Assembly (NCBI RefSeq): GCF_963678225.1
Contig: NZ_OY782764.1
Span: forward strand, 3,229,001 to 3,293,000
Origin: an uncultured Cohaesibacter sp.
Lineage (GTDB): Bacteria > Pseudomonadota > Alphaproteobacteria > Rhizobiales > Cohaesibacteraceae
Reading direction: 5' to 3'
Length of the DNA: 64,000 bases
In this document: piece by piece, positions 1-64,000 of the stretch
How positions within the stretch are numbered: position 1 is the stretch's first letter
Layout of the letters: each line of letters starts with the position of its first letter
Made by a program: the position numbers and the translations under genes
Notes under the pieces: model-generated
Seen by the model: the letters and a program-made list of their open reading frames with translations, nothing else
Database searches by the model: none
What the model was told of the DNA's origin: nothing

Positions 1-247
1 GCATAAGTAACAGTCACTTCTCTGGTCGTTGCCAAATGGATGAAAACGGGCGGCATCTTCTACTTTATAAATAGAACAAGTTGACGCGTTTTTAAGGGAA
101 TATGATATAATTATTTCAAGGAGATGTTGCATTCCGTCACCAGCGTGAAAGGATAACAGGCGAGGGGAAAGAACACACAACAAAGCAAACCTTTATAAGT
201 CCAAGATCAATAGGTCGCTTATCAAACGACCGGGAGGAAGTGCGAAA
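1..247. other. intergenic leader region, no gene recognised
   Basis: No coding frame with a convincing start is visible. The stretch is AT-rich around 60-120 and holds a TTGACG (81-86) and a TATAAT (106-111), but their 19-base spacing makes a sigma-70 promoter doubtful. A small hairpin (GGTCG 213-217 with CGACC 227-231) sits directly before the ribosome binding site of the next gene. Confidence 0.3.
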
Positions 248-1843
248 ATGGATGTAAGGCTCAAATTCTGTGGTGCTGCGGGCATTGTCACCGGCTCATG
301 CTATCTTGTGCAGACGGCGGGACACAAGTTTCTGGTCGATTGCGGCATGTTTCAGGGCACAAAAACCGTCCGGTCTCTCAATTATGACGGCTTCCCCTTC
401 GATCCGGCAGAAATCGATTTTGTTTTGCTAACCCACGCCCATATCGATCATTCCGGCTTGCTGCCCAAGCTCTATAAGCAAGGGTTCAATGGCCCCACCT
501 ACATGACCGAGCCGACCAAGGATCTGTTGGCCGCCATGCTGCCTGACAGTGGCCATATCCAGGAAATGGATGTGATGAACCTTAATCGGCGCAATGCGCG
601 GCGTGGCAAGCCGCAGATCGAGCCCATCTATACGCAGGAGGACGCGCAGGCTTGTCAGGACTATTTCGAACCGGTCCCCTTTGAGGAATGGATGACGATC
701 GAAGGCATCCGGGCCAAATTCTGGAATGCTGGCCATATTCTGGGATCTTCATCCATCGCATTGGAAATTCCGTCCGACGATCCTGATGAGAAAAGCCTGC
801 GTTTGCTCTTCTCTGGCGATCTGGGGCCAGATCACAAGCTGTTCTATCCCGATCCGGCCGCGTCGAGCGACTATGACTATGTGATTTCAGAGAGCACCTA
901 TGGCGGGCGCAATCGCCCGGAGGTCACGCCGGACGAAAAGCGCCAGATCCTGCTGGAAGAGATTCAGCTCGGCCTCAAGGATAACGGGCTGTTGCTGATC
1001 CCGTCCTTCGCCGTTGAGCGCACGCAAGAGCTGCTCGCTGATATTCTCATTCTGCAGCATACCGGGCAATTGCATGATGTGCCGGTGTTCCTCGATAGCC
1101 CGCTGGCGATCAAGGCAACGGAAGTGTTCGTCAAGCACGCCGGGGATCTGGAAGATATCGAGAATTTCGTCGACAAGCTCGACACATCGCGTATTCACTT
1201 CACCCAGAGCGTGGAAGAGAGTAAGGGGCTGAACCGCATCAAGTCCGGCGCGATCATCATGGCCGGTAGCGGCATGTGTGATGCCGGGCGCATCCGCCAC
1301 CATATCAAGAACCATATGTGGCGAACCAACACCACGCTGTTGCTGGTTGGCTTTCAGGCCGAAGGTTCCCTTGGACGCTTGCTGAGCAACGGGGCCAAAA
1401 AGGTCCGCATTCAGGGCGAGGAAATCCGCATCCGTGGCAAGGTCCGTCAGCTGGAAACCTATTCCGGCCACGCTGATGGCGATGAACTGATCGAGTGGAT
1501 TTTGGAGCGCCAACCTATCCGCCACGGTTTGTTCCTGTGTCATGGCGAACAACAGGCATCAGAGGCTCTTAAAGCCGATCTGATCGCCAAGGGGCTGCCG
1601 GAGAAGATGATCACCGTGCCTGCCATTGATGACGAAGTGAGCTTGAAGGTCGAAGGTGTGGCAGAATATGCGCCGAATATCAAGCATCGTGTCCAACAGT
1701 GTGACGTCTGTGGTTGGGACGCTCATAACGAGTTTGCCGAGCTTCAGATTGATCTTAAGGAAGCCTTCGACAAGCTCGCCGATGAAAAAGCGCGCAGGGC
1801 CTTGGCGCGCCGCATCAAGCGGGCATTGGAAGCGGCTGAATAG
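248..1843 (+). CDS. MBL-fold beta-CASP RNA metallo-hydrolase
   Basis: A 531-residue cytoplasmic protein of the metallo-beta-lactamase/beta-CASP family, whose members cleave or trim RNA using two zinc ions. The metal motif HAHIDHSG lies near residue 62, GHILGSSS near 162 and FSGDLG near 188. The beta-CASP part is marked by PSFAVERTQELL (about 255), SGMCDAGRIRHH (about 343) and a C-terminal SGHADGDE (about 410). A Lys/Arg/Ala-rich tail of about 50 residues follows a CDVCGWD segment. The start is supported by GGGAGGAAG seven bases upstream. It stands alone, convergent with the next gene. The RNA substrate cannot be predicted. Confidence 0.85.
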   Translation: MDVRLKFCGAAGIVTGSCYLVQTAGHKFLVDCGMFQGTKTVRSLNYDGFPFDPAEIDFVLLTHAHIDHSGLLPKLYKQGFNGPTYMTEPTKDLLAAMLPDSGHIQEMDVMNLNRRNARRGKPQIEPIYTQEDAQACQDYFEPVPFEEWMTIEGIRAKFWNAGHILGSSSIALEIPSDDPDEKSLRLLFSGDLGPDHKLFYPDPAASSDYDYVISESTYGGRNRPEVTPDEKRQILLEEIQLGLKDNGLLLIPSFAVERTQELLADILILQHTGQLHDVPVFLDSPLAIKATEVFVKHAGDLEDIENFVDKLDTSRIHFTQSVEESKGLNRIKSGAIIMAGSGMCDAGRIRHHIKNHMWRTNTTLLLVGFQAEGSLGRLLSNGAKKVRIQGEEIRIRGKVRQLETYSGHADGDELIEWILERQPIRHGLFLCHGEQQASEALKADLIAKGLPEKMITVPAIDDEVSLKVEGVAEYAPNIKHRVQQCDVCGWDAHNEFAELQIDLKEAFDKLADEKARRALARRIKRALEAAE

Positions 1844-1907
1844 GGTGGCTTGATAATGGATCCGGCTTTCAACACTCGAAAGCCGGATTATTCTATTGAT
1901 GGCCTGC

Positions 1908-2564
1908 TTAGAGCTTGCTTTCGACATAAGCCAGAAGCTGGGAAAAGTCTGTAAAGCTAAAGGCATGGGGGAGCTCGTCCAGAGGTGTCTGGCGATAGCC
2001 ATCAGCGTAAAGCGCACAGTCAACACCCGCGGCTGCGGCCGTAGCCGCATCCACTTCGCTGTCCCCAACAAACAGGCAGTCTTTCAGATCAAACCCTTCA
2101 TAGCTGACCCAGAGAGGCTCGGGAGAGGGCTTGCGCTGGGGCAGGGTATCGCCGCCAATGACGTTTGAGAAGAAATGCTCGAAATCAAGATCCTGAAGGA
2201 TGATCCGGGTTGGCGCTTCGGGTTTGTTGGTGCAAAGGCCAAGCATCAAGCCTTTTGCCTTAAGGCTCTCAAGACAGGCGCGAACACCGGGAAAGGGCTG
2301 GGTATTTTTGTCTTCGAGCACCAGGTCATAGGTGGACAGATATTCGCCAATGATGGTCTCGCGATTGCTTTCGTCAAAGGCAAGGTCGGCGGCTCTGCAA
2401 ATCTTCTCCACCAATACCGGAATGCCGTTACCAACGAATGAACGTACTTGCGCCAGCTCCAGAGGCGCGCAGTCATGCGCTGCCAGCAGTCTATTGGCTG
2501 TGTCATGCAGATCAGGCACGCTATCGACCAGTGTGCCATCCAAATCGAATACAATCGCTTTCAT
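1908..2564 (-). CDS. gph: HAD-family phosphatase, phosphoglycolate phosphatase type
   Basis: A 218-residue haloacid dehalogenase-type hydrolase. Motif I is DLDGTLVDS at residues 7-15 (nucleophile Asp then Asp+2), motif II is in LCTNKPE (about 113), motif III is the Lys of QRKPSP, and motif IV is FVGDSEVDA (about 166). Length and cap size fit phosphoglycolate phosphatase, which clears 2-phosphoglycolate made during DNA repair or oxygenase side reactions. The assignment to Gph rather than another small-phosphoester HAD is inferred. AAGGAATAA precedes the ATG. Confidence 0.7.
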   Translation of the reverse strand: MKAIVFDLDGTLVDSVPDLHDTANRLLAAHDCAPLELAQVRSFVGNGIPVLVEKICRAADLAFDESNRETIIGEYLSTYDLVLEDKNTQPFPGVRACLESLKAKGLMLGLCTNKPEAPTRIILQDLDFEHFFSNVIGGDTLPQRKPSPEPLWVSYEGFDLKDCLFVGDSEVDAATAAAAGVDCALYADGYRQTPLDELPHAFSFTDFSQLLAYVESKL

Positions 2565-2898
2565 ACTGGTTTATTCCTTATTTTCGGGTTGGGCCCCGGC
2601 TCGTTTGGCAAGCCTTGTTATGGGATAAAGTGAGATGTCCTTCGTTGCAATGCCAAGGCGCACATCATACCCGATTGAGCAAAGCAAATAGCGCATAGGA
2701 GCCATTTTGCTCTTCATTTTCTGCAGGATAGTGCGATTCCCGGTTGAAGGAATGTGTATCTGTGCGCTTTGTTATCATAGTGACATCAAGTCGGTTGCTT
2801 GTAAGTGCATCGGGCAGAAAGGCCAAGGAAGGCACCTGCAAAGAGTGCCGATCTTACTCTTGCCTTCAAAGCCATTTGGCATCAGCGAGGAAAATCTC
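2565..2898. other. 334-base gap before the PhnM-like gene
   Basis: This holds the divergent upstream regions of the phosphatase and the PhnM-like gene. The PhnM frame stays open back to 2707, but residues encoded there do not resemble the family. A small GGCAC...GTGCC inverted repeat near 2832-2850 is the only structure noticed. No riboswitch or operator was recognised. Confidence 0.3.
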
Positions 2899-4113
2899 AT
2901 GCGCGAATTCACAATCACCGGGGCTCAGGTTTATCTGCCAGACCAGATCGTTGAATCCACTGTAACCGTGACTGATGGCGTTATTTCCGATATTGGAGCA
3001 GATGTGCGTGGGGAAGAAGTTGAAGGCACTGGGCGCATTCTCGCTCCTGCAATGATTGATGTGCATGGCGATGCCTTTGAGCGACAATTGATGCCGCGTC
3101 CTAACGTTTTCTTCCCCATGGAAGCGGCCATCCTGGAGACTGACAGGCAACTGGCTGCGAATGGCATCGCGACCGCCTACCATGCCCTGTCTATCAGTTG
3201 GGAGCCGGGGCTGCGTAGTATGGATCGGGCGCGGGAAATGATTGACGCGCTCAGCCGGTGGGAGAATAGGCTCACGGTTGAAAATCGGGTTCAATTGCGG
3301 TGGGAGACCTTCTGCCTTGAAGGCATCGATTTGCTGAAGGAAGCCCTCGAAGGACCGCTCATGCCGTCTCTGGCTTTCAATGACCACACATCCATGGCCA
3401 TGCTACATCCTGACATTATTCAGCAAAAGAGGCCATTCGAGCATTCTTCCCTGTTCCGTATAGCCGATACGGATACCCCGGAATTTCACACCAAAATGGC
3501 CGGGCGTGCGGATCGCTCGGGGCTTTCTGCTGAAGATTATGTGGATTTGATCAAGGACCGCTGGCAGATGCGCCCGAGGGTAAAAGAGGCCATCGCGGAA
3601 GTCGGGCAATTGGGGCGCGAGAAAAATGTCCCGATGCTCAGCCACGATGACACGCAGGATGAAACGCGAGATTTCTATCGCCGTCACGGCGCCACGATTT
3701 CCGAATTCCCAATGACAGTGGCTGTTGCCGCTGTCGCTCAGGAACGCGGTGATATGGTCATTTTCGGTGCGCCAAATGTTGTGCGCGGTGGCAGCCATCT
3801 TGGGGAATCTCCCAATGCGGCAGACATGGTGAAAGCCGGTTTGTGCGATATTCTGGCCTCTGACTATTATTATCCGGCGATGCTCGCAGCTATCGCGCGC
3901 ATGGATGCGGATAATCTTGCTGACCGCCTGATGCTCTGGAAGTTGGTTTCAACGAACCCTGCGAAGGCCATGAAGCTGTATGATCGAGGAGAAATAAAGG
4001 TCGGCAAGCGCGCCGATTTGGTGCTGGTTGGTTGGCCGCAGGGCCATATGCCAGCCATTCGCCACACTTGGGTTGCCGGTCGCACGGCCTATTGCGCTAC
4101 GCCTAGAGGCTAA
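2899..4113 (+). CDS. phnM: PhnM-like amidohydrolase (alpha-D-ribose 1-methylphosphonate 5-triphosphate diphosphatase family)
   Basis: A 404-residue amidohydrolase-superfamily protein. It has the short N-terminal beta-sandwich, an IDVHGDAFERQ metal motif near residue 53, a FNDHTS segment near 157, an MLSHDDTQ metal segment near 250 and a DYYYPAML segment near 324. PhnM hydrolyses the triphosphate of ribose methylphosphonate in the C-P lyase pathway. No other phn gene lies in the window, so its role here is uncertain. The ATG at 2899 is chosen because GAGGAAA precedes it and homology begins there; the 64 codons of open frame upstream look non-coding. Confidence 0.65.
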   Translation: MREFTITGAQVYLPDQIVESTVTVTDGVISDIGADVRGEEVEGTGRILAPAMIDVHGDAFERQLMPRPNVFFPMEAAILETDRQLAANGIATAYHALSISWEPGLRSMDRAREMIDALSRWENRLTVENRVQLRWETFCLEGIDLLKEALEGPLMPSLAFNDHTSMAMLHPDIIQQKRPFEHSSLFRIADTDTPEFHTKMAGRADRSGLSAEDYVDLIKDRWQMRPRVKEAIAEVGQLGREKNVPMLSHDDTQDETRDFYRRHGATISEFPMTVAVAAVAQERGDMVIFGAPNVVRGGSHLGESPNAADMVKAGLCDILASDYYYPAMLAAIARMDADNLADRLMLWKLVSTNPAKAMKLYDRGEIKVGKRADLVLVGWPQGHMPAIRHTWVAGRTAYCATPRG

Positions 4114-4270
4114 AGCGAAGAGGCGAGAGGGAGGAGACCTCTTCGGCCCTTGGGTCCGCATTCAGGGCCCGAGAGGGTGGGCAACCTGATTTGCAGCGCT
4201 TCAGCGCGAGCGACCGACCTCTTGGTTTCCTTTTGGTCTTTTCGTCCGGATGACAATTTGGATGGTGATG
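4114..4270. terminator. possible bidirectional terminator between convergent phnM and rnf operon
   Basis: An 8-base inverted repeat (CGAAGAGG 4116-4123 with CCTCTTCG 4138-4145) follows directly on the phnM-like stop, and a shorter GGCCCT/AGGGCC pair follows it. Neither has a strong T-run, so termination is inferred mainly from position between two convergent transcripts. Confidence 0.35.
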
Positions 4271-4531
4271 TTACTGATCACGCCGTTCAACGAGATCGGG
4301 GTCTGCAGTGATGGGGCGGTAGATTTCTACCCGATCCCCATCCTCAAGCACTTTTCCAAGCTTGGCTATGCGCCCGAAAATCCCTACTTTCTGTGTTTCT
4401 AGGTCAATGTCGGGAAACTGGTCCAGAAGCCCGGATCTGTGAATGGCTTCCTCTATGGTGCAGCCGTCGGGCATCTCCATCTTCAACCAGACCTTATGAG
4501 TTGGAGTGACATAGGCAACGCCGATATTCAT
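4271..4531 (-). CDS. rnfH: RnfH, small beta-grasp protein of the Rnf operon
   Basis: An 86-residue protein of the RnfH/UPF0125 family, with beta-grasp pattern segments VAYVTPTHKVWLKM, GCTIEEAIHRSG and LEDGDRVEIYRPI. The family travels with Rnf in purple bacteria; its molecular role is unclear. It is the last gene of the minus-strand rnfABCDGEH operon, 11 bases after rnfE, the same order as in Rhodobacter capsulatus. Confidence 0.9.
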   Translation of the reverse strand: MNIGVAYVTPTHKVWLKMEMPDGCTIEEAIHRSGLLDQFPDIDLETQKVGIFGRIAKLGKVLEDGDRVEIYRPITADPDLVERRDQ

Positions 4532-4542
4532 GATGCAGTCTC

Positions 4543-5238
4543 CTATATCGTGATCTGTTTGCCCACGGGCTCGATCGGGTCGTCATCCACCAGCCGTGCC
4601 TTTTCAAACTGATTATCGATCAGCCGCTTACCGACAATAATGAGGCTGAGCATGATGAAGCCCCCCGGTGGTAGAATGAGAATGAGAAATCCGGAATAGT
4701 CCGGGATGACAGTCATTTCCAAAAAGCTGAAACTTGGCCCCAGCAACAGGGACGCACCGGCAAAAAGGGTGCCTGAGCCCAGAATTTCGCGCACGGCACC
4801 AAGTAGGATGAGCGCAAAGGTGAAGCCGACCCCCATCATCAATCCATCGAGCACCGAAGGTAAGACGCGAGCCTTGGATGCAAAGCTTTCCGCCCGCCCC
4901 AGAATGGCGCAGTTGGTCACGATCAGTGGAATGAACAGGCCGAGAATCTTGTAGAGATCATGTAGATAGGCATTCATGAACAGATCAACGATGGTCACCA
5001 GACCGGCAATGATGAGCACATAGGCGGGAATGCGGATCTCCGGTTCGATGAAATTGCGCAGCAGCGAAATCAAGAAGCCTGAGGCCACGAGGACCGCCGT
5101 TGTGGCCAGACCAAGGCCCAGTCCGTTGGTGGCCGTGCCGGTGACCGCCAGTAGCGGACACAGCGCCAGCGTTTGCGAAAAGAGGATCGTGTTGGTCCAG
5201 AGACCCTCAAGGGTAATCTCGCGATAGCTTTTTGTCAT
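4543..5238 (-). CDS. rnfE: Rnf electron transport complex subunit RnfE
   Basis: A 231-residue integral membrane subunit of the Rnf ion-pumping ferredoxin:NAD oxidoreductase. It has about six hydrophobic segments and the family hallmarks GLWTNTILFSQTLALCPLLAVT at the N terminus and IVTNCAILGRAESFA in the middle. RnfE pairs with RnfA in the membrane. The start at 5238 is chosen because its ATG overlaps the rnfG stop as ATGA; the frame is open seven codons further but without a ribosome site. Confidence 0.93.
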   Translation of the reverse strand: MTKSYREITLEGLWTNTILFSQTLALCPLLAVTGTATNGLGLGLATTAVLVASGFLISLLRNFIEPEIRIPAYVLIIAGLVTIVDLFMNAYLHDLYKILGLFIPLIVTNCAILGRAESFASKARVLPSVLDGLMMGVGFTFALILLGAVREILGSGTLFAGASLLLGPSFSFLEMTVIPDYSGFLILILPPGGFIMLSLIIVGKRLIDNQFEKARLVDDDPIEPVGKQITI

Positions 5239-5966
5239 GATCCGCTTCCTTCTTCGCAAATGCCTTTCGGGCAGTGGACGATTTGCTCTTGATGCGCCTT
5301 GAAAAACTGCAGACCATTGCGCACTGACAACACCACCGCGCGCGGGGTGATTGTGGCGCCGGATAGCTGGTCAAAGTAGCCGCCGTCTTTCTTTACCTTC
5401 CACTTTTCAGGAGCAGGATCACCAAGTGAACGACCAGTAAATTGCTTGATCCAGTCTCCGCGAGAGGACTCTATCCGATCTCCCAACCCCGGTGTTTCCG
5501 TATGCATCAAGACCTCAGTGCCGAGCAGAGAGCCTTCCTTGTCCACGCCGATCAGCGACAGGATCGGACCTCCATAGCCCACGGCACTCACCTGATAGGC
5601 GACCGCTGCAAAAGCACCATTTTTATAGGCCGGATAGAGCATGGTCTCTGTACCGTCAGCGGCTTTGAGGGCGTAGGCATCCTTGACCAGATCATTGTCA
5701 TGCAAGGCTGCCGGAATGACCTTGGCGAGTGACGATTGCAGGTCTTCCTTTTGTCTAAGGGCGATTGGCTCCAGTGTTGCCAAATGGCTGGACGCAAGAA
5801 TGAGGGCGCAGATCAGGCAGAAGCCACCCAACAGCACTGACAGATAGATCGGGTTATCGCGATGGCGCTCATAGAAAGCTGCAAGTCTTTCACGGCTCTT
5901 TTGCCAGGCCGAAGGAGAGGAGTCCGGCGTCTGCAAATTGTCTGCATTAATGTCCGCATCGCTCAT
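5235..5966 (-). CDS. rnfG: Rnf electron transport complex subunit RnfG (covalent FMN)
   Basis: A 243-residue protein with a polar N-terminal tail of about 38 residues, one membrane anchor (about 39-60) and an extracytoplasmic FMN-binding domain. The flavinylation motif SGAT is at 202-205, with Thr205 the expected FMN attachment site. HTETPGLGDRI near 155 is typical of RnfG. It overlaps rnfE and rnfD by four bases each, so the three are translationally coupled. Confidence 0.94.
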   Translation of the reverse strand: MSDADINADNLQTPDSSPSAWQKSRERLAAFYERHRDNPIYLSVLLGGFCLICALILASSHLATLEPIALRQKEDLQSSLAKVIPAALHDNDLVKDAYALKAADGTETMLYPAYKNGAFAAVAYQVSAVGYGGPILSLIGVDKEGSLLGTEVLMHTETPGLGDRIESSRGDWIKQFTGRSLGDPAPEKWKVKKDGGYFDQLSGATITPRAVVLSVRNGLQFFKAHQEQIVHCPKGICEEGSGS

Positions 5967-7054
5967 CTTGCCTCTCCCTTCTTGGCTTCTTTCAGCTTGA
6001 TCGGGTCGCCTTTTCGGGTGCGGCCATAGATGCGCGGCTTGATATAGGTATCAATCAGAGGCACGGTTGAATTCATCAAAAGGATCGCGAAGGCAACGCC
6101 TTCAGGATATGCAGCCCAGGTGCGAATGATGAAGGTCAGCGTGCCGACCCCAGCCCCGAAAATGATCTTGCCCAGGGGCGAGCCGGGTGCGGTGACATAA
6201 TCCGTGGCGATAAAGAAGACCGCAAAGGCAAAGGTGCCCGAAACCAGATGCACGAGCGGGCTTGGGAAATGGCTTGGATCGAGCAGATGGGCAACGCCGG
6301 AAAGGGCGCACATGGCTCCGATCATGGCTACCGGTATGTGCCAGCTGATGACGCGGGTAGCGAGCAGAAAAAGGCCGCCGATGAGGGCCAGAATAGCAGA
6401 GGTTTCTCCCATTGAGCCGGGTGCAAAGCCGATCACCATATTTCTGAGGTCGAAGGACTGGGCAAGGATCTGCTGAAGCACTTCGCCGCGGCCCAGCTCG
6501 GTCTTGATCGTGCCCAGAAGGGACGCGCTGGTAATCGCATCAATCTCGGGATGCCCGCCGAAGGTAATGGCCAAACCGCCAAGAAAGTCCGGGGCAGAGT
6601 CGGCAAAAATCGGCTGTGGGCCTAGAAACTGGGTCATCTGGATGGGGCAGGAGATCAACAGAACTGTGCGCGCCACCATGGCCGGATTAAAGACATTCTG
6701 TCCGAGACCTCCAAAGGCCTGCTTGGCCAGCGTGATCGCGATGATCGAGCCGACAGCCCCGATCCACCATGGTGCCCATGGCGGCAGGGTCATGGCGAGA
6801 AGCCAGCCCGTTAGGATGCCCGAGCCATCCATGATATGCAGCATGACGGGTTTCTTCGCCATTTTCAGGCAGAGGGATTCGGCGAGAATAGCCGTAAGGA
6901 CTGTCACCAGAAAAAGATAGATGGATGGCCAGCCAAACTGGATAAAGCCGAAGGCGGTGGAGGGCACCAGCGCCAGTAGGACGAGCCCCATGGTGCGCGA
7001 TACGCTCGCTCCAGAATGGGAATAGGGACCAGCCAGAATTTGGACGTCACTCAT
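5963..7054 (-). CDS. rnfD: Rnf electron transport complex subunit RnfD (covalent FMN)
   Basis: A 363-residue polytopic membrane subunit with roughly nine to ten hydrophobic segments. QNVFNPAMVARTVLL (about 119-133) is conserved in the family. The flavin attachment motif appears as DAITSAS at about 172-178, where the usual final Thr is Ser178. That is a conservative change, but which residue carries FMN is inferred. A four-base overlap with rnfC couples translation. Confidence 0.93.
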   Translation of the reverse strand: MSDVQILAGPYSHSGASVSRTMGLVLLALVPSTAFGFIQFGWPSIYLFLVTVLTAILAESLCLKMAKKPVMLHIMDGSGILTGWLLAMTLPPWAPWWIGAVGSIIAITLAKQAFGGLGQNVFNPAMVARTVLLISCPIQMTQFLGPQPIFADSAPDFLGGLAITFGGHPEIDAITSASLLGTIKTELGRGEVLQQILAQSFDLRNMVIGFAPGSMGETSAILALIGGLFLLATRVISWHIPVAMIGAMCALSGVAHLLDPSHFPSPLVHLVSGTFAFAVFFIATDYVTAPGSPLGKIIFGAGVGTLTFIIRTWAAYPEGVAFAILLMNSTVPLIDTYIKPRIYGRTRKGDPIKLKEAKKGEAR

Positions 7055-8595
7055 GCTTCCGCTCTTACTTTCTCACTTTTGGGTGCTGAAGAGGCCTCCT
7101 CCGGGGTGGCTGTCTTGGCTTTGGCAGCTTCCTCTTGTTCCTTCTGCCGTTTTTTGGCAGCTCGTTCGGCCTTCATGCGTGCCATGGAGGCCTGTTTTTC
7201 TTTCTTGATCTTTTCCATGCGTTCATCATGGAATTGAACCAAACGCTTTGTTTCTTCCTGCTTGTGGGCGGCGCGCTGTTTGGCGGTAAGGCTGCCCTTG
7301 GCATAGTTGAAATATTGTACCAGCGGGATGTTGGCTGGGCAGACAAAGGAGCATGAGCCGCAAGCGATGCAGTCTCGAAGCCCAATATCAACGGCGCTTT
7401 CCAGCTCGTCAGCCTTGATGCGGGCTGCCATCTCATAAGGCATCAACCCGCACGGGCAGGCTGCTACGCAGGAGGTACAGCGAATGCAGGGCATGATCGG
7501 CTTTTGTGATGTTTCCTTGCGTCCCAACGCTAGAATGCCGTTTGAGCCCTTGATGATCGGGGCGCGCGTGCTCGAAACCGGATCGCCCATCATCGAGCCA
7601 CCAAGCAGCAGCTTTTCAGGCTCATCGATAAAGCCGCCGCAATGCTCGATGATATGAGAGATGGGCGTGCCGATAGGCACTTCGAAATTGCCCTTGCGGG
7701 TGATCATTTCGCCGCTCACCGTCACGATGCGCGATATCAACGGGCGACCAAAGCGCACGGCTTGTTGAATGGCATAAGTGGTGGCCACATTATGAACGAT
7801 GACGCCGACTTCGGCTGTAAGCGCCCGGGCAGGGACTTCTTGCCCGGTCAGAATTTGAACCAGATGTTTGGCAAAGCCGGTCGGGTAGCGCGTTGGCACC
7901 TCGATGACCTTGATGTCATAGCGATCCTGTTTGGCGACTTCTTTTTTGAGTGCCTTGATGGCCTCCGGTTTGTTCTTCTCAACGCCGATCAGGGCCTTTT
8001 TGACGCCGATCGTGTGACAGATGATTGCAACACCGTCGATGATTGCCTCAGCGCGCTCGCGCATCAGGCGGTCATCGCAGGTGATGTAGGGCTCACATTC
8101 GGCGGCATTGATAATCAGCGTGTGCAAATCGGTCCGGTTGCGCAAATTTAGTTTCACGGCAGCAGGGAAGGCCGCGCCTCCCAAGCCGACAACACCCGCT
8201 TCGGCAATGCGGTTGGCAAGGGTATCGGGATCTGTTTCAAAGGGATCGAGCGGTGGGGGAAGTGTGTCCCATTCGTCCTCACCGTCCGGCCTTAGTGTGA
8301 TGGTGGGTTCTGGCAAGCCTGAGGCATGCGGAGCCACAAAACGTCCGATAGCAATGATCCGGCCGGAGGTCGGCGCGTGGATGGTCGCAGAAACAGCACC
8401 ACGGGAAAGCGCTAGAACCTGTCCCTTTTTGACCATATCGCCTTTTGCAACAATCGGGTTCGCCGGCGCACCGGTATGCTGCTTGAGCGGGATGCGCATA
8501 AGGGTGGGTAAAGGAATTTGCTCGATCTTTTCATTCTCAGCCAGTTCCTTGCGCCCGTCGGGGTGAATGCCCCCTTTGATCTTGAATAGTCTCAT
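7051..8595 (-). CDS. rnfC: Rnf electron transport complex subunit RnfC
   Basis: A 514-residue peripheral subunit that binds NADH and FMN and passes electrons through two 4Fe-4S clusters. GLGGAAFPAAVKLN near 148 and NAAECEPYITCDDRL near 175 are family signatures. The cluster motifs CIRCTSCVAACPCGL (about 368) and CIACGSCSFVCP (about 405) are intact. The last 75 residues are Lys/Glu/Ala-rich and probably helical, a common RnfC tail of variable length. Confidence 0.95.
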   Translation of the reverse strand: MRLFKIKGGIHPDGRKELAENEKIEQIPLPTLMRIPLKQHTGAPANPIVAKGDMVKKGQVLALSRGAVSATIHAPTSGRIIAIGRFVAPHASGLPEPTITLRPDGEDEWDTLPPPLDPFETDPDTLANRIAEAGVVGLGGAAFPAAVKLNLRNRTDLHTLIINAAECEPYITCDDRLMRERAEAIIDGVAIICHTIGVKKALIGVEKNKPEAIKALKKEVAKQDRYDIKVIEVPTRYPTGFAKHLVQILTGQEVPARALTAEVGVIVHNVATTYAIQQAVRFGRPLISRIVTVSGEMITRKGNFEVPIGTPISHIIEHCGGFIDEPEKLLLGGSMMGDPVSSTRAPIIKGSNGILALGRKETSQKPIMPCIRCTSCVAACPCGLMPYEMAARIKADELESAVDIGLRDCIACGSCSFVCPANIPLVQYFNYAKGSLTAKQRAAHKQEETKRLVQFHDERMEKIKKEKQASMARMKAERAAKKRQKEQEEAAKAKTATPEEASSAPKSEKVRAEA

Positions 8596-8607
8596 TGGGT
8601 CAATCCA

Positions 8608-9144
8608 TTAACTCGCCAGAGGAAGCTCTGGTTTGGGCCAGTGCCAGGTTTGAACGGTGGTGCTTTCCTTGCGCATTGCAATCGCCCCGGTGGGGCAGAC
8701 ATCTGCGCATTTCTCGCAACCAGTGCAGGCATCATCGACGACGCCGTGAATCTGCTTGGAGGCTCCCACGATGGCATCGGTCGGGCAGCGCTTGGAGCAT
8801 TTGGTGCATCCGATGCAGAGATCTTCAAAGACAAAGGCGATCATTGGGCCGGTGTCTTTCATACTGGAAAGATCAGCCTCCACGCCCAGTTTATCTGCTA
8901 AAGCCGTGGCCAGATCCTTGCCGCCGGGTGGGCAGAGGGTTACCTCGGCTTTGTGGTTAGCCAATGCGTTGGCGGCGTCAGTACAACCAAGAAATCCGCA
9001 TTGCCCGCAATTGGATCCTGGCAGCATATCTTCGATCTCTCCGGCGATCGGATTGCCTTCCACGCGTAAATAATACGCAGCCAATCCCAGACCACCGCCA
9101 ATAAGCAAACCCAAAGCCAAAAGAGCGCCTATCGCTGCCAACAT
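8608..9144 (-). CDS. rnfB: Rnf electron transport complex ferredoxin subunit RnfB
   Basis: A 178-residue membrane-anchored iron-sulfur protein. An N-terminal hydrophobic helix is followed by the Rnf-specific cluster motif CGQCGFLGC (about 47-55) and two 4Fe-4S motifs, CIGCTKCSKRCP (about 110) and CTGCEKCADVCP (about 140). RnfB is thought to exchange electrons with soluble ferredoxin, here presumably the nif ferredoxins. The ATG at 9144 has GAGG eight bases upstream; a TTG two codons earlier is less likely. Confidence 0.94.
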   Translation of the reverse strand: MLAAIGALLALGLLIGGGLGLAAYYLRVEGNPIAGEIEDMLPGSNCGQCGFLGCTDAANALANHKAEVTLCPPGGKDLATALADKLGVEADLSSMKDTGPMIAFVFEDLCIGCTKCSKRCPTDAIVGASKQIHGVVDDACTGCEKCADVCPTGAIAMRKESTTVQTWHWPKPELPLAS

Positions 9145-9193
9145 CGTCAAATCCTCTTAAGTGCTACATTCTGTGCGCGTGAATGATCGGTTG

Positions 9194-9775
9194 CTAGTGA
9201 GATACCAGTCCCGCAAAGCCCATGAAGGACAAGGAAAGAAAGCCTGCGGTTAGAAAGGCAATCGGGGTGCCCTTGAACAGGGTCGGAACATCGGCCAGCT
9301 TGATGCGTTCCCGAAGGCCGGAAAACAGGATGAGAACCAGAGAGAAGCCGAGAGCTGATCCCAACCCAAACAGAACGCTCTCAAATAAGGTATGGTCTTC
9401 TTGAATATTGAGCAGAGCCACGCCAAGCACCGCGCAGTTGGTGGTAATCAGCGGCAAGAAGATACCAAGCCGTTGATGCAAGACCGGCGAGAATTTGTGA
9501 ATGGCCATTTCCGTAAATTGCACAATGGCCGCGATCAGCAAAATCAGGGTCAGAATGCGCAGATACTGAAGCCCCAGTGGCTCAAGGATCAGCGTTTCGA
9601 CAACCCACGCAGCCGTTGATGCCAATGTCAGCACAAAAGTGGTCGCAAAGCCCATGCCGAGTGCTGCTGACAATTTGTTTGATACGCCCATGAAGGGGCA
9701 CAGGCCGAGAAACTTGACCAGCACCACATTGTTGACCAGCGCCGTTTCCAGAAGGATCAGCAGTGTATGTTCCAT
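9194..9775 (-). CDS. rnfA: Rnf electron transport complex subunit RnfA
   Basis: A 193-residue integral membrane protein, the exact length usual for RnfA. Signatures are [18 protein letters not shown] near residue 15 and [14 protein letters not shown] near 98. It is the first gene of the minus-strand rnf operon, 49 bases before rnfB. The frame is open 40 codons further upstream, but homology starts at 9775 and the putative sigma-54 promoter at 9824-9839 lies inside that extension, which rules out the longer start. Confidence 0.94.
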
Positions 9776-9823
9776 GTGGTCAATCCATTCGCCTTGGTTG
9801 AATAACAGGTTTGATGGAGAGAT

Positions 9824-9839
9824 TGCATCAACCATGCCA
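9824..9839 (-). promoter_or_regulatory. putative sigma-54 -24/-12 promoter of rnfABCDGEH
   Basis: Read on the minus strand this is TGGCATGGTTGATGCA, with GG and GC exactly ten bases apart. It matches TGGCACG-N4-TTGCW at all but two positions. It would start a transcript near 9813, giving a 38-base leader before rnfA. Confidence 0.6.
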
Positions 9840-9961
9840 AACAAGAGGCTTGGCTTAACCAAAGCTGCAAACGGGCTGATTTCTGCCGGTGCCAACTGTG
9901 CAGGCCGGTTCGGTCAATTCTGATGCATTTGCTACAATATTGCGCGAGTGACGTGCTGTAT

Positions 9962-9977
9962 TGTCGCAAATACGACA
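9962..9977. promoter_or_regulatory. NifA upstream activator site between rnfA and nifL
   Basis: TGTCGCAAATACGACA is a perfect TGT-N10-ACA NifA binding site with additional dyad symmetry. It lies about 75 bases upstream of the predicted nifL start of transcription and about 157 from that of rnfA, so one site may serve both directions. Confidence 0.85.
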
Positions 9978-10017
9978 ACCAAGCCGCGCAAAACGGCACG
10001 AACCTGCCAAATTGCAT

Positions 10018-10034
10018 TCGGCACGCTTGTTGCA
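10018..10034 (+). promoter_or_regulatory. sigma-54 -24/-12 promoter of the nifL-like/nifA genes
   Basis: The sequence TCGGCACGCTTGTTGCA carries GG (10020-10021) and GC (10032-10033) ten bases apart and matches TGGCACG-N4-TTGCW except for the first T. Transcription would begin near 10045, implying NifA autoactivation. Confidence 0.75.
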
Positions 10035-10076
10035 TCATCCTTTTGTATGGATTTGATATGGAAGCGACAGACCGCC

Positions 10077-10907
10077 ATGACAGAACAACTCGCAAATCGG
10101 GCTCACGCACCTTTCTACACCGTTGAATGCGCCGCGCGCTGCCAGCTGGTCGAATTCCAGAAACAGGAATATGAGAAAGCCCGCTTGAATGCGGTGCGCG
10201 CCAGAATGGCCGAAACAGAGATGGAGTATCGCACCCGCGAAGTGATCGACGGGGCTCTCTATTTGCTGCAAAAGCCGCTCAATGTCATGACGGCCCTGTC
10301 CAACAATCTGCAACGCACGGGATGCAGCACAAAGGCACCCGGTTGCATGCCTATGGGCTGCGCACTGGATGAGGCTCTTGATTCCGGTCAGGAGGCTGCG
10401 AGGACCTTGAGGCTCTCACTGCCCAACGATAAAAATATCCCGCATACACCAGTCAATATGAACGAAGCGATAAGGGATTGCCTCATCATTTCAGCCGACC
10501 GGATCGATGCCAGCGGCATCGAGGTCGACTGGCGAGCCAGCCCGGAACTGCCGATGATCTACAGTGATGAAATTATCATTCGTGTGCTGCTCCGGATGTT
10601 GCTCGACAATGCCATCAACGCCATAGGGGAGAACGGCGCGACTGCCCGCTCGGTCAGCGTCATATCGCGCGTTGGTGCCGATAGAATGGTTGAAGTCAGT
10701 ATTCAGGATACCGGCCCCGGCATAGACCGGGCCGCCAGAACAAAGGTCTTCGAGCCATTTTATACCGCCTGGCAGTCAGGCCCTCACCATGCCGGTTTGG
10801 GCTTGGCAATCGCCAGACAGATCGTGGCAGACCTGCATGGTGACATCGAGATCCGGGAGAGCAATGTGCGTGGCTCCACCCTCTGTGTCAGCCTGCCTGC
10901 CTGTTAG
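10077..10907 (+). CDS. nifL: NifL-like protein without PAS domains
   Basis: A 276-residue protein resembling only the C-terminal half of NifL. After about 35 unmatched residues there is a helical segment containing EYRTREVIDGALYLLQKPLNV (split here: TREVIDGA and QKPLN), then a GHKL ATPase domain with N box LLDNAINAI (about 180), G1 box DTGPGIDR and G2 box AGLGLAIA. Where a histidine kinase has its His the sequence is QKPLN, so phosphotransfer is not expected, as in NifL. The flavin/heme-sensing PAS domains are absent. It precedes nifA by 25 bases. The start at 10077 is downstream of the predicted transcript start; a longer frame to 9948 is not credible. Confidence 0.7.
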   Translation: MTEQLANRAHAPFYTVECAARCQLVEFQKQEYEKARLNAVRARMAETEMEYRTREVIDGALYLLQKPLNVMTALSNNLQRTGCSTKAPGCMPMGCALDEALDSGQEAARTLRLSLPNDKNIPHTPVNMNEAIRDCLIISADRIDASGIEVDWRASPELPMIYSDEIIIRVLLRMLLDNAINAIGENGATARSVSVISRVGADRMVEVSIQDTGPGIDRAARTKVFEPFYTAWQSGPHHAGLGLAIARQIVADLHGDIEIRESNVRGSTLCVSLPAC

Positions 10908-10932
10908 TCCTCCCTAGAAGATTGCGAGCATC

Positions 10933-12570
10933 ATGAGCATTCAGTGTCCAACGACGTCGGATGAAGTCATCAATCACGAAGATGGTCTATGCCCAAAGCC
11001 CGTCTTTTGTGCTTTCTATCGAAGAGAACTGGAAACCCTTTACAAAGTAAGCCAACTGCTGGGCCGCTCCCTCAATTTGCATGATACGGCACGAGAGGTG
11101 CTGCGATTGCTGCATGAAGAAGGGCGATTGCATTATGGAATGATTTGTCTGCTCGACAAGGAAAGCGGACTGCTACGGATCATCGACATTCATCAGGACG
11201 AAGCCACCTTTACCAAGAATGTCAGCTATTTGCCCGGAGAGGGTATTGTCGGTTCCATCTTGAGCGAAAAGAAATTGATCGTTGTGCCACGCATTGCCGA
11301 AGAGCCGCGCTTTCTGGATCGTCTCGGTGTCTATGATCCGCGCCGCCCCTTTATCGGGGCTCCCATTTTTCTGGGCTCGAATGATCCCGTTGGCGTGTTC
11401 GCTGCGCAACCGAACTATGCGGACAAGTTTCTCGAAGACAATGCCAAACTGATGCAGATGATCGCTTCGCTCATCGGGCAGGCAATCTTGCTGTCCAGCT
11501 CGGTGCAGGAAGAGCAGGAAAAACTGCGCGAAGAACGCGACAGCCTGCGTCGGCGGGTCAAGCGCCAACATGGATTTGAAAATATCATCGGAGAAACCGA
11601 GGCCATGCGGCTGGTGTTCGATCAGGTGCGCATGGTCGCCAAATGGAACACCACTGTGTTGATCCGCGGCGAGAGCGGCACCGGCAAGGAATTGATTGCC
11701 AATGCCATCCATTACAATTCGCCGCGCGCCAATGAACCTTATCTCAAGCTAAACTGCGCCGCTCTGCCGGACAATTTGCTGGAGTCAGAACTATTCGGCC
11801 ACGAGAAAGGAGCCTTTACCGGCGCAACTTCCATGCGCAAGGGCCGCTTTGAACAGGCTGATGGTGGAACGCTGTTTCTTGATGAGATTGGCGAAATCAC
11901 GCCCGCCTTCCAATCCAAGCTTCTGCGTGTCTTGCAGGAGGGCGAATTCGAGCGCGTCGGTGGCAACAAAACCCACAAGGTGGATGTGCGCATCATCGCG
12001 GCCACCAACAAGGATCTGGAAGCTGCCGTGGAAGCGGGAGACTTCCGCGAAGACCTTTATTATCGCCTCAATGTGATGGCTATCCAGATGCCATCTCTCA
12101 AGGATCGTATGGATGACATTCCAGAACTGGCGCGCTTCCTGATTGGCAAGATCAGTCAGCAGCAAGGTCGGCCACTCTCGCTCAAGGATAGTGCTGTGCG
12201 TCTTCTCATGCGACACAGTTGGCCCGGCAACGTGCGTGAGCTGGAAAACTGCCTGGAACGCGCCTCGGTGATGAGCCCAAATGGTATCATCGATCGCGAT
12301 GTGGTTTCTCTCTCCGGTCTGCCGGAAAAGACACTTGTCGGTGTACCGGCTCAACCTTTGCCGCCGGTCTTGAAAACTCCTGCCGCCGAAGAAACGACAT
12401 CGGCGGAGAAGGCCTGGCAGAATGAAGAGCTGGATGAACGCGAGCGGGTGATCGCTGCTCTGGAAGAGGCTGGCTGGGTGCAAGCCAAGGCCGCTCGCCT
12501 GCTGGATATGACGCCGCGCCAGATTGCCTACCGCATCAAGATACTCGGAATCTCGGTCAGACGCATCTGA
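10933..12570 (+). CDS. nifA: NifA, sigma-54-dependent nif activator
   Basis: A 545-residue enhancer-binding protein. It has an N-terminal GAF domain (about 35-195), an AAA+ domain with Walker A GESGTGKE near 240, the sigma-54 contact loop GAFTGA near 300 and Walker [12 protein letters not shown], then a linker and a Fis-type HTH ([20 protein letters not shown] region) at the end. Only one Cys (ENCLERA) is present where oxygen-sensing rhizobial NifA proteins have a four-Cys motif reaching into the linker. This places it in the redox-insensitive class that relies on NifL, consistent with its neighbour. Confidence 0.95.
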
Positions 12571-12690
12571 CCGGGATACCTTCTCCTGCTTTCTGCTTTC
12601 ATAGTGAGCCTTCGGGCTTTCTCCTACAGGCAGATAGAGTAAGGCATTGGTCGGTATGCCACAAAACCTGCCCCACGCCTGACGCGTGAT

Positions 12691-12706
12691 TGTCGGAACT
12701 GCGACA
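12691..12706. promoter_or_regulatory. NifA upstream activator site of nifB
   Basis: TGTCGGAACTGCGACA is a perfect TGT-N10-ACA site, centred about 100 bases before the predicted nifB transcript start. An AT-rich spacer with TTTCAAT (12744-12750), a possible IHF half-site, lies between it and the -24 box. Confidence 0.85.
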
Positions 12707-12772
12707 AAACAAAATATCCTATTCCTTCCTTAAAAAATATATATTTCAATGATATAGTAAAAATTCTTCGTC

Positions 12773-12788
12773 TGGCACAGCCTTTGCA
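12773..12788 (+). promoter_or_regulatory. sigma-54 -24/-12 promoter of nifB
   Basis: TGGCACAGCCTTTGCA has GG (12774-12775) and GC (12786-12787) spaced by ten bases and is a near-perfect match to the sigma-54 consensus. Confidence 0.9.
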
Positions 12789-12835
12789 AATCTTTCTTCA
12801 ACTATGGACCAATGCTGAAGAAAGGATCGGGACCC

Positions 12836-14419
12836 ATGCTGGATGGAATGACGCGGGCGGACAAACAAACCGGATGCACACAAACTTCCTGTGGCAGCTC
12901 CAACGACCATTTGGATCAGATGCCCGACGCCATTCGAGAGCGCGTCAAGAACCATCCCTGCTATTCCGAAGAGGCGCACCATCACTATGCGCGCATGCAT
13001 GTGGCTGTTGCACCCGCCTGTAACATTCAATGCAACTATTGCAATCGTAAATATGACTGCGCCAATGAAAGCCGCCCCGGTGTCGTCTCAGAGCTTTTGA
13101 CGCCGGAACAGGCCGTCCGGAAAACCTTGGCGGTGGCCGCCTCCATTCCGCAGATGACGGTTTTGGGCGTTGCTGGTCCAGGTGACCCGCTCGCCAATCC
13201 GGCGCGCACCTTTGAGACTTTCCGCATGTTGAGCGAACAGGCGCCGGACATAAAGCTTTGTGTCTCGACCAATGGTCTGTCGCTGCCGGACTGCGTGGAT
13301 GAATTGCTGCAATATAATGTTGATCATGTGACCATAACCATCAATGCGGTCGACCCTGAAATCGGGGCCCAGATCTATCCTTGGATCTATTGGAACAACC
13401 GCCGTATGCGCGGGGTTAAAGCTGCCAAGATCCTGATCGAGCGCCAGCAGAAGGGCCTTGAGATGCTCATTGAGCGCGGGGTGCTTGTCAAGGTCAATTC
13501 GGTACTCATACCCGGCGTCAATGATGCGCATCTCAAAGAGGTCAGTCGCGTCATCAAGGCCAAAGGTGCCTTCCTGCATAATGTCATGCCGCTCATCACT
13601 GAACCCGAGCATGGCACTTATTATGGTGTGATGGGCCAACGTGCTCCAACCCAGCAGGAGTTGACCGAACTGCAAGATGCGTGCGGTGACATGAACATGA
13701 TGCGTCACTGTCGTCAATGTCGCGCCGATGCTGTCGGTCTGCTTGGTGAGGATCGTGGCGAGGAATTCACGCTCGACAAGATTGATGCGCTTGATGTCGA
13801 TTATGCTGAGGCAATGGCAAAACGGGCCAAAGTGCAGGCCGATATCGAGGCTGAGCGGCAGCGTCAGAAGGCGCGGCAATCCAGCCTTAAGGAACAGCTC
13901 AAGGCAGCCAATGGCAAAACACTCTTCACCGTCAATGGCCTGACGATGGAGCAACAGGCCCCGCTGGCGTCGGTTGCCTCTGGTGCCGTTGCCGATCGTG
14001 CCGAACAAGGCACATTGCCGAGCGACTTGAGGCCCGTGCAAATGGCGGTGGCCAGCAGTGGGCAGGGGCTGATCAATCAGCATTTCGGTTCAGCCAGAGA
14101 ATTCATGATCTATGAAGTCTCGCCAAAAGGCGCTCGTCTGATAGGTCATCGCAAGACGGCGCAATATTGCACCGGTCCTGTCAACTGCGGAGAGGGCGAC
14201 GCGGCCTTGCCTGAAACCATCGAGATGCTCAAGGGCTGCGAAGTGGTGCTCTGTTCCAAAGTTGGCTTCAAGCCATGGGAGCAGCTGGAAAGCGCAGGGA
14301 TCATCCCCAATGGCGAACATGCCGATGAACCGATCGTTCCCGCTTTGATGGCCGTTTACAAAGAGATGCACACTTCCGGTGCCCTCGGGCCAGATTGTTC
14401 AAAAACCATCAGCGCATAG
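12836..14419 (+). CDS. nifB: NifB, FeMo-cofactor core (NifB-co) synthase
   Basis: A 527-residue radical SAM enzyme that fuses two 4Fe-4S clusters and inserts the central carbide to make NifB-co. The SAM cluster motif CNIQCNYC lies near residue 62; GVAGPGDPLANP and the CRQCRADAVG segment (about 300) are NifB signatures. The last 110 residues form a NifX-like domain (INQHFGSAREFMIYEV). The ATG at 12836 has AAAGGA nine bases upstream; a start at 12812 lacks a ribosome site. It is the first gene of a co-directional run ending with nifQ. Confidence 0.97.
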   Translation: MLDGMTRADKQTGCTQTSCGSSNDHLDQMPDAIRERVKNHPCYSEEAHHHYARMHVAVAPACNIQCNYCNRKYDCANESRPGVVSELLTPEQAVRKTLAVAASIPQMTVLGVAGPGDPLANPARTFETFRMLSEQAPDIKLCVSTNGLSLPDCVDELLQYNVDHVTITINAVDPEIGAQIYPWIYWNNRRMRGVKAAKILIERQQKGLEMLIERGVLVKVNSVLIPGVNDAHLKEVSRVIKAKGAFLHNVMPLITEPEHGTYYGVMGQRAPTQQELTELQDACGDMNMMRHCRQCRADAVGLLGEDRGEEFTLDKIDALDVDYAEAMAKRAKVQADIEAERQRQKARQSSLKEQLKAANGKTLFTVNGLTMEQQAPLASVASGAVADRAEQGTLPSDLRPVQMAVASSGQGLINQHFGSAREFMIYEVSPKGARLIGHRKTAQYCTGPVNCGEGDAALPETIEMLKGCEVVLCSKVGFKPWEQLESAGIIPNGEHADEPIVPALMAVYKEMHTSGALGPDCSKTISA

Positions 14420-14428
14420 GGGTATATC

Positions 14429-14704
14429 ATGTCATATGAAATCACGAACCTTTGCGTCAATTGCCATGCCTGCATGGATGTTTGTCCCTCAGAGGCGATC
14501 AGCGTCGGGCTCAGTCAGTTTGTCATCAACCCCAAGGCTTGCAACCATTGTGAAGGTGACTATGCCCACGCTCAGTGCGGCAGCATTTGTCCGGTTGAGG
14601 GGGCAATCCTTGATGAATTCGGCGAGGCCGTGAACCCGGCTGGCAGCCTGACAGGCATTCCGCCGGAACGTGTCGCGCAACTCGTGGCCGAAGGGATTCT
14701 GTAA
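14429..14704 (+). CDS. fdxN: nif-associated 4Fe-4S ferredoxin, FdxN type
   Basis: A 91-residue ferredoxin with motifs CVNCHACMDVCP (9-20) and CNHCEGDYAHAQCGSICP (about 38-55). The enlarged spacing of the second motif is typical of the FdxN group encoded next to nifB, which donates electrons to NifB and/or nitrogenase. It lies nine bases after nifB and four before the flavodiiron gene. Confidence 0.88.
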   Translation: MSYEITNLCVNCHACMDVCPSEAISVGLSQFVINPKACNHCEGDYAHAQCGSICPVEGAILDEFGEAVNPAGSLTGIPPERVAQLVAEGIL

Positions 14705-14708
14705 GCCC

Positions 14709-15977
14709 ATGTCCTCCACCTTCGCAAGCAAGCCGCCAGAAGAGATTGCACCAGGGGTGAACTGGATCGGGGCGTTCGATCCTGATCTGCGCACCTTCGA
14801 TCTGATCCTCAAGACTGCCAACGGCACCACTTACAACGCCTATGCCATTCAAGGGGCTGATGGGGTGGCCATCATCGATACGGTGAAGGAAGAGTTCGCC
14901 GAGCAATTCTTTGCGCGCCTTGAAGCCGTAACGACCTATGATGCAATCACGGCAGTGGTGCTCAATCATCTCGAGCTTGATCACGCAGGCGCGTTGCCCG
15001 AGTTGATGCGTCGTGCGCCGCATGCTCATATCTATGTCTCGCAACGCGGGCTTAAGTTGCTACAGGCAACGCTGAAGGATGAGCTGGCCAACTATCACTA
15101 TACGCTCACCGACGAAGGTGACACGCTGGATCTTGGCGGGCGCACCGTAAAATTTGTGCTGACACCTTATCTGCATTGGCCTGAAACCAAATGCAGCTTT
15201 CTGGTCGAGGACAGAATTCTATTCTCATGCGATGTGTTCGGCGCGCATTTCTGTGATGAGCGGCTCTATAACGATCTGGTCGGGGATTTCCGCTTCTCCT
15301 TTGAATATTACTTCAAGCATATCATGCGGCCCTTCAAGAAATGGGTGTTGCAGGCCATGGACAAGATCGAGCCATTGGCCCCATTGATGATTGCTCCTTC
15401 ACATGGGCCGATCTTGCGAGAGCGCCCGATGGACTCTGTTAAAAGCTATCGAACGCTTTCTGGTTCCCATTTGCCTAACGAGCTATCCGCCAGAGAGAAG
15501 AGCCTGCTGATCTTCTATATGAGCGCCTATGGTGCCACGGCCGATATGGCGCGCTCGGTTTATGAAGGTGCCAGCAGCATCGAAGGGGTGCGGGTCTCTC
15601 TTTATGATTTGCAAGGCGGAGAGGTCGAACCTTTCGTCGATCTGATCGAGGGTGCCGATGGCATGATCTTTGGCTCGCCAACCATTAATGGGGATGCGGT
15701 CAAGCCCATCTGGGATCTGCTGGCTTCGCTCGTTGCGATTGACACACGGGGCAAGGTCGGGGCGGCTTTTGGCTCGTTTGGCTGGTCGGGCGAAGCCGTT
15801 CCTATGATTGAAGATCGCCTGCGAGGCCTCAAGATGCGCGTTCCGGAAAAGGGCAAGCGCATCAAGTTTCACCCAACAGAACAGGAGCTGGACGATTGTC
15901 GCCAATATGGACAGGCAATCGCCGAACTCCTGGCTGGCAAGGCAAGGCCCAAAGTCATCGACTTTGCCGAACTCTGA
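14709..15977 (+). CDS. fprA: flavodiiron protein (A-type flavoprotein, FprA family)
   Basis: A 422-residue two-domain protein: an N-terminal metallo-beta-lactamase diiron domain with HLELDH near residue 85 (HxExDH ligands) and SCDVFGAH further on, then a C-terminal flavodoxin domain beginning near LLIFYMSAYGATADMA (about 263) with FGSPTING and GAFGSFGWSGEA FMN loops. Such proteins reduce oxygen or NO to protect anaerobic enzymes. Co-transcription with nifB and ferredoxins suggests protection of nitrogenase or redox partnering. The start just after the fdxN stop is preferred to an upstream in-frame ATG within fdxN. Confidence 0.9.
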   Translation: MSSTFASKPPEEIAPGVNWIGAFDPDLRTFDLILKTANGTTYNAYAIQGADGVAIIDTVKEEFAEQFFARLEAVTTYDAITAVVLNHLELDHAGALPELMRRAPHAHIYVSQRGLKLLQATLKDELANYHYTLTDEGDTLDLGGRTVKFVLTPYLHWPETKCSFLVEDRILFSCDVFGAHFCDERLYNDLVGDFRFSFEYYFKHIMRPFKKWVLQAMDKIEPLAPLMIAPSHGPILRERPMDSVKSYRTLSGSHLPNELSAREKSLLIFYMSAYGATADMARSVYEGASSIEGVRVSLYDLQGGEVEPFVDLIEGADGMIFGSPTINGDAVKPIWDLLASLVAIDTRGKVGAAFGSFGWSGEAVPMIEDRLRGLKMRVPEKGKRIKFHPTEQELDDCRQYGQAIAELLAGKARPKVIDFAEL

Positions 15978-15984
15978 CTAGTAA

Positions 15985-16293
<309 letters not shown>

Positions 16294-16384
16294 GCCGATC
16301 AGATCAAAGGCAGAATGCTAGCTGCATAATGGCAACGCCAATACCAGCTTGCCTTTACACTCTACCAAAGAAGGACCAAGTAGA

Positions 16385-16744
16385 ATGCCAAAGATCATAT
16401 TTCAGCATCCAGAATTTGATGAAATGGAAATTTACGCGCCGGCTGGCAGTCATAAGAAGACCGTGTTGGAGTTGGCCAAAGAATACAAGGTTCCCATCCA
16501 TTTTGATTGCGGCGACGGGGAGTGCGGCTCCTGTGTCATCAAGGTCAGCGATATCGATGGCGGTCCGACCCATATGGGCGTTCATATGACGGACAAGGAG
16601 AAGAATGTCCTGCAGGAGCTGGGCAAATTGTCTAAGGATGAGCTTGAAAAAGTCATTGTCAACGATATGCCAAGCGACTGGCGTCTGGCTTGCCAGATGA
16701 TTGTTCGCGATGAGGACATCCGCATCACTTACGAGAGCGCATGA
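16385..16744 (+). CDS. fdxD: nif-associated 2Fe-2S ferredoxin FdxD
   Basis: A 119-residue 2Fe-2S ferredoxin with CGDGECGSCVIKV (about 40-52) and a final ligand in WRLACQMIV (about 103). A 25-residue insertion between them and overall length resemble FdxD of Rhodobacter capsulatus. The start at 16385 has AAGGACC upstream. Its stop overlaps the nifQ start as ATGA, so expression of the two is coupled. Confidence 0.85.
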   Translation: MPKIIFQHPEFDEMEIYAPAGSHKKTVLELAKEYKVPIHFDCGDGECGSCVIKVSDIDGGPTHMGVHMTDKEKNVLQELGKLSKDELEKVIVNDMPSDWRLACQMIVRDEDIRITYESA

Positions 16745-17358
16745 TGTATATCGCAAGAGATGACGGGCTGAATATTATTGAGGACCACAAGGCCAGTATC
16801 GATCATCAGGCGCTCTATGAGCGCTTGATGTCTTGCGCCTGTAATTCCAGAGGCAAGGGCAATACTCCATTTCTTGCGCAAATGCTCGCCAGTTGGATGT
16901 GCGGGCAGGGCGCATTGCCGCGTTTTATGGGCCTTGATGAAGAGACATTCAAGGCCATGATCAGCGGCTCATTTGCCCAGTTCAAAAATGCCGGACTGCA
17001 AACCCGCTGCGACATTGAACCGGACCGCGCAAATGAACTGGAGGATGTCAAAACTCTGTTGCTCGACCATCGCAGCCATCAGAGCGATGAGGAACTATGG
17101 ATCGCCCAGATTGTTGCGACCGGCAGCATGGGCTCGGACCATCTCTGGTCTGATCTGGGATTGTTTGCGCGCAAGAGTCTTGGCGAGATGCTGCTATATA
17201 ACTTTCGCCCACTCGCCGAGCAAAACACAAACAATATGCGCTGGAAAAAATTCTTCTATCGTCAGCTCTGTGCCAAAGAGGGTTTTGTCCTCTGTCGGTC
17301 CCCCAGTTGCGAAACATGCAGTGAATATACTGTCTGTTTCGCTCCGGAAGGCGCCTGA
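16741..17358 (+). CDS. nifQ: NifQ, molybdenum donor for FeMo-cofactor
   Basis: A 205-residue protein. The hallmark C-terminal motif C-x4-C-x2-C-x5-C is intact (CRSPSCETCSEYTVC, about 185-199) and binds a Mo-Fe-S cluster that supplies molybdenum to NifEN/NifH. It closes the nifB run; no clear terminator follows, and the next gene is convergent 24 bases away. Confidence 0.93.
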   Translation: MMYIARDDGLNIIEDHKASIDHQALYERLMSCACNSRGKGNTPFLAQMLASWMCGQGALPRFMGLDEETFKAMISGSFAQFKNAGLQTRCDIEPDRANELEDVKTLLLDHRSHQSDEELWIAQIVATGSMGSDHLWSDLGLFARKSLGEMLLYNFRPLAEQNTNNMRWKKFFYRQLCAKEGFVLCRSPSCETCSEYTVCFAPEGA

Positions 17359-17382
17359 ATAATAGATCTCCATTAACCTTTG

Positions 17383-17796
17383 TCAGACGGCGAAACTGTC
17401 CGCTTCTGGTGCTGCTTTTAAATGGACCGCCAGGGCGTTGTCCATCGTATCTGCATGCAGGTCGAACCAGCGTGGCAGATCCTCGACGAAGGCGCGCCCG
17501 AAATCGAGATTGCCCGCTTGCACCTTTTCATTGATATAGTGCATCTGCTTGAGAACACGTTCGTGCTCTTCGCGATGCTCATCAAACCCTCTGAATCCTG
17601 TTTCTTCCATGAGCTGATCTTCAAGGGCGAAATGCTCTTGCGTATGTTCCAGAAGCTGTATGAACAAGGACTTGAAAATGGATGGGTCTTGCGTTTCACC
17701 CAGCCTGTTTACAATCAAAGTAAATTCCTGATGGACAGAATCCATTTCGTCAACACCCACAAGGTGCCGACCTTCTTCCCACTCTATTAATGTCAT
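17383..17796 (-). CDS. bacteriohemerythrin
   Basis: A 137-residue four-helix diiron oxygen-binding protein. The ligand pattern is visible: H in DSVHQEF, H...E in EHTQEHFALEDQLM, HREEH and HADTMD. It probably buffers or delivers oxygen. It lies 32 bases after the SIR2-like gene on the same strand and would share its NifA/sigma-54 promoter, which suggests a role in oxygen protection during nitrogen fixation. The start at 17796 has a GGGGG tract upstream; six more open codons are less likely. Confidence 0.88.
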   Translation of the reverse strand: MTLIEWEEGRHLVGVDEMDSVHQEFTLIVNRLGETQDPSIFKSLFIQLLEHTQEHFALEDQLMEETGFRGFDEHREEHERVLKQMHYINEKVQAGNLDFGRAFVEDLPRWFDLHADTMDNALAVHLKAAPEADSFAV

Positions 17797-17828
17797 TCTT
17801 GTGCCCCCACACATTAGAATTTTTACAG

Positions 17829-18692
17829 TTATAGCATAGCGTGCGACGAAACGGGAATAGCTGTTTTCTCCAGAAAGTCAGAAACATCCATTTCGATGAT
17901 TTCTATGGTCTTCTTGGTGCAATAGCGGATTTCCTTCGGTGTCGGTTGTTTGATCAGCGCCCAACCGGTTGGAGAGCCTGCATCATACGTGATGTCTGAC
18001 ATGACCATGCGTTCCGTATCGCGAACAAACCGCATGCCCAAAAACAGATATTGTTTTTCTTTGCGATAGCCCTTCAGGAATGAGGGCACACCGAACCCGC
18101 CCATGAGCTCTGTTAGATAGTCGACAAAATCTGCATCAGAAGCGACATAGCTGGCGGTCGGCTCAGGCGAACCGAGCGGCTTGAAAAGGATCGGTAGATC
18201 GTCCTTTAGCTCTTCAGGGCCAATGGGAACATAGCGCTCGCCATCATAACGGTTGATCGTGAATCTGTAATCAGTTCCTCCGATACGGGCGAGCCCACGT
18301 ACGAGATAGTGCGGCGTGCCAGAATAGCTCTGCTGGAGCTGCAAGTCCCGGTTGATGTCGATGACATAAGGTGGGGCCACAGACTTGATCCAGTCATGCA
18401 GCGCCGCACGGCTCCAGTCCTCTGCCTTATAAAGACGTGTGAGAAACTGTTCGATGAAGCGACGGCCGCGTTTCAGTTCGAGATTCATCGCGGCGCGCGG
18501 GAACTCATACATCAGTTTTGGAGCCATCGGGCGGCCCTTGTTCATGGCAAGGATGAGGCTGTCGCTATCGGCGGGCATTGGTTCGCCGCTTGATCGGTTG
18601 CAGGCATCAAACAGCACGCCGGGCCCAAGATAGGGGACGACCTCACCACTACGGATTTTGTCCATTATTTGCTCGATGCTAGCCTGTGTCAT
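17829..18692 (-). CDS. SIR2-like domain protein, nif-associated
   Basis: A 287-residue protein whose N terminus (residues 14-30, including VVPYLGPGVLFDA) resembles the nucleotide-binding loop of SIR2-like proteins. The remainder (YTDYRFTINRYDGERY-like and LFLGMRF segments) matches the pattern of SIR2-like domains where FLG is a second hallmark. Canonical sirtuin catalytic and zinc motifs were not recognised, so it may be an NAD hydrolase/binder or purely structural. It is divergent from nifH. The start at 18692 follows AGGCATGAG and is downstream of a predicted sigma-54 promoter; the open frame up to 18755 is not. Confidence 0.55.
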   Translation of the reverse strand: MTQASIEQIMDKIRSGEVVPYLGPGVLFDACNRSSGEPMPADSDSLILAMNKGRPMAPKLMYEFPRAAMNLELKRGRRFIEQFLTRLYKAEDWSRAALHDWIKSVAPPYVIDINRDLQLQQSYSGTPHYLVRGLARIGGTDYRFTINRYDGERYVPIGPEELKDDLPILFKPLGSPEPTASYVASDADFVDYLTELMGGFGVPSFLKGYRKEKQYLFLGMRFVRDTERMVMSDITYDAGSPTGWALIKQPTPKEIRYCTKKTIEIIEMDVSDFLEKTAIPVSSHAML

Positions 18693-18738
18693 CTCATGCC
18701 TGCCAATCAGTGGTGTTGTTTGCTTTGATTGATAGACA

Positions 18739-18754
18739 AGCAAGAAACGAACCA
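18739..18754 (-). promoter_or_regulatory. putative sigma-54 promoter of SIR2-like/bacteriohemerythrin genes
   Basis: On the minus strand the sequence is TGGTTCGTTTCTTGCT. GG and GC are ten bases apart, and it differs from TGGCACG-N4-TTGCW at two positions. It predicts a transcript start near 18728, 36 bases before the chosen ATG. Confidence 0.6.
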
Positions 18755-18810
18755 TGTCGCGAACTTGATTTAAGTAATTGAAATATATAATTAATTGTGA
18801 TTTTTAGTTT

Positions 18811-18826
18811 TGTCATATATGCGACA
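18811..18826. promoter_or_regulatory. NifA upstream activator site, SIR2-proximal
   Basis: TGTCATATATGCGACA is a perfect TGT-N10-ACA site. It is centred about 90 bases upstream of the predicted SIR2-like transcript start and much further (about 245) from the nifH start, so it more likely serves the minus-strand operon. Confidence 0.8.
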
Positions 18827-18922
18827 GACAGTCAAATTTCACTTCCGATTGTCGCGCGTTTAGCTAAAGCTTGCTGGAATGGCGGCTTTGTCGCGCAGAT
18901 CTGACAAAGACACACGACATCA

Positions 18923-18938
18923 TGTCGCCATTGCGACA
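18923..18938. promoter_or_regulatory. NifA upstream activator site of nifH
   Basis: TGTCGCCATTGCGACA is a perfect TGT-N10-ACA site about 133 bases before the predicted nifH transcript start. TTTCAAT at 18948-18954 lies just downstream in an AT-rich spacer suited to DNA bending. Confidence 0.88.
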
Positions 18939-19001
18939 ATTCCCCTATTTCAATGTCACTCTTCCAACGCTCGACTTTTGCCGTTTTGAAAAAAATAGTA
19001 A

Positions 19002-20012
<1,011 letters not shown>

Positions 20013-20044
20013 GCTTTGTAAGCATTCACTTTGAACTGTTGATC

Positions 20045-20073
20045 AAGGTGTGGGGCGCATGAGCTCCCACCTT
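20045..20073 (+). promoter_or_regulatory. hairpin in the nifH-nifD intergenic space
   Basis: AAGGTG...GGG pairs with CCC...ACCTT around the loop GCGCATGAGC, with a two-base bulge. No T-run follows. In other diazotrophs a hairpin here stabilises nifH mRNA and raises NifH over NifDK; the same role is inferred. Confidence 0.45.
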
Positions 20074-20090
20074 AGAACGGGAAAATGAAT

Positions 20091-21563
20091 ATGTCTGAAA
20101 TGACAAGAGAACAGACCGAAGCCCTCATTCAAGAGGTGCTCGAAGTCTACCCAGAGAAAGCGCAAAAGGACCGCGCCAAGCATTTGACGATCAACGATCA
20201 GGAGATCGAGAAGTCAAGCAAATGCATCACCTCCAACCGTAAATCCCTTCCCGGTGTCATGACCATCCGTGGCTGTGCCTATGCAGGGTCCAAGGGCGTG
20301 GTTTGGGGGCCGGTCAAGGACATGATCCATCTGTCTCATGGCCCTGTCGGCTGCGGCCAATATTCCCGCGCTGGGCGCCGTAACTATTATGTCGGCAACA
20401 CTGGCGTCGATACCTTCGGAACAATTAACTTCACCTCCGACTTTCAGGAGAAGGACATTGTTTTCGGCGGCGACAAAAAGCTGAACAAGATCGTTGATGA
20501 AATCAACATGTTGTTCCCGCTGGCCAAAGGTATGTCCATTCAGTCCGAATGCCCAATTGGCTTGATCGGTGATGATATTGAAGCCGTCGCCAAGCAGAAG
20601 GGCAAGGAACTGAACAAGACAATCGTACCGGTACGGTGCGAAGGCTTCCGCGGTGTTTCTCAGTCTCTCGGGCACCATATTGCCAACGACGCCATCCGTG
20701 ACTGGGTCATCGATCCGGCAACCGGCAAGGAATTTGAATCCACCGATTACGACGTCACCATCATCGGCGACTACAACATTGGTGGCGACGCATGGGCTTC
20801 GCGTATTCTTCTTGAAGAAATGGGCCTGCGCGTGATTGCTCAATGGTCAGGCGATGGCACATTGGCGGAAATGGAAAATACGCCGAAGGCCAAGCTGAAC
20901 CTGCTGCACTGCTACCGCTCCATGAACTACATCTCCCGTTATATGGAAGAGAAGTTTGGCGTGCCCTGGATGGAATATAACTTCTTTGGCCCCACCAAGA
21001 TTGAAGAATCCCTGCGCGCGATTGCCGCCCAGTTCGATGACAAGATCAAGGAAGGTGCAGAGAAGGTCATCGAGAAATACAAGCCGCAATGGCAGGCTGT
21101 GGTCGACAAATATCGTCCGCGTCTGGAAGGCAAGCGCGTCATGCTTTATGTCGGCGGTTTGCGTCCACGCCATATCATCGGTGCCTACGAAGATCTGGGT
21201 ATGGAAGTTGTCGGTACGGGTTACGAATTCGCTCATAATGACGACTATGATCGCACCATCGCCGAAGTGGGCAACGCAACCCTCATCTATGATGACGTAA
21301 CGGGCTATGAATTCGAAGAATTCGTCAAGCGCGTCAAGCCGGATCTCATCGGCTCGGGCATCAAGGAAAAATACATCTTCCAGAAGATGGGTATCCCATT
21401 CCGCCAGATGCATTCATGGGACTATTCCGGCCCATATCATGGCTATGACGGCTTTGCGATCTTTGCTCGCGACATGGACATGACTCTCAACAATCCTTGC
21501 TGGGACAGCATGACCCCACCATGGAAGCGCATGGGTGATGAAACCGCGATTGCGGCGGAATGA
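20091..21563 (+). CDS. nifD: NifD, nitrogenase MoFe protein alpha chain
   Basis: A 490-residue subunit carrying FeMo-cofactor. P-cluster Cys residues lie in [19 protein letters not shown] and [12 protein letters not shown]. FeMo-co ligands are the Cys of [11 protein letters not shown] and the His of [16 protein letters not shown]. The ATG at 20091 has GGGA eight bases upstream; an ATG two codons earlier is also possible. The gene follows nifH by 78 bases. Confidence 0.98.
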
Positions 21564-21635
21564 TCCGGCATCAGAGACATCAATTCTCTCCAACACTTCG
21601 TGAGTTCACAGATTGGTGGCGCGAAGGAGGACCAA

Positions 21636-23207
21636 ATGAACCAAGTCGTTGATAATATCAAACCCAGCTATCCTCTCTTCAAGGAAGAGGAGTATGAGAA
21701 ATCTCTGGGTGATAAACGGGCTCTGTTCGAAGAGAAACATGAGCCGTCCAAGGTTGACGAGATCTTCGAATGGACCACATCCGAAGAATATAAAGAGCTG
21801 AACTTTTCCCGAGAAGCTCTCACCATCAACCCGGCCAAGGCCTGCCAGCCTCTTGGTGCTGTGCTTTGTTCGCTCGGCTTCGAAAACACCTTGCCTTATG
21901 TGCATGGGTCTCAGGGCTGTGTGGCTTACTTCCGCACCTATTTCAACCGCCATTTCAAGGAGCCGGTCGCCTGTGTTTCCGACTCCATGATCGAAGATGC
22001 GGCGGTGTTTGGTGGCCAGAAAAATATGTTCGACGGGCTCGAGAACGCCCGTGCCCTTTATAAGCCGGATATGATTATGGTCTCCACGACCTGCATGGCC
22101 GAGGTGATCGGTGATGACCTTAACGCCTTCATCGGCAACTCCCGCAAGGAAGGGCATATTCCGGAAGACTTCCCGGTTCCGTTCGCCCATACGCCAAGCT
22201 TTGTTGGCTCCCACACCACCGGTTGGGACAATATGTTCGAAGGCACCATCCGCTATTTCACGCTTAATAGCATGGAAGACAAGGAAGTTGGCTCGAACGG
22301 CAAAATCAACATTGTGCCGGGCTTTGAAACCTATCTTGGCAACTACCGTGTGCTGCATCGCTACATGAAGGAAATGGGCGTCGACTATTCGCTGCTCTGT
22401 GATCCTTCCGAAGTGCTGGATACGCCTGCTGATGGCAAATACCGCATGTATTCAGGCGGCACCACGCAGGATGAGGTGAAAGACGCTCCAAATGCCAAAG
22501 ATACGCTGCTGTTGCAGCCATGGCAGCTGGTCAAGACCCGCAAATACACCAAGAACACATGGAAGCATGAAACCCCTGCCATCAACATTCCGATGGGCCT
22601 TAAGGGAACCGATGACTTCCTGATGAAGGTCGCCGAGATTTCCGGCAAGGACATTCCGGCTTCTCTGGAAATCGAACGCGGTCGCCTTGTCGACATGATG
22701 ACCGACAGTCACGCCTGGCTCCATGGCAAGAAATACGCCATCTGGGGAGATGCAGACTTTGTCATGGGTCTGACGGCCTTCTTGCTCGAGCTGGGTGCCG
22801 AGCCGACGCACATCCTTTGCAACCACGCCAACAAGCGCTGGAAGAAAGCCATGGACAAGATGTTGGCCGACAGCCCTTACGGCAAGGATTGCGAAGTGCA
22901 TAACGGCAAGGATCTGTGGCACCTGCGGTCCCTGATCTTCACCAACCGGCCGGACTTCATGATTGGCAACTCCTACGGCAAGTTCATTGAACGCGACACC
23001 CTGAAGAAGGGGCCGGAGTTCCAGGTGCCTCTGGTGCGCATCGGCTTCCCGATCTTTGACCGTCATCACCTGCATCGCTCGACTACTCTGGGCTATGAGG
23101 GCGCAATGACCATCCTGACGACGCTGACCAACGCCGTTCTGGAAAAGTTGGACAAGGACACCATGGAAATGGGCGTTACCGACTTCAACTACGATCTGGT
23201 GCGCTAA
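21636..23207 (+). CDS. nifK: NifK, nitrogenase MoFe protein beta chain
   Basis: A 523-residue subunit that completes the P-cluster. Ligand segments are AKACQPLGAVLCSLGF, HGSQGCVAYFRTYFNRHFKEP and STTCMAEVIGDDL. A helical N-terminal arm of about 60 residues and the long form of the chain fit the group I Mo-nitrogenases. AAGGAGGACCAA precedes the ATG at 21636. Confidence 0.98.
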   Translation: MNQVVDNIKPSYPLFKEEEYEKSLGDKRALFEEKHEPSKVDEIFEWTTSEEYKELNFSREALTINPAKACQPLGAVLCSLGFENTLPYVHGSQGCVAYFRTYFNRHFKEPVACVSDSMIEDAAVFGGQKNMFDGLENARALYKPDMIMVSTTCMAEVIGDDLNAFIGNSRKEGHIPEDFPVPFAHTPSFVGSHTTGWDNMFEGTIRYFTLNSMEDKEVGSNGKINIVPGFETYLGNYRVLHRYMKEMGVDYSLLCDPSEVLDTPADGKYRMYSGGTTQDEVKDAPNAKDTLLLQPWQLVKTRKYTKNTWKHETPAINIPMGLKGTDDFLMKVAEISGKDIPASLEIERGRLVDMMTDSHAWLHGKKYAIWGDADFVMGLTAFLLELGAEPTHILCNHANKRWKKAMDKMLADSPYGKDCEVHNGKDLWHLRSLIFTNRPDFMIGNSYGKFIERDTLKKGPEFQVPLVRIGFPIFDRHHLHRSTTLGYEGAMTILTTLTNAVLEKLDKDTMEMGVTDFNYDLVR

Positions 23208-23288
23208 GCATCGGCCACATATCGCATCCTTGTTCCCTCCGTCACCTTATGCGTGGCGGAGGGCGCACAGGGTGAAAAGGAGACCGAA

Positions 23289-23501
23289 ATGCCAAACGTA
23301 ATGCTCAGATACAACGACAAGGGTGATCTGCTGTTCTATGTGGCCAAGAAGGACCTTGAGGAAGTGATTGCTTCCGTTGAGACCAACACGGATGAAGCAT
23401 GGGGCGGCACGGTGGAGCTTTCCAATGGAGACAAGTTCTTCATTGATCCGATTTCCCCGCCACCCGAATTCCCGACCACACTGCGCTTCAAGCGCGGTTA
23501 G
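23289..23501 (+). CDS. nifT: NifT/FixU family protein
   Basis: A 70-residue protein of the NifT family, recognised by VMLRYNDKGDLLFYVAKKDLEE and the ending WGGTVELSNGDKFFIDP (shown in part), PPPEFPTTLRFKRG. Its function in the nitrogenase system is unknown and it is usually dispensable. It lies 81 bases after nifK with AAGGAGA before the ATG at 23289. Confidence 0.9.
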   Translation: MPNVMLRYNDKGDLLFYVAKKDLEEVIASVETNTDEAWGGTVELSNGDKFFIDPISPPPEFPTTLRFKRG

Positions 23502-23543
23502 CCATTCCTACCGGACTTTGTCTCGCCTGAAAGGAGATAGACC

Positions 23544-23741
23544 ATGGCAATGATGATCAATGCAGATGTTTGCACCGCTTGCGGCGACTGTGAATCAACC
23601 TGTCCGTCTAATGCAATTTCCCCCCGTAAAGGTGTCTATTACATCGATCCCGCCCTCTGCAATGAATGCGAAGGCATTCATGACAGCCCCCAGTGTATGG
23701 AAGGCTGTTTTGAGGAAGACTGCATCGTTCCGGCTGAGTAG
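23544..23741 (+). CDS. small 2[4Fe-4S] ferredoxin, nif-associated
   Basis: A 65-residue ferredoxin with CTACGDCESTCP (10-21) and CNECEGIHDSPQCMEGCFEEDC (ligand region about 38-59). The enlarged second motif resembles FdxN-like proteins. It is 42 bases after nifT with AAGGAGATA before the start, and is followed by a strong terminator, so it ends the nifHDKT transcript. Confidence 0.85.
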   Translation: MAMMINADVCTACGDCESTCPSNAISPRKGVYYIDPALCNECEGIHDSPQCMEGCFEEDCIVPAE

Positions 23742-23753
23742 TCGTCGAGGGGA

Positions 23754-23810
23754 GGGACGCGAACATCACATGCAGCCTGTTGTTCCTCACTGAGTTCGCG
23801 TCCCTTTTTT
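23754..23810 (+). terminator. intrinsic terminator after nifHDKT-fdx
   Basis: A perfect 11-base stem, GGGACGCGAAC (23754-23764) with GTTCGCGTCCC (23794-23804), is followed directly by six T. The loop is 29 bases. It separates nifHDKT-fdx from nifY, although the next gene has no obvious promoter of its own. Confidence 0.85.
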
Positions 23811-23845
23811 GTGTAACACATTCGAATTTGGATCGGAGGTCCAAC

Positions 23846-24547
23846 ATGACCGCCCCGTTGTCGCGCGAGATCGCCTTGCGCATTGGCCTTGCGGCAAATG
23901 ACTTGCCCGGCATTGACGCCGGTGCCCTGATTTCCATTCTTGGTGCGGCGGTCGGCTTGCCGATGACTGAGGAGAAATTTACCAATCTCGGAATGAAGCA
24001 TTTTCGTCAGGCCGGCGGGGAAGCCTTTATCAAGATACCAGGCGATCAGCTCAAGGCGGCACTGCGCATCCTCAAGGGAGATGGCGTGGAGGAGACGCCT
24101 GAGGATGTGTCTGTCGATCCCTATCAGGATGGTGATATGCCCGGTTCCATTCGCGTTGCCTGCGCGTCCAATTCGGCTGAAGAAATGGACGGTCATTTTG
24201 GTTCCTGTCGCCGTTTTCTGGTCTATCAGGTCTCGGGCCGGGAAGCCCGTTTGATTGATATCCGTTCTACACGTGATGGAGAGGATGCCGAGGACAAGAA
24301 CAAATGGCGCGCCTCCCTGATTGCCGATTGCGAAGTTCTCTATGTGATTTCCATCGGCGGTCCTGCGGCTGCCAAGGTGGTACGTGCTGGTATCCATCCC
24401 ATAAAATTGCCAGCCAGCAGGCAGGCGCGGGATATTCTGGCTGATCTGCAGCATGTTTTGGCCGAAAACCCGCCACCATGGCTGGCGCGTGTCATGGGAC
24501 AAGAGGCCAAAAGCCTTACGCCTTTTCTGGAGGAAATGGAAGAATGA
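23846..24547 (+). CDS. nifY: NifY/NafY family FeMo-cofactor-binding protein
   Basis: A 233-residue protein with an N-terminal helical domain (about 1-95) as in NafY/NifY and a C-terminal dinitrogenase iron-molybdenum cofactor domain (about 110-215) holding MDGHFGSCRRFLVYQV. Such proteins bind apo-dinitrogenase and hold FeMo-co during insertion. The position after nifHDKT matches the nifHDKTY order of Azotobacter and Klebsiella. GGAGG lies before the ATG at 23846. Confidence 0.85.
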   Translation: MTAPLSREIALRIGLAANDLPGIDAGALISILGAAVGLPMTEEKFTNLGMKHFRQAGGEAFIKIPGDQLKAALRILKGDGVEETPEDVSVDPYQDGDMPGSIRVACASNSAEEMDGHFGSCRRFLVYQVSGREARLIDIRSTRDGEDAEDKNKWRASLIADCEVLYVISIGGPAAAKVVRAGIHPIKLPASRQARDILADLQHVLAENPPPWLARVMGQEAKSLTPFLEEMEE

Positions 24548-24816
24548 TCGACGCTGCGCAGCTTGATGATGTCGCGGGGGAAGTCTCTGCACAAGGGCCA
24601 GGCGAGGAAATCTCCGCCTATCTGCGGAGCAAATGGCCCAAGGTTCATTTCACCTATTGTCAGGATGACGACATCACAACAGCGCAGCCGATCAGAGAAC
24701 ACAAGACATTCAATCTCTATCTGGTTGTGGGCGGAGAGGGCTGCATCAGCTTTACTTCATCCGAACAGACTGCGACGGGCATCGTTGTGGCAGAAGTTGA
24801 AGAATGGGAGGAATGA
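24544..24816 (+). CDS. small nif-associated protein (possibly DUF6129)
   Basis: A 90-residue acidic protein without recognisable catalytic residues; the segment YLRSKWPKVHFTYCQDDDI and the ending VAEVEEWEE stand out. Small proteins of this type occur between nifY and nifE in proteobacterial nif clusters, and the DUF6129 label is my recollection, not verified. Its ATG overlaps the nifY stop (ATGA), and its own stop overlaps the next start. Confidence 0.6.
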   Translation: MIDAAQLDDVAGEVSAQGPGEEISAYLRSKWPKVHFTYCQDDDITTAQPIREHKTFNLYLVVGGEGCISFTSSEQTATGIVVAEVEEWEE

Positions 24817-25829
24817 TGGAAGACCTTTTGGAAAAGACCATGGCAGAGCCAGTCAAGGAATTCAAACCGCGGATTGCGCAGCTCAAGGAGATTTGCAGCA
24901 AGATCAAACCTGGAACACATCATGTCTCACTGGTCGAGGCCATCAGCACCATTTTGCCTGATCTTTCCTTTCGGTATCGCACAACGCTTAGTGGCTGGTA
25001 TCGTCTGGGCGGGCTGGTCGATGATGAGGGCAACCGCATCGCTACCAATCTGAGGCAATGGGCCGAGGCGGAATCAGACCACGACATGTTTGCTCTTTAT
25101 GAGCAATATGGCGGAGCGGACTATTACACCACACGTCTTGATGGCAAATGCCACTATTTTGTGGCGCCAACAGGCAAGGGTGCAGCCGACTTTGTCCAGC
25201 TCAAGGTGGAAGAAATGACGGAGGTGATCGATCGTCCCCTGTTCGTCAATGATCTGGTGCCAGATGATCTGGAAGATCTGCTTGATCCGCAAGGGGCTTT
25301 TGCTGCCCGTGTCGCCCCTACCGAAATTGCTCCACCGCGCTATGTCTTCCATTCCATCACCGATATCAGCGCGCTCGTGAGCAACCAGCTTTCTTCGGAA
25401 GGGTCTGATCTGCGCTATATCCGATTTCTGGAAGAGTGGGGCAAAACCACAGCCTCCAGCAAGCAGCGTTTTTCCGATCATTTTGTCCTCAAGCTCTTGC
25501 CTTTTCTCGATCGCTTTGGCGAGCGCAAAACGGAAGCAACGCCCGTTCCCGTTAAAAAACTGCCATTGCCGAGCGACAATGTCGCCAACATGAGCGGAAC
25601 CAGCCTGTCGCACTTCCTCAAGGAATATGACAAGAATGCCGGGTTCCCCATGGCCTGGTATTTCAACATGCTGGTCGAACAGAAGATCTGGCCGCAGATC
25701 GCTACAGCCGTCTATATGGACCATCAGCGCAATTACCGTTATCTGGCGGACAAAGACCTAGAAGTGCTCGAGAACTGGATTCGGTTTCCTTATGTTTTCG
25801 GGGCGGGCGCTTTACCGACATTGTTGTAA
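24816..25829 (+). CDS. nif-associated protein of unknown function
   Basis: A 337-residue soluble protein that I do not recognise. It starts with an amphipathic helix, has no Cys-rich motif and no signal peptide, and contains three long helical-looking stretches plus YRTTLSGWYRLGGLVDDEGN near 50. It is translationally coupled to the small gene before it and ends before the nifE promoter, so it belongs to the nifY unit. A role in nitrogenase maturation is inferred from position only. The start is ambiguous among ATGs at 24804, 24813 and 24816; GGAGG at 24807-24811 favours the last. Confidence 0.6.
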   Translation: MEDLLEKTMAEPVKEFKPRIAQLKEICSKIKPGTHHVSLVEAISTILPDLSFRYRTTLSGWYRLGGLVDDEGNRIATNLRQWAEAESDHDMFALYEQYGGADYYTTRLDGKCHYFVAPTGKGAADFVQLKVEEMTEVIDRPLFVNDLVPDDLEDLLDPQGAFAARVAPTEIAPPRYVFHSITDISALVSNQLSSEGSDLRYIRFLEEWGKTTASSKQRFSDHFVLKLLPFLDRFGERKTEATPVPVKKLPLPSDNVANMSGTSLSHFLKEYDKNAGFPMAWYFNMLVEQKIWPQIATAVYMDHQRNYRYLADKDLEVLENWIRFPYVFGAGALPTLL

Positions 25830-25841
25830 CACTTGCCAAAT

Positions 25842-25857
25842 TGTCGCTTTTGCTACA
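25842..25857. promoter_or_regulatory. NifA upstream activator site of nifE
   Basis: TGTCGCTTTTGCTACA is a TGT-N10-ACA site about 78 bases before the predicted nifE transcript start. TTTCAATATATTA at 25884-25896 in the spacer differs by one base from the IHF consensus. Confidence 0.8.
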
Positions 25858-25901
25858 TTGTGTGGTTCTAAATTTTATAATTATTTCAATATATTAGGGT
25901 G

Positions 25902-25917
25902 TGGCACAGACCTTGCT
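25902..25917 (+). promoter_or_regulatory. sigma-54 -24/-12 promoter of nifENX
   Basis: TGGCACAGACCTTGCT has GG (25903-25904) and GC (25915-25916) spaced by ten bases and fits the consensus. Confidence 0.9.
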
Positions 25918-25959
25918 AGTTAGAAAGGCAGATATTTCTTTTAGTGAGGTTTGTGGCCA

Positions 25960-27363
25960 ATGAAACAAAGTGAAATTGCTCAACTGCTTGATGAGCCCGC
26001 CTGCGAACATAACCACAAATCCAAATCCGGCTGTGCCAGACCAAAGCCGGGGGTTGCTGCTGGTGGCTGCTGTTTTGACGGCGCCCAGATCGCGCTGCTC
26101 CCCATCTCTGATGTTGCTCATATCGTTCATGGCTCCATCGCCTGCGCAGGCAGTGCTTGGGACAATCGGGGAAGCCGATCTTCCGGTGCCAAGCTCTATA
26201 AGTTAGGCCTCACCACCGATCTCACCGAGCAAGATGTGATCATGGGACGCGGCGAGAAGCGCCTGTTCCATTCGATTAAACAAGCGATTGATGAGCAAAA
26301 TCCTGAAGCTGTGTTCGTCTATAATACCTGCGTTCCTGCTCTTATCGGTGATGATATCGGCGCTGTCTGCAAGGCCGCACAACAGCGTTGGGGGGTGCCG
26401 GTTGTGCCGGTCGATGCAGCCGGTTTCTACGGCACGAAAAACCTTGGCAACCGCATCGCCGGCGAGACAATGGTGCGCCATGTGATCGGAACCCGAGAGC
26501 CGGATCCTGTGCCCGCCCATCTCGAGCGTGAAGGCATCACTGTCCATGATATAGCACTGATCGGTGAATATAACATCGCGGGCGAGTTGTGGCATGTGCA
26601 GCCACTGTTCGATGAATTGGGGCTGCGCATTCTTGGCTCTCTTTCGGGGGATGCGCGCTTTCGTGAAGTGCAGACCATGCACCGCTCCGAAGTCAATATG
26701 ATGGTCTGCTCCAAGGCCATGATCAACGTCGCCCGCAAGCTCAAGGAAGGCTACGGCACCCCATGGTTTGAGGGGAGTTTCTATGGCATTTGCGATATGA
26801 GCATCGCACTCAGAGACTTTGCTCGTCTGATCGATGATCCATCCCTTACAGAACGCACAGAAGCGCTGATCAAGCGCGAAGAGGCGAGCGTGTATGCACG
26901 ATTGGCCCCCTTTAAGGAGCGCCTCAAGGGCAAGCGTGTGTTGCTCTATACCGGTGGCGTGAAGGCCTGGTCCATTATCTCGGCCCTTCAGGATCTGGGC
27001 ATGGATGTGGTTGCCACATCGACCCGCAAGTCCACCGAGCAGGATAAGGCCAAGATTCGCGAGCTGATGGGAGACAAGACCGTCATGCTTGACGAAAGCC
27101 AGGGCGCACGGGCGTTGATAGACATGGTCAACGACACCAACACCGACATTCTCATCGCTGGTGGACGCAACATGTATACCGCCCTCAAGGCTCGGATTCC
27201 CTTCCTGCATATCAATCAGGAGCGTGAACTGGCCTATGCGGGCTATGAGGGCATGATCACCTTTGCCGAGCAGATCCTGCAAGCGGTGGATAGCCCCATC
27301 TGGCAAGCAGTGCGCGCGCCTGCGCCTTGGCAGAAATCTCTCAATGTGGCCGCGGCGGAGTAA
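25960..27363 (+). CDS. nifE: NifE, FeMo-cofactor scaffold alpha chain
   Basis: A 467-residue NifD homologue that, with NifN, hosts conversion of NifB-co to FeMo-co. Typical features are [14 protein letters not shown] near 33, [15 protein letters not shown] near 62 and [14 protein letters not shown] near 125, supplying the Cys ligands. A Cys/His-rich N terminus ([11 protein letters not shown]) precedes them. The ATG at 25960 follows TGAGGT; an in-frame TTG three codons earlier is less likely. Confidence 0.97.
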
Positions 27364-27368
27364 GCAAC

Positions 27369-28787
27369 ATGGCAGATATCATCAAACGCAATAAAGCTCT
27401 ATCCGTCAGCCCTCTCAAGGCCAGCAGCTCGCTAGGGGCGGCGCTTGCCTTTCTGGGTATTCGTGACACGATTGCCATGCTGCATGGCGCTCAAGGCTGT
27501 ACCGCTTATGGCAAAATCTATTTGATCGGCCATTTTCGCGAACCAGTTGCCTTGCAGACAACGGCGATGGATCAGGTCAGCACCATTATGGGGTCTGATG
27601 AGAATGTGGTCGAGGGGTTGAAGACCCTCTATGACAAATTTCAGCCAGCTCTTGTCGGTATCCCGACAACCGGCCTCTCGGAAACACAGGGGTCTGACGT
27701 CAATGGGGCCGTGGCGACCTTCCGCAAAGCCTATCCGGAATGCTTCAAAACCGCTGTTGTGCCGGTTGAAACCCCAGATTATGTGGGCTCCCTTGAAGCC
27801 GGTTTTGCCAAGGCCGTTTATGAAATGATCAATCGCCTTGTGCCTGAGGCGAAGAAAAAGGGCGGTGTTGCCACCAATAGGCAGGTCAATATTCTAGTCA
27901 ATGCATCGCTGACCCCGGCCGACATCGACGAGATCAAGGATATGGTGGAAGCTTTTGGTCTGTTGCCGATTGTGTTGCCTGATCTTTCCACCAGCCTTGA
28001 TGGGCATCTGGATGAGAAGGACTTCAATCCTTTGACCACAGGTGGCACCTGTGTCGGCGATTTTGAAATATTGCACAAGGCTTCTGCAACGATTGTGATC
28101 GGCGCAAGCATGGCGCCCGCTGCTGATTTGCTTTTGGAACGCACGGGTGTACCGGACCATCGCTTTGATCATCTGATGGGGCTCGAGGCAATGGATCGTT
28201 TCATTCTGACTCTGCATGAACTGACAGGTCGCCCAGTGCCCAAACGCATAGAACGGCATCGCCAGCAATTGCAGGACGCGATGCTTGATACCCATTTCAA
28301 TCTGGGTATGGGACGGGCTGCTGTGGCTGCCGATCCGGATCTGCTCAAGGCCTTTAGTGATCTTCTAGCGGGTATGGGATGCGAACTGGTTGCCGCTGTT
28401 GCGCCTTCCAATACCGCTCTGCTCAAGCAAGTCTTCGCCAAAGAGGTCAAAATCGGAGATCTGCAGGAGCTGGAGAAATTTGCTCAGGCTGGCGGTGCAG
28501 ATCTGCTTATCGGAAACGCTCATTGTGCCGCCAGTGCCGAACGACTGGGGCTGCCACTGCTGAGAGCCGGTTTCCCGCAATATGATCGCATGGGTGCGTC
28601 GTCGCGTTGCTGGGTCGGTTACAAGGGATCAAAGCAGACCCTGTTTGATTTGGCAAACTTGCTTATCGAAACCGAACAGGGCGCAGTTGAGCCATACAGA
28701 TCCATCTACGCACAGGTTCAGGACAGGGAGGGGGAGAGCCATGGCCCAGATCAGCCGCATGCTCACTTTGGTGGATGGCACCATTGA
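27369..28787 (+). CDS. nifN: NifN, FeMo-cofactor scaffold beta chain
   Basis: A 472-residue NifK homologue and partner of NifE. GAQGCTAYGKIYLIGHFREP near 40 and TTGLSETQGSDV near 102 are family signatures. The gene begins five bases after nifE and its 3' end overlaps nifX by 47 bases, so the three are co-translated. The C-terminal His/Gly-rich tail (HAHFGGWHH) is within the overlap. Confidence 0.96.
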   Translation: MADIIKRNKALSVSPLKASSSLGAALAFLGIRDTIAMLHGAQGCTAYGKIYLIGHFREPVALQTTAMDQVSTIMGSDENVVEGLKTLYDKFQPALVGIPTTGLSETQGSDVNGAVATFRKAYPECFKTAVVPVETPDYVGSLEAGFAKAVYEMINRLVPEAKKKGGVATNRQVNILVNASLTPADIDEIKDMVEAFGLLPIVLPDLSTSLDGHLDEKDFNPLTTGGTCVGDFEILHKASATIVIGASMAPAADLLLERTGVPDHRFDHLMGLEAMDRFILTLHELTGRPVPKRIERHRQQLQDAMLDTHFNLGMGRAAVAADPDLLKAFSDLLAGMGCELVAAVAPSNTALLKQVFAKEVKIGDLQELEKFAQAGGADLLIGNAHCAASAERLGLPLLRAGFPQYDRMGASSRCWVGYKGSKQTLFDLANLLIETEQGAVEPYRSIYAQVQDREGESHGPDQPHAHFGGWHH

Positions 28788-29235
28788 TGACGGATTTGAA
28801 GACGGAGCACTGAAAATCGCCTTCGCCACCAGCGATCAACACCACGTGGACCAGCATTTCGGAACCTGCGAGAGCTTTGCAGTCTATTTGGTGACCCGCG
28901 ATGAGGCGCATTTTCATCAGAGCATCGCGTTTGAGCAAGCCGCAAAGGATGGCAGTGAAGACAAGCTGCAGGCACGTATAGCGGCGCTCGAAGGGGTGGC
29001 TGCGGTTTATTGCCGGGCTGTTGGAGCGTCTGCCATTGCCCAACTTAAGCAATCGGGTGTTCAGCCCATAAAGGTGAAAGACGGCACAATGATCAAGCAT
29101 CAGCTCGGTCTCTTTCAGGAAGAGCTGAAGGGAGACCCGGCATTCTGGGTGCTGCGTGCGTTGGAAAGCGTAAAGGGCCTGCGCGATGACCCGCGCCGGT
29201 TTGATGACATGGAAACCGAAGGTTGGAGTGAATGA
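28741..29235 (+). CDS. nifX: NifX, FeMo-cofactor precursor carrier
   Basis: A 164-residue protein of the NifX/NafY superfamily that binds NifB-co or VK-cluster between NifB and NifEN. DQHFGTCESFAVYLV near 37 is the cofactor-binding signature and YCRAVGASAIAQL (about 100) is conserved. AGGGAGGGGGAG precedes the ATG, located inside the end of nifN. Length is slightly above the usual 155. Confidence 0.93.
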   Translation: MAQISRMLTLVDGTIDDGFEDGALKIAFATSDQHHVDQHFGTCESFAVYLVTRDEAHFHQSIAFEQAAKDGSEDKLQARIAALEGVAAVYCRAVGASAIAQLKQSGVQPIKVKDGTMIKHQLGLFQEELKGDPAFWVLRALESVKGLRDDPRRFDDMETEGWSE

Positions 29236-29242
29236 GGACGAT

Positions 29243-29719
29243 ATGAGTGATTGGGACCACATGGTAGTCGAACAGGATGATCCGGCACTGGTATCTCCTT
29301 TCATTTTGGAGATGGTGCGTCAGATCAGGGCCGTGGATTCCTACGGTATATGGGACAAATCGGGTGCGCATGAAATCATCGATCCCTACATCCTGACCAA
29401 AGAGCGCAAGCGGCAGGTACCCGTGATCGGGGACCCTGACGAAGACATCATTGTCAGGATCAAGGCCTGGTATAACGCGCTTTCGACCAGCATCGAAGCC
29501 AAAACGGGCCTGATGGCCGTTCCCCTCATTCATCTGACCTATGAAGGGTTCGGACGGGTGATTATCGCGGTGGGCAAGCTGATCGTCTTTGACAAGAATT
29601 TGCGCGATGTCCACCGCTTCGGCTTCAAGTCGCTCGAGCATATGCAGCAAGAGGCCGAAAAGATTATCACGAAGGCGTCGGCGCTTATCGAAGACCATCG
29701 CGATGTTGCCAAGCTGTGA
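29243..29719 (+). CDS. NifX-associated nitrogen fixation protein (DUF269)
   Basis: A 158-residue protein recognised by FILEMVRQIRAVDSYG near 19, IDPYILTKERKRQVP and VGKLIVFDKNLRDVHRFGF near 112. The family always follows nifX and is needed for full diazotrophic growth in some species, but its activity is unknown. It begins seven bases after nifX with GAGGA upstream. Confidence 0.92.
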   Translation: MSDWDHMVVEQDDPALVSPFILEMVRQIRAVDSYGIWDKSGAHEIIDPYILTKERKRQVPVIGDPDEDIIVRIKAWYNALSTSIEAKTGLMAVPLIHLTYEGFGRVIIAVGKLIVFDKNLRDVHRFGFKSLEHMQQEAEKIITKASALIEDHRDVAKL

Positions 29720-29773
29720 CGCCCAGACCGTCCGAAATCGCTGGGCGTTCAGAAGCAAATAGGGGATCAGACC

Positions 29774-29986
29774 ATGGATGAAACAGAGCTGAAAGCACTG
29801 ACCAAAGCAGCCAGAAGAGCCAAACGCATCGCTTCGGAGAAAGCGATGGCGTTGCATGATCTGGTTGAAGATCGACTACCCGCCGCATTCGAAGAATTAC
29901 CGCAGTTGGCAGAAGAAACATATGCTGCCTGTAAGGCGTGGGAAGAAGCCGAAGCTGCCAGCAAGGCCGCGCAGGCGACAGTTTGA
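29774..29986 (+). CDS. CCE_0567-family small metalloprotein (DUF683)
   Basis: A 70-residue all-helical protein, rich in Ala, Glu and Lys, matching the coiled-coil hairpin family found between the DUF269 gene and fdxB in nif clusters. Hallmarks are KRIASEKAMALHDLVEDRLP and an ACKAWEEAE segment (parts shown). The cyanobacterial homologue binds metal. Function unknown. Confidence 0.85.
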   Translation: MDETELKALTKAARRAKRIASEKAMALHDLVEDRLPAAFEELPQLAEETYAACKAWEEAEAASKAAQATV

Positions 29987-30000
29987 GAGGAAAGCAAGAA

Positions 30001-30345
30001 ATGACTGCAATTGTCGGATTGACGCTGGATGGCACCGAATGGACCCCCCAGTTTGTCAAGGCTCTCGATGCAAAGAAATGCATCGGGTGTGGCCGCTGCT
30101 ACAGAGTGTGCGCCAGAGATGTATTCGAACTGGTGGAGCGGGAAAGTCTCGATCTGGATGATGAAGACGAGTATTTCGATGATGATGATCCGTTCGGCGA
30201 TGATGATGACGATGATGATGGATTTTCCGATGATACCAGCATGGTCATGTCGTTGAAGAATAATGGAGACTGCATAGGCTGCGAAGCTTGTTCGAAAATC
30301 TGTCCGAAAGGATGCTTTTCCCATACGACAAAAGAAGCTGCCTAA
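30001..30345 (+). CDS. fdxB: nif-specific ferredoxin III, FdxB, with acidic insertion
   Basis: A 114-residue 2[4Fe-4S] ferredoxin with CIGCGRCYRVCARDV (about 27) and CIGCEACSKICPKGC (about 91). Between them residues 48-80 form an extremely acidic linker, largely Asp, encoded by GAT/GAC repeats at about 30152-30238. FdxB homologues usually have a shorter acidic loop. It ends the nifENX transcript. Confidence 0.9.
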   Translation: MTAIVGLTLDGTEWTPQFVKALDAKKCIGCGRCYRVCARDVFELVERESLDLDDEDEYFDDDDPFGDDDDDDDGFSDDTSMVMSLKNNGDCIGCEACSKICPKGCFSHTTKEAA

Positions 30346-30372
30346 TAGATTCATCGATAGATCAATAGGTAA

Positions 30373-30405
30373 GACAATGCCGCCGTCTTGGCGGCATTGT
30401 CATTT
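30373..30405 (+). terminator. intrinsic terminator after fdxB
   Basis: A perfect 12-base stem, GACAATGCCGCC (30373-30384) with GGCGGCATTGTC (30390-30401), loop GTCTT, followed by ATTTTAATA. This closes the nifENX unit. Confidence 0.9.
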
Positions 30406-30429
30406 TAATACTGAATGTCAGGTGTGGTT

Positions 30430-30445
30430 TGTCAGTTTTGCGACA
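30430..30445. promoter_or_regulatory. NifA upstream activator site of iscA-nifVWZM
   Basis: TGTCAGTTTTGCGACA is a perfect TGT-N10-ACA site about 101 bases before the predicted start of transcription. ATTCAATTGGTTA (30483-30495) in the spacer is one base off the IHF consensus. Confidence 0.85.
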
Positions 30446-30512
30446 ATGTATGTAGGTCGTTGGTTTGTGTAAAAATGATATAATTCAATTGGTTATGAGA
30501 ATGAATGGCTGC

Positions 30513-30528
30513 TGGCACGGCTCTTGCA
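30513..30528 (+). promoter_or_regulatory. sigma-54 -24/-12 promoter of iscA-nifVWZM
   Basis: TGGCACGGCTCTTGCA has GG (30514-30515) and GC (30526-30527) ten bases apart and is close to a perfect consensus. Confidence 0.92.
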
Positions 30529-30571
30529 ATTTCATTGATAAGAAATGGAACCCGAGCTGAGAGGCACTATC

Positions 30572-30895
30572 ATGTTGACACTCACCGACAAAGCACAAGA
30601 AACCCTGCAAGGCCTCATCGAAAAATCCGGCAAGCCGCTGACAGGCCTGCGTATCGCAGCCGATATGGCTGGCTGTGCCGGTGTGAAATACCGTCTGGCG
30701 CTGGTCTCAAATCCTGAGCCTGATGACCACATTGTCGAGTGTGGTCTGCTCAAGCTTTATGTCGTACCGCAGAATGCAGAAATTCTTATCGGGACCACAA
30801 TCGACTTCGCCGAGACTGAAAAAGGCGGAGGCTTCACTTTCGATAATCCGAATACGGCCGGCATGTGTGCCTGCGGCAAGAGCTTTGCTGCCTGA
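30572..30895 (+). CDS. iscA: IscA-like iron-sulfur assembly protein, nif type
   Basis: A 107-residue HesB/IscA-family protein. The three conserved Cys are in GCAGVKYRL (about 34) and the C-terminal CACGKSF (about 101). Such proteins hold or transfer Fe-S clusters. It leads the nifVWZM operon. No nifU or nifS is present in the window, so general cluster supply must come from elsewhere. Confidence 0.88.
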   Translation: MLTLTDKAQETLQGLIEKSGKPLTGLRIAADMAGCAGVKYRLALVSNPEPDDHIVECGLLKLYVVPQNAEILIGTTIDFAETEKGGGFTFDNPNTAGMCACGKSFAA

Positions 30896-30972
30896 TGCCT
30901 GTCTGGTGCTGGCATCGCGCACCGATCATGAAAGCTTGGATCAATCTCGTTTGACTGGAAGGGTGGTTCGGG

Positions 30973-32127
30973 ATGAATTTGCTAAGGCAAGTGACAATTG
31001 ATGACACGACCCTGCGTGACGGGGAACAGAGCGCTGGCGTTGCCTTCACACGCGCCGAGAAATGCGCCATTGCGCGGGAGCTTGTGGCTGCCGGGGTGCC
31101 CGAACTGGAAGTGGGTATTCCAGCCATGGGCGACGACGAGCAGGAAACCATCCGCGCTATCGCCGGGCAGATCAAAGGGCAGGGGCTAAATGCGCGATTG
31201 ATCGTCTGGTGTCGCATGTGTGACTTCGATCTGGATGCGTCCCGCGATCTTGGTGTGGACATGATTGATCTGTCCATTCCCATGTCTGATGGGCAGATTT
31301 TTCACAAGCTCGGTCAATCGCGAGACTATGTGCTCAGGCAGATCGCAACCATGGTCCCCAAGGCGCTTGATGCTGGCTTCGAGGTCATGGTTGGAGGAGA
31401 GGATTCCTCACGGGCTGATCTGGATTTTGTCTTGGAGGCCATGGAAACGGCTGCCAGAGGTGGTGCCCGTCGCTTCCGATTTGCCGATACAGTCGGCATC
31501 ATGGAGCCTTTCGGTACGGCTGAAATCTTTCGTCAGTTGCGGTCCAACTCCGACCTTGAATTGGAAATGCATGCCCATGATGACTATGGTCTGGCGACAG
31601 CGAACTCTCTGGCCGCTGTTGTTGGGGGCGCAACCCATGTGAACACCACGGTCAATGGCTTGGGTGAGCGGGCGGGTAATGCTTCGCTTGAGGAGTTCGC
31701 AGCCGCGGTCGATCGGCTTTACCACGTGCAGACCGGTGTGGATCAACGCCAGTTTAGTGCCTTGTCGCAGATGGTGGCGCGAGCATCTGGACGTCCTGTC
31801 CCTCATCAGAAAAGCCTTGTGGGGGCCAGTGTCTTCACCCACGAAAGTGGCATTCATGTCGATGGGCTGGTGAAGAACAAGGAAACCTATCAGGGGCTCG
31901 ATCCTGAATGGTTGGGACGCCAGCATGAACTGGTCTTGGGCAAGCATTCCGGCACCAAGGCAGTGCTGCATATCTATGGCACCATGGGCATAGCTTTAAC
32001 CACTGGTCAGGCTAAGAGCATTTTGGAGAAGGTCCGCTCCTTTGCCGAAACCTATAAGCGCACCCCGGCCCGTCAGGACCTCATGACTTTTCATCAACAG
32101 ATTATGGCAAGTGAAATCGCCCATTGA
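30973..32127 (+). CDS. nifV: NifV, homocitrate synthase
   Basis: A 384-residue enzyme that condenses acetyl-CoA with 2-oxoglutarate to R-homocitrate, the organic ligand of FeMo-co. The DRE-TIM metallolyase motifs IDDTTLRDGEQSAGVAF (residues 9-25), LEMHAHDDYGLATAN (metal-binding HxH-type, about 197) and VNGLGERAGN are intact. Length equals typical NifV, shorter than leucine-pathway isopropylmalate synthase. Confidence 0.94.
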   Translation: MNLLRQVTIDDTTLRDGEQSAGVAFTRAEKCAIARELVAAGVPELEVGIPAMGDDEQETIRAIAGQIKGQGLNARLIVWCRMCDFDLDASRDLGVDMIDLSIPMSDGQIFHKLGQSRDYVLRQIATMVPKALDAGFEVMVGGEDSSRADLDFVLEAMETAARGGARRFRFADTVGIMEPFGTAEIFRQLRSNSDLELEMHAHDDYGLATANSLAAVVGGATHVNTTVNGLGERAGNASLEEFAAAVDRLYHVQTGVDQRQFSALSQMVARASGRPVPHQKSLVGASVFTHESGIHVDGLVKNKETYQGLDPEWLGRQHELVLGKHSGTKAVLHIYGTMGIALTTGQAKSILEKVRSFAETYKRTPARQDLMTFHQQIMASEIAH

Positions 32128-32160
32128 TCAGGCATAGCGGTACAGGAAAGGAAACGGACA

Positions 32161-32475
32161 ATGCGAAACGAAGAGCTGGACGCAGAACTCTCCGACTTGG
32201 GAAGCGCAGAGGAATTTCTCGACTATTTCGAGATTGATTATGATCCCAAAGTGGTCATGGTCAATCGCTTGCACATCTTGCAGCGCTTTCACGACTATCT
32301 GGAAATGAAAAGTCGCATGCCTGTAGCCGGACAGTCTTGGTGGGATTTCTACACCGGTGAACTAAAAAAAGCCTATATGGATTTCGTTCAGTCGGACGCG
32401 CTGACCGAGAAGGTTTTCAAGGTTTTCAAAACCAACCAGCCGACTTTCGTGCCACTCGAAGACGTGTTGAGCTGA
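32161..32475 (+). CDS. nifW: NifW, nitrogenase stabilising protein
   Basis: A 104-residue protein with the family pattern LGSAEEFLDYFEI near 13, LHILQRFHDYL near 38 and FKTNQPTFVPLEDV at the end. NifW associates with the MoFe protein and is linked to oxygen protection or late assembly. It lies 33 bases after nifV and one base before nifZ. Confidence 0.94.
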   Translation: MRNEELDAELSDLGSAEEFLDYFEIDYDPKVVMVNRLHILQRFHDYLEMKSRMPVAGQSWWDFYTGELKKAYMDFVQSDALTEKVFKVFKTNQPTFVPLEDVLS

Positions 32476-32476
32476 T

Positions 32477-32968
32477 ATGCTGGAAACACTCCCACCACCA
32501 CGCTTTGACTATGGCGCAGAAGTGCGTGTTATTCGCAATCTACGCAATGATGGCACTCATCCTGGCTCGGATAAGGGCACGCTTCTGGTTCGCCGCGGGG
32601 CGACCGGCATCGTGCGGGATGTGGGCACCTTTCTGCAGGATCAGGTGATCTATACGGTGCACTTTACGATGGAAGATCTGATCGTAGGTTGCCGTGACAA
32701 AGAGCTAATCCCTGCAGACGCTCCATGGGTGCCGAACCGGTTTGAATTTGGTGACAAAGTCAAGGCCAGGGTGCTGCTAGGCATTGCAGGCGAAGTGGTG
32801 GCCTCTGTTGGCGACGGGGGAGAGATCATCAAAGTCATTCGGGATGATGCGATCATCGAAACCTTCGGCACCGTTGCCTATCATGTGCGTTTTCCTGGCC
32901 GCACGCTGCAAGTGCCGGAGATGGCTCTGGATAGGGCCATGGCAAAAGAACTGGAGCCAACCGCATGA
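32477..32968 (+). CDS. nifZ: NifZ, nitrogenase P-cluster maturation factor
   Basis: A 163-residue protein that assists formation of the second P-cluster. Two tandem versions of the small NifZ beta-barrel are visible: residues about 10-75 (YGAEVRVIRNLRNDGTHPG) and about 88-150 (FEFGDKVKARVLLG), the second more divergent. The stop overlaps nifM by four bases. Confidence 0.92.
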   Translation: MLETLPPPRFDYGAEVRVIRNLRNDGTHPGSDKGTLLVRRGATGIVRDVGTFLQDQVIYTVHFTMEDLIVGCRDKELIPADAPWVPNRFEFGDKVKARVLLGIAGEVVASVGDGGEIIKVIRDDAIIETFGTVAYHVRFPGRTLQVPEMALDRAMAKELEPTA

Positions 32969-33831
32969 GCGACGAAGCAATGCTTCTGGCCTATCACCTC
33001 ATGACAACGTCACTGGCGGCGCATCAATGCCGCTTTGATGAGCTGCCCCAAACCGCACAAGACCGCATTCAGCAACAGGTGGAGCGGGCCCTTCAGATGG
33101 AGCAACTGGTGCTATCCAGTCCTCTCGCTGCCGATGTCGTCATTCCGGATTCCTTGTTGCAAAAATCCATGGCCAGCATCAAGGGGCGTTATGAGGCTGA
33201 GACAGACTTCATCGCAGACCTTACCCTCAATGGTTTAACTCAATCTGGTCTTGAGCTGGCTCTGGCCCGCGAATTGAAAGCCGATGCAACGCTTGAAAGA
33301 GTGGCCTGGCAAGTGCCGCAAGCCACAGAAGCCGAAGTGCGAGCATGGTATGACGCTCATCCAGAACGGTTCTCCATCGGCGAGACACGTGACGCCCGTC
33401 ATATTCTCATCACCATCAATGAGGATATCGAGGAGAACCGGCGCGATGCCTCTCTTGAGCGCATCAATGGCGTGCTGGAGGAACTGGATGGAACCCAAGA
33501 GCGGTTTGCCGAAGCTGCCTTGCGCTATTCCGAATGTCCCAGCGCTCTGAATGGCGGCACTCTGGGGCGTGTGGCTAAAGACACGCTCTATACCGAGTTG
33601 GACAAGACCCTTTTCGCAATGGATGAAGACACAACGAGTGCCATTCTGGAAAGCGAAGCCGGGTTCCATATCCTCTATTGTGAGGCCATCTATCCAGCCC
33701 AGAAAGCGAGTTACGAGGAAGCCGCTCCCAAAATAAAGGCCGCGATTGACAAGAAGCGGCAAACACGGGCGCAAAAGGCCTTTATTGCCTCCTTGCTCAA
33801 GGACAATATCGCCGAGCGCAAAGTCGGCTAG
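32965..33831 (+). CDS. nifM: NifM, peptidyl-prolyl isomerase for NifH maturation
   Basis: A 288-residue protein with an N-terminal helical SurA-like region and a C-terminal parvulin domain (about 130-260; DARHILITINED, FAEAALRYSECPSALNGGTLG, ESEAGFHILYCEAI). NifM is needed to fold NifH in Azotobacter and Klebsiella and is uncommon in Alphaproteobacteria. It is the last gene of the operon; no clear terminator was seen after it. Confidence 0.92.
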   Translation: MSDEAMLLAYHLMTTSLAAHQCRFDELPQTAQDRIQQQVERALQMEQLVLSSPLAADVVIPDSLLQKSMASIKGRYEAETDFIADLTLNGLTQSGLELALARELKADATLERVAWQVPQATEAEVRAWYDAHPERFSIGETRDARHILITINEDIEENRRDASLERINGVLEELDGTQERFAEAALRYSECPSALNGGTLGRVAKDTLYTELDKTLFAMDEDTTSAILESEAGFHILYCEAIYPAQKASYEEAAPKIKAAIDKKRQTRAQKAFIASLLKDNIAERKVG

Positions 33832-33925
33832 CGGCAACTTCTGCAAAAACGAAAGAGATTATTTCCTTTGTAATAACGACTATGTGGCTTTATTGTCGCC
33901 ATGTTGTTCTTAAAGGGAGTGTCTC

Positions 33926-34822
33926 ATGGATCTAGTTGATGGTCTCAAAGCCTTTGTTGCCACTGCGCAAACCGGTTCTTTCACCGATGCTGCCGAGCGG
34001 ATGGGCATTTCCAACCGCCTGACGTCAAAATATGTCGCCGAACTGGAGGCTCGGATCGGTGCGCGTCTCTTGCAGCGAACCACGCGGAAGGTGGGCCTCA
34101 CACCCGTGGGGGAAGATCTGTTGGCGCGAGCACCGGCCTTGCTGGATGAACTGGACGATCTGATTGGCTCGGTGCGTGAGGAATCCAAAGGTCTCTCCGG
34201 CCTCGTGCGCATTTCCGCACCCGTATCTTTCGGTGAAATCTATGTGGGCGATATGCTGCGCCGCTTCGTAGGCAATCATCCGCAAATGAATATCGATCTG
34301 CGCCTCAGCGACGCTTATGTGGATCTTGCTCGCGATGGCATTGATTTGGCCTTTCGCATCGGCACGCCCAGTGTCTCCTCACTTAAAATGCGCAAACTTG
34401 GAGATATGGGCTCTACCATTGTGGCCTCTCCTGACTATTTGGAAATGCATGGCGAACCATCCACACCGCAAGACCTACTCGACCATATCTGTATGGTGGA
34501 CGCCAACAGGCGCGATCCGACCCGATGGGTTTTTGTCAAGGATGGAGAAAATATTGACGTTGTCATCAAGCGCCGTTTTGTCGTCAACAGCGCCAAGGTC
34601 GCTCGAGATTGGGCCGTGGCAGGGGACGCCATTGCCTATTGCCCGCGCTTTATCGTTGCCGACGATCTGGCCGAAGGACGGTTGATGCCTCTTTTGTGCA
34701 ATTATCAGGGGCTTTCCACTCCATTGAGCGCAGTTTATCTGGATGGAACCGTGTTGCCTCGCAAGGTGAGGGCGATTATCGATTTTGCTTTGGAAGACAT
34801 CAAGATCAACAGCCCATTCTAG
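33926..34822 (+). CDS. LysR-family transcriptional regulator
   Basis: A 298-residue regulator. The winged HTH is at 1-60 (AFVATAQTGSFTDAAERMG), followed by a periplasmic-binding-like effector domain from about 90. It resembles the CrgA/DsdC-like group that often controls quinone or oxidative-stress genes. It is read in the same direction as the next three genes, 147 bases upstream, so regulation of them is plausible but unproved. AAAGGGAG precedes the ATG. Confidence 0.85.
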   Translation: MDLVDGLKAFVATAQTGSFTDAAERMGISNRLTSKYVAELEARIGARLLQRTTRKVGLTPVGEDLLARAPALLDELDDLIGSVREESKGLSGLVRISAPVSFGEIYVGDMLRRFVGNHPQMNIDLRLSDAYVDLARDGIDLAFRIGTPSVSSLKMRKLGDMGSTIVASPDYLEMHGEPSTPQDLLDHICMVDANRRDPTRWVFVKDGENIDVVIKRRFVVNSAKVARDWAVAGDAIAYCPRFIVADDLAEGRLMPLLCNYQGLSTPLSAVYLDGTVLPRKVRAIIDFALEDIKINSPF

Positions 34823-34969
34823 TAAATTTTATTAGGAACAAAGACAGGATAGTTATTCAATATAATTACCATTTCATTCTTAGATGGAAATGGGCATATT
34901 CACTTCAGACGAAACAAGCCGCCTAACAAAAAAGAAAACGGACGGCAGCAAAAACAAGGAGTGAGTAAA

Positions 34970-35599
34970 ATGAATATTGCAATCGTAGGAGCAGGGAATA
35001 TCGGTTCAGGTCTGGCAAGTGTACTGGCAAAAACCAGTCACAGCATTACGGTCGTTGACTCCGACAATGGCGTTGCAGCAGCAGCCAAACTCAAGGACCA
35101 GGGTATTGAAGTCAATGCCGGCGCATTGAAGCCATCTGTTGCCGCAGCTGATGTGGTTATCCTCTCCACCCCGTTCGCCGCTTCCAAGGCAATTGTTGCC
35201 GAAGCAAACTTTTCCGGCAAGATCCTGATCGACGTATCCAACCCGATCACCGACGATTTCTCTGGCCTTCAGGTCGGTTTCACCAGCTCTGCAGCTGAAG
35301 AACTCGCCGCGCTTGCTCCTGCAGCCAAAGTGGTCAAGGCCTTCAACACCGTGTTTGCTCAGCATTACGCATCTGGCCTCAAGCTGAATGGCGAAGCGCT
35401 TCAGACCTTTGTTGCCTCTGACGATGACGCAGCCAAGGCGGTTGTAAAGGACCTCGCCGCTGAAATCGGTCTGGAACCAAAAGATGCCGGGCCGCTTTCC
35501 AACGCCCGCTATCTTGAGCCGCTTGGGTTCCTGAACATCAACTTCGGCTACGTTCTTGGCTACGGCACCCAGATCGCGCCAAAATGGCTCTCTGAATAA
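34970..35599 (+). CDS. F420_oxidored-superfamily Rossmann protein (NAD(P)-binding)
   Basis: A 209-residue protein with the Rossmann motif IVGAGNIGSGLA at 4-15 and ALAPAAKVVKAFNTVFAQHYASG (parts) typical of COG2085 proteins annotated as NADPH-dependent F420 reductase. After the second strand it has VVDSDNG, an acidic residue where NADPH:F420 enzymes carry a basic GSR/TR motif, so NAD(H) preference is inferred. It is not tightly linked to the F420 operon. AGGAG eight bases upstream selects ATG 34970 over GTG 34961. Confidence 0.75.
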   Translation: MNIAIVGAGNIGSGLASVLAKTSHSITVVDSDNGVAAAAKLKDQGIEVNAGALKPSVAAADVVILSTPFAASKAIVAEANFSGKILIDVSNPITDDFSGLQVGFTSSAAEELAALAPAAKVVKAFNTVFAQHYASGLKLNGEALQTFVASDDDAAKAVVKDLAAEIGLEPKDAGPLSNARYLEPLGFLNINFGYVLGYGTQIAPKWLSE

Positions 35600-35672
35600 A
35601 CAAAACGCCCAGCAAGACACTTTAAGCTACAAACAAATATAATAATTAAAACAATAAGAAAAACCAGCAAAT

Positions 35673-35695
35673 GGGGAGCCGTTAACCGGCTCCCC
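35673..35695 (+). terminator. hairpin between the Rossmann protein gene and ygiD
   Basis: GGGGAGCCG (35673-35681) pairs perfectly with CGGCTCCCC (35687-35695) around TTAAC. No T-run follows on the plus strand, so termination is uncertain; it may instead set a boundary against 3' exonucleases. Confidence 0.45.
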
Positions 35696-35730
35696 CTTGA
35701 AAGAGAAATCCGCATCAAAGGAGAAAGACA

Positions 35731-36555
35731 ATGAGCGTGACCCATTCCCTGCAAAGCCTTCGTGATAGTCTTAAGGCGTCTGACCGCATGCCGTTGGTCT
35801 TTCTTGGCCACGGCAATCCGATGAATGCCATCGAGGATAACATCTACAGCAATAGCTGGAGCCAGCTTGGCGAAACCCTGCCTCGCCCGCAGGCCATTCT
35901 GGTGGTTTCTGCCCACTGGATGACCCAGGGGTCGACGCTGGTCGATGTATCCAAACTACCAAAAACCATTCATGACTTCTACGGTTTCCCCGATGAGCTA
36001 TTTGCCCAGCAATACCCAGCTCAGGGCGACCCGAAACTGGCTCGCGATGTGGTGGCTCTACTGGCCAGCCACCATGCGCAGGAAGATGATACCTGGGGGC
36101 TTGATCATGGTGCATGGACTGTCCTGAAGCATCTTTATCCAGAAGCAGATGTACCCGTGTTCCAGCTTTCCATTGATATGACCAAGCCTCTGTCCTGGCA
36201 TCTGGAAATAGGCAAGACCCTTGCCCAGTTGCGCAACCGCGGCGTTTTGATCCTCGGCTCGGGCAACGTGGTGCATAATCTGCGCGCCATGCGCTTTGGT
36301 GGCAAGGCACAGGACTTCGCATTGGAATTTGATACGCTGTTTACCGACAAGCTATCGAATGGTGACTTCAAGGCGCTTGCTGACCCTAAAGAGCTGGGAA
36401 CCCTGCTGCGGCTCGCACATCCGACCGTAGACCACTATTTGCCAGCGCTTACCATCGCTGGAGCATCGGATAAGAAAGACGATCTGACCTTCATGACCGA
36501 GAGCATTGATCTCGGGTCCGTTTCGATGCGGTCTTTCATCTTCCACGGCGCCTGA
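35731..36555 (+). CDS. ygiD: LigB-type extradiol dioxygenase, YgiD (4,5-DOPA dioxygenase) family
   Basis: A 274-residue metal-dependent dioxygenase-fold protein. Conserved His are seen in LGHGNPMNA (about 26), SAHWMTQG (about 61), LDHGAW (about 126) and SGNVVHNLR (about 179). YgiD homologues open catechol rings such as L-DOPA in vitro; the physiological substrate is unknown. AAAGGAGAAAG precedes the ATG. The gene lies between two redox genes under possible LysR control. Confidence 0.85.
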   Translation: MSVTHSLQSLRDSLKASDRMPLVFLGHGNPMNAIEDNIYSNSWSQLGETLPRPQAILVVSAHWMTQGSTLVDVSKLPKTIHDFYGFPDELFAQQYPAQGDPKLARDVVALLASHHAQEDDTWGLDHGAWTVLKHLYPEADVPVFQLSIDMTKPLSWHLEIGKTLAQLRNRGVLILGSGNVVHNLRAMRFGGKAQDFALEFDTLFTDKLSNGDFKALADPKELGTLLRLAHPTVDHYLPALTIAGASDKKDDLTFMTESIDLGSVSMRSFIFHGA

Positions 36556-36654
36556 GCCGCCCTCAGAACAGAAACACACAAACACCAGATCACGACCGAT
36601 AATCGCTAAAAGAAGCAATAAGAACAAAGCGGACAGAAAGAACAGGAGACACTC

Positions 36655-37620
36655 ATGCTGATCGACGGAAAATGGACAAAAGACTGGCAGCCAGTACAGA
36701 AATCCGACAAGGACGGACGCTTCGTGCGCCAGACCTCAAGCTTCCGCAACTGGATCACGCCCGATGGCGCTCCTGGTCCGACCGGGGAAGGGGGCTTTGA
36801 AGCAGAAGCCGGACGCTATCGCCTCTATGTGGCCCTGATCTGCCCATGGGCTTCCCGTACCCTGATTGCACGTAAGCTCAAGGGGTTGGAAGAACTCATT
36901 CCGATCACCGTGGTCAACCCGACCATGACAGATCAGGGGTGGTCCTTCGGCGGCTATCCCGGAGCCGATGAAGATCCGCTCTTCGGCTCCACCTATATCC
37001 ACGAGCTTTACACCCGCGCCGACCCGCATTTTTCCGGTCGCGCAACGGTGCCTGCTCTGTGGGACATGAAACGCAATGTCATGGTCAATAACGAAAGCGC
37101 GGACATCGTGAGAATGTTCGATACGGCCTTCGAGCATATGGTGCCTTCTGACCTGCGCCTTTATCCCGAAGATCTGCACGAAGAGATCGATACGCTCAAT
37201 CCGGTGATCTACGACACGCTCAACAACGGAGTTTATAAAGCTGGCTTTGCGACAACCCAGCAGGCTTATGATGAGGCCGTTGATGGCGTGTTTGAAACAC
37301 TGGACAATCTGGAAGCCCGCCTTGAAGGAGATTTCCTCTTTGGCGATCGCTTTACCGAGACGGATATCCGCACTTTCGTGACCCTGATCCGCTTTGATGC
37401 CGCCTATCATGGCGTTTTCAAAACCAACCGCAAGCAGATCAAGGACTATCCAAGGCTCTCTGCCTATATGGAGCGGATCCTGCGGCTGCCGGGCGTCATC
37501 GAAACCGTCAATATGGACCATATCACCCGTGGCTATTATTCCATCAAGGCTTTGAATCCGAACGGAATTCGCCCAACCGGTCCGGCCCATGTGGAAGCCC
37601 TTCTGAAGGCCGTTTCATAA
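36655..37620 (+). CDS. yqjG: glutathionyl-hydroquinone reductase (Xi-class GST)
   Basis: A 321-residue protein with an N-terminal thioredoxin-like domain holding the catalytic Cys of ICPWASRT (about 64), VNPTMTDQGWSF and the all-helical C-terminal domain with GDRFTETDIRTFVTLIRFD. These enzymes reduce glutathionyl-hydroquinones with glutathione. With YgiD next door this suggests handling of catechols/quinones. AGGAGACACTC precedes the ATG. Confidence 0.9.
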   Translation: MLIDGKWTKDWQPVQKSDKDGRFVRQTSSFRNWITPDGAPGPTGEGGFEAEAGRYRLYVALICPWASRTLIARKLKGLEELIPITVVNPTMTDQGWSFGGYPGADEDPLFGSTYIHELYTRADPHFSGRATVPALWDMKRNVMVNNESADIVRMFDTAFEHMVPSDLRLYPEDLHEEIDTLNPVIYDTLNNGVYKAGFATTQQAYDEAVDGVFETLDNLEARLEGDFLFGDRFTETDIRTFVTLIRFDAAYHGVFKTNRKQIKDYPRLSAYMERILRLPGVIETVNMDHITRGYYSIKALNPNGIRPTGPAHVEALLKAVS

Positions 37621-37645
37621 ACGCACAGGCGATGCTAAACAAAGC

Positions 37646-37704
37646 GCTGAAGCGATCGATTGTTTCTGGACAAAGCAAAGTCCAGTGGCCATGATCGCTT
37701 CAGC
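37646..37704. repeat. nested inverted repeat between yqjG and the decarboxylase
   Basis: GCTGAAGCGATC (37646-37657) and GATCGCTTCAGC (37693-37704) are perfect 12-base arms. Inside them CTGGAC (37666-37671) pairs with GTCCAG (37680-37685). The structure could form a two-part hairpin acting as a terminator for yqjG, though only weak T-content follows. Confidence 0.55.
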
Positions 37705-37761
37705 CGTTCTGGCTATAGAATTCCATAATATATTTGAACAGAACAAGTTTAGAGGCCGCAA

Positions 37762-39444
37762 GTGACTAAGAAGACGAGCATTGGCAATTATCTATTCATG
37801 CGTTTGAAGGAAATGGGCATCGGTCATATTTTCGGGGTGCCCGGCGATTTCACCTTGCAGATGCTCGATCAGATCGACGAAGTGGATGGGCTGAGTTTTG
37901 TCGGCAATTGCAACGAACTCAATTCTGCCTACGCAGCTGACGGTTATGCGCGTCTGAACCGGATATCGGCGATGATCACCACTTACGGGGTGGGCGATCT
38001 TTCTGCCCTTTGCGGGGTGGCCGGTGCCTGCGCCGAGAATGTGCCGATGGTTTTTATTTCCGGTGCTCCTCCGCTTTACGCGATGGAAGGTCGCCTGCGT
38101 ATTCACCACTCGTTGGCCGAAGGTAATTTCGACAATGTCATGAACAGCGTACGCGAATTCACCGTGGCGCAAACCCGCCTGACACCCGCCAACGCTGCCT
38201 TTGAAATTGATCGTATTCTCAAGATTTGCTGGATTGAACGTCAGCCTGTCTTCATCCAAATCCCATCCAACATTTCCCATTTGCTGATCAACGCACCACA
38301 AGGTCCGCTTGATCTGTCTATCCCTCAGAGTGATAGCGAGAGTCTTGAAAGTGCGCTGGCACTGGTGCTCAAGCATTTGCAGCAGGCCGAGCGCCCGGCT
38401 GTTCTGATCGACATGGATGTAGACCGCACCGGCTACACCGATGCGCTGGCCTGTCTGGTGGAGAAATACAAAATTCCATATGCGTCTTTCCGTTCTGGTA
38501 AAGCCATATTGAGTGAATCCTCTCCTCTGTTTGCAGGCATTTACAATGGCGCCGCCTCAACGCCACAAGTGCGCGAAATCATTGAGCAATCGGATTGCCT
38601 GTTCGTGACCGCGCCTAGTTTCGTGGAAGCCAGCACCCTGCAATTTATCGATCAGATGCCTGCCGAAACAGTCATCTCCATCAGAGGCCACAGCTCGACG
38701 ATTGGCGGCGAGGTGTTTGAAGGCGTCATGGCGGGTGAACTGATTTCACGCCTTGCCGATAGCATTGAAGAACGGCCCGAGCCATCGGTTGCCTTGCAAC
38801 AACAAACAGCGCAGCCTATCAAGATAGAGGCTGATGAGCCGCTGACGCAAAGCCGTTTTTGGCCCATCATGGGGAATTTCTTTGAAGAGGGCGATGTCAT
38901 TTTGGCAGAAAACGGCACCTCTAACATCGCCCTAACCGGGGTCAAATTGCCCGAAGGCGTAAGCTATCTCTCGCAAATGGTCTGGGGGGCGATTGGCTAC
39001 ACATTACCTGCCTTGCTCGGCACGATGATGGCAAGACCAGAGCGACGGCAGATCCTGTTTATTGGCGATGGTTCTTTCCAGCTTACTGTGCAGGAGCTTT
39101 CAACCATCCTCAGGGAAGGCTTGAAGCCGATCATCTTTCTCATCAACAATCGCGGCTACACCATCGAGCGATATATTCAAGGCATGAAGGCGTCCTACAA
39201 TGATGTCGCCAATTGGGATTATACGGCGCTAATGAAGGTTTTCGCACCCGAAATGAAAGCCCTTACCGCATCGGTGAAAATGGAAGGGGAACTGGCTGAA
39301 GTGCTTGAACAATGCGCCAAGCAGGATTGCGCCTCTTTCATTGAGGTCCATCTCGACCCGTTTGATGCCCCCGAGCCGCTCAAGATTTTCGGCCCGAAGA
39401 CGGCTGAACTGGACTATGGGCCCCATCGTGGGCCGCGCACGTAA
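37762..39444 (+). CDS. TPP-dependent 2-oxo acid decarboxylase (pyruvate/indolepyruvate decarboxylase family)
   Basis: A 560-residue thiamine diphosphate enzyme. The catalytic Glu is in CNELNSAYAADGYAR (about 50), the HH pair of decarboxylases in RIHHSLAEG (about 114), and the TPP-Mg motif in GDGSFQLTVQELS to NN (about 433-460). The HH pair separates it from acetolactate synthases. Substrate could be pyruvate, indolepyruvate or another branched 2-oxo acid. The start is GTG with AGAGG upstream. It is convergent with the TetR gene. Confidence 0.82.
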   Translation: MTKKTSIGNYLFMRLKEMGIGHIFGVPGDFTLQMLDQIDEVDGLSFVGNCNELNSAYAADGYARLNRISAMITTYGVGDLSALCGVAGACAENVPMVFISGAPPLYAMEGRLRIHHSLAEGNFDNVMNSVREFTVAQTRLTPANAAFEIDRILKICWIERQPVFIQIPSNISHLLINAPQGPLDLSIPQSDSESLESALALVLKHLQQAERPAVLIDMDVDRTGYTDALACLVEKYKIPYASFRSGKAILSESSPLFAGIYNGAASTPQVREIIEQSDCLFVTAPSFVEASTLQFIDQMPAETVISIRGHSSTIGGEVFEGVMAGELISRLADSIEERPEPSVALQQQTAQPIKIEADEPLTQSRFWPIMGNFFEEGDVILAENGTSNIALTGVKLPEGVSYLSQMVWGAIGYTLPALLGTMMARPERRQILFIGDGSFQLTVQELSTILREGLKPIIFLINNRGYTIERYIQGMKASYNDVANWDYTALMKVFAPEMKALTASVKMEGELAEVLEQCAKQDCASFIEVHLDPFDAPEPLKIFGPKTAELDYGPHRGPRT

Positions 39445-39494
39445 GGCCGGGCCTTCCCTTTTGCGTGGGAGTGTCTTCCACGCATTTTCCTGCT

Positions 39495-40121
39495 TTAGTG
39501 GCAGATGCCAAACAGAAGAAGTTCCTTGACGGCCTGCTTGGTTTCTTCCCATTGCGCATCATTAAGATCACTGCCCTCGTTGAGGGTGGAGATCTGATGC
39601 TTGAAGTCTGCATAATGCTGGGTCGTTGCCCAGATGGTGAAAAGCAGATGCTTTGGGCTGATAGGGCGAATCTTTCCCGCCGCGATCCATTTGTGAATGA
39701 CGTTGACGCGCTCTTCCGTCCAGGAGCGCAGCTCTGTTTCCAAATAGTCTTGCACGATGGGGGCACCCTGAATGATCTCATTGGCCCAGACCATGGAGCC
39801 ATAGGGGCGGGTTCTGGCCAATTCCATCTTGGTGTCTATATAGCTGCCCAAAGCCTCTCTTGGGTCTGCGTCTTCTACAATTTCATCAGCCGCCGCACGC
39901 CATACATTGAAGATGTCTTCTACCACTGTTCGATACAGTAACTCTTTGGTAGAAAAGTAATAAACGACATTCGACTTGGGCAATCCAGCTTCTTCGGCTA
40001 TACGACTTATGGATGCTCCATTATATCCAAACTGCGCGAAAATTATTTCTGCGGCAGTCAATATATTTTCGATGTTCTGCGCCCTGTTTTTTTTCTGTTT
40101 CGTGTATTGTTGGGGTCTCAT
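39495..40121 (-). CDS. rutR: RutR-like TetR repressor of pyrimidine catabolism
   Basis: A 208-residue TetR-family protein. The HTH covers about 17-63 (AAEIIFAQFGYNGASISRIA, AGLPKSNVVYYF). The ligand domain matches E. coli RutR closely in parts, notably HLLFTIWATTQHYADF near 160, plus WIAAGKIRPI. RutR senses uracil/thymine and controls pyrimidine use. It diverges from the dehydrogenase-ureidopropionase-dihydropyrimidinase run, as expected for a local regulator. The start at 40121 is where homology begins; 56 further open codons upstream look non-coding. Confidence 0.82.
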   Translation of the reverse strand: MRPQQYTKQKKNRAQNIENILTAAEIIFAQFGYNGASISRIAEEAGLPKSNVVYYFSTKELLYRTVVEDIFNVWRAAADEIVEDADPREALGSYIDTKMELARTRPYGSMVWANEIIQGAPIVQDYLETELRSWTEERVNVIHKWIAAGKIRPISPKHLLFTIWATTQHYADFKHQISTLNEGSDLNDAQWEETKQAVKELLLFGICH

Positions 40122-40457
40122 GAATTTGCCTGTTTTGTTAATCTGTGCGGGCGCTGTAGTTTTTTCAAAAAGACAGAAGTATTTTTGGTTGTCCTGTAGA
40201 TAAAAATGAAACCATCCAAAAATACCTGCTGCAATTTTTGACTTTTCTTGTATTTTTTTTGAGCAGTTGCATGAATGTTTTGCAAACACTCAAAAACCTG
40301 ACCGATCGTGCAGGAAAAATATTGACCGATCGTGCGGATAATGCAAGCGTTCTTACCACGAAAGAGGCGTTTGGCAAAAAAAATCGCAAAATAAATGCAA
40401 TCAGCCAAAACGCTTCAAGGGGAATAGTGGGCTCAAACAGAGTTGAGGGGGCGCGTG
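40122..40457. other. divergent control region rutR / pyrimidine-catabolic operon
   Basis: An AT-rich 336-base region with no gene. It carries two copies of TGACCGATCGTGC and a TGTTT-TGC-AAACA inverted repeat (40276-40288). The A/T-rich part (about 40140-40260) faces rutR. No riboswitch was recognised. Confidence 0.5.
40299..40335. promoter_or_regulatory. paired direct repeat, candidate RutR-like operator
   Basis: TGACCGATCGTGC occurs at 40299-40311 and again at 40323-40335, 24 bases apart (just over two helical turns). Each copy is an imperfect palindrome around CGATCG, and the TTGACC of the second copy matches the half-site of E. coli RutR boxes. GGATAAT at 40335-40341 could be an overlapping -10 element. 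Binding is inferred. Confidence 0.6.
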
Positions 40458-41948
40458 ATGTATCACATCAAGAATATCATCAACGGGACAAGTATATCCT
40501 CCAAATCGGAGCGCCTGAGCGCCATCTATAATCCCGCTACGGGAGAACAGATTGGCTCGTTGGCTTTATCGACAGATGACGAGGTCGATGAGGCTGTGGC
40601 CGCTGCCAAGGCCGCGCTTCCCGGCTGGGCAGCAACGCCGCCAGCCAAGCGTGCGCGTGTGATGTTTGCCTATCAAGCATTGGTGCGCGAAAAGGCCGAT
40701 GACATCGCTCGCGAGATTAGTCGTGAACATGGCAAAACCCATGATGATGCTCTCGGGGAGGTCACGCGCGCTTTGGAAGTCATTGAATTTGCCTGCGGTG
40801 CTGCGCATTTGTTGAAAGGGGAGTTCTCACGCAATGTTGGCGCTGGCATCGACACCCATTCCGAGCGTCAGCCGCTTGGCGTCGTGGCCGGCATCACGCC
40901 GTTCAATTTCCCGGCCATGGTACCCATGTGGATGTTTCCGATGGCCATCGCTTGCGGCAACACCTTTGTTTTGAAACCATCCGAGCGGGATCCATCCGCT
41001 GCCAACTTTGTTTGTGAACTGCTTATGGAAGCCGGTTTGCCCGATGGCGTGATCAATGTGGTGCATGGCGATAAAAGCGCCGTGGATTGCCTGCTTGATC
41101 ATCCAGATGTGAAGGCCGTCAGCTTTGTTGGCTCCACACCGATTGCCGAATATGTCTATAAACGGGGCACCGATAGCGCCAAGCGCGTGCAGGCGCTGGG
41201 TGGTGCCAAGAACCATATGATCATCATGCCAGATGCGGATATGGATCAAGCGGCCGATGCCCTCATGGGCGCAGCCTTCGGCTCTGCTGGAGAGCGTTGC
41301 ATGGCGGTGTCCGTCGCGGTGCCGATTGGCGAAGAAACCGCCACCCGTCTCGTTTCCAGTCTCAAGCCAAAGGTTGAGGCCTTAAAGATCGGTCCATCCA
41401 GCGATGAGGCCGCGGAAATGGGGCCTGTGATCACGTCTGCAGCCAAGGAGCGCATCGTCGGCTTGATTGATAGCGGTGTAGAGCAGGGCGCAGATCTGGT
41501 AGTCGATGGCCGTGGCTTTGAGCTGCAAGGCTATGAAAATGGCTATTTCGTTGGTGGTACCCTGTTTGACAAGGTGACACCGGAGATGGACATCTACAAG
41601 ACCGAAATTTTTGGACCGGTGCTCTCTGTTTTAGAGCCGCAAAGCTTTGAGACTGCGGTCGATCTGATCAATATTCATGAATATGGCAACGGCACTGCGA
41701 TCTTCACGCGCAATGGAGACGCTGCCCGCAAATTCGCCAGCCAGATCGAAGTCGGCATGGTCGGGATCAACGTACCCATTCCGGTTCCGGTCGCCTTCCA
41801 TTCCTTCGGCGGCTGGAAACGCTCAAGCTTTGGCTCCCATGGTATTTACGGGCCGGAAGCCATCCATTTCTATACCAAATTGAAGACCACCACGACGCGT
41901 TGGCCCGAGGGACTGACCGAGGGCGCTGTATTCACTTTCCCAAGCTAG
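40458..41948 (+). CDS. mmsA: CoA-acylating (methyl)malonate-semialdehyde dehydrogenase
   Basis: A 496-residue aldehyde dehydrogenase of the MmsA/IolA type, which converts malonate semialdehyde (from beta-alanine) or methylmalonate semialdehyde (from 3-aminoisobutyrate) to acetyl- or propionyl-CoA. The catalytic Cys is in GSAGERCMAVSVAV (about 286); PLGVVAGITPFNFPAMVPMWM (about 138, part) is the MmsA signature. This is the last step of reductive uracil/thymine breakdown. GAGGGG seven bases upstream selects ATG 40458. Confidence 0.92.
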   Translation: MYHIKNIINGTSISSKSERLSAIYNPATGEQIGSLALSTDDEVDEAVAAAKAALPGWAATPPAKRARVMFAYQALVREKADDIAREISREHGKTHDDALGEVTRALEVIEFACGAAHLLKGEFSRNVGAGIDTHSERQPLGVVAGITPFNFPAMVPMWMFPMAIACGNTFVLKPSERDPSAANFVCELLMEAGLPDGVINVVHGDKSAVDCLLDHPDVKAVSFVGSTPIAEYVYKRGTDSAKRVQALGGAKNHMIIMPDADMDQAADALMGAAFGSAGERCMAVSVAVPIGEETATRLVSSLKPKVEALKIGPSSDEAAEMGPVITSAAKERIVGLIDSGVEQGADLVVDGRGFELQGYENGYFVGGTLFDKVTPEMDIYKTEIFGPVLSVLEPQSFETAVDLINIHEYGNGTAIFTRNGDAARKFASQIEVGMVGINVPIPVPVAFHSFGGWKRSSFGSHGIYGPEAIHFYTKLKTTTTRWPEGLTEGAVFTFPS

Positions 41949-42081
41949 GGAGAGCGGCGGGGCCATACGCTCCTGGTGTAAAGAAAAGACTATAAGCGCC
42001 TGAAATATAACCGGATAACCGGAAAGGGCGCACTTCCAGAATTGCCCATTGGGCGCAGTGAATTGACAGGGGAACCAGATC

Positions 42082-43323
42082 ATGAAGAAGAATCTGCGAG
42101 TGGATGGAGACCGTCTTTGGCAGTCTCTGATGGATATGGCAAAAATCGGTCCTGGCGTTGCCGGTGGCAACAACCGCCAGACCCTGACTGATGAGGATGC
42201 CGAAGGACGCGCACTGTTCAAACAGTGGTGCGATGATGCGGGCCTTACCATGGGCGTCGACAAGATGGGCTCCATGTTCATGACCCGTCCGGGCACCGAT
42301 CCAGATGCCTTGCCGGTCTATGTCGGCTCCCACCTTGATACCCAGCCGACGGGTGGCAAATATGACGGCGTTCTGGGTGTGCTCTCCGCTCTGGAATTGG
42401 TGCGCATGCTCAATGACGCAGACATCAAGACCAAACACCCGATTTGTGTGGTCAACTGGGCCAACGAAGAGGGCGGGCGCTTCTCCCCGCCGATGTTGGC
42501 CTCTGGTGTTTTTGCTGGTGTTCATTCGCTGGATTATGCCTATGGCCGCAAGGATCTGGAAGGCAAGACCTATGGCGAGGAATTGAAACGCATCGATTGG
42601 GTCGGCGAAGAAGAAGTGGGCACCCGTAAGATGCATGCCTATTTCGAATATCACATCGAGCAGGGGCCTATCCTCGAAGCCGAGGAAAAGGAAATCGGCG
42701 TTGTGACCCATTGTCAGGGGCTGTGGTGGCTTGAATTCACCTTGACCGGCAAGGAAGCGCACACAGGGTCCACCCCGATGGCCATGCGCGTCAATGCGGG
42801 CCTTGCCATGGCACGCATCTTCGAAATGGTGCAAGAGGTGACCATGGCCGCTCAGCCGAATGCTGTAGGTGGTGTAGGGCAGGTGACCTTCTCGCCAAAC
42901 TCGCGCAACGTGCTGCCGGGCACCGTTACCTTTACGGTCGATATTCGCACGGTTGATATCGAAAAGCTCAATGGCATGCGTGATGCCATCAAGGAGAAGG
43001 CCGCTGTTATCTGCGAAGAGCTGGGCGTTGGCTGCTCGGTGGAACAGGTTGGCCAGTTCGATCCGGTGACCTTCGATCCAACCTTGGTGGATCGCGTACG
43101 CAACGCAGCCATCGATTTGGGCTATTCCCACATGGATATCGTCTCTGGGGCCGGTCATGACGCATGCTGGGCTGCCAAGGTTGCGCCAGCTACCATGATC
43201 ATGTGTCCTTGCGTTGATGGTCTTTCGCACAACGAAGCCGAAGATATCTCCAAGGAATGGGCCACCGCCGGGGCCGATGTGCTTTTGCAGGCGGTTCTGG
43301 AAACAGCCGAGATCTCGGAATAG
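42082..43323 (+). CDS. pydC: beta-ureidopropionase-type M20 amidohydrolase
   Basis: A 413-residue zinc-dependent M20-family hydrolase that removes the carbamoyl group from N-carbamoyl-beta-alanine or the thymine-derived analogue. VGSHLDTQPTGGKYDGVLG near 81 (metal His/Asp), NWANEEGGRF near 126 (catalytic Glu pair), YHIEQGPILE and SGAGHDACWAAKVAP near 355 are family motifs. The LDTQPTGGKYDG form is common in ureidopropionases of pyrimidine clusters. It lies between the dehydrogenase and dihydropyrimidinase genes. Confidence 0.88.
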   Translation: MKKNLRVDGDRLWQSLMDMAKIGPGVAGGNNRQTLTDEDAEGRALFKQWCDDAGLTMGVDKMGSMFMTRPGTDPDALPVYVGSHLDTQPTGGKYDGVLGVLSALELVRMLNDADIKTKHPICVVNWANEEGGRFSPPMLASGVFAGVHSLDYAYGRKDLEGKTYGEELKRIDWVGEEEVGTRKMHAYFEYHIEQGPILEAEEKEIGVVTHCQGLWWLEFTLTGKEAHTGSTPMAMRVNAGLAMARIFEMVQEVTMAAQPNAVGGVGQVTFSPNSRNVLPGTVTFTVDIRTVDIEKLNGMRDAIKEKAAVICEELGVGCSVEQVGQFDPVTFDPTLVDRVRNAAIDLGYSHMDIVSGAGHDACWAAKVAPATMIMCPCVDGLSHNEAEDISKEWATAGADVLLQAVLETAEISE

Positions 43324-43565
43324 CAAGACCAGAGCATCAAAAGAAGCGATCAATAAAAGAGTGGATTCCCCAAAAGATGAACAGGGCAAAAAGCCCGGTG
43401 GAATCCGCCCATGCAATGACCTGAACAAAGGGTTCCGGACCACTCAAAGCCGCTCCGGAGCATTCAATACACCAAGGCAAGAGGCAGATCGTTCGCTTAC
43501 CGGGAACGCCCGAACTGTATCCAGAGCAGATTGCTTCTTGGCATGAAAATTGAAAGGAACAGCAC

Positions 43566-45020
43566 ATGAGCAAAGTGATTAAAGGCGGCACGGTCGTTAC
43601 CGCCGATCTGACTTATGAAGCCGATGTGAAAATCGAGGGCGGTGTCATCACCGAAATCGGTCCTGATCTTTCCGGCGATGAAATTTTGGATGCGTCCGGT
43701 TGCTATGTGATGCCGGGCGGCATTGATCCGCATGTGCATCTGGAAATGCCTTTCATGGGCACCTATTCCGCCGATGACTTTGCCTCGGGCACGCGTGCTG
43801 CCGTTTCCGGCGGAACGACCATGGTGGTAGATTTCTGCTTGCCTGATCCGGGGCAGAGCCTGATGGACGCCCTGATGCGCTGGGATAACAAATCCACCCT
43901 TGCTACATGCGACTATTCCTTCCACATGGCCATCACATGGTGGGGCGAGCAGGTCTTTAATGAAATGGAGACCGTCGTGCGTGAGAAGGGCATCAACACC
44001 TTTAAGCATTTTCTTGCCTATAAAGGCTCGTTGATGGTCAATGATGACGAGTTGTTCGCTTCCTTCCAACGTTGTGCCGAACTGGGGGCTATGCCGCTGG
44101 TTCACGCGGAAAATGGAGACGTCGTTGCCTCCATGTCTGCCAAACTGCTGGAAGAGGGCAATGTCGGACCTGAAGCCCATGCCTATTCCCGTCCGCCAGA
44201 AGTGGAAGGGGAAGCCACCAACCGCGCCATCATGCTGGCCGATATGGCAGGTGTCCCGCTCTATGTGGTGCATACCTCCTGCGAGCAGAGCCACGAAGCC
44301 ATCCGCCGCGCCCGCCAGAAAGGCATGCGCGTCTATGGTGAGCCGCTCATTCAGCATCTGACGCTTGATGAGAGCGAATATTTCGACAAGGACTGGGATC
44401 ACGCCGCCCGTCGTGTGATGAGCCCGCCATTCCGCAACAAGATGCATCAGGATAGCCTCTGGGCAGGCTTGCAGGCCGGTTCTCTCTCCTGTGTGGCGAC
44501 CGATCACTGCGCCTTTACAACCGATCAGAAGCGCTACGGTGTTGGTGATTTCACCAAGATCCCGAACGGCACAGGAGGTCTGGAAGATCGCCTGCCGATG
44601 CTCTGGACCTATGGTGTTGGCACCGGTCGTCTGACGATGAACGAGTTTGTCGCAGTTACCTCAACCAACATCGCCAAGATCCTTAATATGTACCCAAAAA
44701 AGGGCGCTATCCTTGTTGGGGCTGATGCCGATATCGTGGTTTGGGATCCCAAGCGCTCCAAAACCATCACGGCGGCCAATCAGGTATCCACCATCGACTA
44801 CAGCGTCTTCGAAGGCAAGGAAGTCACTGGCCTGCCACGCTTCACCTTGTCGCGCGGCAAGGTGATGGTCGAGGAAAGCACATTGAAGACTGAAGAGGGG
44901 CACGGCGAATTCGTGGCGCGCCAGCCTTACACGGCGGTCAATAAGGCGCTTTCCACCTGGAAGGAACTGGTCTCGCCGCGTCCGATCGCCCGCTCAGGCA
45001 TTCCGCCAAGCGGCGTTTAA
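43566..45020 (+). CDS. hydA: dihydropyrimidinase (hydantoinase family)
   Basis: A 484-residue amidohydrolase that opens the ring of dihydrouracil or dihydrothymine. The metal site is complete: DPHVHLE near 57, the carbamylated Lys in FKHFLAYKG near 148, VHAENGD near 180, VVHTSCEQ near 236 and CVATDHCAF near 315. Length is standard. AAAGGAACAGCAC precedes the ATG. Without a local PreA/PreT the source of its dihydropyrimidine substrate is the key question. Confidence 0.93.
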   Translation: MSKVIKGGTVVTADLTYEADVKIEGGVITEIGPDLSGDEILDASGCYVMPGGIDPHVHLEMPFMGTYSADDFASGTRAAVSGGTTMVVDFCLPDPGQSLMDALMRWDNKSTLATCDYSFHMAITWWGEQVFNEMETVVREKGINTFKHFLAYKGSLMVNDDELFASFQRCAELGAMPLVHAENGDVVASMSAKLLEEGNVGPEAHAYSRPPEVEGEATNRAIMLADMAGVPLYVVHTSCEQSHEAIRRARQKGMRVYGEPLIQHLTLDESEYFDKDWDHAARRVMSPPFRNKMHQDSLWAGLQAGSLSCVATDHCAFTTDQKRYGVGDFTKIPNGTGGLEDRLPMLWTYGVGTGRLTMNEFVAVTSTNIAKILNMYPKKGAILVGADADIVVWDPKRSKTITAANQVSTIDYSVFEGKEVTGLPRFTLSRGKVMVEESTLKTEEGHGEFVARQPYTAVNKALSTWKELVSPRPIARSGIPPSGV

Positions 45021-45051
45021 TCGGCGCCCGATAATCGCTGAGCCAACAACT

Positions 45052-45082
45052 ATCCTGCGGGTGCCTTATGCATCCGCAGGAT
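45052..45082 (+). promoter_or_regulatory. hairpin between hydA and the ABC transporter genes
   Basis: ATCCTGCGG (45052-45060) pairs with CCGCAGGAT (45074-45082), with further TGC/GCA pairing inside the loop. No T-run follows. It may stabilise the upstream message or act as a partial terminator between catabolic and transport genes. Confidence 0.5.
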
Positions 45083-45132
45083 TGATTGAAGAATGACGAT
45101 AACAAGCATAATCCGAACGGGAACAAGCAACG

Positions 45133-45933
45133 ATGATGCACTCCGACTTCCATGTGGTCTCAGCCAAAGATCTCTGTCTGACCTTTCAGACCAATGATGG
45201 GCCGGTCCATGCGCTCAAGGATGTCAATTTACAAATAGACAAGGGCGATTTTGTCAGTTTCATTGGCCCGTCCGGCTGTGGCAAGACAACCTTTCTGCGT
45301 GCCATCGCTGCTTTGGAAAATCCCACCTCCGGTGAGCTGACGGTGAATGGCACTTCGCCCGAACTGGCGCGAAAAGACCGCGCCTACGGCTATGTGTTTC
45401 AGGCCGCTGGCCTCTACCCATGGCGCACGATTGCGCGCAACATCAAATTGCCCCTTGAGATCATGGGCTTCACCAGAGCCGAGCAGAATGAGCGGGTCGA
45501 ACGGGTGCTCAAGCTGGTGGATCTGGAAGGCTTTGGCAACAAGTTCCCATGGCAGCTTTCCGGCGGTATGCAGCAGCGCGCTTCCATCGCGCGCGCACTG
45601 TCATTCGATGCTGATATCCTGCTGATGGATGAACCCTTCGGGGCATTGGACGAGATCGTACGAGACCATCTCAACGAACAGCTTCTCAAGCTCTGGTCGA
45701 GCACGGGCAAGACCATCGGCTTTGTGACCCATTCCATTCCAGAGGCTGTTTATCTTTCTACCAAGATTGTTGTCATGAGCCCACGTCCGGGCCGTATCAC
45801 TGATGTCATCGAGAGCACGCTTCCCAAGGAACGCCCGCTTTCCATCCGTGACAGTCAGGAATTCATCGACATTGCTCATCGCGTGCGCGAGGGCTTAAGA
45901 GCCGGTCATGGCGATGGAGCGAATGATGCGTAA
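45133..45933 (+). CDS. ABC transporter ATP-binding protein (nitrate/taurine-type family)
   Basis: A 266-residue ATPase with Walker A GPSGCGKTT near 49, Q-loop VFQAAGLYPWRTI (about 89), signature LSGGMQQR near 145 and Walker B ILLMDEPFGALDE near 163. It belongs to the NitT/TauT/SsuB/ThiZ class, which pairs with NMT1-type binding proteins, as here. With two permeases and a binding protein it forms one importer, most simply for pyrimidines. Confidence 0.92.
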   Translation: MMHSDFHVVSAKDLCLTFQTNDGPVHALKDVNLQIDKGDFVSFIGPSGCGKTTFLRAIAALENPTSGELTVNGTSPELARKDRAYGYVFQAAGLYPWRTIARNIKLPLEIMGFTRAEQNERVERVLKLVDLEGFGNKFPWQLSGGMQQRASIARALSFDADILLMDEPFGALDEIVRDHLNEQLLKLWSSTGKTIGFVTHSIPEAVYLSTKIVVMSPRPGRITDVIESTLPKERPLSIRDSQEFIDIAHRVREGLRAGHGDGANDA

Positions 45934-46789
45934 GCTGTTTGCTGTTTTCACTGTCGTTCTGGTCATCGTTGCGATCTGGTATGCCGCCGCAGTGAAGATG
46001 AACGCCAAATGGGCCTATGATCAGGCCGCCCGCGCAAAGGTCGAGATCTCTTTCTCGGAACTGGTCAAGGACACCTGGGCGCAGGAGCGTCCGGTTCTGC
46101 CAGCGCCGCATCAGGTGATGACCGAGCTCTGGAAAACGACGGTTGGTAAGAAGATCACCTCCAAGCGGTCTCTCATTTTTCATGGCTGGATCACGCTCGA
46201 AGCGACCCTGCTGGGCTTTATCACAGGCACGTTGCTGGGCATCGCGCTTTCGGTTGGCATCATCTATATCCGCGCCATGGACATGAGCGTCATGCCATGG
46301 GCCATTGCCTCCCAGACCGTGCCCATTCTGGCCATCGCACCGATGATCATTGTCGTGCTCAACTCGGTCGGCATACAGGGCTTGATCCCCAAGGCGATTA
46401 TCTCGGCCTATTTGAGCTTCTTCCCCGTGTTGGTGGGCATGGTGAAAGGCTTACGCGCGCCTGATCATATGCAGATGGATTTGCTCAAGACCTACAACGC
46501 CTCCAAGAGCGACGCCTTCTACAAGCTGCGCCTGCCGTCTTCAGTGCCTTATCTCTTCACCTCCATGAAGGTGGGTATAGCGGCCTCTCTTGTCGGTACC
46601 ATCGTGGGTGAATTGCCAACCGGGGCAATCCGCGGGCTGGGTGCGCGTCTTCTAACGGGCTCCTATTATGGCCAGACCATTCAGATGTGGGCGGCTCTTT
46701 TCGCCGCGGCCCTGCTGGCGGCTGGTCTTGTCGCGCTTGTTGGAATGGCCGAGAAAATTGTTCTTAAGAAAATGGGGATGGTACGATGA
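45908..46789 (+). CDS. ABC transporter permease 1
   Basis: A 293-residue BPD-type permease with about six to seven hydrophobic helices and an EAA loop at DLLKTYNASKSDAFYKLRLP (about 192). The N-terminal 85 residues include one helix and a polar loop. It overlaps the ATPase gene by 26 bases; internal ATGs at 45923 and 45926, just after GGAG, are possible alternative starts. Confidence 0.88.
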   Translation: MAMERMMRKLFAVFTVVLVIVAIWYAAAVKMNAKWAYDQAARAKVEISFSELVKDTWAQERPVLPAPHQVMTELWKTTVGKKITSKRSLIFHGWITLEATLLGFITGTLLGIALSVGIIYIRAMDMSVMPWAIASQTVPILAIAPMIIVVLNSVGIQGLIPKAIISAYLSFFPVLVGMVKGLRAPDHMQMDLLKTYNASKSDAFYKLRLPSSVPYLFTSMKVGIAASLVGTIVGELPTGAIRGLGARLLTGSYYGQTIQMWAALFAAALLAAGLVALVGMAEKIVLKKMGMVR

Positions 46790-47631
46790 CCCTGGTGCTG
46801 GCTGCAATTGTCATCTGGATCGTGGCTTCATGGATCAATGTGAAGCTGTCCCGATCCTCGGCCCATAACACGCTTCTTGTGCGCTTTCTGGTGCCCTTCA
46901 TTTTCGGTGTCACCATCATCGCAGCTTGGGAACTGCTGGCACGCGGACTAGACATCCCGTCGGTCATCCTGCCGCCGCCATCGGCCATCGCCACGCGCTT
47001 CGCTGCATCTACCGATATCCTGTGGCTCGATTTCGTGCAGACCTTCGTCAAGGGCGCGCTGACTGGCTATATCATGGGCTGCGGAGCGGCTTTCCTGACC
47101 GCGATCCTGATCGACCGTGTGCCTTTCCTGCAGCTTGGTCTTCTCCCGGTTGGCAACTTTGTGGCCGCGCTGCCCATCGTCGGTATAGCCCCGATCCTTG
47201 TCATGTGGTTCGGCTTTGACTGGCAGTCCAAAGCCGCAGTGGTCGTGGTGATGGTCTTTTTCCCCATGCTGGTCAACTGCGTGCAAGGGCTCTCGGATAC
47301 AGACAGCATGCAACGCGACCTGATGAAGACCTATGCGGCGAGCTACGCCGATACATTGCTCAAGCTGCGCCTGCCAGCGGCAATGCCATTCATTTTCAAT
47401 GGTCTGAAAATTTCGACCACCTCGGCGCTTATCGGCGCGATTGTGGCCGAATTTTTCGGCTCTCCGATTGTCGGTATGGGATTTCGTATCTCAACCGAGG
47501 TCGGCAAGCTCGGGCTCGATATGGTCTGGGCAGAAATTACGGTTGCAGCCATCGCTGGCTCCCTTTTCTACGGAGCCGTGGCAGCAATCGAAAAAGGGGT
47601 GACCTTCTGGCATCCCTCTCAAAGGGGCTAG
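46786..47631 (+). CDS. ABC transporter permease 2
   Basis: A 281-residue second permease of the same importer, with an EAA loop at DLMKTYAASYADTLLKLRLP near 184 and six or more hydrophobic helices. The start overlaps the stop of permease 1 (ATGA). Heterodimeric permeases of this sort accompany NMT1-type binding proteins in alphaproteobacterial pyrimidine clusters. Confidence 0.9.
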   Translation: MTLVLAAIVIWIVASWINVKLSRSSAHNTLLVRFLVPFIFGVTIIAAWELLARGLDIPSVILPPPSAIATRFAASTDILWLDFVQTFVKGALTGYIMGCGAAFLTAILIDRVPFLQLGLLPVGNFVAALPIVGIAPILVMWFGFDWQSKAAVVVVMVFFPMLVNCVQGLSDTDSMQRDLMKTYAASYADTLLKLRLPAAMPFIFNGLKISTTSALIGAIVAEFFGSPIVGMGFRISTEVGKLGLDMVWAEITVAAIAGSLFYGAVAAIEKGVTFWHPSQRG

Positions 47632-47706
47632 AAGACCCCATTTAATAACCTAAGAAAAGCAACACCTTAACCAAAATCCTTAATGGAACACCAAAGGGAA
47701 TAGAAG

Positions 47707-48708
47707 ATGAGAGACACTTTCAAGACTTTTGCGATTGGCGCATGTGCAGCTGCCTCGATCTTTGCAGCCACCGGAGCCAACGCGGCAGATGACTTTACCC
47801 TTCAGCTGAAATGGGTGACCCAGGCCCAGTTTGCCGGCTATTATGTTGCTCTGGAAAAGGGCTTCTATGAAGAAGAAGACCTCAATGTCACCATTAAACC
47901 GGGCGGTCCGGATATTGCTCCCACGCAGATCCTTGCCGGTGGCGGTGCTGATGTCGTGGTCGACTGGATGCCGTCCGCTCTGGCTGCTCGTGAAAAGGGC
48001 CTGCCGCTGGTAAACATCGCTCAGCCTTACAAATCCTCCGGCATGATGCTGACTTGCCTTAAGGAAAGCGGCGTAAAGACCCCTGATGACTTCCCGGGCA
48101 AAACCCTTGGTGTCTGGTTCTTCGGCAACGAATATCCATTCCTTAGCTGGATGAGCATTCTTGGCATTCCCACCGAAGGTGGTGATGATGGTGTAACCGT
48201 CCTCAAGCAGGGCTTCAACGTCGATCCTCTGCTCCAGAAACAGGCTTCCTGTATCTCCACCATGACCTACAACGAATATTGGCAGGTGATTGATGCTGGC
48301 ATCTCTGAAGATGAACTGATCACTTTCAAGTATGAAGATCAGGGTGTTGCAACGCTGGAAGACGGCCTCTATGTGCTCGAAGACAAGTTGGCAGATGATG
48401 CCGAAGTCGACAAACTGGCCCGCTTCGTGAAAGCCTCCATGAAAGGCTGGAAATGGGCGGAATCCAATCCCGATGAAGCAGCCGAGATCGTTCTGGAATA
48501 TGACGAAACCGGTGCCCAGACCGAAAAGCACCAGAAGCGTATGATGGCCGAAGTTGCCAAGTTGACCGCAGGCTCCAACGGCGCGCTTGATCCGGCCGAC
48601 TATGAGCGCACCGTCAAGACCCTGATGAGCGGCGGTTCTGCTCCGGTTATCTCCAAGGCACCAGAAGGCGCCTGGACCCACAAGATTACCGATCTGGCTC
48701 TGAAGTAA
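47707..48708 (+). CDS. NMT1/THI5-like solute-binding protein, predicted pyrimidine importer
   Basis: A 333-residue periplasmic protein. A Sec signal peptide ends near ATGANA|ADD (residue 26). LQLKWVTQAQFAGYYVALEKGFY (in part, near 33) and PGGPDIAPTQILAGGGADVVVDW (in part) are typical of NMT1/ThiY-like binding proteins that hold pyrimidine-like rings. Substrate is inferred from neighbours: uracil, thymine or related compounds, although a thiamine-precursor pyrimidine remains possible. Confidence 0.85.
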   Translation: MRDTFKTFAIGACAAASIFAATGANAADDFTLQLKWVTQAQFAGYYVALEKGFYEEEDLNVTIKPGGPDIAPTQILAGGGADVVVDWMPSALAAREKGLPLVNIAQPYKSSGMMLTCLKESGVKTPDDFPGKTLGVWFFGNEYPFLSWMSILGIPTEGGDDGVTVLKQGFNVDPLLQKQASCISTMTYNEYWQVIDAGISEDELITFKYEDQGVATLEDGLYVLEDKLADDAEVDKLARFVKASMKGWKWAESNPDEAAEIVLEYDETGAQTEKHQKRMMAEVAKLTAGSNGALDPADYERTVKTLMSGGSAPVISKAPEGAWTHKITDLALK

Positions 48709-48739
48709 GCCAGCTCAGCAATAAAGTGGTCTGACTTGA

Positions 48740-48768
48740 TCCGCATCCGGGTTTGCCTCGGATGCGGA
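48740..48768 (+). terminator. hairpin after the binding-protein gene
   Basis: TCCGCATCCG (48740-48749) pairs with CGGATGCGGA (48759-48768) around a nine-base loop. No T-run follows, so it may be an attenuator or 3' stabiliser rather than a full terminator between transport and F420 genes. Confidence 0.5.
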
Positions 48769-48902
48769 GAGAGTGAGCCCCAAAGGCACCGAACAATAAA
48801 AGACATCTGATACCGCGCACGCTTTCCGGGGCATCTAGGCCGGTTTTGCGCGAACAGGACCGCTTTGTCTCAATTTCAGGGCGCGCGACCCTGTCAGAAT
48901 AT

Positions 48903-48912
48903 TGTTCGAACA
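48903..48912. promoter_or_regulatory. palindrome upstream of cofG
   Basis: TGTTCGAACA is a perfect ten-base palindrome 22 bases before the cofG start. It could be an operator for the F420 operon; the binding protein is unknown and it may be chance. Confidence 0.3.
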
Positions 48913-48933
48913 GTTTGATTTTTCAAAAAGGGC

Positions 48934-50145
48934 ATGTGCGACAAGATGCTGGTACAGAGTGAACGCAACAGTCGATCTCATGAAGTTTATGGGGACCTCT
49001 CAACGGGAACCCGCGAGCTTTATGATGAAGCGCGATATCTGCAAAAGGCCGATCTGGGAAGCTTGATGGCGCGGGCCTGTGTCATTCGTGAGGCGCGTTG
49101 GGGCCGTACCGTGACCTATTCGCGCAAGGCTTTTGTTCCGCTCACCAACATGTGCCGGGATACCTGCGCCTATTGTACCTTTGTCAAGCATCCCGACCAT
49201 CCTGACGCCAATATCATGTCGCCCGAACAGGTGCTGGCAACAGCACGCAAAGGTGAGGCGCAAGGCTGCAAGGAATTGCTCTTCAGCTTGGGAGAAAAGC
49301 CCGAATTGCGCTACGAGCGTGCAAGGGCCGCACTCTCTCTGCTGGGCTATGAAAGCATGACCAACTATCTGGCGGACATGTGCGCGCTGGTGTTGGAAGA
49401 AACCGCCATGCTGCCCCACGTCAATGCGGGCACGCTCAACGATGAAGAATTGGAAAAGCTGCGCCCGGTTTCCGCTTCCATGGGCATGATGCTCGAAACC
49501 ATCTCCCGTCGTCTGATGCATAAGGGCGAGGCGCATTATGCCTGTCCGGACAAGGTGCCCTTGCAGCGTCTACGCACGCTGGAGCGGGCAGGGGAACGCA
49601 AGGTGCCCTTTACCACCGGCTTGCTCATCGGTATCGGTGAAACATGGGAAGAGCGCATCGAGGCACTCCATGCCATCAATGAGAGCCACAAGCGCCACGG
49701 TCACATTCAGGAAGTCATTATCCAGAATTTCCAGACCAAACCTGATATCGCCATGGCGCACCATAAGGAACCCAGCCTTGAGGATATGCTCAGGACCATC
49801 GCAGCCGCTCGGCTCATTCTGTCGCCCGATATCAGCTTGCAGGCGCCGCCAAATCTCAATGCCCGTCACATTGCCTATCTCGATGCGGGTATCAACGATT
49901 GGGGTGGCATCTCGCCGGTGACCATCGATTTTATCAATCCTCAGCATGTCTGGCCGCAAATCGATGTCTTGGCCGAGAGCTGCAAAAGCGCTGGCTTTGC
50001 GCTCAAGGAACGCCTTCCCATTTATCCGGACTATTTGAAACGGGGCTCCGCATTTTTAAGCCCTCAACTGCAAGATCGCGTCGCTGCAATGGCTGCACGC
50101 GACGGTCTGGCTCAAGAACAACGACACCTGATGCAGGGAGAATAA
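48934..50145 (+). CDS. cofG: CofG, 7,8-didemethyl-8-hydroxy-5-deazariboflavin (FO) synthase subunit 1
   Basis: A 403-residue radical SAM enzyme. The cluster motif CRDTCAYC lies near residue 73 inside TNMCRDTCAYCTFVKHP, the CofG hallmark. With CofH it joins a tyrosine-derived unit to 5-amino-6-ribitylaminouracil to make FO, the F420 chromophore. In actinobacteria the two are fused as FbiC; here they are separate. AAAAAGGG sits immediately before the ATG at 48934; ATG 48946 is an alternative start. Confidence 0.93.
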   Translation: MCDKMLVQSERNSRSHEVYGDLSTGTRELYDEARYLQKADLGSLMARACVIREARWGRTVTYSRKAFVPLTNMCRDTCAYCTFVKHPDHPDANIMSPEQVLATARKGEAQGCKELLFSLGEKPELRYERARAALSLLGYESMTNYLADMCALVLEETAMLPHVNAGTLNDEELEKLRPVSASMGMMLETISRRLMHKGEAHYACPDKVPLQRLRTLERAGERKVPFTTGLLIGIGETWEERIEALHAINESHKRHGHIQEVIIQNFQTKPDIAMAHHKEPSLEDMLRTIAAARLILSPDISLQAPPNLNARHIAYLDAGINDWGGISPVTIDFINPQHVWPQIDVLAESCKSAGFALKERLPIYPDYLKRGSAFLSPQLQDRVAAMAARDGLAQEQRHLMQGE

Positions 50146-50149
50146 GATC

Positions 50150-51427
50150 ATGACCAATGAAATAGTAAATAATATTGAGAATGACATTGAGATTGATGCG
50201 TCTGCTATCTCCCAGCCAGTCAGAGATGTTCTTGATAAGGCATTGGAAGGGCGTGAGATTACGCAAATGGAAGCTGTCACGCTGTTCAAGGCAAATGGGC
50301 ATGCCGACAAGCAAGCGATCTATCATGCCGCGGATCTGTTGCGCCAAAAAGCCAATGGCGATTTGGTGACCTTTACCGTCAACCGGAACATCAATTTCAC
50401 CAATGTCTGCTATATGGGGTGCAAGTTCTGCAACTTTGCCAAACGCGCTGACGAAGAAGATGCGCAATGGCACTCGGTGGAAGAGGTGCTGCGCCGCTGC
50501 CATGAAGCTTGGGACCGTGGCGCGACCGAAGTCTGCATTCAGGGCGGGCTCCACCCCAAGCTTCCCGGCACCTATTATGAAGAGCTCTGCCGCGCCATCA
50601 AGGCCGAGATCCCGGATATGCATCTGCATGCCTTCTCGCCCTTTGAAGTCTGGTATGGCGCATCGAAAAGCCGCAAGCCTTACCGAGAGTTCCTGCAAGG
50701 GCTTAAAGAGGCTGGTCTGGGCACCATGCCGGGCACGGCTGCGGAAATTCTTGATACCGAGATCCGCAAACAGCTGACCAAGGACAAGCTCAGCACGGAG
50801 AAATGGGTCGAGATCATCCGCACCGCGCATGAGGTTGGCATCAAGACAACCGCCACCATCATGTATGGCCATATCGACGCGCCGGAGCATTGGGCTGCAC
50901 ATATCGATTTGTTGCGATCCATCCAGAAAGATACCGGCGGCTTTACTGAATTTGTGCCGCTGTCCTATCAGCATGTGGGCACCGCTCTCTATACAGAAAA
51001 TCCGGGCAAGGTGCGCATGGGGCCGAGCACGGACGAAATCGACAAGATGCATGCGGTTTCCCGCATCATGCTGCATGGGTTGATTGATAATATTCAGGTG
51101 TCCTGGACCAAATTGGGGCCAGACCATGCCATGGCCATGCTCAACCGTGGCGCCAACGACATGGGCGGCACCTTGATGGAAGAGAGCATCTCGCGCGCCG
51201 CCGGAGCTGATCATGGGCAAGAGATCACCGCCTATGAGCTGACGCAGATCGTGCGGGCGTCGGGGCGCACGCCAGCGCGCCGCTCAAGCGATTATCGTAT
51301 TCTGGATATTTACGACGATCATGATCCGCAACCGCTCGCACCGCTGATCGAGCGGGGTGACAAAGATCCTCTCGACTTCCTAAAAATGTTCCCGGATGCC
51401 TCCTCGGGTCTGGAGGCGGCCGAATGA
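50150..51427 (+). CDS. cofH: CofH, FO synthase subunit 2
   Basis: A 425-residue radical SAM enzyme with CYMGCKFCNFAKR near residue 85 (NFTNVCYMGCKFC is the CofH hallmark), CIQGGLHP near 128 and HAFSPFE near 163. It attacks tyrosine in FO formation. It starts four bases after cofG with AGGGAG upstream, and its stop overlaps cofD. A 40-residue variable N-terminal extension precedes the core. Confidence 0.94.
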   Translation: MTNEIVNNIENDIEIDASAISQPVRDVLDKALEGREITQMEAVTLFKANGHADKQAIYHAADLLRQKANGDLVTFTVNRNINFTNVCYMGCKFCNFAKRADEEDAQWHSVEEVLRRCHEAWDRGATEVCIQGGLHPKLPGTYYEELCRAIKAEIPDMHLHAFSPFEVWYGASKSRKPYREFLQGLKEAGLGTMPGTAAEILDTEIRKQLTKDKLSTEKWVEIIRTAHEVGIKTTATIMYGHIDAPEHWAAHIDLLRSIQKDTGGFTEFVPLSYQHVGTALYTENPGKVRMGPSTDEIDKMHAVSRIMLHGLIDNIQVSWTKLGPDHAMAMLNRGANDMGGTLMEESISRAAGADHGQEITAYELTQIVRASGRTPARRSSDYRILDIYDDHDPQPLAPLIERGDKDPLDFLKMFPDASSGLEAAE

Positions 51428-52392
51428 GCGATCAACAAAAGCTGAAGGTTACCCTGCTGGCCGGTGGGGTCGGCGGGGCGAAGATGGCCGAAGGCTTTGC
51501 TTTGCTGGAGGACGTCGATCTCACCATTATCGGCAACGTGGCTGATGATGAGGAGTTTCACGGTCTTTGGGTGTCACCGGATATCGACACCATGACCTAC
51601 ACCCTCTCGGGTAGGATCAACCGTCAGCAGGGCTGGGGGCTGGCGGACGAAGGCACGCGCGCGCTGGAGACCCTGACAAGCTTGGGCGAAGATACATGGA
51701 TGATGTTGGGTGACAGGGATTTCGGCCTGCATATCTACCGCACCATGCGCAGAATGAAGGGTGATAGGCCAAGCGATATCGCCGCTGATGTGGCCAAGGC
51801 CTTCGGCGTCAAATCCAAAATCCTGCTGCCAACCGACGATGTGGTTCAAACGCGGGTCAAGACAGAACAGGGCTGGCTCAGTTTTCAGGAATATTTCGTC
51901 AAGGAAAAATGCGCCCCCGTCGTCAAGGCGCTGGAATTTGCTGGTATCGAAGCGGCGACCGCCACACCGGAAGCTCTGGAAGCCATTGCGAGCGCGGAAC
52001 TGCTCGTCATTGCACCCTCCAATCCGCTGGTCAGCATCGAACCGATCCTTGCAATCGAGGGCATTCGCGACGCTTTGAAAAAGAGTGCAGTACCGACCAT
52101 CGCTGTCAGTCCGCTAATTGCCGGAAAGGTGGTCAAGGGACCTGCTGACAGAATGATGAGCGCTCTGGGGATGCGAGCCGATGCCGTTGGTGTGGCCACA
52201 CGCTATCAGGGGCTTGCCGATATCTTGTTGATTGATCATCAGGATGTGGCTCTGTCCGCAGAGATCTTGGACCTTTCCATCGCGCCTCACTGCGCGGACA
52301 TCATGATGAAGGATATGTCTGACAAGATGCGGCTCGCCTCAGAGATTGTCGACCTCGCCAGAGATCAAGGGCAGAATGGAGCGGCGGCATGA
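51424..52392 (+). CDS. cofD: CofD, phospholactate (or related) transferase to FO
   Basis: A 322-residue transferase that moves the phosphoacid moiety from its guanylyl-activated form onto FO. LLAGGVGGAKMAEGFALL near 10, SPDIDTMTYTLSGRIN near 50, GWGLADEG, MMLGDRDFGLHIYRT near 93 and IAPSNPLVSIEPIL near 197 match the family. The usual NxGDD loop reads NVADDEEFHG. Four-base overlaps with both neighbours indicate tight coupling. Confidence 0.93.
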   Translation: MSDQQKLKVTLLAGGVGGAKMAEGFALLEDVDLTIIGNVADDEEFHGLWVSPDIDTMTYTLSGRINRQQGWGLADEGTRALETLTSLGEDTWMMLGDRDFGLHIYRTMRRMKGDRPSDIAADVAKAFGVKSKILLPTDDVVQTRVKTEQGWLSFQEYFVKEKCAPVVKALEFAGIEAATATPEALEAIASAELLVIAPSNPLVSIEPILAIEGIRDALKKSAVPTIAVSPLIAGKVVKGPADRMMSALGMRADAVGVATRYQGLADILLIDHQDVALSAEILDLSIAPHCADIMMKDMSDKMRLASEIVDLARDQGQNGAAA

Positions 52393-53048
52393 GCGAAAGA
52401 GTGCTGGTTCTCATTCCCATGAAGGCACCCACGCAAGCCAAGTCACGCCTCAAGTCTGTGTTGAGCGACAGGGAGCGTTCCGCTCTGGCTTTATCATTAT
52501 TCAAAGTCGTCGTTACACGGGTCAAGGATGCTGTACAGAGACTTTCTGAGGTGGGTGGAAATCGGGATATTATTGATATCGCTGTTATTTCGAGCAGTGA
52601 CACAATTGAATCTCAAGCAGCAGATCTCGGGATCATCTATCTTGAAGAAGAGACCGGAGACGGTCTGGTCGCTGCGGTAGAGGAAGCTGCTGCAAAGGCC
52701 AGTTGGCGCGGTTATAAGCGCCTGTGTATTCTTCCCGGCGATCTTGCCGACCCATCGGCTTCAGACATTATACGGCTGCTTTCCTATCCGGTAGACGAGG
52801 GGACGATAGCCCTTTGTCCGTCTCAGGATTTGGGGACCAATGCGCTGGTCGTAACCCTGCCAAGTCCGATGCCTTTTGCCTTCGGACCAGAGTCTTTCAC
52901 ACGACATTTCAGTCTGGCAGCGGACCGTGGGCTCATGCCGGTCATCCTGCCGCTCAAGAGCCTGCGCCGAGATATCGATACCCTGGCCGATCTGGATTAT
53001 CTCGATGACAACCAGACCCTCGGCATCATGAACAGGGAGGAAGCATGA
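52389..53048 (+). CDS. cofC: CofC, phosphoacid guanylyltransferase for F420
   Basis: A 219-residue nucleotidyltransferase that activates 2-phospholactate, phosphoenolpyruvate or 3-phosphoglycerate with GTP. PMKAPTQAKSRL at 10-21, LPGDLADPS near 118, DLGTNAL near 146 and FGPESFTRH near 163 are the CofC motifs. Which acid it prefers cannot be read from sequence alone. Overlaps cofD and cofE by four bases each. Confidence 0.9.
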   Translation: MSERVLVLIPMKAPTQAKSRLKSVLSDRERSALALSLFKVVVTRVKDAVQRLSEVGGNRDIIDIAVISSSDTIESQAADLGIIYLEEETGDGLVAAVEEAAAKASWRGYKRLCILPGDLADPSASDIIRLLSYPVDEGTIALCPSQDLGTNALVVTLPSPMPFAFGPESFTRHFSLAADRGLMPVILPLKSLRRDIDTLADLDYLDDNQTLGIMNREEA

Positions 53049-53830
53049 CAGATAGCATGGCGTCTTCTCTTTGCATCACTGCCATCCCCGATGTGCCTGA
53101 TATTGTCGAGGGCGACGATCTGGCGGCGATTGTTGGCGATTGCCTTGTGGCAAGCGGACATACGCCCGTTGAAGGAGATATTCTCTGCGTAGCGCAAAAG
53201 GTCTTTTCCAAGGCTGAAGGCTGTGTCTATCCGCTTTCGAGCATTACGCCATCGCCCGAAGCATTGCGTTACGCCGAAGAGCTGGGCAAGGACCCCCGCA
53301 AGGTGGAAATCGTGCTGCGGGAAAGCGCCGAAGTCGTGCGTGCCTTCCGCCACCCCGGTCAGAGCGAAGGCACCATGATTTGCCGTCACAGGCTGGGCTT
53401 CATTTCGGCCAATGCCGCTGTTGATGAATCCAACATTGCCGAAACGGATGCCGCCATGACGCTGCCGCCTGATCCCGACGCCAGCGTGGTTGCCATGCGG
53501 GACGCGCTGGAAGCTCGTTTCGGCTGCCGCATTGGTGTGGTGATGACAGACACCTTCGGTCGGCCTTGGCGCATCGCGCAGGTCAATGTGGCCATAGGGC
53601 TGGCTGGTGTGCCTGCCACCTTGCGCGAGCAGGGCAACGAAGATGCATGGGGCCGTACCATGAAAGTGACTGAGGCGGCCTTTGCTGATGAGCTGGCAGC
53701 CGCCTCCGGTCTCGTGGTCAAGAAGGCTGCAAAAACACCCCTCGTGTTGTTCCGTGGGCTCGACTGGAGCCCGTCCCAGAGCAAGGCCGAGGATCTGTTG
53801 AGAGGAAAACAAGAGGATATGTTCAGATGA
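53045..53830 (+). CDS. cofE: CofE, F420-0:gamma-glutamyl ligase
   Basis: A 261-residue GTP-dependent ligase that adds glutamate residues to F420-0. [17 protein letters not shown] near 44, [22 protein letters not shown] (in part, near 166) and [21 protein letters not shown] (in part) are intact. It lacks the C-terminal nitroreductase-like domain found in actinobacterial FbiB, so no dehydro-F420 reductase is encoded in this operon. Confidence 0.94.
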
Positions 53831-54495
53831 CGATCGCAATCATTGGCGGCACAGGGCCGCAAGGGCAGGGGCTTGCCTTGAGATTTGCGCGCGCCGGTGT
53901 GCCAGTGGCTCTGGGCTCGCGTGATGCCACGCGTGCTGCGGAAATCGGTGTTGCCCTGCGCGCGCAGTTGGACGACGTCGCAGCTCCTATTACGGGTGTA
54001 GCGAATGAGGAAGCCGTTATGATGGCTGATGAGTTGGTCATTCTCGCGGTGCCCTTTGCTGGCCACAATGCCACGCTGGAAGCACTCAAGCCACATCTGG
54101 AAGGCAAGATCCTTGTCGATATCGTCGTGCCGCTGAAAGAGGGCGACCCCAAAAAGGTCGAGATGCCGCCCGAAGGCTCGGCGACAGAAGCAGCCCAGGC
54201 GCTGCTTGGGCCGGATATTCCCGTCGTCGGAGCCTTGCACAATGTGTCCGCGTCCACGCTGAAGACTCTCGAATGGGATATCAACTGCGATATTCTGGTG
54301 TGTGGCAATTCGCTTCCCGCCCGCAAGAAGGTCATGGCGCTGGTCGAGACGCTCGGTGTCGTCGCCTACAATGCTGGCGATGCTGAAGCTGCACGCTGCA
54401 TCGAGGCGATCACGCCCATTCTCATTCGGATCAATATTTCCAAGCAGGTGCCCTTCACCCATGCCGGTGTGAAGATTCAGGCGCCGGCTCACTGA
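53827..54495 (+). CDS. npdG: NADPH:F420 oxidoreductase (NpdG/Fno)
   Basis: A 222-residue Rossmann protein that exchanges hydride between NADP(H) and F420. [11 protein letters not shown] at 7-17 binds the dinucleotide, and GSRD at 33-36 offers the basic residue that recognises the NADP 2'-phosphate. [11 protein letters not shown] near 138 is diagnostic of the F420 reductases. A four-base overlap with cofE places it in the operon. It would supply F420H2 from NADPH in vivo. Confidence 0.92.
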
Positions 54496-54558
54496 TAAAC
54501 AGAACAATCACCAAACCGACCTTTGAAAAGACTTGAAGAACAAGGACAGGAGAGAGAG

Positions 54559-55563
54559 ATGGAATTCGGTATTTGCTTTAAAGGCTTCGTCGAGCCCAAG
54601 CGTGCCCGCGCCCTTGTGCGACAGGCCGAGAACGCCGGCTTTACCTATTGCTGGTTTTACGATAGCCACATCCTTTGGCGCGAAAGCTATATGGCGATGG
54701 CCATGTGCATGGAGCACACGACCAAAATGCGCTTCGGTCCATGCGTGACCAACCCGAACACCCGTGACTGGTCGCTGGCGGCATCGATGTTTGGCTCTCT
54801 TGCCAAGCAGTCCGAAGGCCGGTTCGACATTGGCCTTGGCCGAGGCGATAGCGCCGTGCGTGTCATGGGGCTCAAGCCCGCACCGCTGAAGCGTCTGGAA
54901 GAATTCACGCGAGTGGTCAAGGCCTTGGTGCGCGGTGACGAAGCGCAATATGGCGAATGCCCCGAGCCGGTCAAATTTCCTTGGGCTGAAGGCTACGAGT
55001 TGCCAATCTGGGTGGCTGCCTATGGTCCAAAGGCGTTAAGCTCCGCCGGACGGGTTGGGGATGGTCTCATCCTGCAGATCGCCGAGCCGAGCATTGTCAA
55101 ATGGCTGGCAAGCACGGCCATCGCAGAGGGCAAACAAGCTGGCCGCGACATGTCCAACTTCAAGGTCATGTCCGCCGCGCCAGCCTATTTCGGCACGAAG
55201 GAAGAATGCATCGCCGCAACCCGCTGGTTCCCTGCCATGGTGGGCAACCATGTGGCCGACATCGTTGAGAAATACGGCACCGAGCGGGACGATATCCCCG
55301 AAGCGCTCACTGCCTATATCAAGGATCGCAAGGGCTATGACTATTCCAAGCATGGCCAGAGCGATAATCCGTATCTTGATTTCATTACTGATGAAATTAT
55401 CGAAGGCTTCAGCGTTCTGGGCGCTGCCGATCAACATATCGCCAAGCTTGGTGTTCTGGAGGACGCGGGCGTCACCCAGTTCAATATCTATCTGGACAAC
55501 GGCAAGGAAGAACAGATCATCGCCGAATATGGCGAGAAGATCATCCCTGCTTTTGATGCCTGA
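54559..55563 (+). CDS. LLM-class F420-dependent oxidoreductase, candidate dihydropyrimidine-forming reductase
   Basis: A 334-residue TIM-barrel luciferase-like oxidoreductase related to methylene-tetrahydromethanopterin reductase. MEFGICFKGF opens the barrel, GLGRGDSAVRVMG near 94 is the phosphate-binding loop of F420 enzymes, and PIWVAAYGPKAL near 153 is typical. It is the only F420-using enzyme besides NpdG in the operon, 63 bases after npdG and followed by a terminator. By elimination it may reduce the C5=C6 bond of uracil/thymine with F420H2; this is inference. AGGAGAGAGAG selects the ATG at 54559. Confidence 0.85.
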   Translation: MEFGICFKGFVEPKRARALVRQAENAGFTYCWFYDSHILWRESYMAMAMCMEHTTKMRFGPCVTNPNTRDWSLAASMFGSLAKQSEGRFDIGLGRGDSAVRVMGLKPAPLKRLEEFTRVVKALVRGDEAQYGECPEPVKFPWAEGYELPIWVAAYGPKALSSAGRVGDGLILQIAEPSIVKWLASTAIAEGKQAGRDMSNFKVMSAAPAYFGTKEECIAATRWFPAMVGNHVADIVEKYGTERDDIPEALTAYIKDRKGYDYSKHGQSDNPYLDFITDEIIEGFSVLGAADQHIAKLGVLEDAGVTQFNIYLDNGKEEQIIAEYGEKIIPAFDA

Positions 55564-55609
55564 TAGAATAGAAAAACACGGACTGGTTCGATAAGGGCTG
55601 GTTAAACTC

Positions 55610-55644
55610 GGGGCGGGTCTTTGCAGATCCTGCCCCTCTTTTTA
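55610..55644 (+). terminator. intrinsic terminator after the F420 operon
   Basis: GGGGCGGGTCT pairs, with small mismatches, with AGATCCTGCCCC around TTGC and is followed by TCTTTTTA. This closes the co-directional run that began with mmsA. Confidence 0.75.
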
Positions 55645-55693
55645 TGACCACATATGAGAGCCTTCTTTTGGGCTCTGTAGGCGAGATGGGCTC

Positions 55694-56188
55694 TCAGGCG
55701 AGCAGGTTCTCATGCCCGTTGGTGGTATCGACCAACTTGGCTTTCTGCTCGAACCCATCGTCTTTGGTCAGTTCGGCGACATGCAGCAGGGTCGTCATGA
55801 TCCGTTCGCGCTCAGTGTCGGGTAGATCGAAATAATGCCTTGCAAATGTGTCCCCCAGCGGTGAGGGCGCCTGCTCCAGAAGGGCCTTGCCTGCATCGGT
55901 CAGTTTTGAGATTACGACGCGGCGATTGGTCTCGGGCCGGATGCGCTCGATAAGCCCTTTGGCTGCCAGTTTATCCAGAATGCCCAGCACGGTCGGCGGT
56001 GACAGATCGACCTGTTTGGATATCGCACTGCCGGTTGGTTCTCCCAAATCGCGCACACAGCGCAGAATGATGAGTTGGGGCAGGGTTAGTCCGCTTTTCT
56101 TGTTCAAGAAGCGGGAATGGATATCTAGGGCTCGGGCGATCGTGCGGATGGATTTGAGCACGACACGCATTTCTTCATTCGGCGTCAT
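55694..56188 (-). CDS. MarR-family transcriptional regulator
   Basis: A 164-residue winged-helix regulator; the recognition part is GSAISKQVDLSPPTVLGILDKLAAKGLI (parts, about 52-80), followed by the RRVVISKLTDAGKALL wing. It is divergent from the NAGGN osmolyte genes by about 110 bases, a position commonly seen for MarR genes of this system, so control of NAGGN synthesis is inferred. Confidence 0.85.
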   Translation of the reverse strand: MTPNEEMRVVLKSIRTIARALDIHSRFLNKKSGLTLPQLIILRCVRDLGEPTGSAISKQVDLSPPTVLGILDKLAAKGLIERIRPETNRRVVISKLTDAGKALLEQAPSPLGDTFARHYFDLPDTERERIMTTLLHVAELTKDDGFEQKAKLVDTTNGHENLLA

Positions 56189-56299
56189 TTTTACTATCTA
56201 TTTTTTGATGGAACCAAATTTTGTCCAAACTGTTGTATATTAAAGATTAGTGTACTAATAATTACTAGTCAAACAATCAGAAGGAGAATGATAGAGCTT

Positions 56300-58075
56300 A
56301 TGTGTGGTATTTGCGGCGAAGTCAGATTCGATGGATCAAGTCCTAATGTTGAAAAAATCGAGTCGATGACAGACCGCCTGGCCTCAAGAGGGCCAGACGC
56401 ATCAGGGACTTTTTTCAGAAACAACATGGGCATGGGCCATCGACGATTGAAAATCATCGACCTGTCCGATGCATCAGCGCAGCCGTTTGTTGATCAGTCA
56501 ACCGGCCTTGCGATGGTCTTCAATGGCTGTATCTATAATTACCCAGAGTTGCGGTCCGAGCTGGAAGGCAAGGGGCACACATTCAAATCCTCTGGCGATA
56601 CCGAGGTCATTCTCAAGGCATGGGCCGAGTGGGGCGAGGAGGCTATTCCGCGCCTGCAGGGCATGTTTGCCTTTGTGATCCATGAAGAGCTGAGCGGGCG
56701 AACCATTCTGGTGCGCGACCGCTTTGGCATCAAACCGCTCTATCTAAACGAAAGCGACAAGCATCTGCGCTTTGCCTCTTCGCTTCAGTCTATTCTGGCT
56801 GGTGGCGATGTGGACCGTTCGATCGATCGTGTGGCGCTTCACCATTACATGACATGGCATGCTGTCGTGCCAGCGCCGCGCACCATTCTGGAAGGTGTGC
56901 GTAAGCTGCCCGCCGCGACTATTCGCATTGTAGAGGCTGATGGCACTTCCAGTGAGAAACAATATTGGGTGCCGACCTTTGAACGCTCTCAGGAAGATGA
57001 AGAGCGCAGCGAAGAAGAATGGTGTGACCTGTTGCTCGACGGCCTGCGCACCTCGGTTCAGCGTCGCATGGTATGTGATGTGCCGGTTGGCGTGTTGCTC
57101 TCAGGTGGTGTGGACAGCTCCATGATTGTTGGCCTGTTGGCCGAACAGGGGCAGACGGGGCTTGCGACCTATTCGATTGGCTTTGAAGATGCCAATAACG
57201 AAAAGGGCAACGAATTTGAATATTCGGACCTGATCGCCAAGCATTATGGTACCAACCATCACAAGATCCATATCCCTTCCAGCGAGATGATGGAAAATCT
57301 GCCCGGAGCCATCAAGGCAATGTCCGAACCGATGGTTTCCTATGACAATATCGGCTTCTATCTGTTGAGCCGCGAAGTTGCCAAAACAATCAAGGTCGTG
57401 CAGTCCGGGCAGGGGGCAGACGAAGTCTTTGGCGGCTATCACTGGTATCCACCGCTGCAGGCAACCTCCAGTCCGGTGGAAAGCTATGCGCTTTCCTTCT
57501 TTGACCGGAACCAGAAAGCCATGGCGAGCCATCTCAATCCTGACTATCTGGCAGATCACAATGCCAGCCTGGCCTTTGTCGCCGAGCACTTCTCTCGTCC
57601 GGGCGCGCCTGATCCAGTCGACAAGGCCCTGCGCCTTGATACCAACGTGATGTTGGTGGACGATCCGGTTAAACGCGTGGACAACATGACCATGGCCTGG
57701 GGCCTCGAGGCGCGTGTGCCATTCCTTGATCATGAAGTAGTTGAGCTGGCTGGCCGCATGCCAAGCCGTCACAAGCTCGCCCACGGTGGCAAGGGCGTGC
57801 TTAAGGAAGCTGCGCGAAAAGTCATTCCTTCAGCAGTGATTGACCGGCCCAAAGGTTATTTCCCGGTTCCTGCGCTTAAATATATCGAAGGGCCGTATCT
57901 GGAAATGGTCAAAGATGCTCTGACTTCGCAAGCGGCCAAGGATCGTGGCATCTTCCAGCAGTCTTATCTGGATACATTGTTCGCCGCACCATCGGATCAT
58001 ATCACACCGCTGCGTGGGTCCGAGTTGTGGCAGGTTGCGCTTCTGGAAATGTGGTTGCAGGCACTGGAGGATTAG
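56300..58075 (+). CDS. asnO: N-acetylglutaminylglutamine amidotransferase (AsnB-like)
   Basis: A 591-residue class II glutamine amidotransferase fused to an asparagine-synthetase ATPase domain. It forms the terminal amide of the osmolyte N-acetylglutaminylglutamine amide. MCGICGE supplies the catalytic Cys2 and SGGVDSSM (about 273) is the PP-loop. Because Cys2 must become N-terminal, ATG 56300 is preferred over an in-frame ATG at 56288, even though AAGGAG is closer to the latter. The NAGGN assignment rests mainly on the next two genes. Confidence 0.88.
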   Translation: MCGICGEVRFDGSSPNVEKIESMTDRLASRGPDASGTFFRNNMGMGHRRLKIIDLSDASAQPFVDQSTGLAMVFNGCIYNYPELRSELEGKGHTFKSSGDTEVILKAWAEWGEEAIPRLQGMFAFVIHEELSGRTILVRDRFGIKPLYLNESDKHLRFASSLQSILAGGDVDRSIDRVALHHYMTWHAVVPAPRTILEGVRKLPAATIRIVEADGTSSEKQYWVPTFERSQEDEERSEEEWCDLLLDGLRTSVQRRMVCDVPVGVLLSGGVDSSMIVGLLAEQGQTGLATYSIGFEDANNEKGNEFEYSDLIAKHYGTNHHKIHIPSSEMMENLPGAIKAMSEPMVSYDNIGFYLLSREVAKTIKVVQSGQGADEVFGGYHWYPPLQATSSPVESYALSFFDRNQKAMASHLNPDYLADHNASLAFVAEHFSRPGAPDPVDKALRLDTNVMLVDDPVKRVDNMTMAWGLEARVPFLDHEVVELAGRMPSRHKLAHGGKGVLKEAARKVIPSAVIDRPKGYFPVPALKYIEGPYLEMVKDALTSQAAKDRGIFQQSYLDTLFAAPSDHITPLRGSELWQVALLEMWLQALED

Positions 58076-58079
58076 GGCC

Positions 58080-59864
58080 ATGTCTACTGATCGTGAAAAG
58101 TCCAAACCATTGGGGCAACATCGGTTGCGCCGTATCAGGCAGGAGGGGATGAGTACACTCTACTCATCTCACAAGCTCACGCACCAAAATGTCGCTCTGG
58201 ATTGCGGCTGGGGGCGGCTGATTTTCGGCAACACCTTCGAAACCCCCGAAGATCTCATCAACGAGATGCGCAAGGAGCGGCCGGATCAGCGTGATATCGC
58301 ATTCTACGTGCGTGATCCGCACGTGGTGCTGGCGCAGGCGCCGCAGGAGTATTTTCTGGATCCATCCCACACCTATCGGCTGGATCTTTCTGTGTATCGT
58401 CCCGCGCGTCAACGCAAGACGACTTTTCACATCCGCCGTCTTTCCACGCAAGCCGATGCTGATGCGATCAATATCATTCTCGCTGAGCGTGGAATGGTTA
58501 CGGTGCCTCCAGAATTTTTTTGGTCCCACAGGGATGCCGGAACGGTAACCATGCTCGTGGCTGAAGATGCGCAGACGGGCGAAATTCTGGGGTCTGTCAT
58601 GGGCGTTGATCACGCCAAGGCCTTCGATGATCCGGATAAAGGGTCATCGCTCTGGTGTCTGGCAGTCTCTCCGAGCGCACCCCATGCTGGGTTGGGTGAA
58701 TCCCTCGTGCGTCGTCTGGCCGAACAATTCAAGGCACGCGGTGCTTCCTTCATGGATCTCTCGGTGCTTCACAACAATGAGCAGGCGATCGCCCTATATG
58801 AAAAATTGGGGTTTCGCAGGGTCAACGTCTTTGCGGTCAAGCGCAAGAACGAGATAAACGAAAAGCTGTTCGTTGGCGAACAGACGGAAACCGAACTTAA
58901 CCCTTATGCGAAAATCATCGTCAATGAAGCCCTGCGCCGTGGCATCCATGTGGAAGTCAACGATGCCGCCAATGGCTTTTTCCGTCTTAGCCACGGAGGG
59001 CGCTCCGTCCGCTGTCGCGAATCCCTGACCGATCTGACCAGCGCTGTTGCGATGTCCATTTGTGACGACAAGCGTATGACACGTAATGTGGTGGAAGCCG
59101 CTGGAGTGCGGGTGCCGGAACAGTTGGAATATAGTGACGATGAAGCTCTGAAGGCCTTTCTGGAAAAGCATCAGCAACTGGTGGTCAAACCGGCAAGAGG
59201 CGAGCAGGGCAAGGGCATTTCCGTCGGCCTGACCAAGCCTGCAGAAGTGCATGAAGCCATCGAGAGAGCCGCGCAGGTCTGTGAGGATGTCCTTCTGGAA
59301 GAATGCTATCAAGGCCATGATCTGCGACTGGTCGTTATCGATGACAAGCTCGTTGCTGCGGCCTTGCGTCTGCCCGCTCGCGTGATCGGCGATGGACGCA
59401 GCACCGTTGAACAGCTGATTGAAAAGCAAAGCCGCAGACGCTCTGCCGCTACCGGTGGAGAGAGCGTTATTCCCAAGGATGCGGAAACGGAACGCTGTGT
59501 CGCTTTGGCTGGCTACGAAATGGATGCCATTCCCGAGGCTGGTGTGGAGCTTATGGTGCGTAAAACCGCCAATTTGCACACCGGCGGCACGATTGTCGAT
59601 GTGACCGAAGAAGTGCATCCGCAGCTCGTCTACGCAGCCATTCAGGCGGCCAAAGCCATTGATATACCCGTAACGGGTATTGACTTTATGGTCAAAGATC
59701 ACAGACAACCGGACTATGTATTCATCGAAGCCAATGAGCGGCCGGGCCTTGCCAACCATGAGCCTCAGCCCACGGCAGAGCGGTTTATCGATCTTCTTTT
59801 CCCAAGATCCATGCCTGCATCTGCGCGACAGGAGCTTCAGAATCGAGAAACAAACTCAACCTGA
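58080..59864 (+). CDS. ngg: N-acetylglutaminylglutamine synthetase (GNAT/ATP-grasp)
   Basis: A 594-residue fusion. Residues about 115-290 form a GNAT acetyltransferase domain (LWCLAVSPSAPHAGLGESLVRRL), and about 295-580 an ATP-grasp ligase with VVKPARGEQGKGI near 365 and GIDFMVKDHRQPDYVFIEANERPG (parts) near 530. It makes N-acetylglutaminylglutamine from two glutamines. It lies four bases after the amidotransferase gene. Confidence 0.9.
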   Translation: MSTDREKSKPLGQHRLRRIRQEGMSTLYSSHKLTHQNVALDCGWGRLIFGNTFETPEDLINEMRKERPDQRDIAFYVRDPHVVLAQAPQEYFLDPSHTYRLDLSVYRPARQRKTTFHIRRLSTQADADAINIILAERGMVTVPPEFFWSHRDAGTVTMLVAEDAQTGEILGSVMGVDHAKAFDDPDKGSSLWCLAVSPSAPHAGLGESLVRRLAEQFKARGASFMDLSVLHNNEQAIALYEKLGFRRVNVFAVKRKNEINEKLFVGEQTETELNPYAKIIVNEALRRGIHVEVNDAANGFFRLSHGGRSVRCRESLTDLTSAVAMSICDDKRMTRNVVEAAGVRVPEQLEYSDDEALKAFLEKHQQLVVKPARGEQGKGISVGLTKPAEVHEAIERAAQVCEDVLLEECYQGHDLRLVVIDDKLVAAALRLPARVIGDGRSTVEQLIEKQSRRRSAATGGESVIPKDAETERCVALAGYEMDAIPEAGVELMVRKTANLHTGGTIVDVTEEVHPQLVYAAIQAAKAIDIPVTGIDFMVKDHRQPDYVFIEANERPGLANHEPQPTAERFIDLLFPRSMPASARQELQNRETNST

Positions 59865-59897
59865 CTGAAGGTTTGAGCAATGGAAAGAGCGTGAGTG

Positions 59898-61070
59898 ATG
59901 ACAATGCTGGCGATAGACACAGAATATCTGCAGAAAACCCTTGATAAGCTTCTGTCCATCCCCAGCCCTACCGGATATACCGACCCGATTGTCCGCTTTG
60001 TGACGAGCGAGTTGAAGGAACTGGGGCTTGAAGCCTCTCTTACCCGACGCGGGGCGATTTGTGCCATAAGGCAAGGGTCGCGCCGTAAGGGGGCTCGAGC
60101 CATCGTCACGCATCTGGACACATTGGGGGCGCAAGTTAAAGCCCTCAAGGAAAATGGCCGACTGGCGCTTGTGCCGGTTGGTCACTGGTCGGCGCGGTTT
60201 GCCGAAGGGGCTCGGGCGACCATCTTCTCCGAAGAAGGGGCCTATCGCGGTACAATTCTGCCGCTCAAGGCATCGGGGCATACCTTCAATGAAGAAGTCG
60301 ACACTGCCCCCATAGGCTGGGATCATGTGGAACTGCGTGTCGATGCCCTGGCACGCAATTTCGAGGATTTCGAGCGTCTTGGTATTGAGGTTGGCGATAT
60401 AGTCGCCATTGATCCGCAGACCGAATTCATCGACAACGGTTTCATCGTATCGCGCCATCTGGACAACAAGGCCGGTGTAGCCGTGGCGCTCACTGCGCTC
60501 AAGGCCATGCAGGACGCCCATCAGGTGACACCGGTCGATATCCATTTCCTTTTCACCATCGCCGAGGAAGTCGGGGTGGGGGCATCGTCGGTTCTGACGC
60601 CGGAAGTCGCCTCCATGATCTCTGTAGACAATGGCACCTCTGCGCCGGGGCAGAACTCTTCCGAATTTGGCGTGACCATCGCCATGGCAGATCAGACCGG
60701 CCCGTTTGATTATCATCTCAATCGCAAGCTGGTCAGTCTCTGTAAGGAACATGATATTCGCTATCAGAAGGATATCTTCAAATATTACCGTTCGGATTCA
60801 GCCAGCGCCATAGAGGCTGGTGCAGATGTGCGTACTGCGCTCATCACCTTCGGGGTTGATGCATCCCATGGCTATGAGCGCATCCATATGCATGCCTTGC
60901 GCTCACTTTCAGAGCTGATCACAGCATATGTAAGCAGTCACGTTGAAATACAGCGCGACTTCGAGCCGACAACCGAGGGAATCGTAGGCTTTACCAAGCA
61001 GCCCGTTGATGAAGCCGAGCAATATCTGACAAAAGACGCCGTCAATGATGATCTCGGCCCGCAAGCCTGA
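59898..61070 (+). CDS. M42-family peptidase of the NAGGN osmolyte system
   Basis: A 390-residue protein of the M42 aminopeptidase family. Metal motifs are THLDTLGAQVKAL near 74, RHLDNKAGVAVALTAL (about 192), TIAEEVGVGAS near 223 and FGVDASHGYERIH near 320. The NAGGN cluster always carries such a gene; it may degrade the dipeptide osmolyte or recycle its parts. It starts 33 bases after ngg. Confidence 0.88.
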   Translation: MTMLAIDTEYLQKTLDKLLSIPSPTGYTDPIVRFVTSELKELGLEASLTRRGAICAIRQGSRRKGARAIVTHLDTLGAQVKALKENGRLALVPVGHWSARFAEGARATIFSEEGAYRGTILPLKASGHTFNEEVDTAPIGWDHVELRVDALARNFEDFERLGIEVGDIVAIDPQTEFIDNGFIVSRHLDNKAGVAVALTALKAMQDAHQVTPVDIHFLFTIAEEVGVGASSVLTPEVASMISVDNGTSAPGQNSSEFGVTIAMADQTGPFDYHLNRKLVSLCKEHDIRYQKDIFKYYRSDSASAIEAGADVRTALITFGVDASHGYERIHMHALRSLSELITAYVSSHVEIQRDFEPTTEGIVGFTKQPVDEAEQYLTKDAVNDDLGPQA

Positions 61071-61079
61071 TCGTCCGTG

Positions 61080-62024
61080 TCAGTCAAACACCACGCGCGG
61101 GAAGTAAAAGGACACCACCCAGTTGGGAGCGTCCACCACTTCGCTGACGCGCAGATCGCCACAAACCGAGCAGAGCATATAGGCGTCCACCGCAGACATG
61201 CCATGCTCGGCCGTAATCAGATCGATCATACCAGCAACAGCATCTCTGGCACCACTCATCAGGTTTGGGCCAACCCCGGTGGTGACTTCATAGCCTTTGC
61301 TGTCGAGGTGATTGCTCACGGGACCCGGAGTAGTAAAGCGTGGCATCTTGAGTGGTGATTGCTTGATGAGGTCGAAGGTCAGAACGATATTCATCGGGCT
61401 TTCAATGGCTGTGCCACACACTTCACCATCGCCTTGTGCTGCATGCGTATCACCAACCGAGAAGAGCGCACCTTCCACTTCGACCGGTAGATACAACACA
61501 CTGCCTGCACTCAGATCCTTGATGTCCAGATTACCACCAATCCGGCGCGGCGGGATGATGTCGTGGCGGCCGTTGGCCGCAGGCGCATTGCCCATGGTGC
61601 CTGCGAAAGGCTTGAGCGGAACGCGTGCATTGGGCGCATAAAGGGCAGGGGTCAGTCCTTCGGCGTCATAGTTCCAGATATGCAGGGCCGGTTCGGTGAA
61701 CTGATCCGCCAATAGACCAAAACCGGGAATATTGGCCGTCCAGCCAAAGCCTGAAGGGACGAACTGTTCGATCTTGACCTTCAGTATGTCGCCAGCTTCT
61801 GCGCCTTCAATATAGACCGGCCCCGTCACCGGATTGACCTTGGAGGCATCGCGCGCCATCAGATCATCAACCGTGCTGGAGCGGATGATCTGTCCGGCCG
61901 ATGCGTCAATGCAGGTGAATTCGGCCGTCTGACCCGGCATGATACGCGCTACCGGCTCGATGGAATTGTCCCAGCCAAAATGATGATGCGCCGCGTGGAT
62001 GGTATAGTCGCAGAATTGGCACAT
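61080..62024 (-). CDS. acetamidase/formamidase family protein
   Basis: A 314-residue protein of the FmdA/AmdA family, metal-dependent hydrolases of small amides such as formamide and acetamide. HHHFGWDNSIEPV near 13, GHD-like RHDIIPPRRIGGNLD (about 167), GDTHAAQGDGEVCGTAIE near 203 and SVCGDLRVSEVVDAPN near the C terminus are characteristic. It follows the hydrolase gene by three bases on the minus strand, so the two form an operon. Confidence 0.87.
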   Translation of the reverse strand: MCQFCDYTIHAAHHHFGWDNSIEPVARIMPGQTAEFTCIDASAGQIIRSSTVDDLMARDASKVNPVTGPVYIEGAEAGDILKVKIEQFVPSGFGWTANIPGFGLLADQFTEPALHIWNYDAEGLTPALYAPNARVPLKPFAGTMGNAPAANGRHDIIPPRRIGGNLDIKDLSAGSVLYLPVEVEGALFSVGDTHAAQGDGEVCGTAIESPMNIVLTFDLIKQSPLKMPRFTTPGPVSNHLDSKGYEVTTGVGPNLMSGARDAVAGMIDLITAEHGMSAVDAYMLCSVCGDLRVSEVVDAPNWVVSFYFPRVVFD

Positions 62025-62027
62025 ACG

Positions 62028-63278
62028 CTAATCCTTTTCGGTTATCAGGCGGACGATCATGTCGAGCATCAATTGTGCTCCCTTTTCGATGTCCGCCCAT
62101 TCTGTCCATTCTTGCGGCGCGTGGCTGATGCCATTGCGGCTGGGTACGAAAATCAAGCCGGAAGGACAAAATGCCTGCATGGTCTGCGCATCATGGCCCG
62201 CACCAGACGGCATGACAGTATAGGAAAGTGTCCGTTTTTTGGCCTCTGCCACAAAAGCCTCACGGATCTTCTCATCCAGCTCTTGCGGTGGCAAATAGCT
62301 GCGTTCCTTGATGGTGAAGGAAAGGCGGTTGCGCTCTGCGACAGTTTCCACGACCGTTTCAATGGCCTTGCGCAAGTTTGCCATATTGTCTGCAGAGGTA
62401 TCGCGAATGATAATCGTGAAATCTGCCTCACCGGGAATCGTATGAGGAAAGTTCGGCTTGATGTCGACCTTGCCGATGGTGATCCGCGATTGCTCTCCCC
62501 CCAACCGGTCGATAACACCGGGGATAGCCGCTCCAATGGTCGCAAGACCGGTGAAAGCATCGGCGCGCAAATGCATCGGTGTCGTGCCGGAGTGATTGGC
62601 TTCTCCCTTCAGATTGACGCCAAGCACCAGAACGCCAGAGATGCCTTCTACTATGCCGACTGAGAGATTTTCGCCTTCCAGCACGGGACCTTGCTCGATG
62701 TGCATCTCCAGAAAGGCGCGAATGCTGTCTTTTTGCCAAGCCGCTTCCTCGAGAGCTTCGGGGGCATAGCCCTGAACCGTCATCGCCTCAGTGAGCTTGA
62801 CCCCTTCGGCATCGGTTGCTGCCTCCACCCAACCGGCGGGCAGCTGTCCGCTGATCGTCTGAGACCCGAGCATGCCGCCGAACCGGCCTTCTTCTTCTGA
62901 AGTGGCCACCACGACAAGCGGCACCATCGGCTCTATTCCGGCGTCCTTGATGCTGCGGGCGCATTCGAGCGCCACAGCCACGCCTAGCGCGCCGTCAAAG
63001 GCACCACCTTCGGGTACAGTGTCCAGATGAGAGCCCGCCATGACGCAGGGCTTGTCCGCATCCCCCAATCGACCAAACAGATTACCCGCAGCATCGCTAT
63101 GGACCGCAAGGCCATCACCTTTCATCTGTTCGGTAAACCACTTGCGCACGGACAGATCCGCGTCCGAAAAACCGATGCGATTATAGCCGCCGGTTTCAAC
63201 ATTGAGTCCGAATTTGTTGATGCTGTCGAAGAGGCGTTTCAGGCGCTCGGAGTTGATCTTGGGGGAGATATCAGACAT
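62028..63278 (-). CDS. N-carbamoyl-L-amino acid hydrolase/allantoate amidohydrolase family (M20)
   Basis: A 416-residue M20-family zinc hydrolase, related to but clearly different from the ureidopropionase at 42.1 kb. GSHLDTVPEGGAFDGALGV near 82, TSEEEGRFGGMLGSQ near 126 (catalytic Glu pair) and MPSGAGHDAQTMQAFCPSG (about 358) are typical. Substrate may be an N-carbamoyl amino acid or allantoate. AGAGG upstream selects ATG 63278; 28 further codons of open frame are not homologous. Confidence 0.85.
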   Translation of the reverse strand: MSDISPKINSERLKRLFDSINKFGLNVETGGYNRIGFSDADLSVRKWFTEQMKGDGLAVHSDAAGNLFGRLGDADKPCVMAGSHLDTVPEGGAFDGALGVAVALECARSIKDAGIEPMVPLVVVATSEEEGRFGGMLGSQTISGQLPAGWVEAATDAEGVKLTEAMTVQGYAPEALEEAAWQKDSIRAFLEMHIEQGPVLEGENLSVGIVEGISGVLVLGVNLKGEANHSGTTPMHLRADAFTGLATIGAAIPGVIDRLGGEQSRITIGKVDIKPNFPHTIPGEADFTIIIRDTSADNMANLRKAIETVVETVAERNRLSFTIKERSYLPPQELDEKIREAFVAEAKKRTLSYTVMPSGAGHDAQTMQAFCPSGLIFVPSRNGISHAPQEWTEWADIEKGAQLMLDMIVRLITEKD

Positions 63279-63456
63279 GCCAGCCTCTTTTCTGTTTGCG
63301 TACTGTTCAAATTGAAAGTCGGGACTGCTCAATTTAAACGAGTTTGCATAAATTATAATCAATTATCCGATTGGTCCTAATTTATCATAATCAATGCTTG
63401 AAAAATAAACAATTCTGCGCCCTAATTGTTCCTGATAATAATTGAGGGAGAACGTC

Positions 63457-64000
63457 ATGAAACGATTTCTAGCCGCAGCACTTGCCGCGGCCTCATTGCT
63501 GTTTGCCTCTCCGGGCTATACACAAACCCCACCCAATGTTTTGATTGTTGGACAAATTGCAGAACCTAAATCCCTTGATCCGGCCGCCGATACGGCAGTC
63601 AATGATTTCCGTATTCTGGTCAATATGTATGACGGTCTGGTGCGCTATAAGGATGGCACGCTCGAAGTGGAGCCATCTCTGGCCAAAAGCTGGACCATTT
63701 CCGACGATGGAATGACCTACATCTTCAAATTGCGTGAAGGGGTTAAATTCCACGACGGAACGGACTTCAACGCAGAAGCCGTGAAATTCAATTTCGATCG
63801 CATGCTAAAGGACGATCACCCTTATCATGACACGGGGCCGTTCCCGCTTGCTTTCTTCTTCTCTTCGGTCAAGGAAGTGACCGCAGTTGATCCGCTGACC
63901 GTCAAGTTCGAACTGAACGCGCCTTATGCGCCCTTCCTTTCCAACCTTGCCTACCCGACAGGCCTGATGATTTCTCCGGCTGCCGTTGAGGAATATGGCA
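63457..64000 (+). CDS. ABC transporter substrate-binding protein, family 5 (partial)
   Basis: The first 181 residues of a periplasmic oligopeptide/dipeptide-type binding protein, cut by the window end. A Sec signal peptide ends near SPGYT|QTPP (residue 22). EPKSLDPAADTAVNDFRILVNMYDGLV (parts) and FKLREGVKFHDGTDFNAEAVKFNFDRML (parts) are the SBP_bac_5 hallmarks. GAGGGAG precedes the ATG. It diverges from the amidase/hydrolase pair, suggesting import of an amide or ureide substrate. Confidence 0.9.
   Translation, partial: MKRFLAAALAAASLLFASPGYTQTPPNVLIVGQIAEPKSLDPAADTAVNDFRILVNMYDGLVRYKDGTLEVEPSLAKSWTISDDGMTYIFKLREGVKFHDGTDFNAEAVKFNFDRMLKDDHPYHDTGPFPLAFFFSSVKEVTAVDPLTVKFELNAPYAPFLSNLAYPTGLMISPAAVEEYG

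Follow-up and report, generated by a model that had tools for sequence, protein, structure and literature searches.

The closest described counterpart of the locus analysed here is the reductive Pyd pathway of pyrimidine catabolism that starts with PreTA, DPYD or PydA. The two share the same kinds of neighbours (PydC, HydA, an ABC/NMT1 importer and a RutR-like regulator) and the reaction and pathway position that we assign to the first enzyme, but the Cohaesibacter genome lacks PreA, and the enzyme that we propose is an unrelated, luciferase-like protein that would use F420H2. RutA, a pyrimidine monooxygenase of the luciferase-like superfamily, likewise has a pyrimidine substrate, although it opens the ring oxidatively with FMN. 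In Clostridium chromiireducens, uracil is reduced with another electron donor, by a ferredoxin-dependent enzyme (PMC7332683); that enzyme is still described as a PydA, whereas in Cohaesibacter the protein family itself would be replaced.

The first-pass annotation of this DNA knew of no described F420-dependent dihydropyrimidine dehydrogenase. None appeared among the matches listed in our literature searches either, including a paper whose passage on LLM-class F420 enzymes does not mention dihydropyrimidines (PMC10143877), but two hints in print qualify the statement. In urate clusters of Chloroflexota, a PF00296 protein is predicted to act as yanthine reductase in place of a PydA-like or YgfK-type enzyme, with a hydantoinase-type step in the cluster (PMC12507026); its substrate is purine-derived, the phylum is another, the proposal is a prediction only, and we compare it with our protein by description. 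In Streptomyces roseosporus, gene disruption showed that SSGG-03002, a putative F420/FMN oxidoreductase with the homologue NpsU, is needed for uracil C5-C6 reduction, although this belongs to the biosynthesis of a nucleoside antibiotic (mureidomycin) and the cofactor is putative (PMC10714638). The word 'luciferase' is absent from the main text of that paper, and its passages on SSGG-03002 do not state a fold family. An in vitro assay of the putative F420/FMN uracil-moiety reductase failed (PMC10714638), which we count against the reading of LLM proposed below.

The DNA studied, here called the window, is a stretch of 64,000 nt from an uncultured Cohaesibacter sp. (GCF_963678225.1, contig NZ_OY782764.1, positions 3,229,001 to 3,293,000, forward strand), and all feature coordinates refer to it. 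Between 39495 and 55563 it contains pyd genes, an ABC/NMT1 importer, cofGHDCE, npdG and the gene of one TIGR03842 LLM-class oxidoreductase (LLM) in one co-directional run. Judging from sequence, this cluster very probably serves reductive pyrimidine catabolism with an F420-driven first step, in which LLM would be an F420H2-dependent uracil/thymine reductase.

Gene content, regulation and proposed pathway

All the genes that the first-pass annotation had named are present: each is an open frame at the coordinates given below, the enzyme genes score above curated family cut-offs, and the ABC/NMT1 genes were assigned by Pfam. On the forward strand, the run begins with MMSDH, a CoA-acylating (methyl)malonate-semialdehyde dehydrogenase (40458..41948; TIGR01722, 704 bits, cut-off 448.5), followed by an M20 N-carbamoyl-amino-acid hydrolase that is probably a beta-ureidopropionase, PydC (42082..43323; PRK09290.1-3, 680 bits, cut-off 452; TIGR01879 also above cut-off), and a dihydropyrimidinase, HydA/PydB (43566..45020; TIGR02033, 595 bits, cut-off 393), the window thus holding dihydropyrimidinase and N-carbamoyl hydrolase genes of the Pyd pathway together. 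Next come an ABC transporter ATPase (45133..45933), two permeases (45908..46789 and 46786..47631) and an NMT1/THI5-like binding protein (47707..48708). The spacing is uneven, with 225 bp between the NMT1 gene and cofG. From there on, the complete set of F420 biosynthesis genes scored above cut-off, namely cofG (48934..50145; TIGR03550, 466 bits, cut-off 213), cofH (50150..51427; TIGR03551, 489 bits, cut-off 374), cofD (51424..52392; TIGR01819, 278 bits, cut-off 257), cofC (52389..53048; TIGR03552, 132 bits, cut-off 105) and cofE (53045..53830; TIGR01916, 224 bits, cut-off 181). They are followed by npdG, for an NADPH:F420 oxidoreductase (53827..54495; TIGR01915, 184 bits, cut-off 150), and by the gene of the 334-aa LLM (54559..55563; TIGR03842, or F420_CPS_4043, 499.7 bits over the full length, cut-off 295.45). 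The complete run occurs in 13 of the 15 TIGR03842-bearing Cohaesibacter genomes found, window included, and being kept whole to this extent within the genus it is not a chance association.

An end of the run at a terminator had also been claimed. Downstream of LLM, at about 55610..55645 on the forward strand, there is an intrinsic-terminator-like hairpin followed by TCTTTTT (fold z −3.4), but it was missing from the output of a strict terminator scan.

The regulator is transcribed divergently (39495..40121, reverse strand), so that the claim that it belongs to the co-directional run does not stand, whereas its likeness to RutR does: it is a TetR-family repressor with TetR_N and TetR_C_3 (YcdC-like) Pfam domains and is 37% identical to E. 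coli RutR. RutR was its best NCBIfam match, yet the scores fall under both equivalog cut-offs (TIGR03613, 193.4 against 368 bits; PRK15008, 166.7 against 230 bits), and we therefore call it only RutR-like. Its probable start, at 40121, is our own reading, as are those of MMSDH (40458) and LLM (ATG at 54559); they differ slightly from the longest frames, that of the regulator beginning at 40289. A tandem pair of the sequence TGACCGATCGTGC(A/G), 24 bp apart, forms a candidate operator at 40299..40336. This pair is present in all 13 loci compared, which are the Cohaesibacter loci with the full run (window included), with a spacing of 24 bp in 12 of them and 23 bp in one; the genome holds just one further exact match, within an open frame. 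The consensus site of E. coli RutR was discarded as the operator, with seven matches in the window at up to three mismatches against 2.7 expected, the sole one in the cluster (39626) lying inside the regulator gene.

In the proposed pathway, the importer would bring in uracil or thymine, CofGHDCE would make F420 and NpdG, from a family that reduces F420 with NADPH, would use NADPH to supply F420H2. LLM, a relative of Mer, would then reduce the C5=C6 bond with a hydride taken from F420H2, yielding dihydrouracil or dihydrothymine, so that LLM and NpdG together would take the place of the iron-sulfur flavoprotein PreTA. As their families suggest, the dihydropyrimidinase would open the ring and the M20 hydrolase would strip off the carbamoyl group; the resulting beta-alanine or beta-aminoisobutyrate would be converted by a class III aminotransferase, and acetyl- or propionyl-CoA would be formed by the MMSDH-type enzyme. 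MMSDH and a RutR-like regulator fit the malonate or methylmalonate semialdehyde that arises from uracil or thymine. Binding of the repressor to the tandem site probably makes the pathway inducible. A class III aminotransferase gene adjoins the run in some relatives and is absent from the window.

The LLM protein and candidates for the first step

No DHO_dh protein found with PF01180 reaches the PreA cut-off, which rules out a PreA elsewhere in the genome; above its own cut-off, PF01180 matches only a class-2 PyrD and a PyrDB that adjoins PyrK. LLM is the sole PF00296 match of the genome, which thus holds no RutA. The RutA model TIGR03612 is not among the 21 NCBIfam matches of LLM, and a BLASTP comparison with E. 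coli RutA was not significant (E 0.48). A RutA-like oxidation by LLM was rejected on this lack of similarity; such a reaction would also leave HydA without a purpose.

Because the genome holds a PyrK-like, PyrDB and M20 gene set besides the class-2 PyrD, PyrDB-PyrK with its adjacent M20 amidase might act as the dihydropyrimidine dehydrogenase. We consider this extremely improbable, since PyrDB is a dihydroorotate dehydrogenase by score (353 bits, cut-off 269) and reaches only 140 of 335 bits with the PreA model. Furthermore, a PyrDB-like match occurs in just 3 of 50 LLM genomes (G406, G407 and G409) and PyrDB cannot, therefore, serve the other PreA-free LLM genomes; PyrDB-PyrK was rejected as the first step on this count.

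The use of F420 by LLM is inferred from its family and from its co-occurrence with CofH. The NCBIfam label of TIGR03842 is a hypothetical equivalog only, and a literature search for TIGR03842 or CPS_4043 returned no paper. By sequence, the nearest solved structures are those of the F420-dependent enzyme Mer (E 2e-27), although LLM scores below both Mer model cut-offs (126.5 against 276 and 124.5 against 348.7 bits). Mer residue roles have been described for Glu6, which is catalytic (position A), Asp96 and position C (PMC11094777). LLM keeps counterparts of Asp96 and of the position-C carboxamide (Asp97 and Gln173) in 97 of 97 aligned rows, but Glu6, in the register given by aligning LLM with Mer structures, is replaced by Cys, Thr, Ala or Val in all 97. 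A Mer-like pterin reduction by LLM was rejected for lack of this counterpart.

The kinship with Mer nonetheless bears on a further alternative, in which cof-npdG-LLM would be a hitch-hiker that serves another purpose, such as a Mer-like pterin-linked reduction, and is merely a neighbour of the pyd genes. The NMT1-cofG gap, with no copy of the candidate operator before cofG, and some loci that carry cof-LLM without nearby pyd genes agree with it. Against it stand the lack of Glu6 and five alphaproteobacterial loci (L109, L120, L140, with 1.9 kb of upstream DNA, L152 and L060) where LLM has no neighbouring cof genes and directly precedes pydC-hydA-ABC-NMT1; it would also leave unexplained the constant presence of HydA and the low frequency of PreA described below. 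We regard a hitch-hiker as very unlikely.

Distribution of LLM and probable exchange with preTA

The replacement of PreTA by LLM gains support, with limits, from genome comparisons as well as from the lack of PreA and RutA in this genome. HydA was found in 50 of 50 LLM genomes tested, with best matches of 66–100% identity, and within 10 kb of LLM in 26 of the 42 loci with full flanks, in line with the co-occurrence expected from the first-pass annotation; in 15 of these 42 loci, nothing within that distance matches HydA, PydC or NMT1 with at least 60% identity. CofH, in turn, was present in all 52 LLM genomes tested, including five without a cof gene in the fetched neighbourhood of LLM. The expected mutual exclusion with PreA is strong in a Paracoccus-family sample of 246 genomes, where PreA occurs in 2 of the 10 genomes with LLM versus 202 of the 236 without it (Fisher p 1.4e-5), but it is not absolute, for 18 of 50 LLM genomes carry both (a count that covers 50 of 80 loci), and 16 of these 18 have two HydA copies.

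Further loci count against the proposal. The fetched DNA of four further Paracoccus-family LLM loci (L219-L222) contains no HydA, with NMT1 in one of them, and pyd genes are absent at the LLM locus of a Paracoccus alcaliphilus plasmid and at the alphaproteobacterial loci L059 and L061. The LLM locus of G828 (L218) has an M20 hydrolase and lacks HydA. Three alphaproteobacterial genomes contain at least two TIGR03842 paralogues, about 49–57% identical and partly in tandem; the DNA fetched around them holds no HydA.

Where LLM and pyd genes are linked, they occur in several distinct arrangements (seven by our count). PydC, HydA, ABC and NMT1 genes like those of the window adjoin preT-preA in related genomes: HydA is 64–82% identical, the NMT1/THI5-like protein is 73–87% identical to copies near preTA (some of which are truncated where the fetched DNA ends), and a window-like HydA occurs in 17 of the 18 preA stretches fetched in one set and in 16 of the 20 fetched in another. 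Among relatives, locus L147 has the order cof-npdG-LLM, rutR (reverse strand), pydC, hydA, ABC, NMT1, as does L138 as far as the contig end, and in both LLM occupies the position that preTA has in canonical clusters. On a Streptomyces plasmid, HydA directly precedes a TIGR03842 protein, and a carbon-nitrogen hydrolase and a class III aminotransferase are encoded nearby. In Leisingera, a genus member of which has LLM as well as PreA, a plasmid cluster also carries pntAB and an NCS1 nucleobase symporter, and there a second HydA copy lies beside LLM.

This second copy, the retention of PreA in the 18 genomes and their duplicated HydA look as if substrates differed, and the HydA and M20 families are broad; LLM could then reduce a related cyclic ureide, such as a substituted uracil or a purine-derived ring, with HydA and M20 acting on the product, as the luciferase-family candidate for yanthine reduction might suggest (PMC12507026). 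However, a HydA tree of 75 rows requires at least six switches between LLM and PreA contexts, so that HydA probably has one common substrate in the two contexts, and the HydA, PydC, ABC and NMT1 proteins match those of preA clusters. MMSDH and the RutR-like regulator, by their families, fit uracil or thymine, and no purine-ring genes were found among the window proteins scanned. Another cyclic ureide is thus an improbable substrate, and we favour uracil or thymine.

A possible purpose for F420 in Proteobacteria

The reason for F420 in Proteobacteria was listed among unanswered questions in a 2021 review (PMC8498797), and a 2022 paper still calls its role in the physiology of Gram-negative producers unknown (PMC8764529). 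In the Paracoccus-family sample, CofH and LLM nearly coincide, with CofH in 11 genomes, LLM in 10 and both in 10. Trace amounts of F420 are reported in Paracoccus denitrificans (PMC8498797), as would be explained if the pathway were made only on pyrimidines; in its genome G435, no protein exceeds the PreA cut-off.

We consider it likely, with less assurance than for the Cohaesibacter cluster itself, that TIGR03842 proteins are F420H2-dependent pyrimidine-ring reductases, unrelated to PreA/DPYD, which occur in Alphaproteobacteria and at least one Streptomyces and have been repeatedly exchanged with PreTA, and that most F420-making Alphaproteobacteria produce the cofactor mainly to supply these enzymes. 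If so, TIGR03842 would have a function, pyrimidine catabolism would gain one more kind of first enzyme, unrelated to those known, and LLM, as a small enzyme, could be of use in the reduction of uracil analogues. It could also explain why some proteobacteria make F420.

Gene run and first-step enzymes

The genome holding the window comprises 4.94 Mb in two contigs, and its nearest named relatives are Cohaesibacter species, with the LLM (TIGR03842 luciferase-like oxidoreductase, 54559-55563) of C. marisflavi being 98% identical in a scan of named genomes that confirmed 451 relatives and retained the best 80. The + strand of the run at 39495-55563 carries genes for an MMSDH-type aldehyde dehydrogenase, an M20 carbamoylase (PydC), a dihydropyrimidinase (HydA) and an ABC importer with an NMT1-type binding protein, together with cofG, cofH, cofD, cofC, cofE, npdG and the single LLM; in profile scoring, every enzyme passed its curated family cut-off. 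The first-pass annotation had described this gene content and a terminator at its end, and both were recovered, the latter as a hairpin with a T run 3' of the LLM gene in fold analysis; however, the RutR-like regulator that it placed in the same co-directional run lies on the - strand, and its profile match is below the RutR cut-offs. Beyond the hairpin lies a MarR regulator gene (55694-56188), divergent from a separate N-acetylglutaminylglutamine amide (NAGGN) osmolyte cluster (56288-61070; TIGR03104 amidotransferase, GNAT/ATP-grasp protein and M42 peptidase). A second M20-type hydrolase (62052-63260, - strand) is 32% identical to that of the run.

Two copies of TGACCGATCGTGC, 24 bp apart, lie between the regulator and dehydrogenase genes. 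The pair is kept in all 13 loci compared (24 bp in 12, 23 bp in one), even where the first gene differs, and there is no copy before cofG. By eye, an inverted repeat (tccgcatccggg...ggatgcgga, 48740-48768) is also found between the NMT1 gene and cofG, a possible attenuator or processing site.

Genome-wide, the DHO_dh matches over cut-off were a class-2 PyrD and a PyrDB adjoining a PyrK-like gene, and there was one weak, partial match besides. As dihydroorotate dehydrogenase, PyrDB reaches 353 bits, but as PreA only 140 (cut-off 335), and no DHO_dh protein reached the PreA cut-off; likewise, the only protein retrieved with PF00296, which would include RutA, was LLM itself. The first steps of both the PreTA and Rut pathways were thus unseen in these searches, while the second and third steps are both represented. 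The PyrK-like and PyrDB genes and an M20 amidase gene (loci L002 and L081, contig 2 near 2129350-2132400) form a candidate orotate catabolic module, besides the class-2 PyrD; a PyrDB-like match occurred in three of 50 LLM genomes.

The LLM protein

Among solved structures, LLM is closest in sequence to F420-dependent Mer enzymes (E 2e-27), and it is not similar to RutA. In a published phylogeny, Mer falls in a group called reductase, as opposed to the Fgd/Adf dehydrogenase group (PMC6279831). Positions studied in Mer include Asp96, a position-C carboxamide and Glu6, the last proposed to protonate the pterin (PMC11094777). Counterparts of the first two (Asp97 and Gln173) are kept in 97/97 rows, whereas that of Glu6 is never Glu in the same rows; LLM should therefore bind F420 and transfer hydride without acting on methylene-pterins. 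According to a review, predicted alphaproteobacterial F420 producers encode Fgd (PMC8498797). LLM, the single PF00296 protein here, reaches only 20 bits as Fgd against the 420 required, so this LLM may account for part of those predictions.

Three alphaproteobacterial genomes (loci L062-L066) each contain at least two paralogues of TIGR03842, which are 49-57% identical and stand up to three in tandem. These lie mostly beside cof or npdG, with no HydA in the fetched DNA, and the family may therefore hold more than one function.

The first-pass annotation knew of no F420-dependent dihydropyrimidine dehydrogenase, and none was found among the matches listed for open-access full text, a scope that excludes most subscription journals and bioRxiv, so that earlier publication is possible. 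The nearest published statements were a Chloroflexota prediction (PMC12507026) and mureidomycin genetics (PMC10714638).

Neighbourhoods of LLM loci

Counting the window's own genome, TIGR03842 passed its cut-off in 15 of 20 family genomes, a single genus accounting for all 15, and in 8/387 and 2/398 genomes of the class and phylum samples. Thirteen of the 15 loci in this genus, that of the window among them, keep the full run; at L068, pydC and hydA are about 11 to 14 kb from LLM, with an aminotransferase gene and pntB (near 10300-11718), and at L072 both are absent from the fetched DNA. Five of the 12 other full-run loci have a class III aminotransferase between regulator and dehydrogenase, and nothing resembling it occurs in the window.

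Among the best 80 of 451 relatives, the fetched DNA contained HydA at 60% identity or more in 34 loci and PreA in none. Full 10 kb flanks were available for 42 loci, and most of these, though not all, bore out the expected linkage of LLM to pyrimidine genes: HydA was present in 26, and HydA, PydC or NMT1 in 27, against a chance expectation that we estimate at ca. 1% (20 kb in a genome of 1 to 6 Mb), but 15 lacked all three nearby. Thirteen of these 15 come from the 50 genomes tested below, and HydA is elsewhere in the genome in 13/13. HydA was also missing from the fetched DNA of four further loci of the family sample described below (L219-L222; NMT1 in one), of L059 and L061, and of a P. alcaliphilus plasmid (L225).

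Gene order varies widely. The pyd genes are upstream in the same run in Cohaesibacter and SAR116 (where hydA and the genes after it fall within the 10 kb flank), divergent from the LLM unit in Pseudovibrio, Paracoccus denitrificans and Limimaricola, downstream behind a divergent regulator in L138, L144 and L147, and downstream in marine MAGs and single cells (e.g. L145, L154). Five loci (L109, L120, L140, L152 and L060) show the order LLM-pydC-hydA-ABC-NMT1 in fetched DNA devoid of cof genes. The deposited annotation of a Leisingera plasmid (L228) shows cofGHDCE-npdG-LLM-TetR and, divergent from it, pntAB (8925-11942), hydA and the genes for a Zn hydrolase, an aminotransferase and a nucleobase symporter of the NCS1 type. 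The transhydrogenase, of which L068 has pntB, plausibly supplies NADPH to NpdG for F420 reduction. A record titled Nocardioides marinus carries a Leisingera-like cluster (L118) and fell in the Paracoccus denitrificans family sample (as G430), so it is probably mislabelled. On a Streptomyces plasmid, the gene directly 3' of that for a dihydropyrimidinase encodes a member of TIGR03842 (590 bits, 44% identical), and genes for a carbon-nitrogen hydrolase and a class III aminotransferase are close by. G828, a genome from another family of the same phylum, groups cof-npdG-LLM with MMSDH, a regulator and an M20 hydrolase, but the 20 kb fetched contain no HydA.

LLM and PreTA contexts

We tested 50 LLM genomes, selected from the best 80 of 451. 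As anticipated from the proposed pathway, HydA was present in all 50 (best match 66 to 100% identical, two partial at contig ends), and CofH in 52/52 when the window's genome and G828 are added. Three of these genomes (G424, G432 and G451, those of L109, L120 and L152) have CofH within open frames of 892-1094 aa, which suggests that CofG and CofH are fused there and encoded apart from the LLM-pyd cluster, unlike the split cofG and cofH of the window.

Mutual exclusion of LLM and PreA was strong but incomplete. We evenly drew 246 genomes, at least 95% complete, from the family of a Paracoccus denitrificans genome, the Rhodobacteraceae. LLM was found in 10 and CofH in 11, including all 10 with LLM (p 6e-17); the eleventh, G669, bears PreA. 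PreA occurred in 204, that is, in 2/10 genomes with LLM versus 202/236 without (Fisher p 1.4e-5), although for both tests the genomes are not independent by descent. However, 18 of the 50 LLM genomes had PreA over cut-off and, because both systems coexist there, it is possible that they differ in substrate preference.

We compared the preA stretches of these 18 genomes with those of 20 LLM-free PreA genomes from the Paracoccus family sample. A HydA like that of the window (64 to 82% identity) was found in 17/18 and 16/20, respectively, mostly with pydC, ABC and NMT1 genes. In agreement with the first-pass proposal that an F420 route replaces PreAT, LLM stands in L138 and L147 where preA would be with respect to the regulator, pydC, hydA and transporter genes. 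A maximum-likelihood tree was built from 75 distinct HydA sequences, of which LLM loci supplied 43, some in genomes also bearing PreA, and PreA loci 32; it was a quick search with SH-aLRT support only, and identical rows, including the HydA of the window, were dropped. Its strongly supported branches force at least six switches between LLM and PreA contexts, so the substrate reaching HydA is most likely the same in either context.
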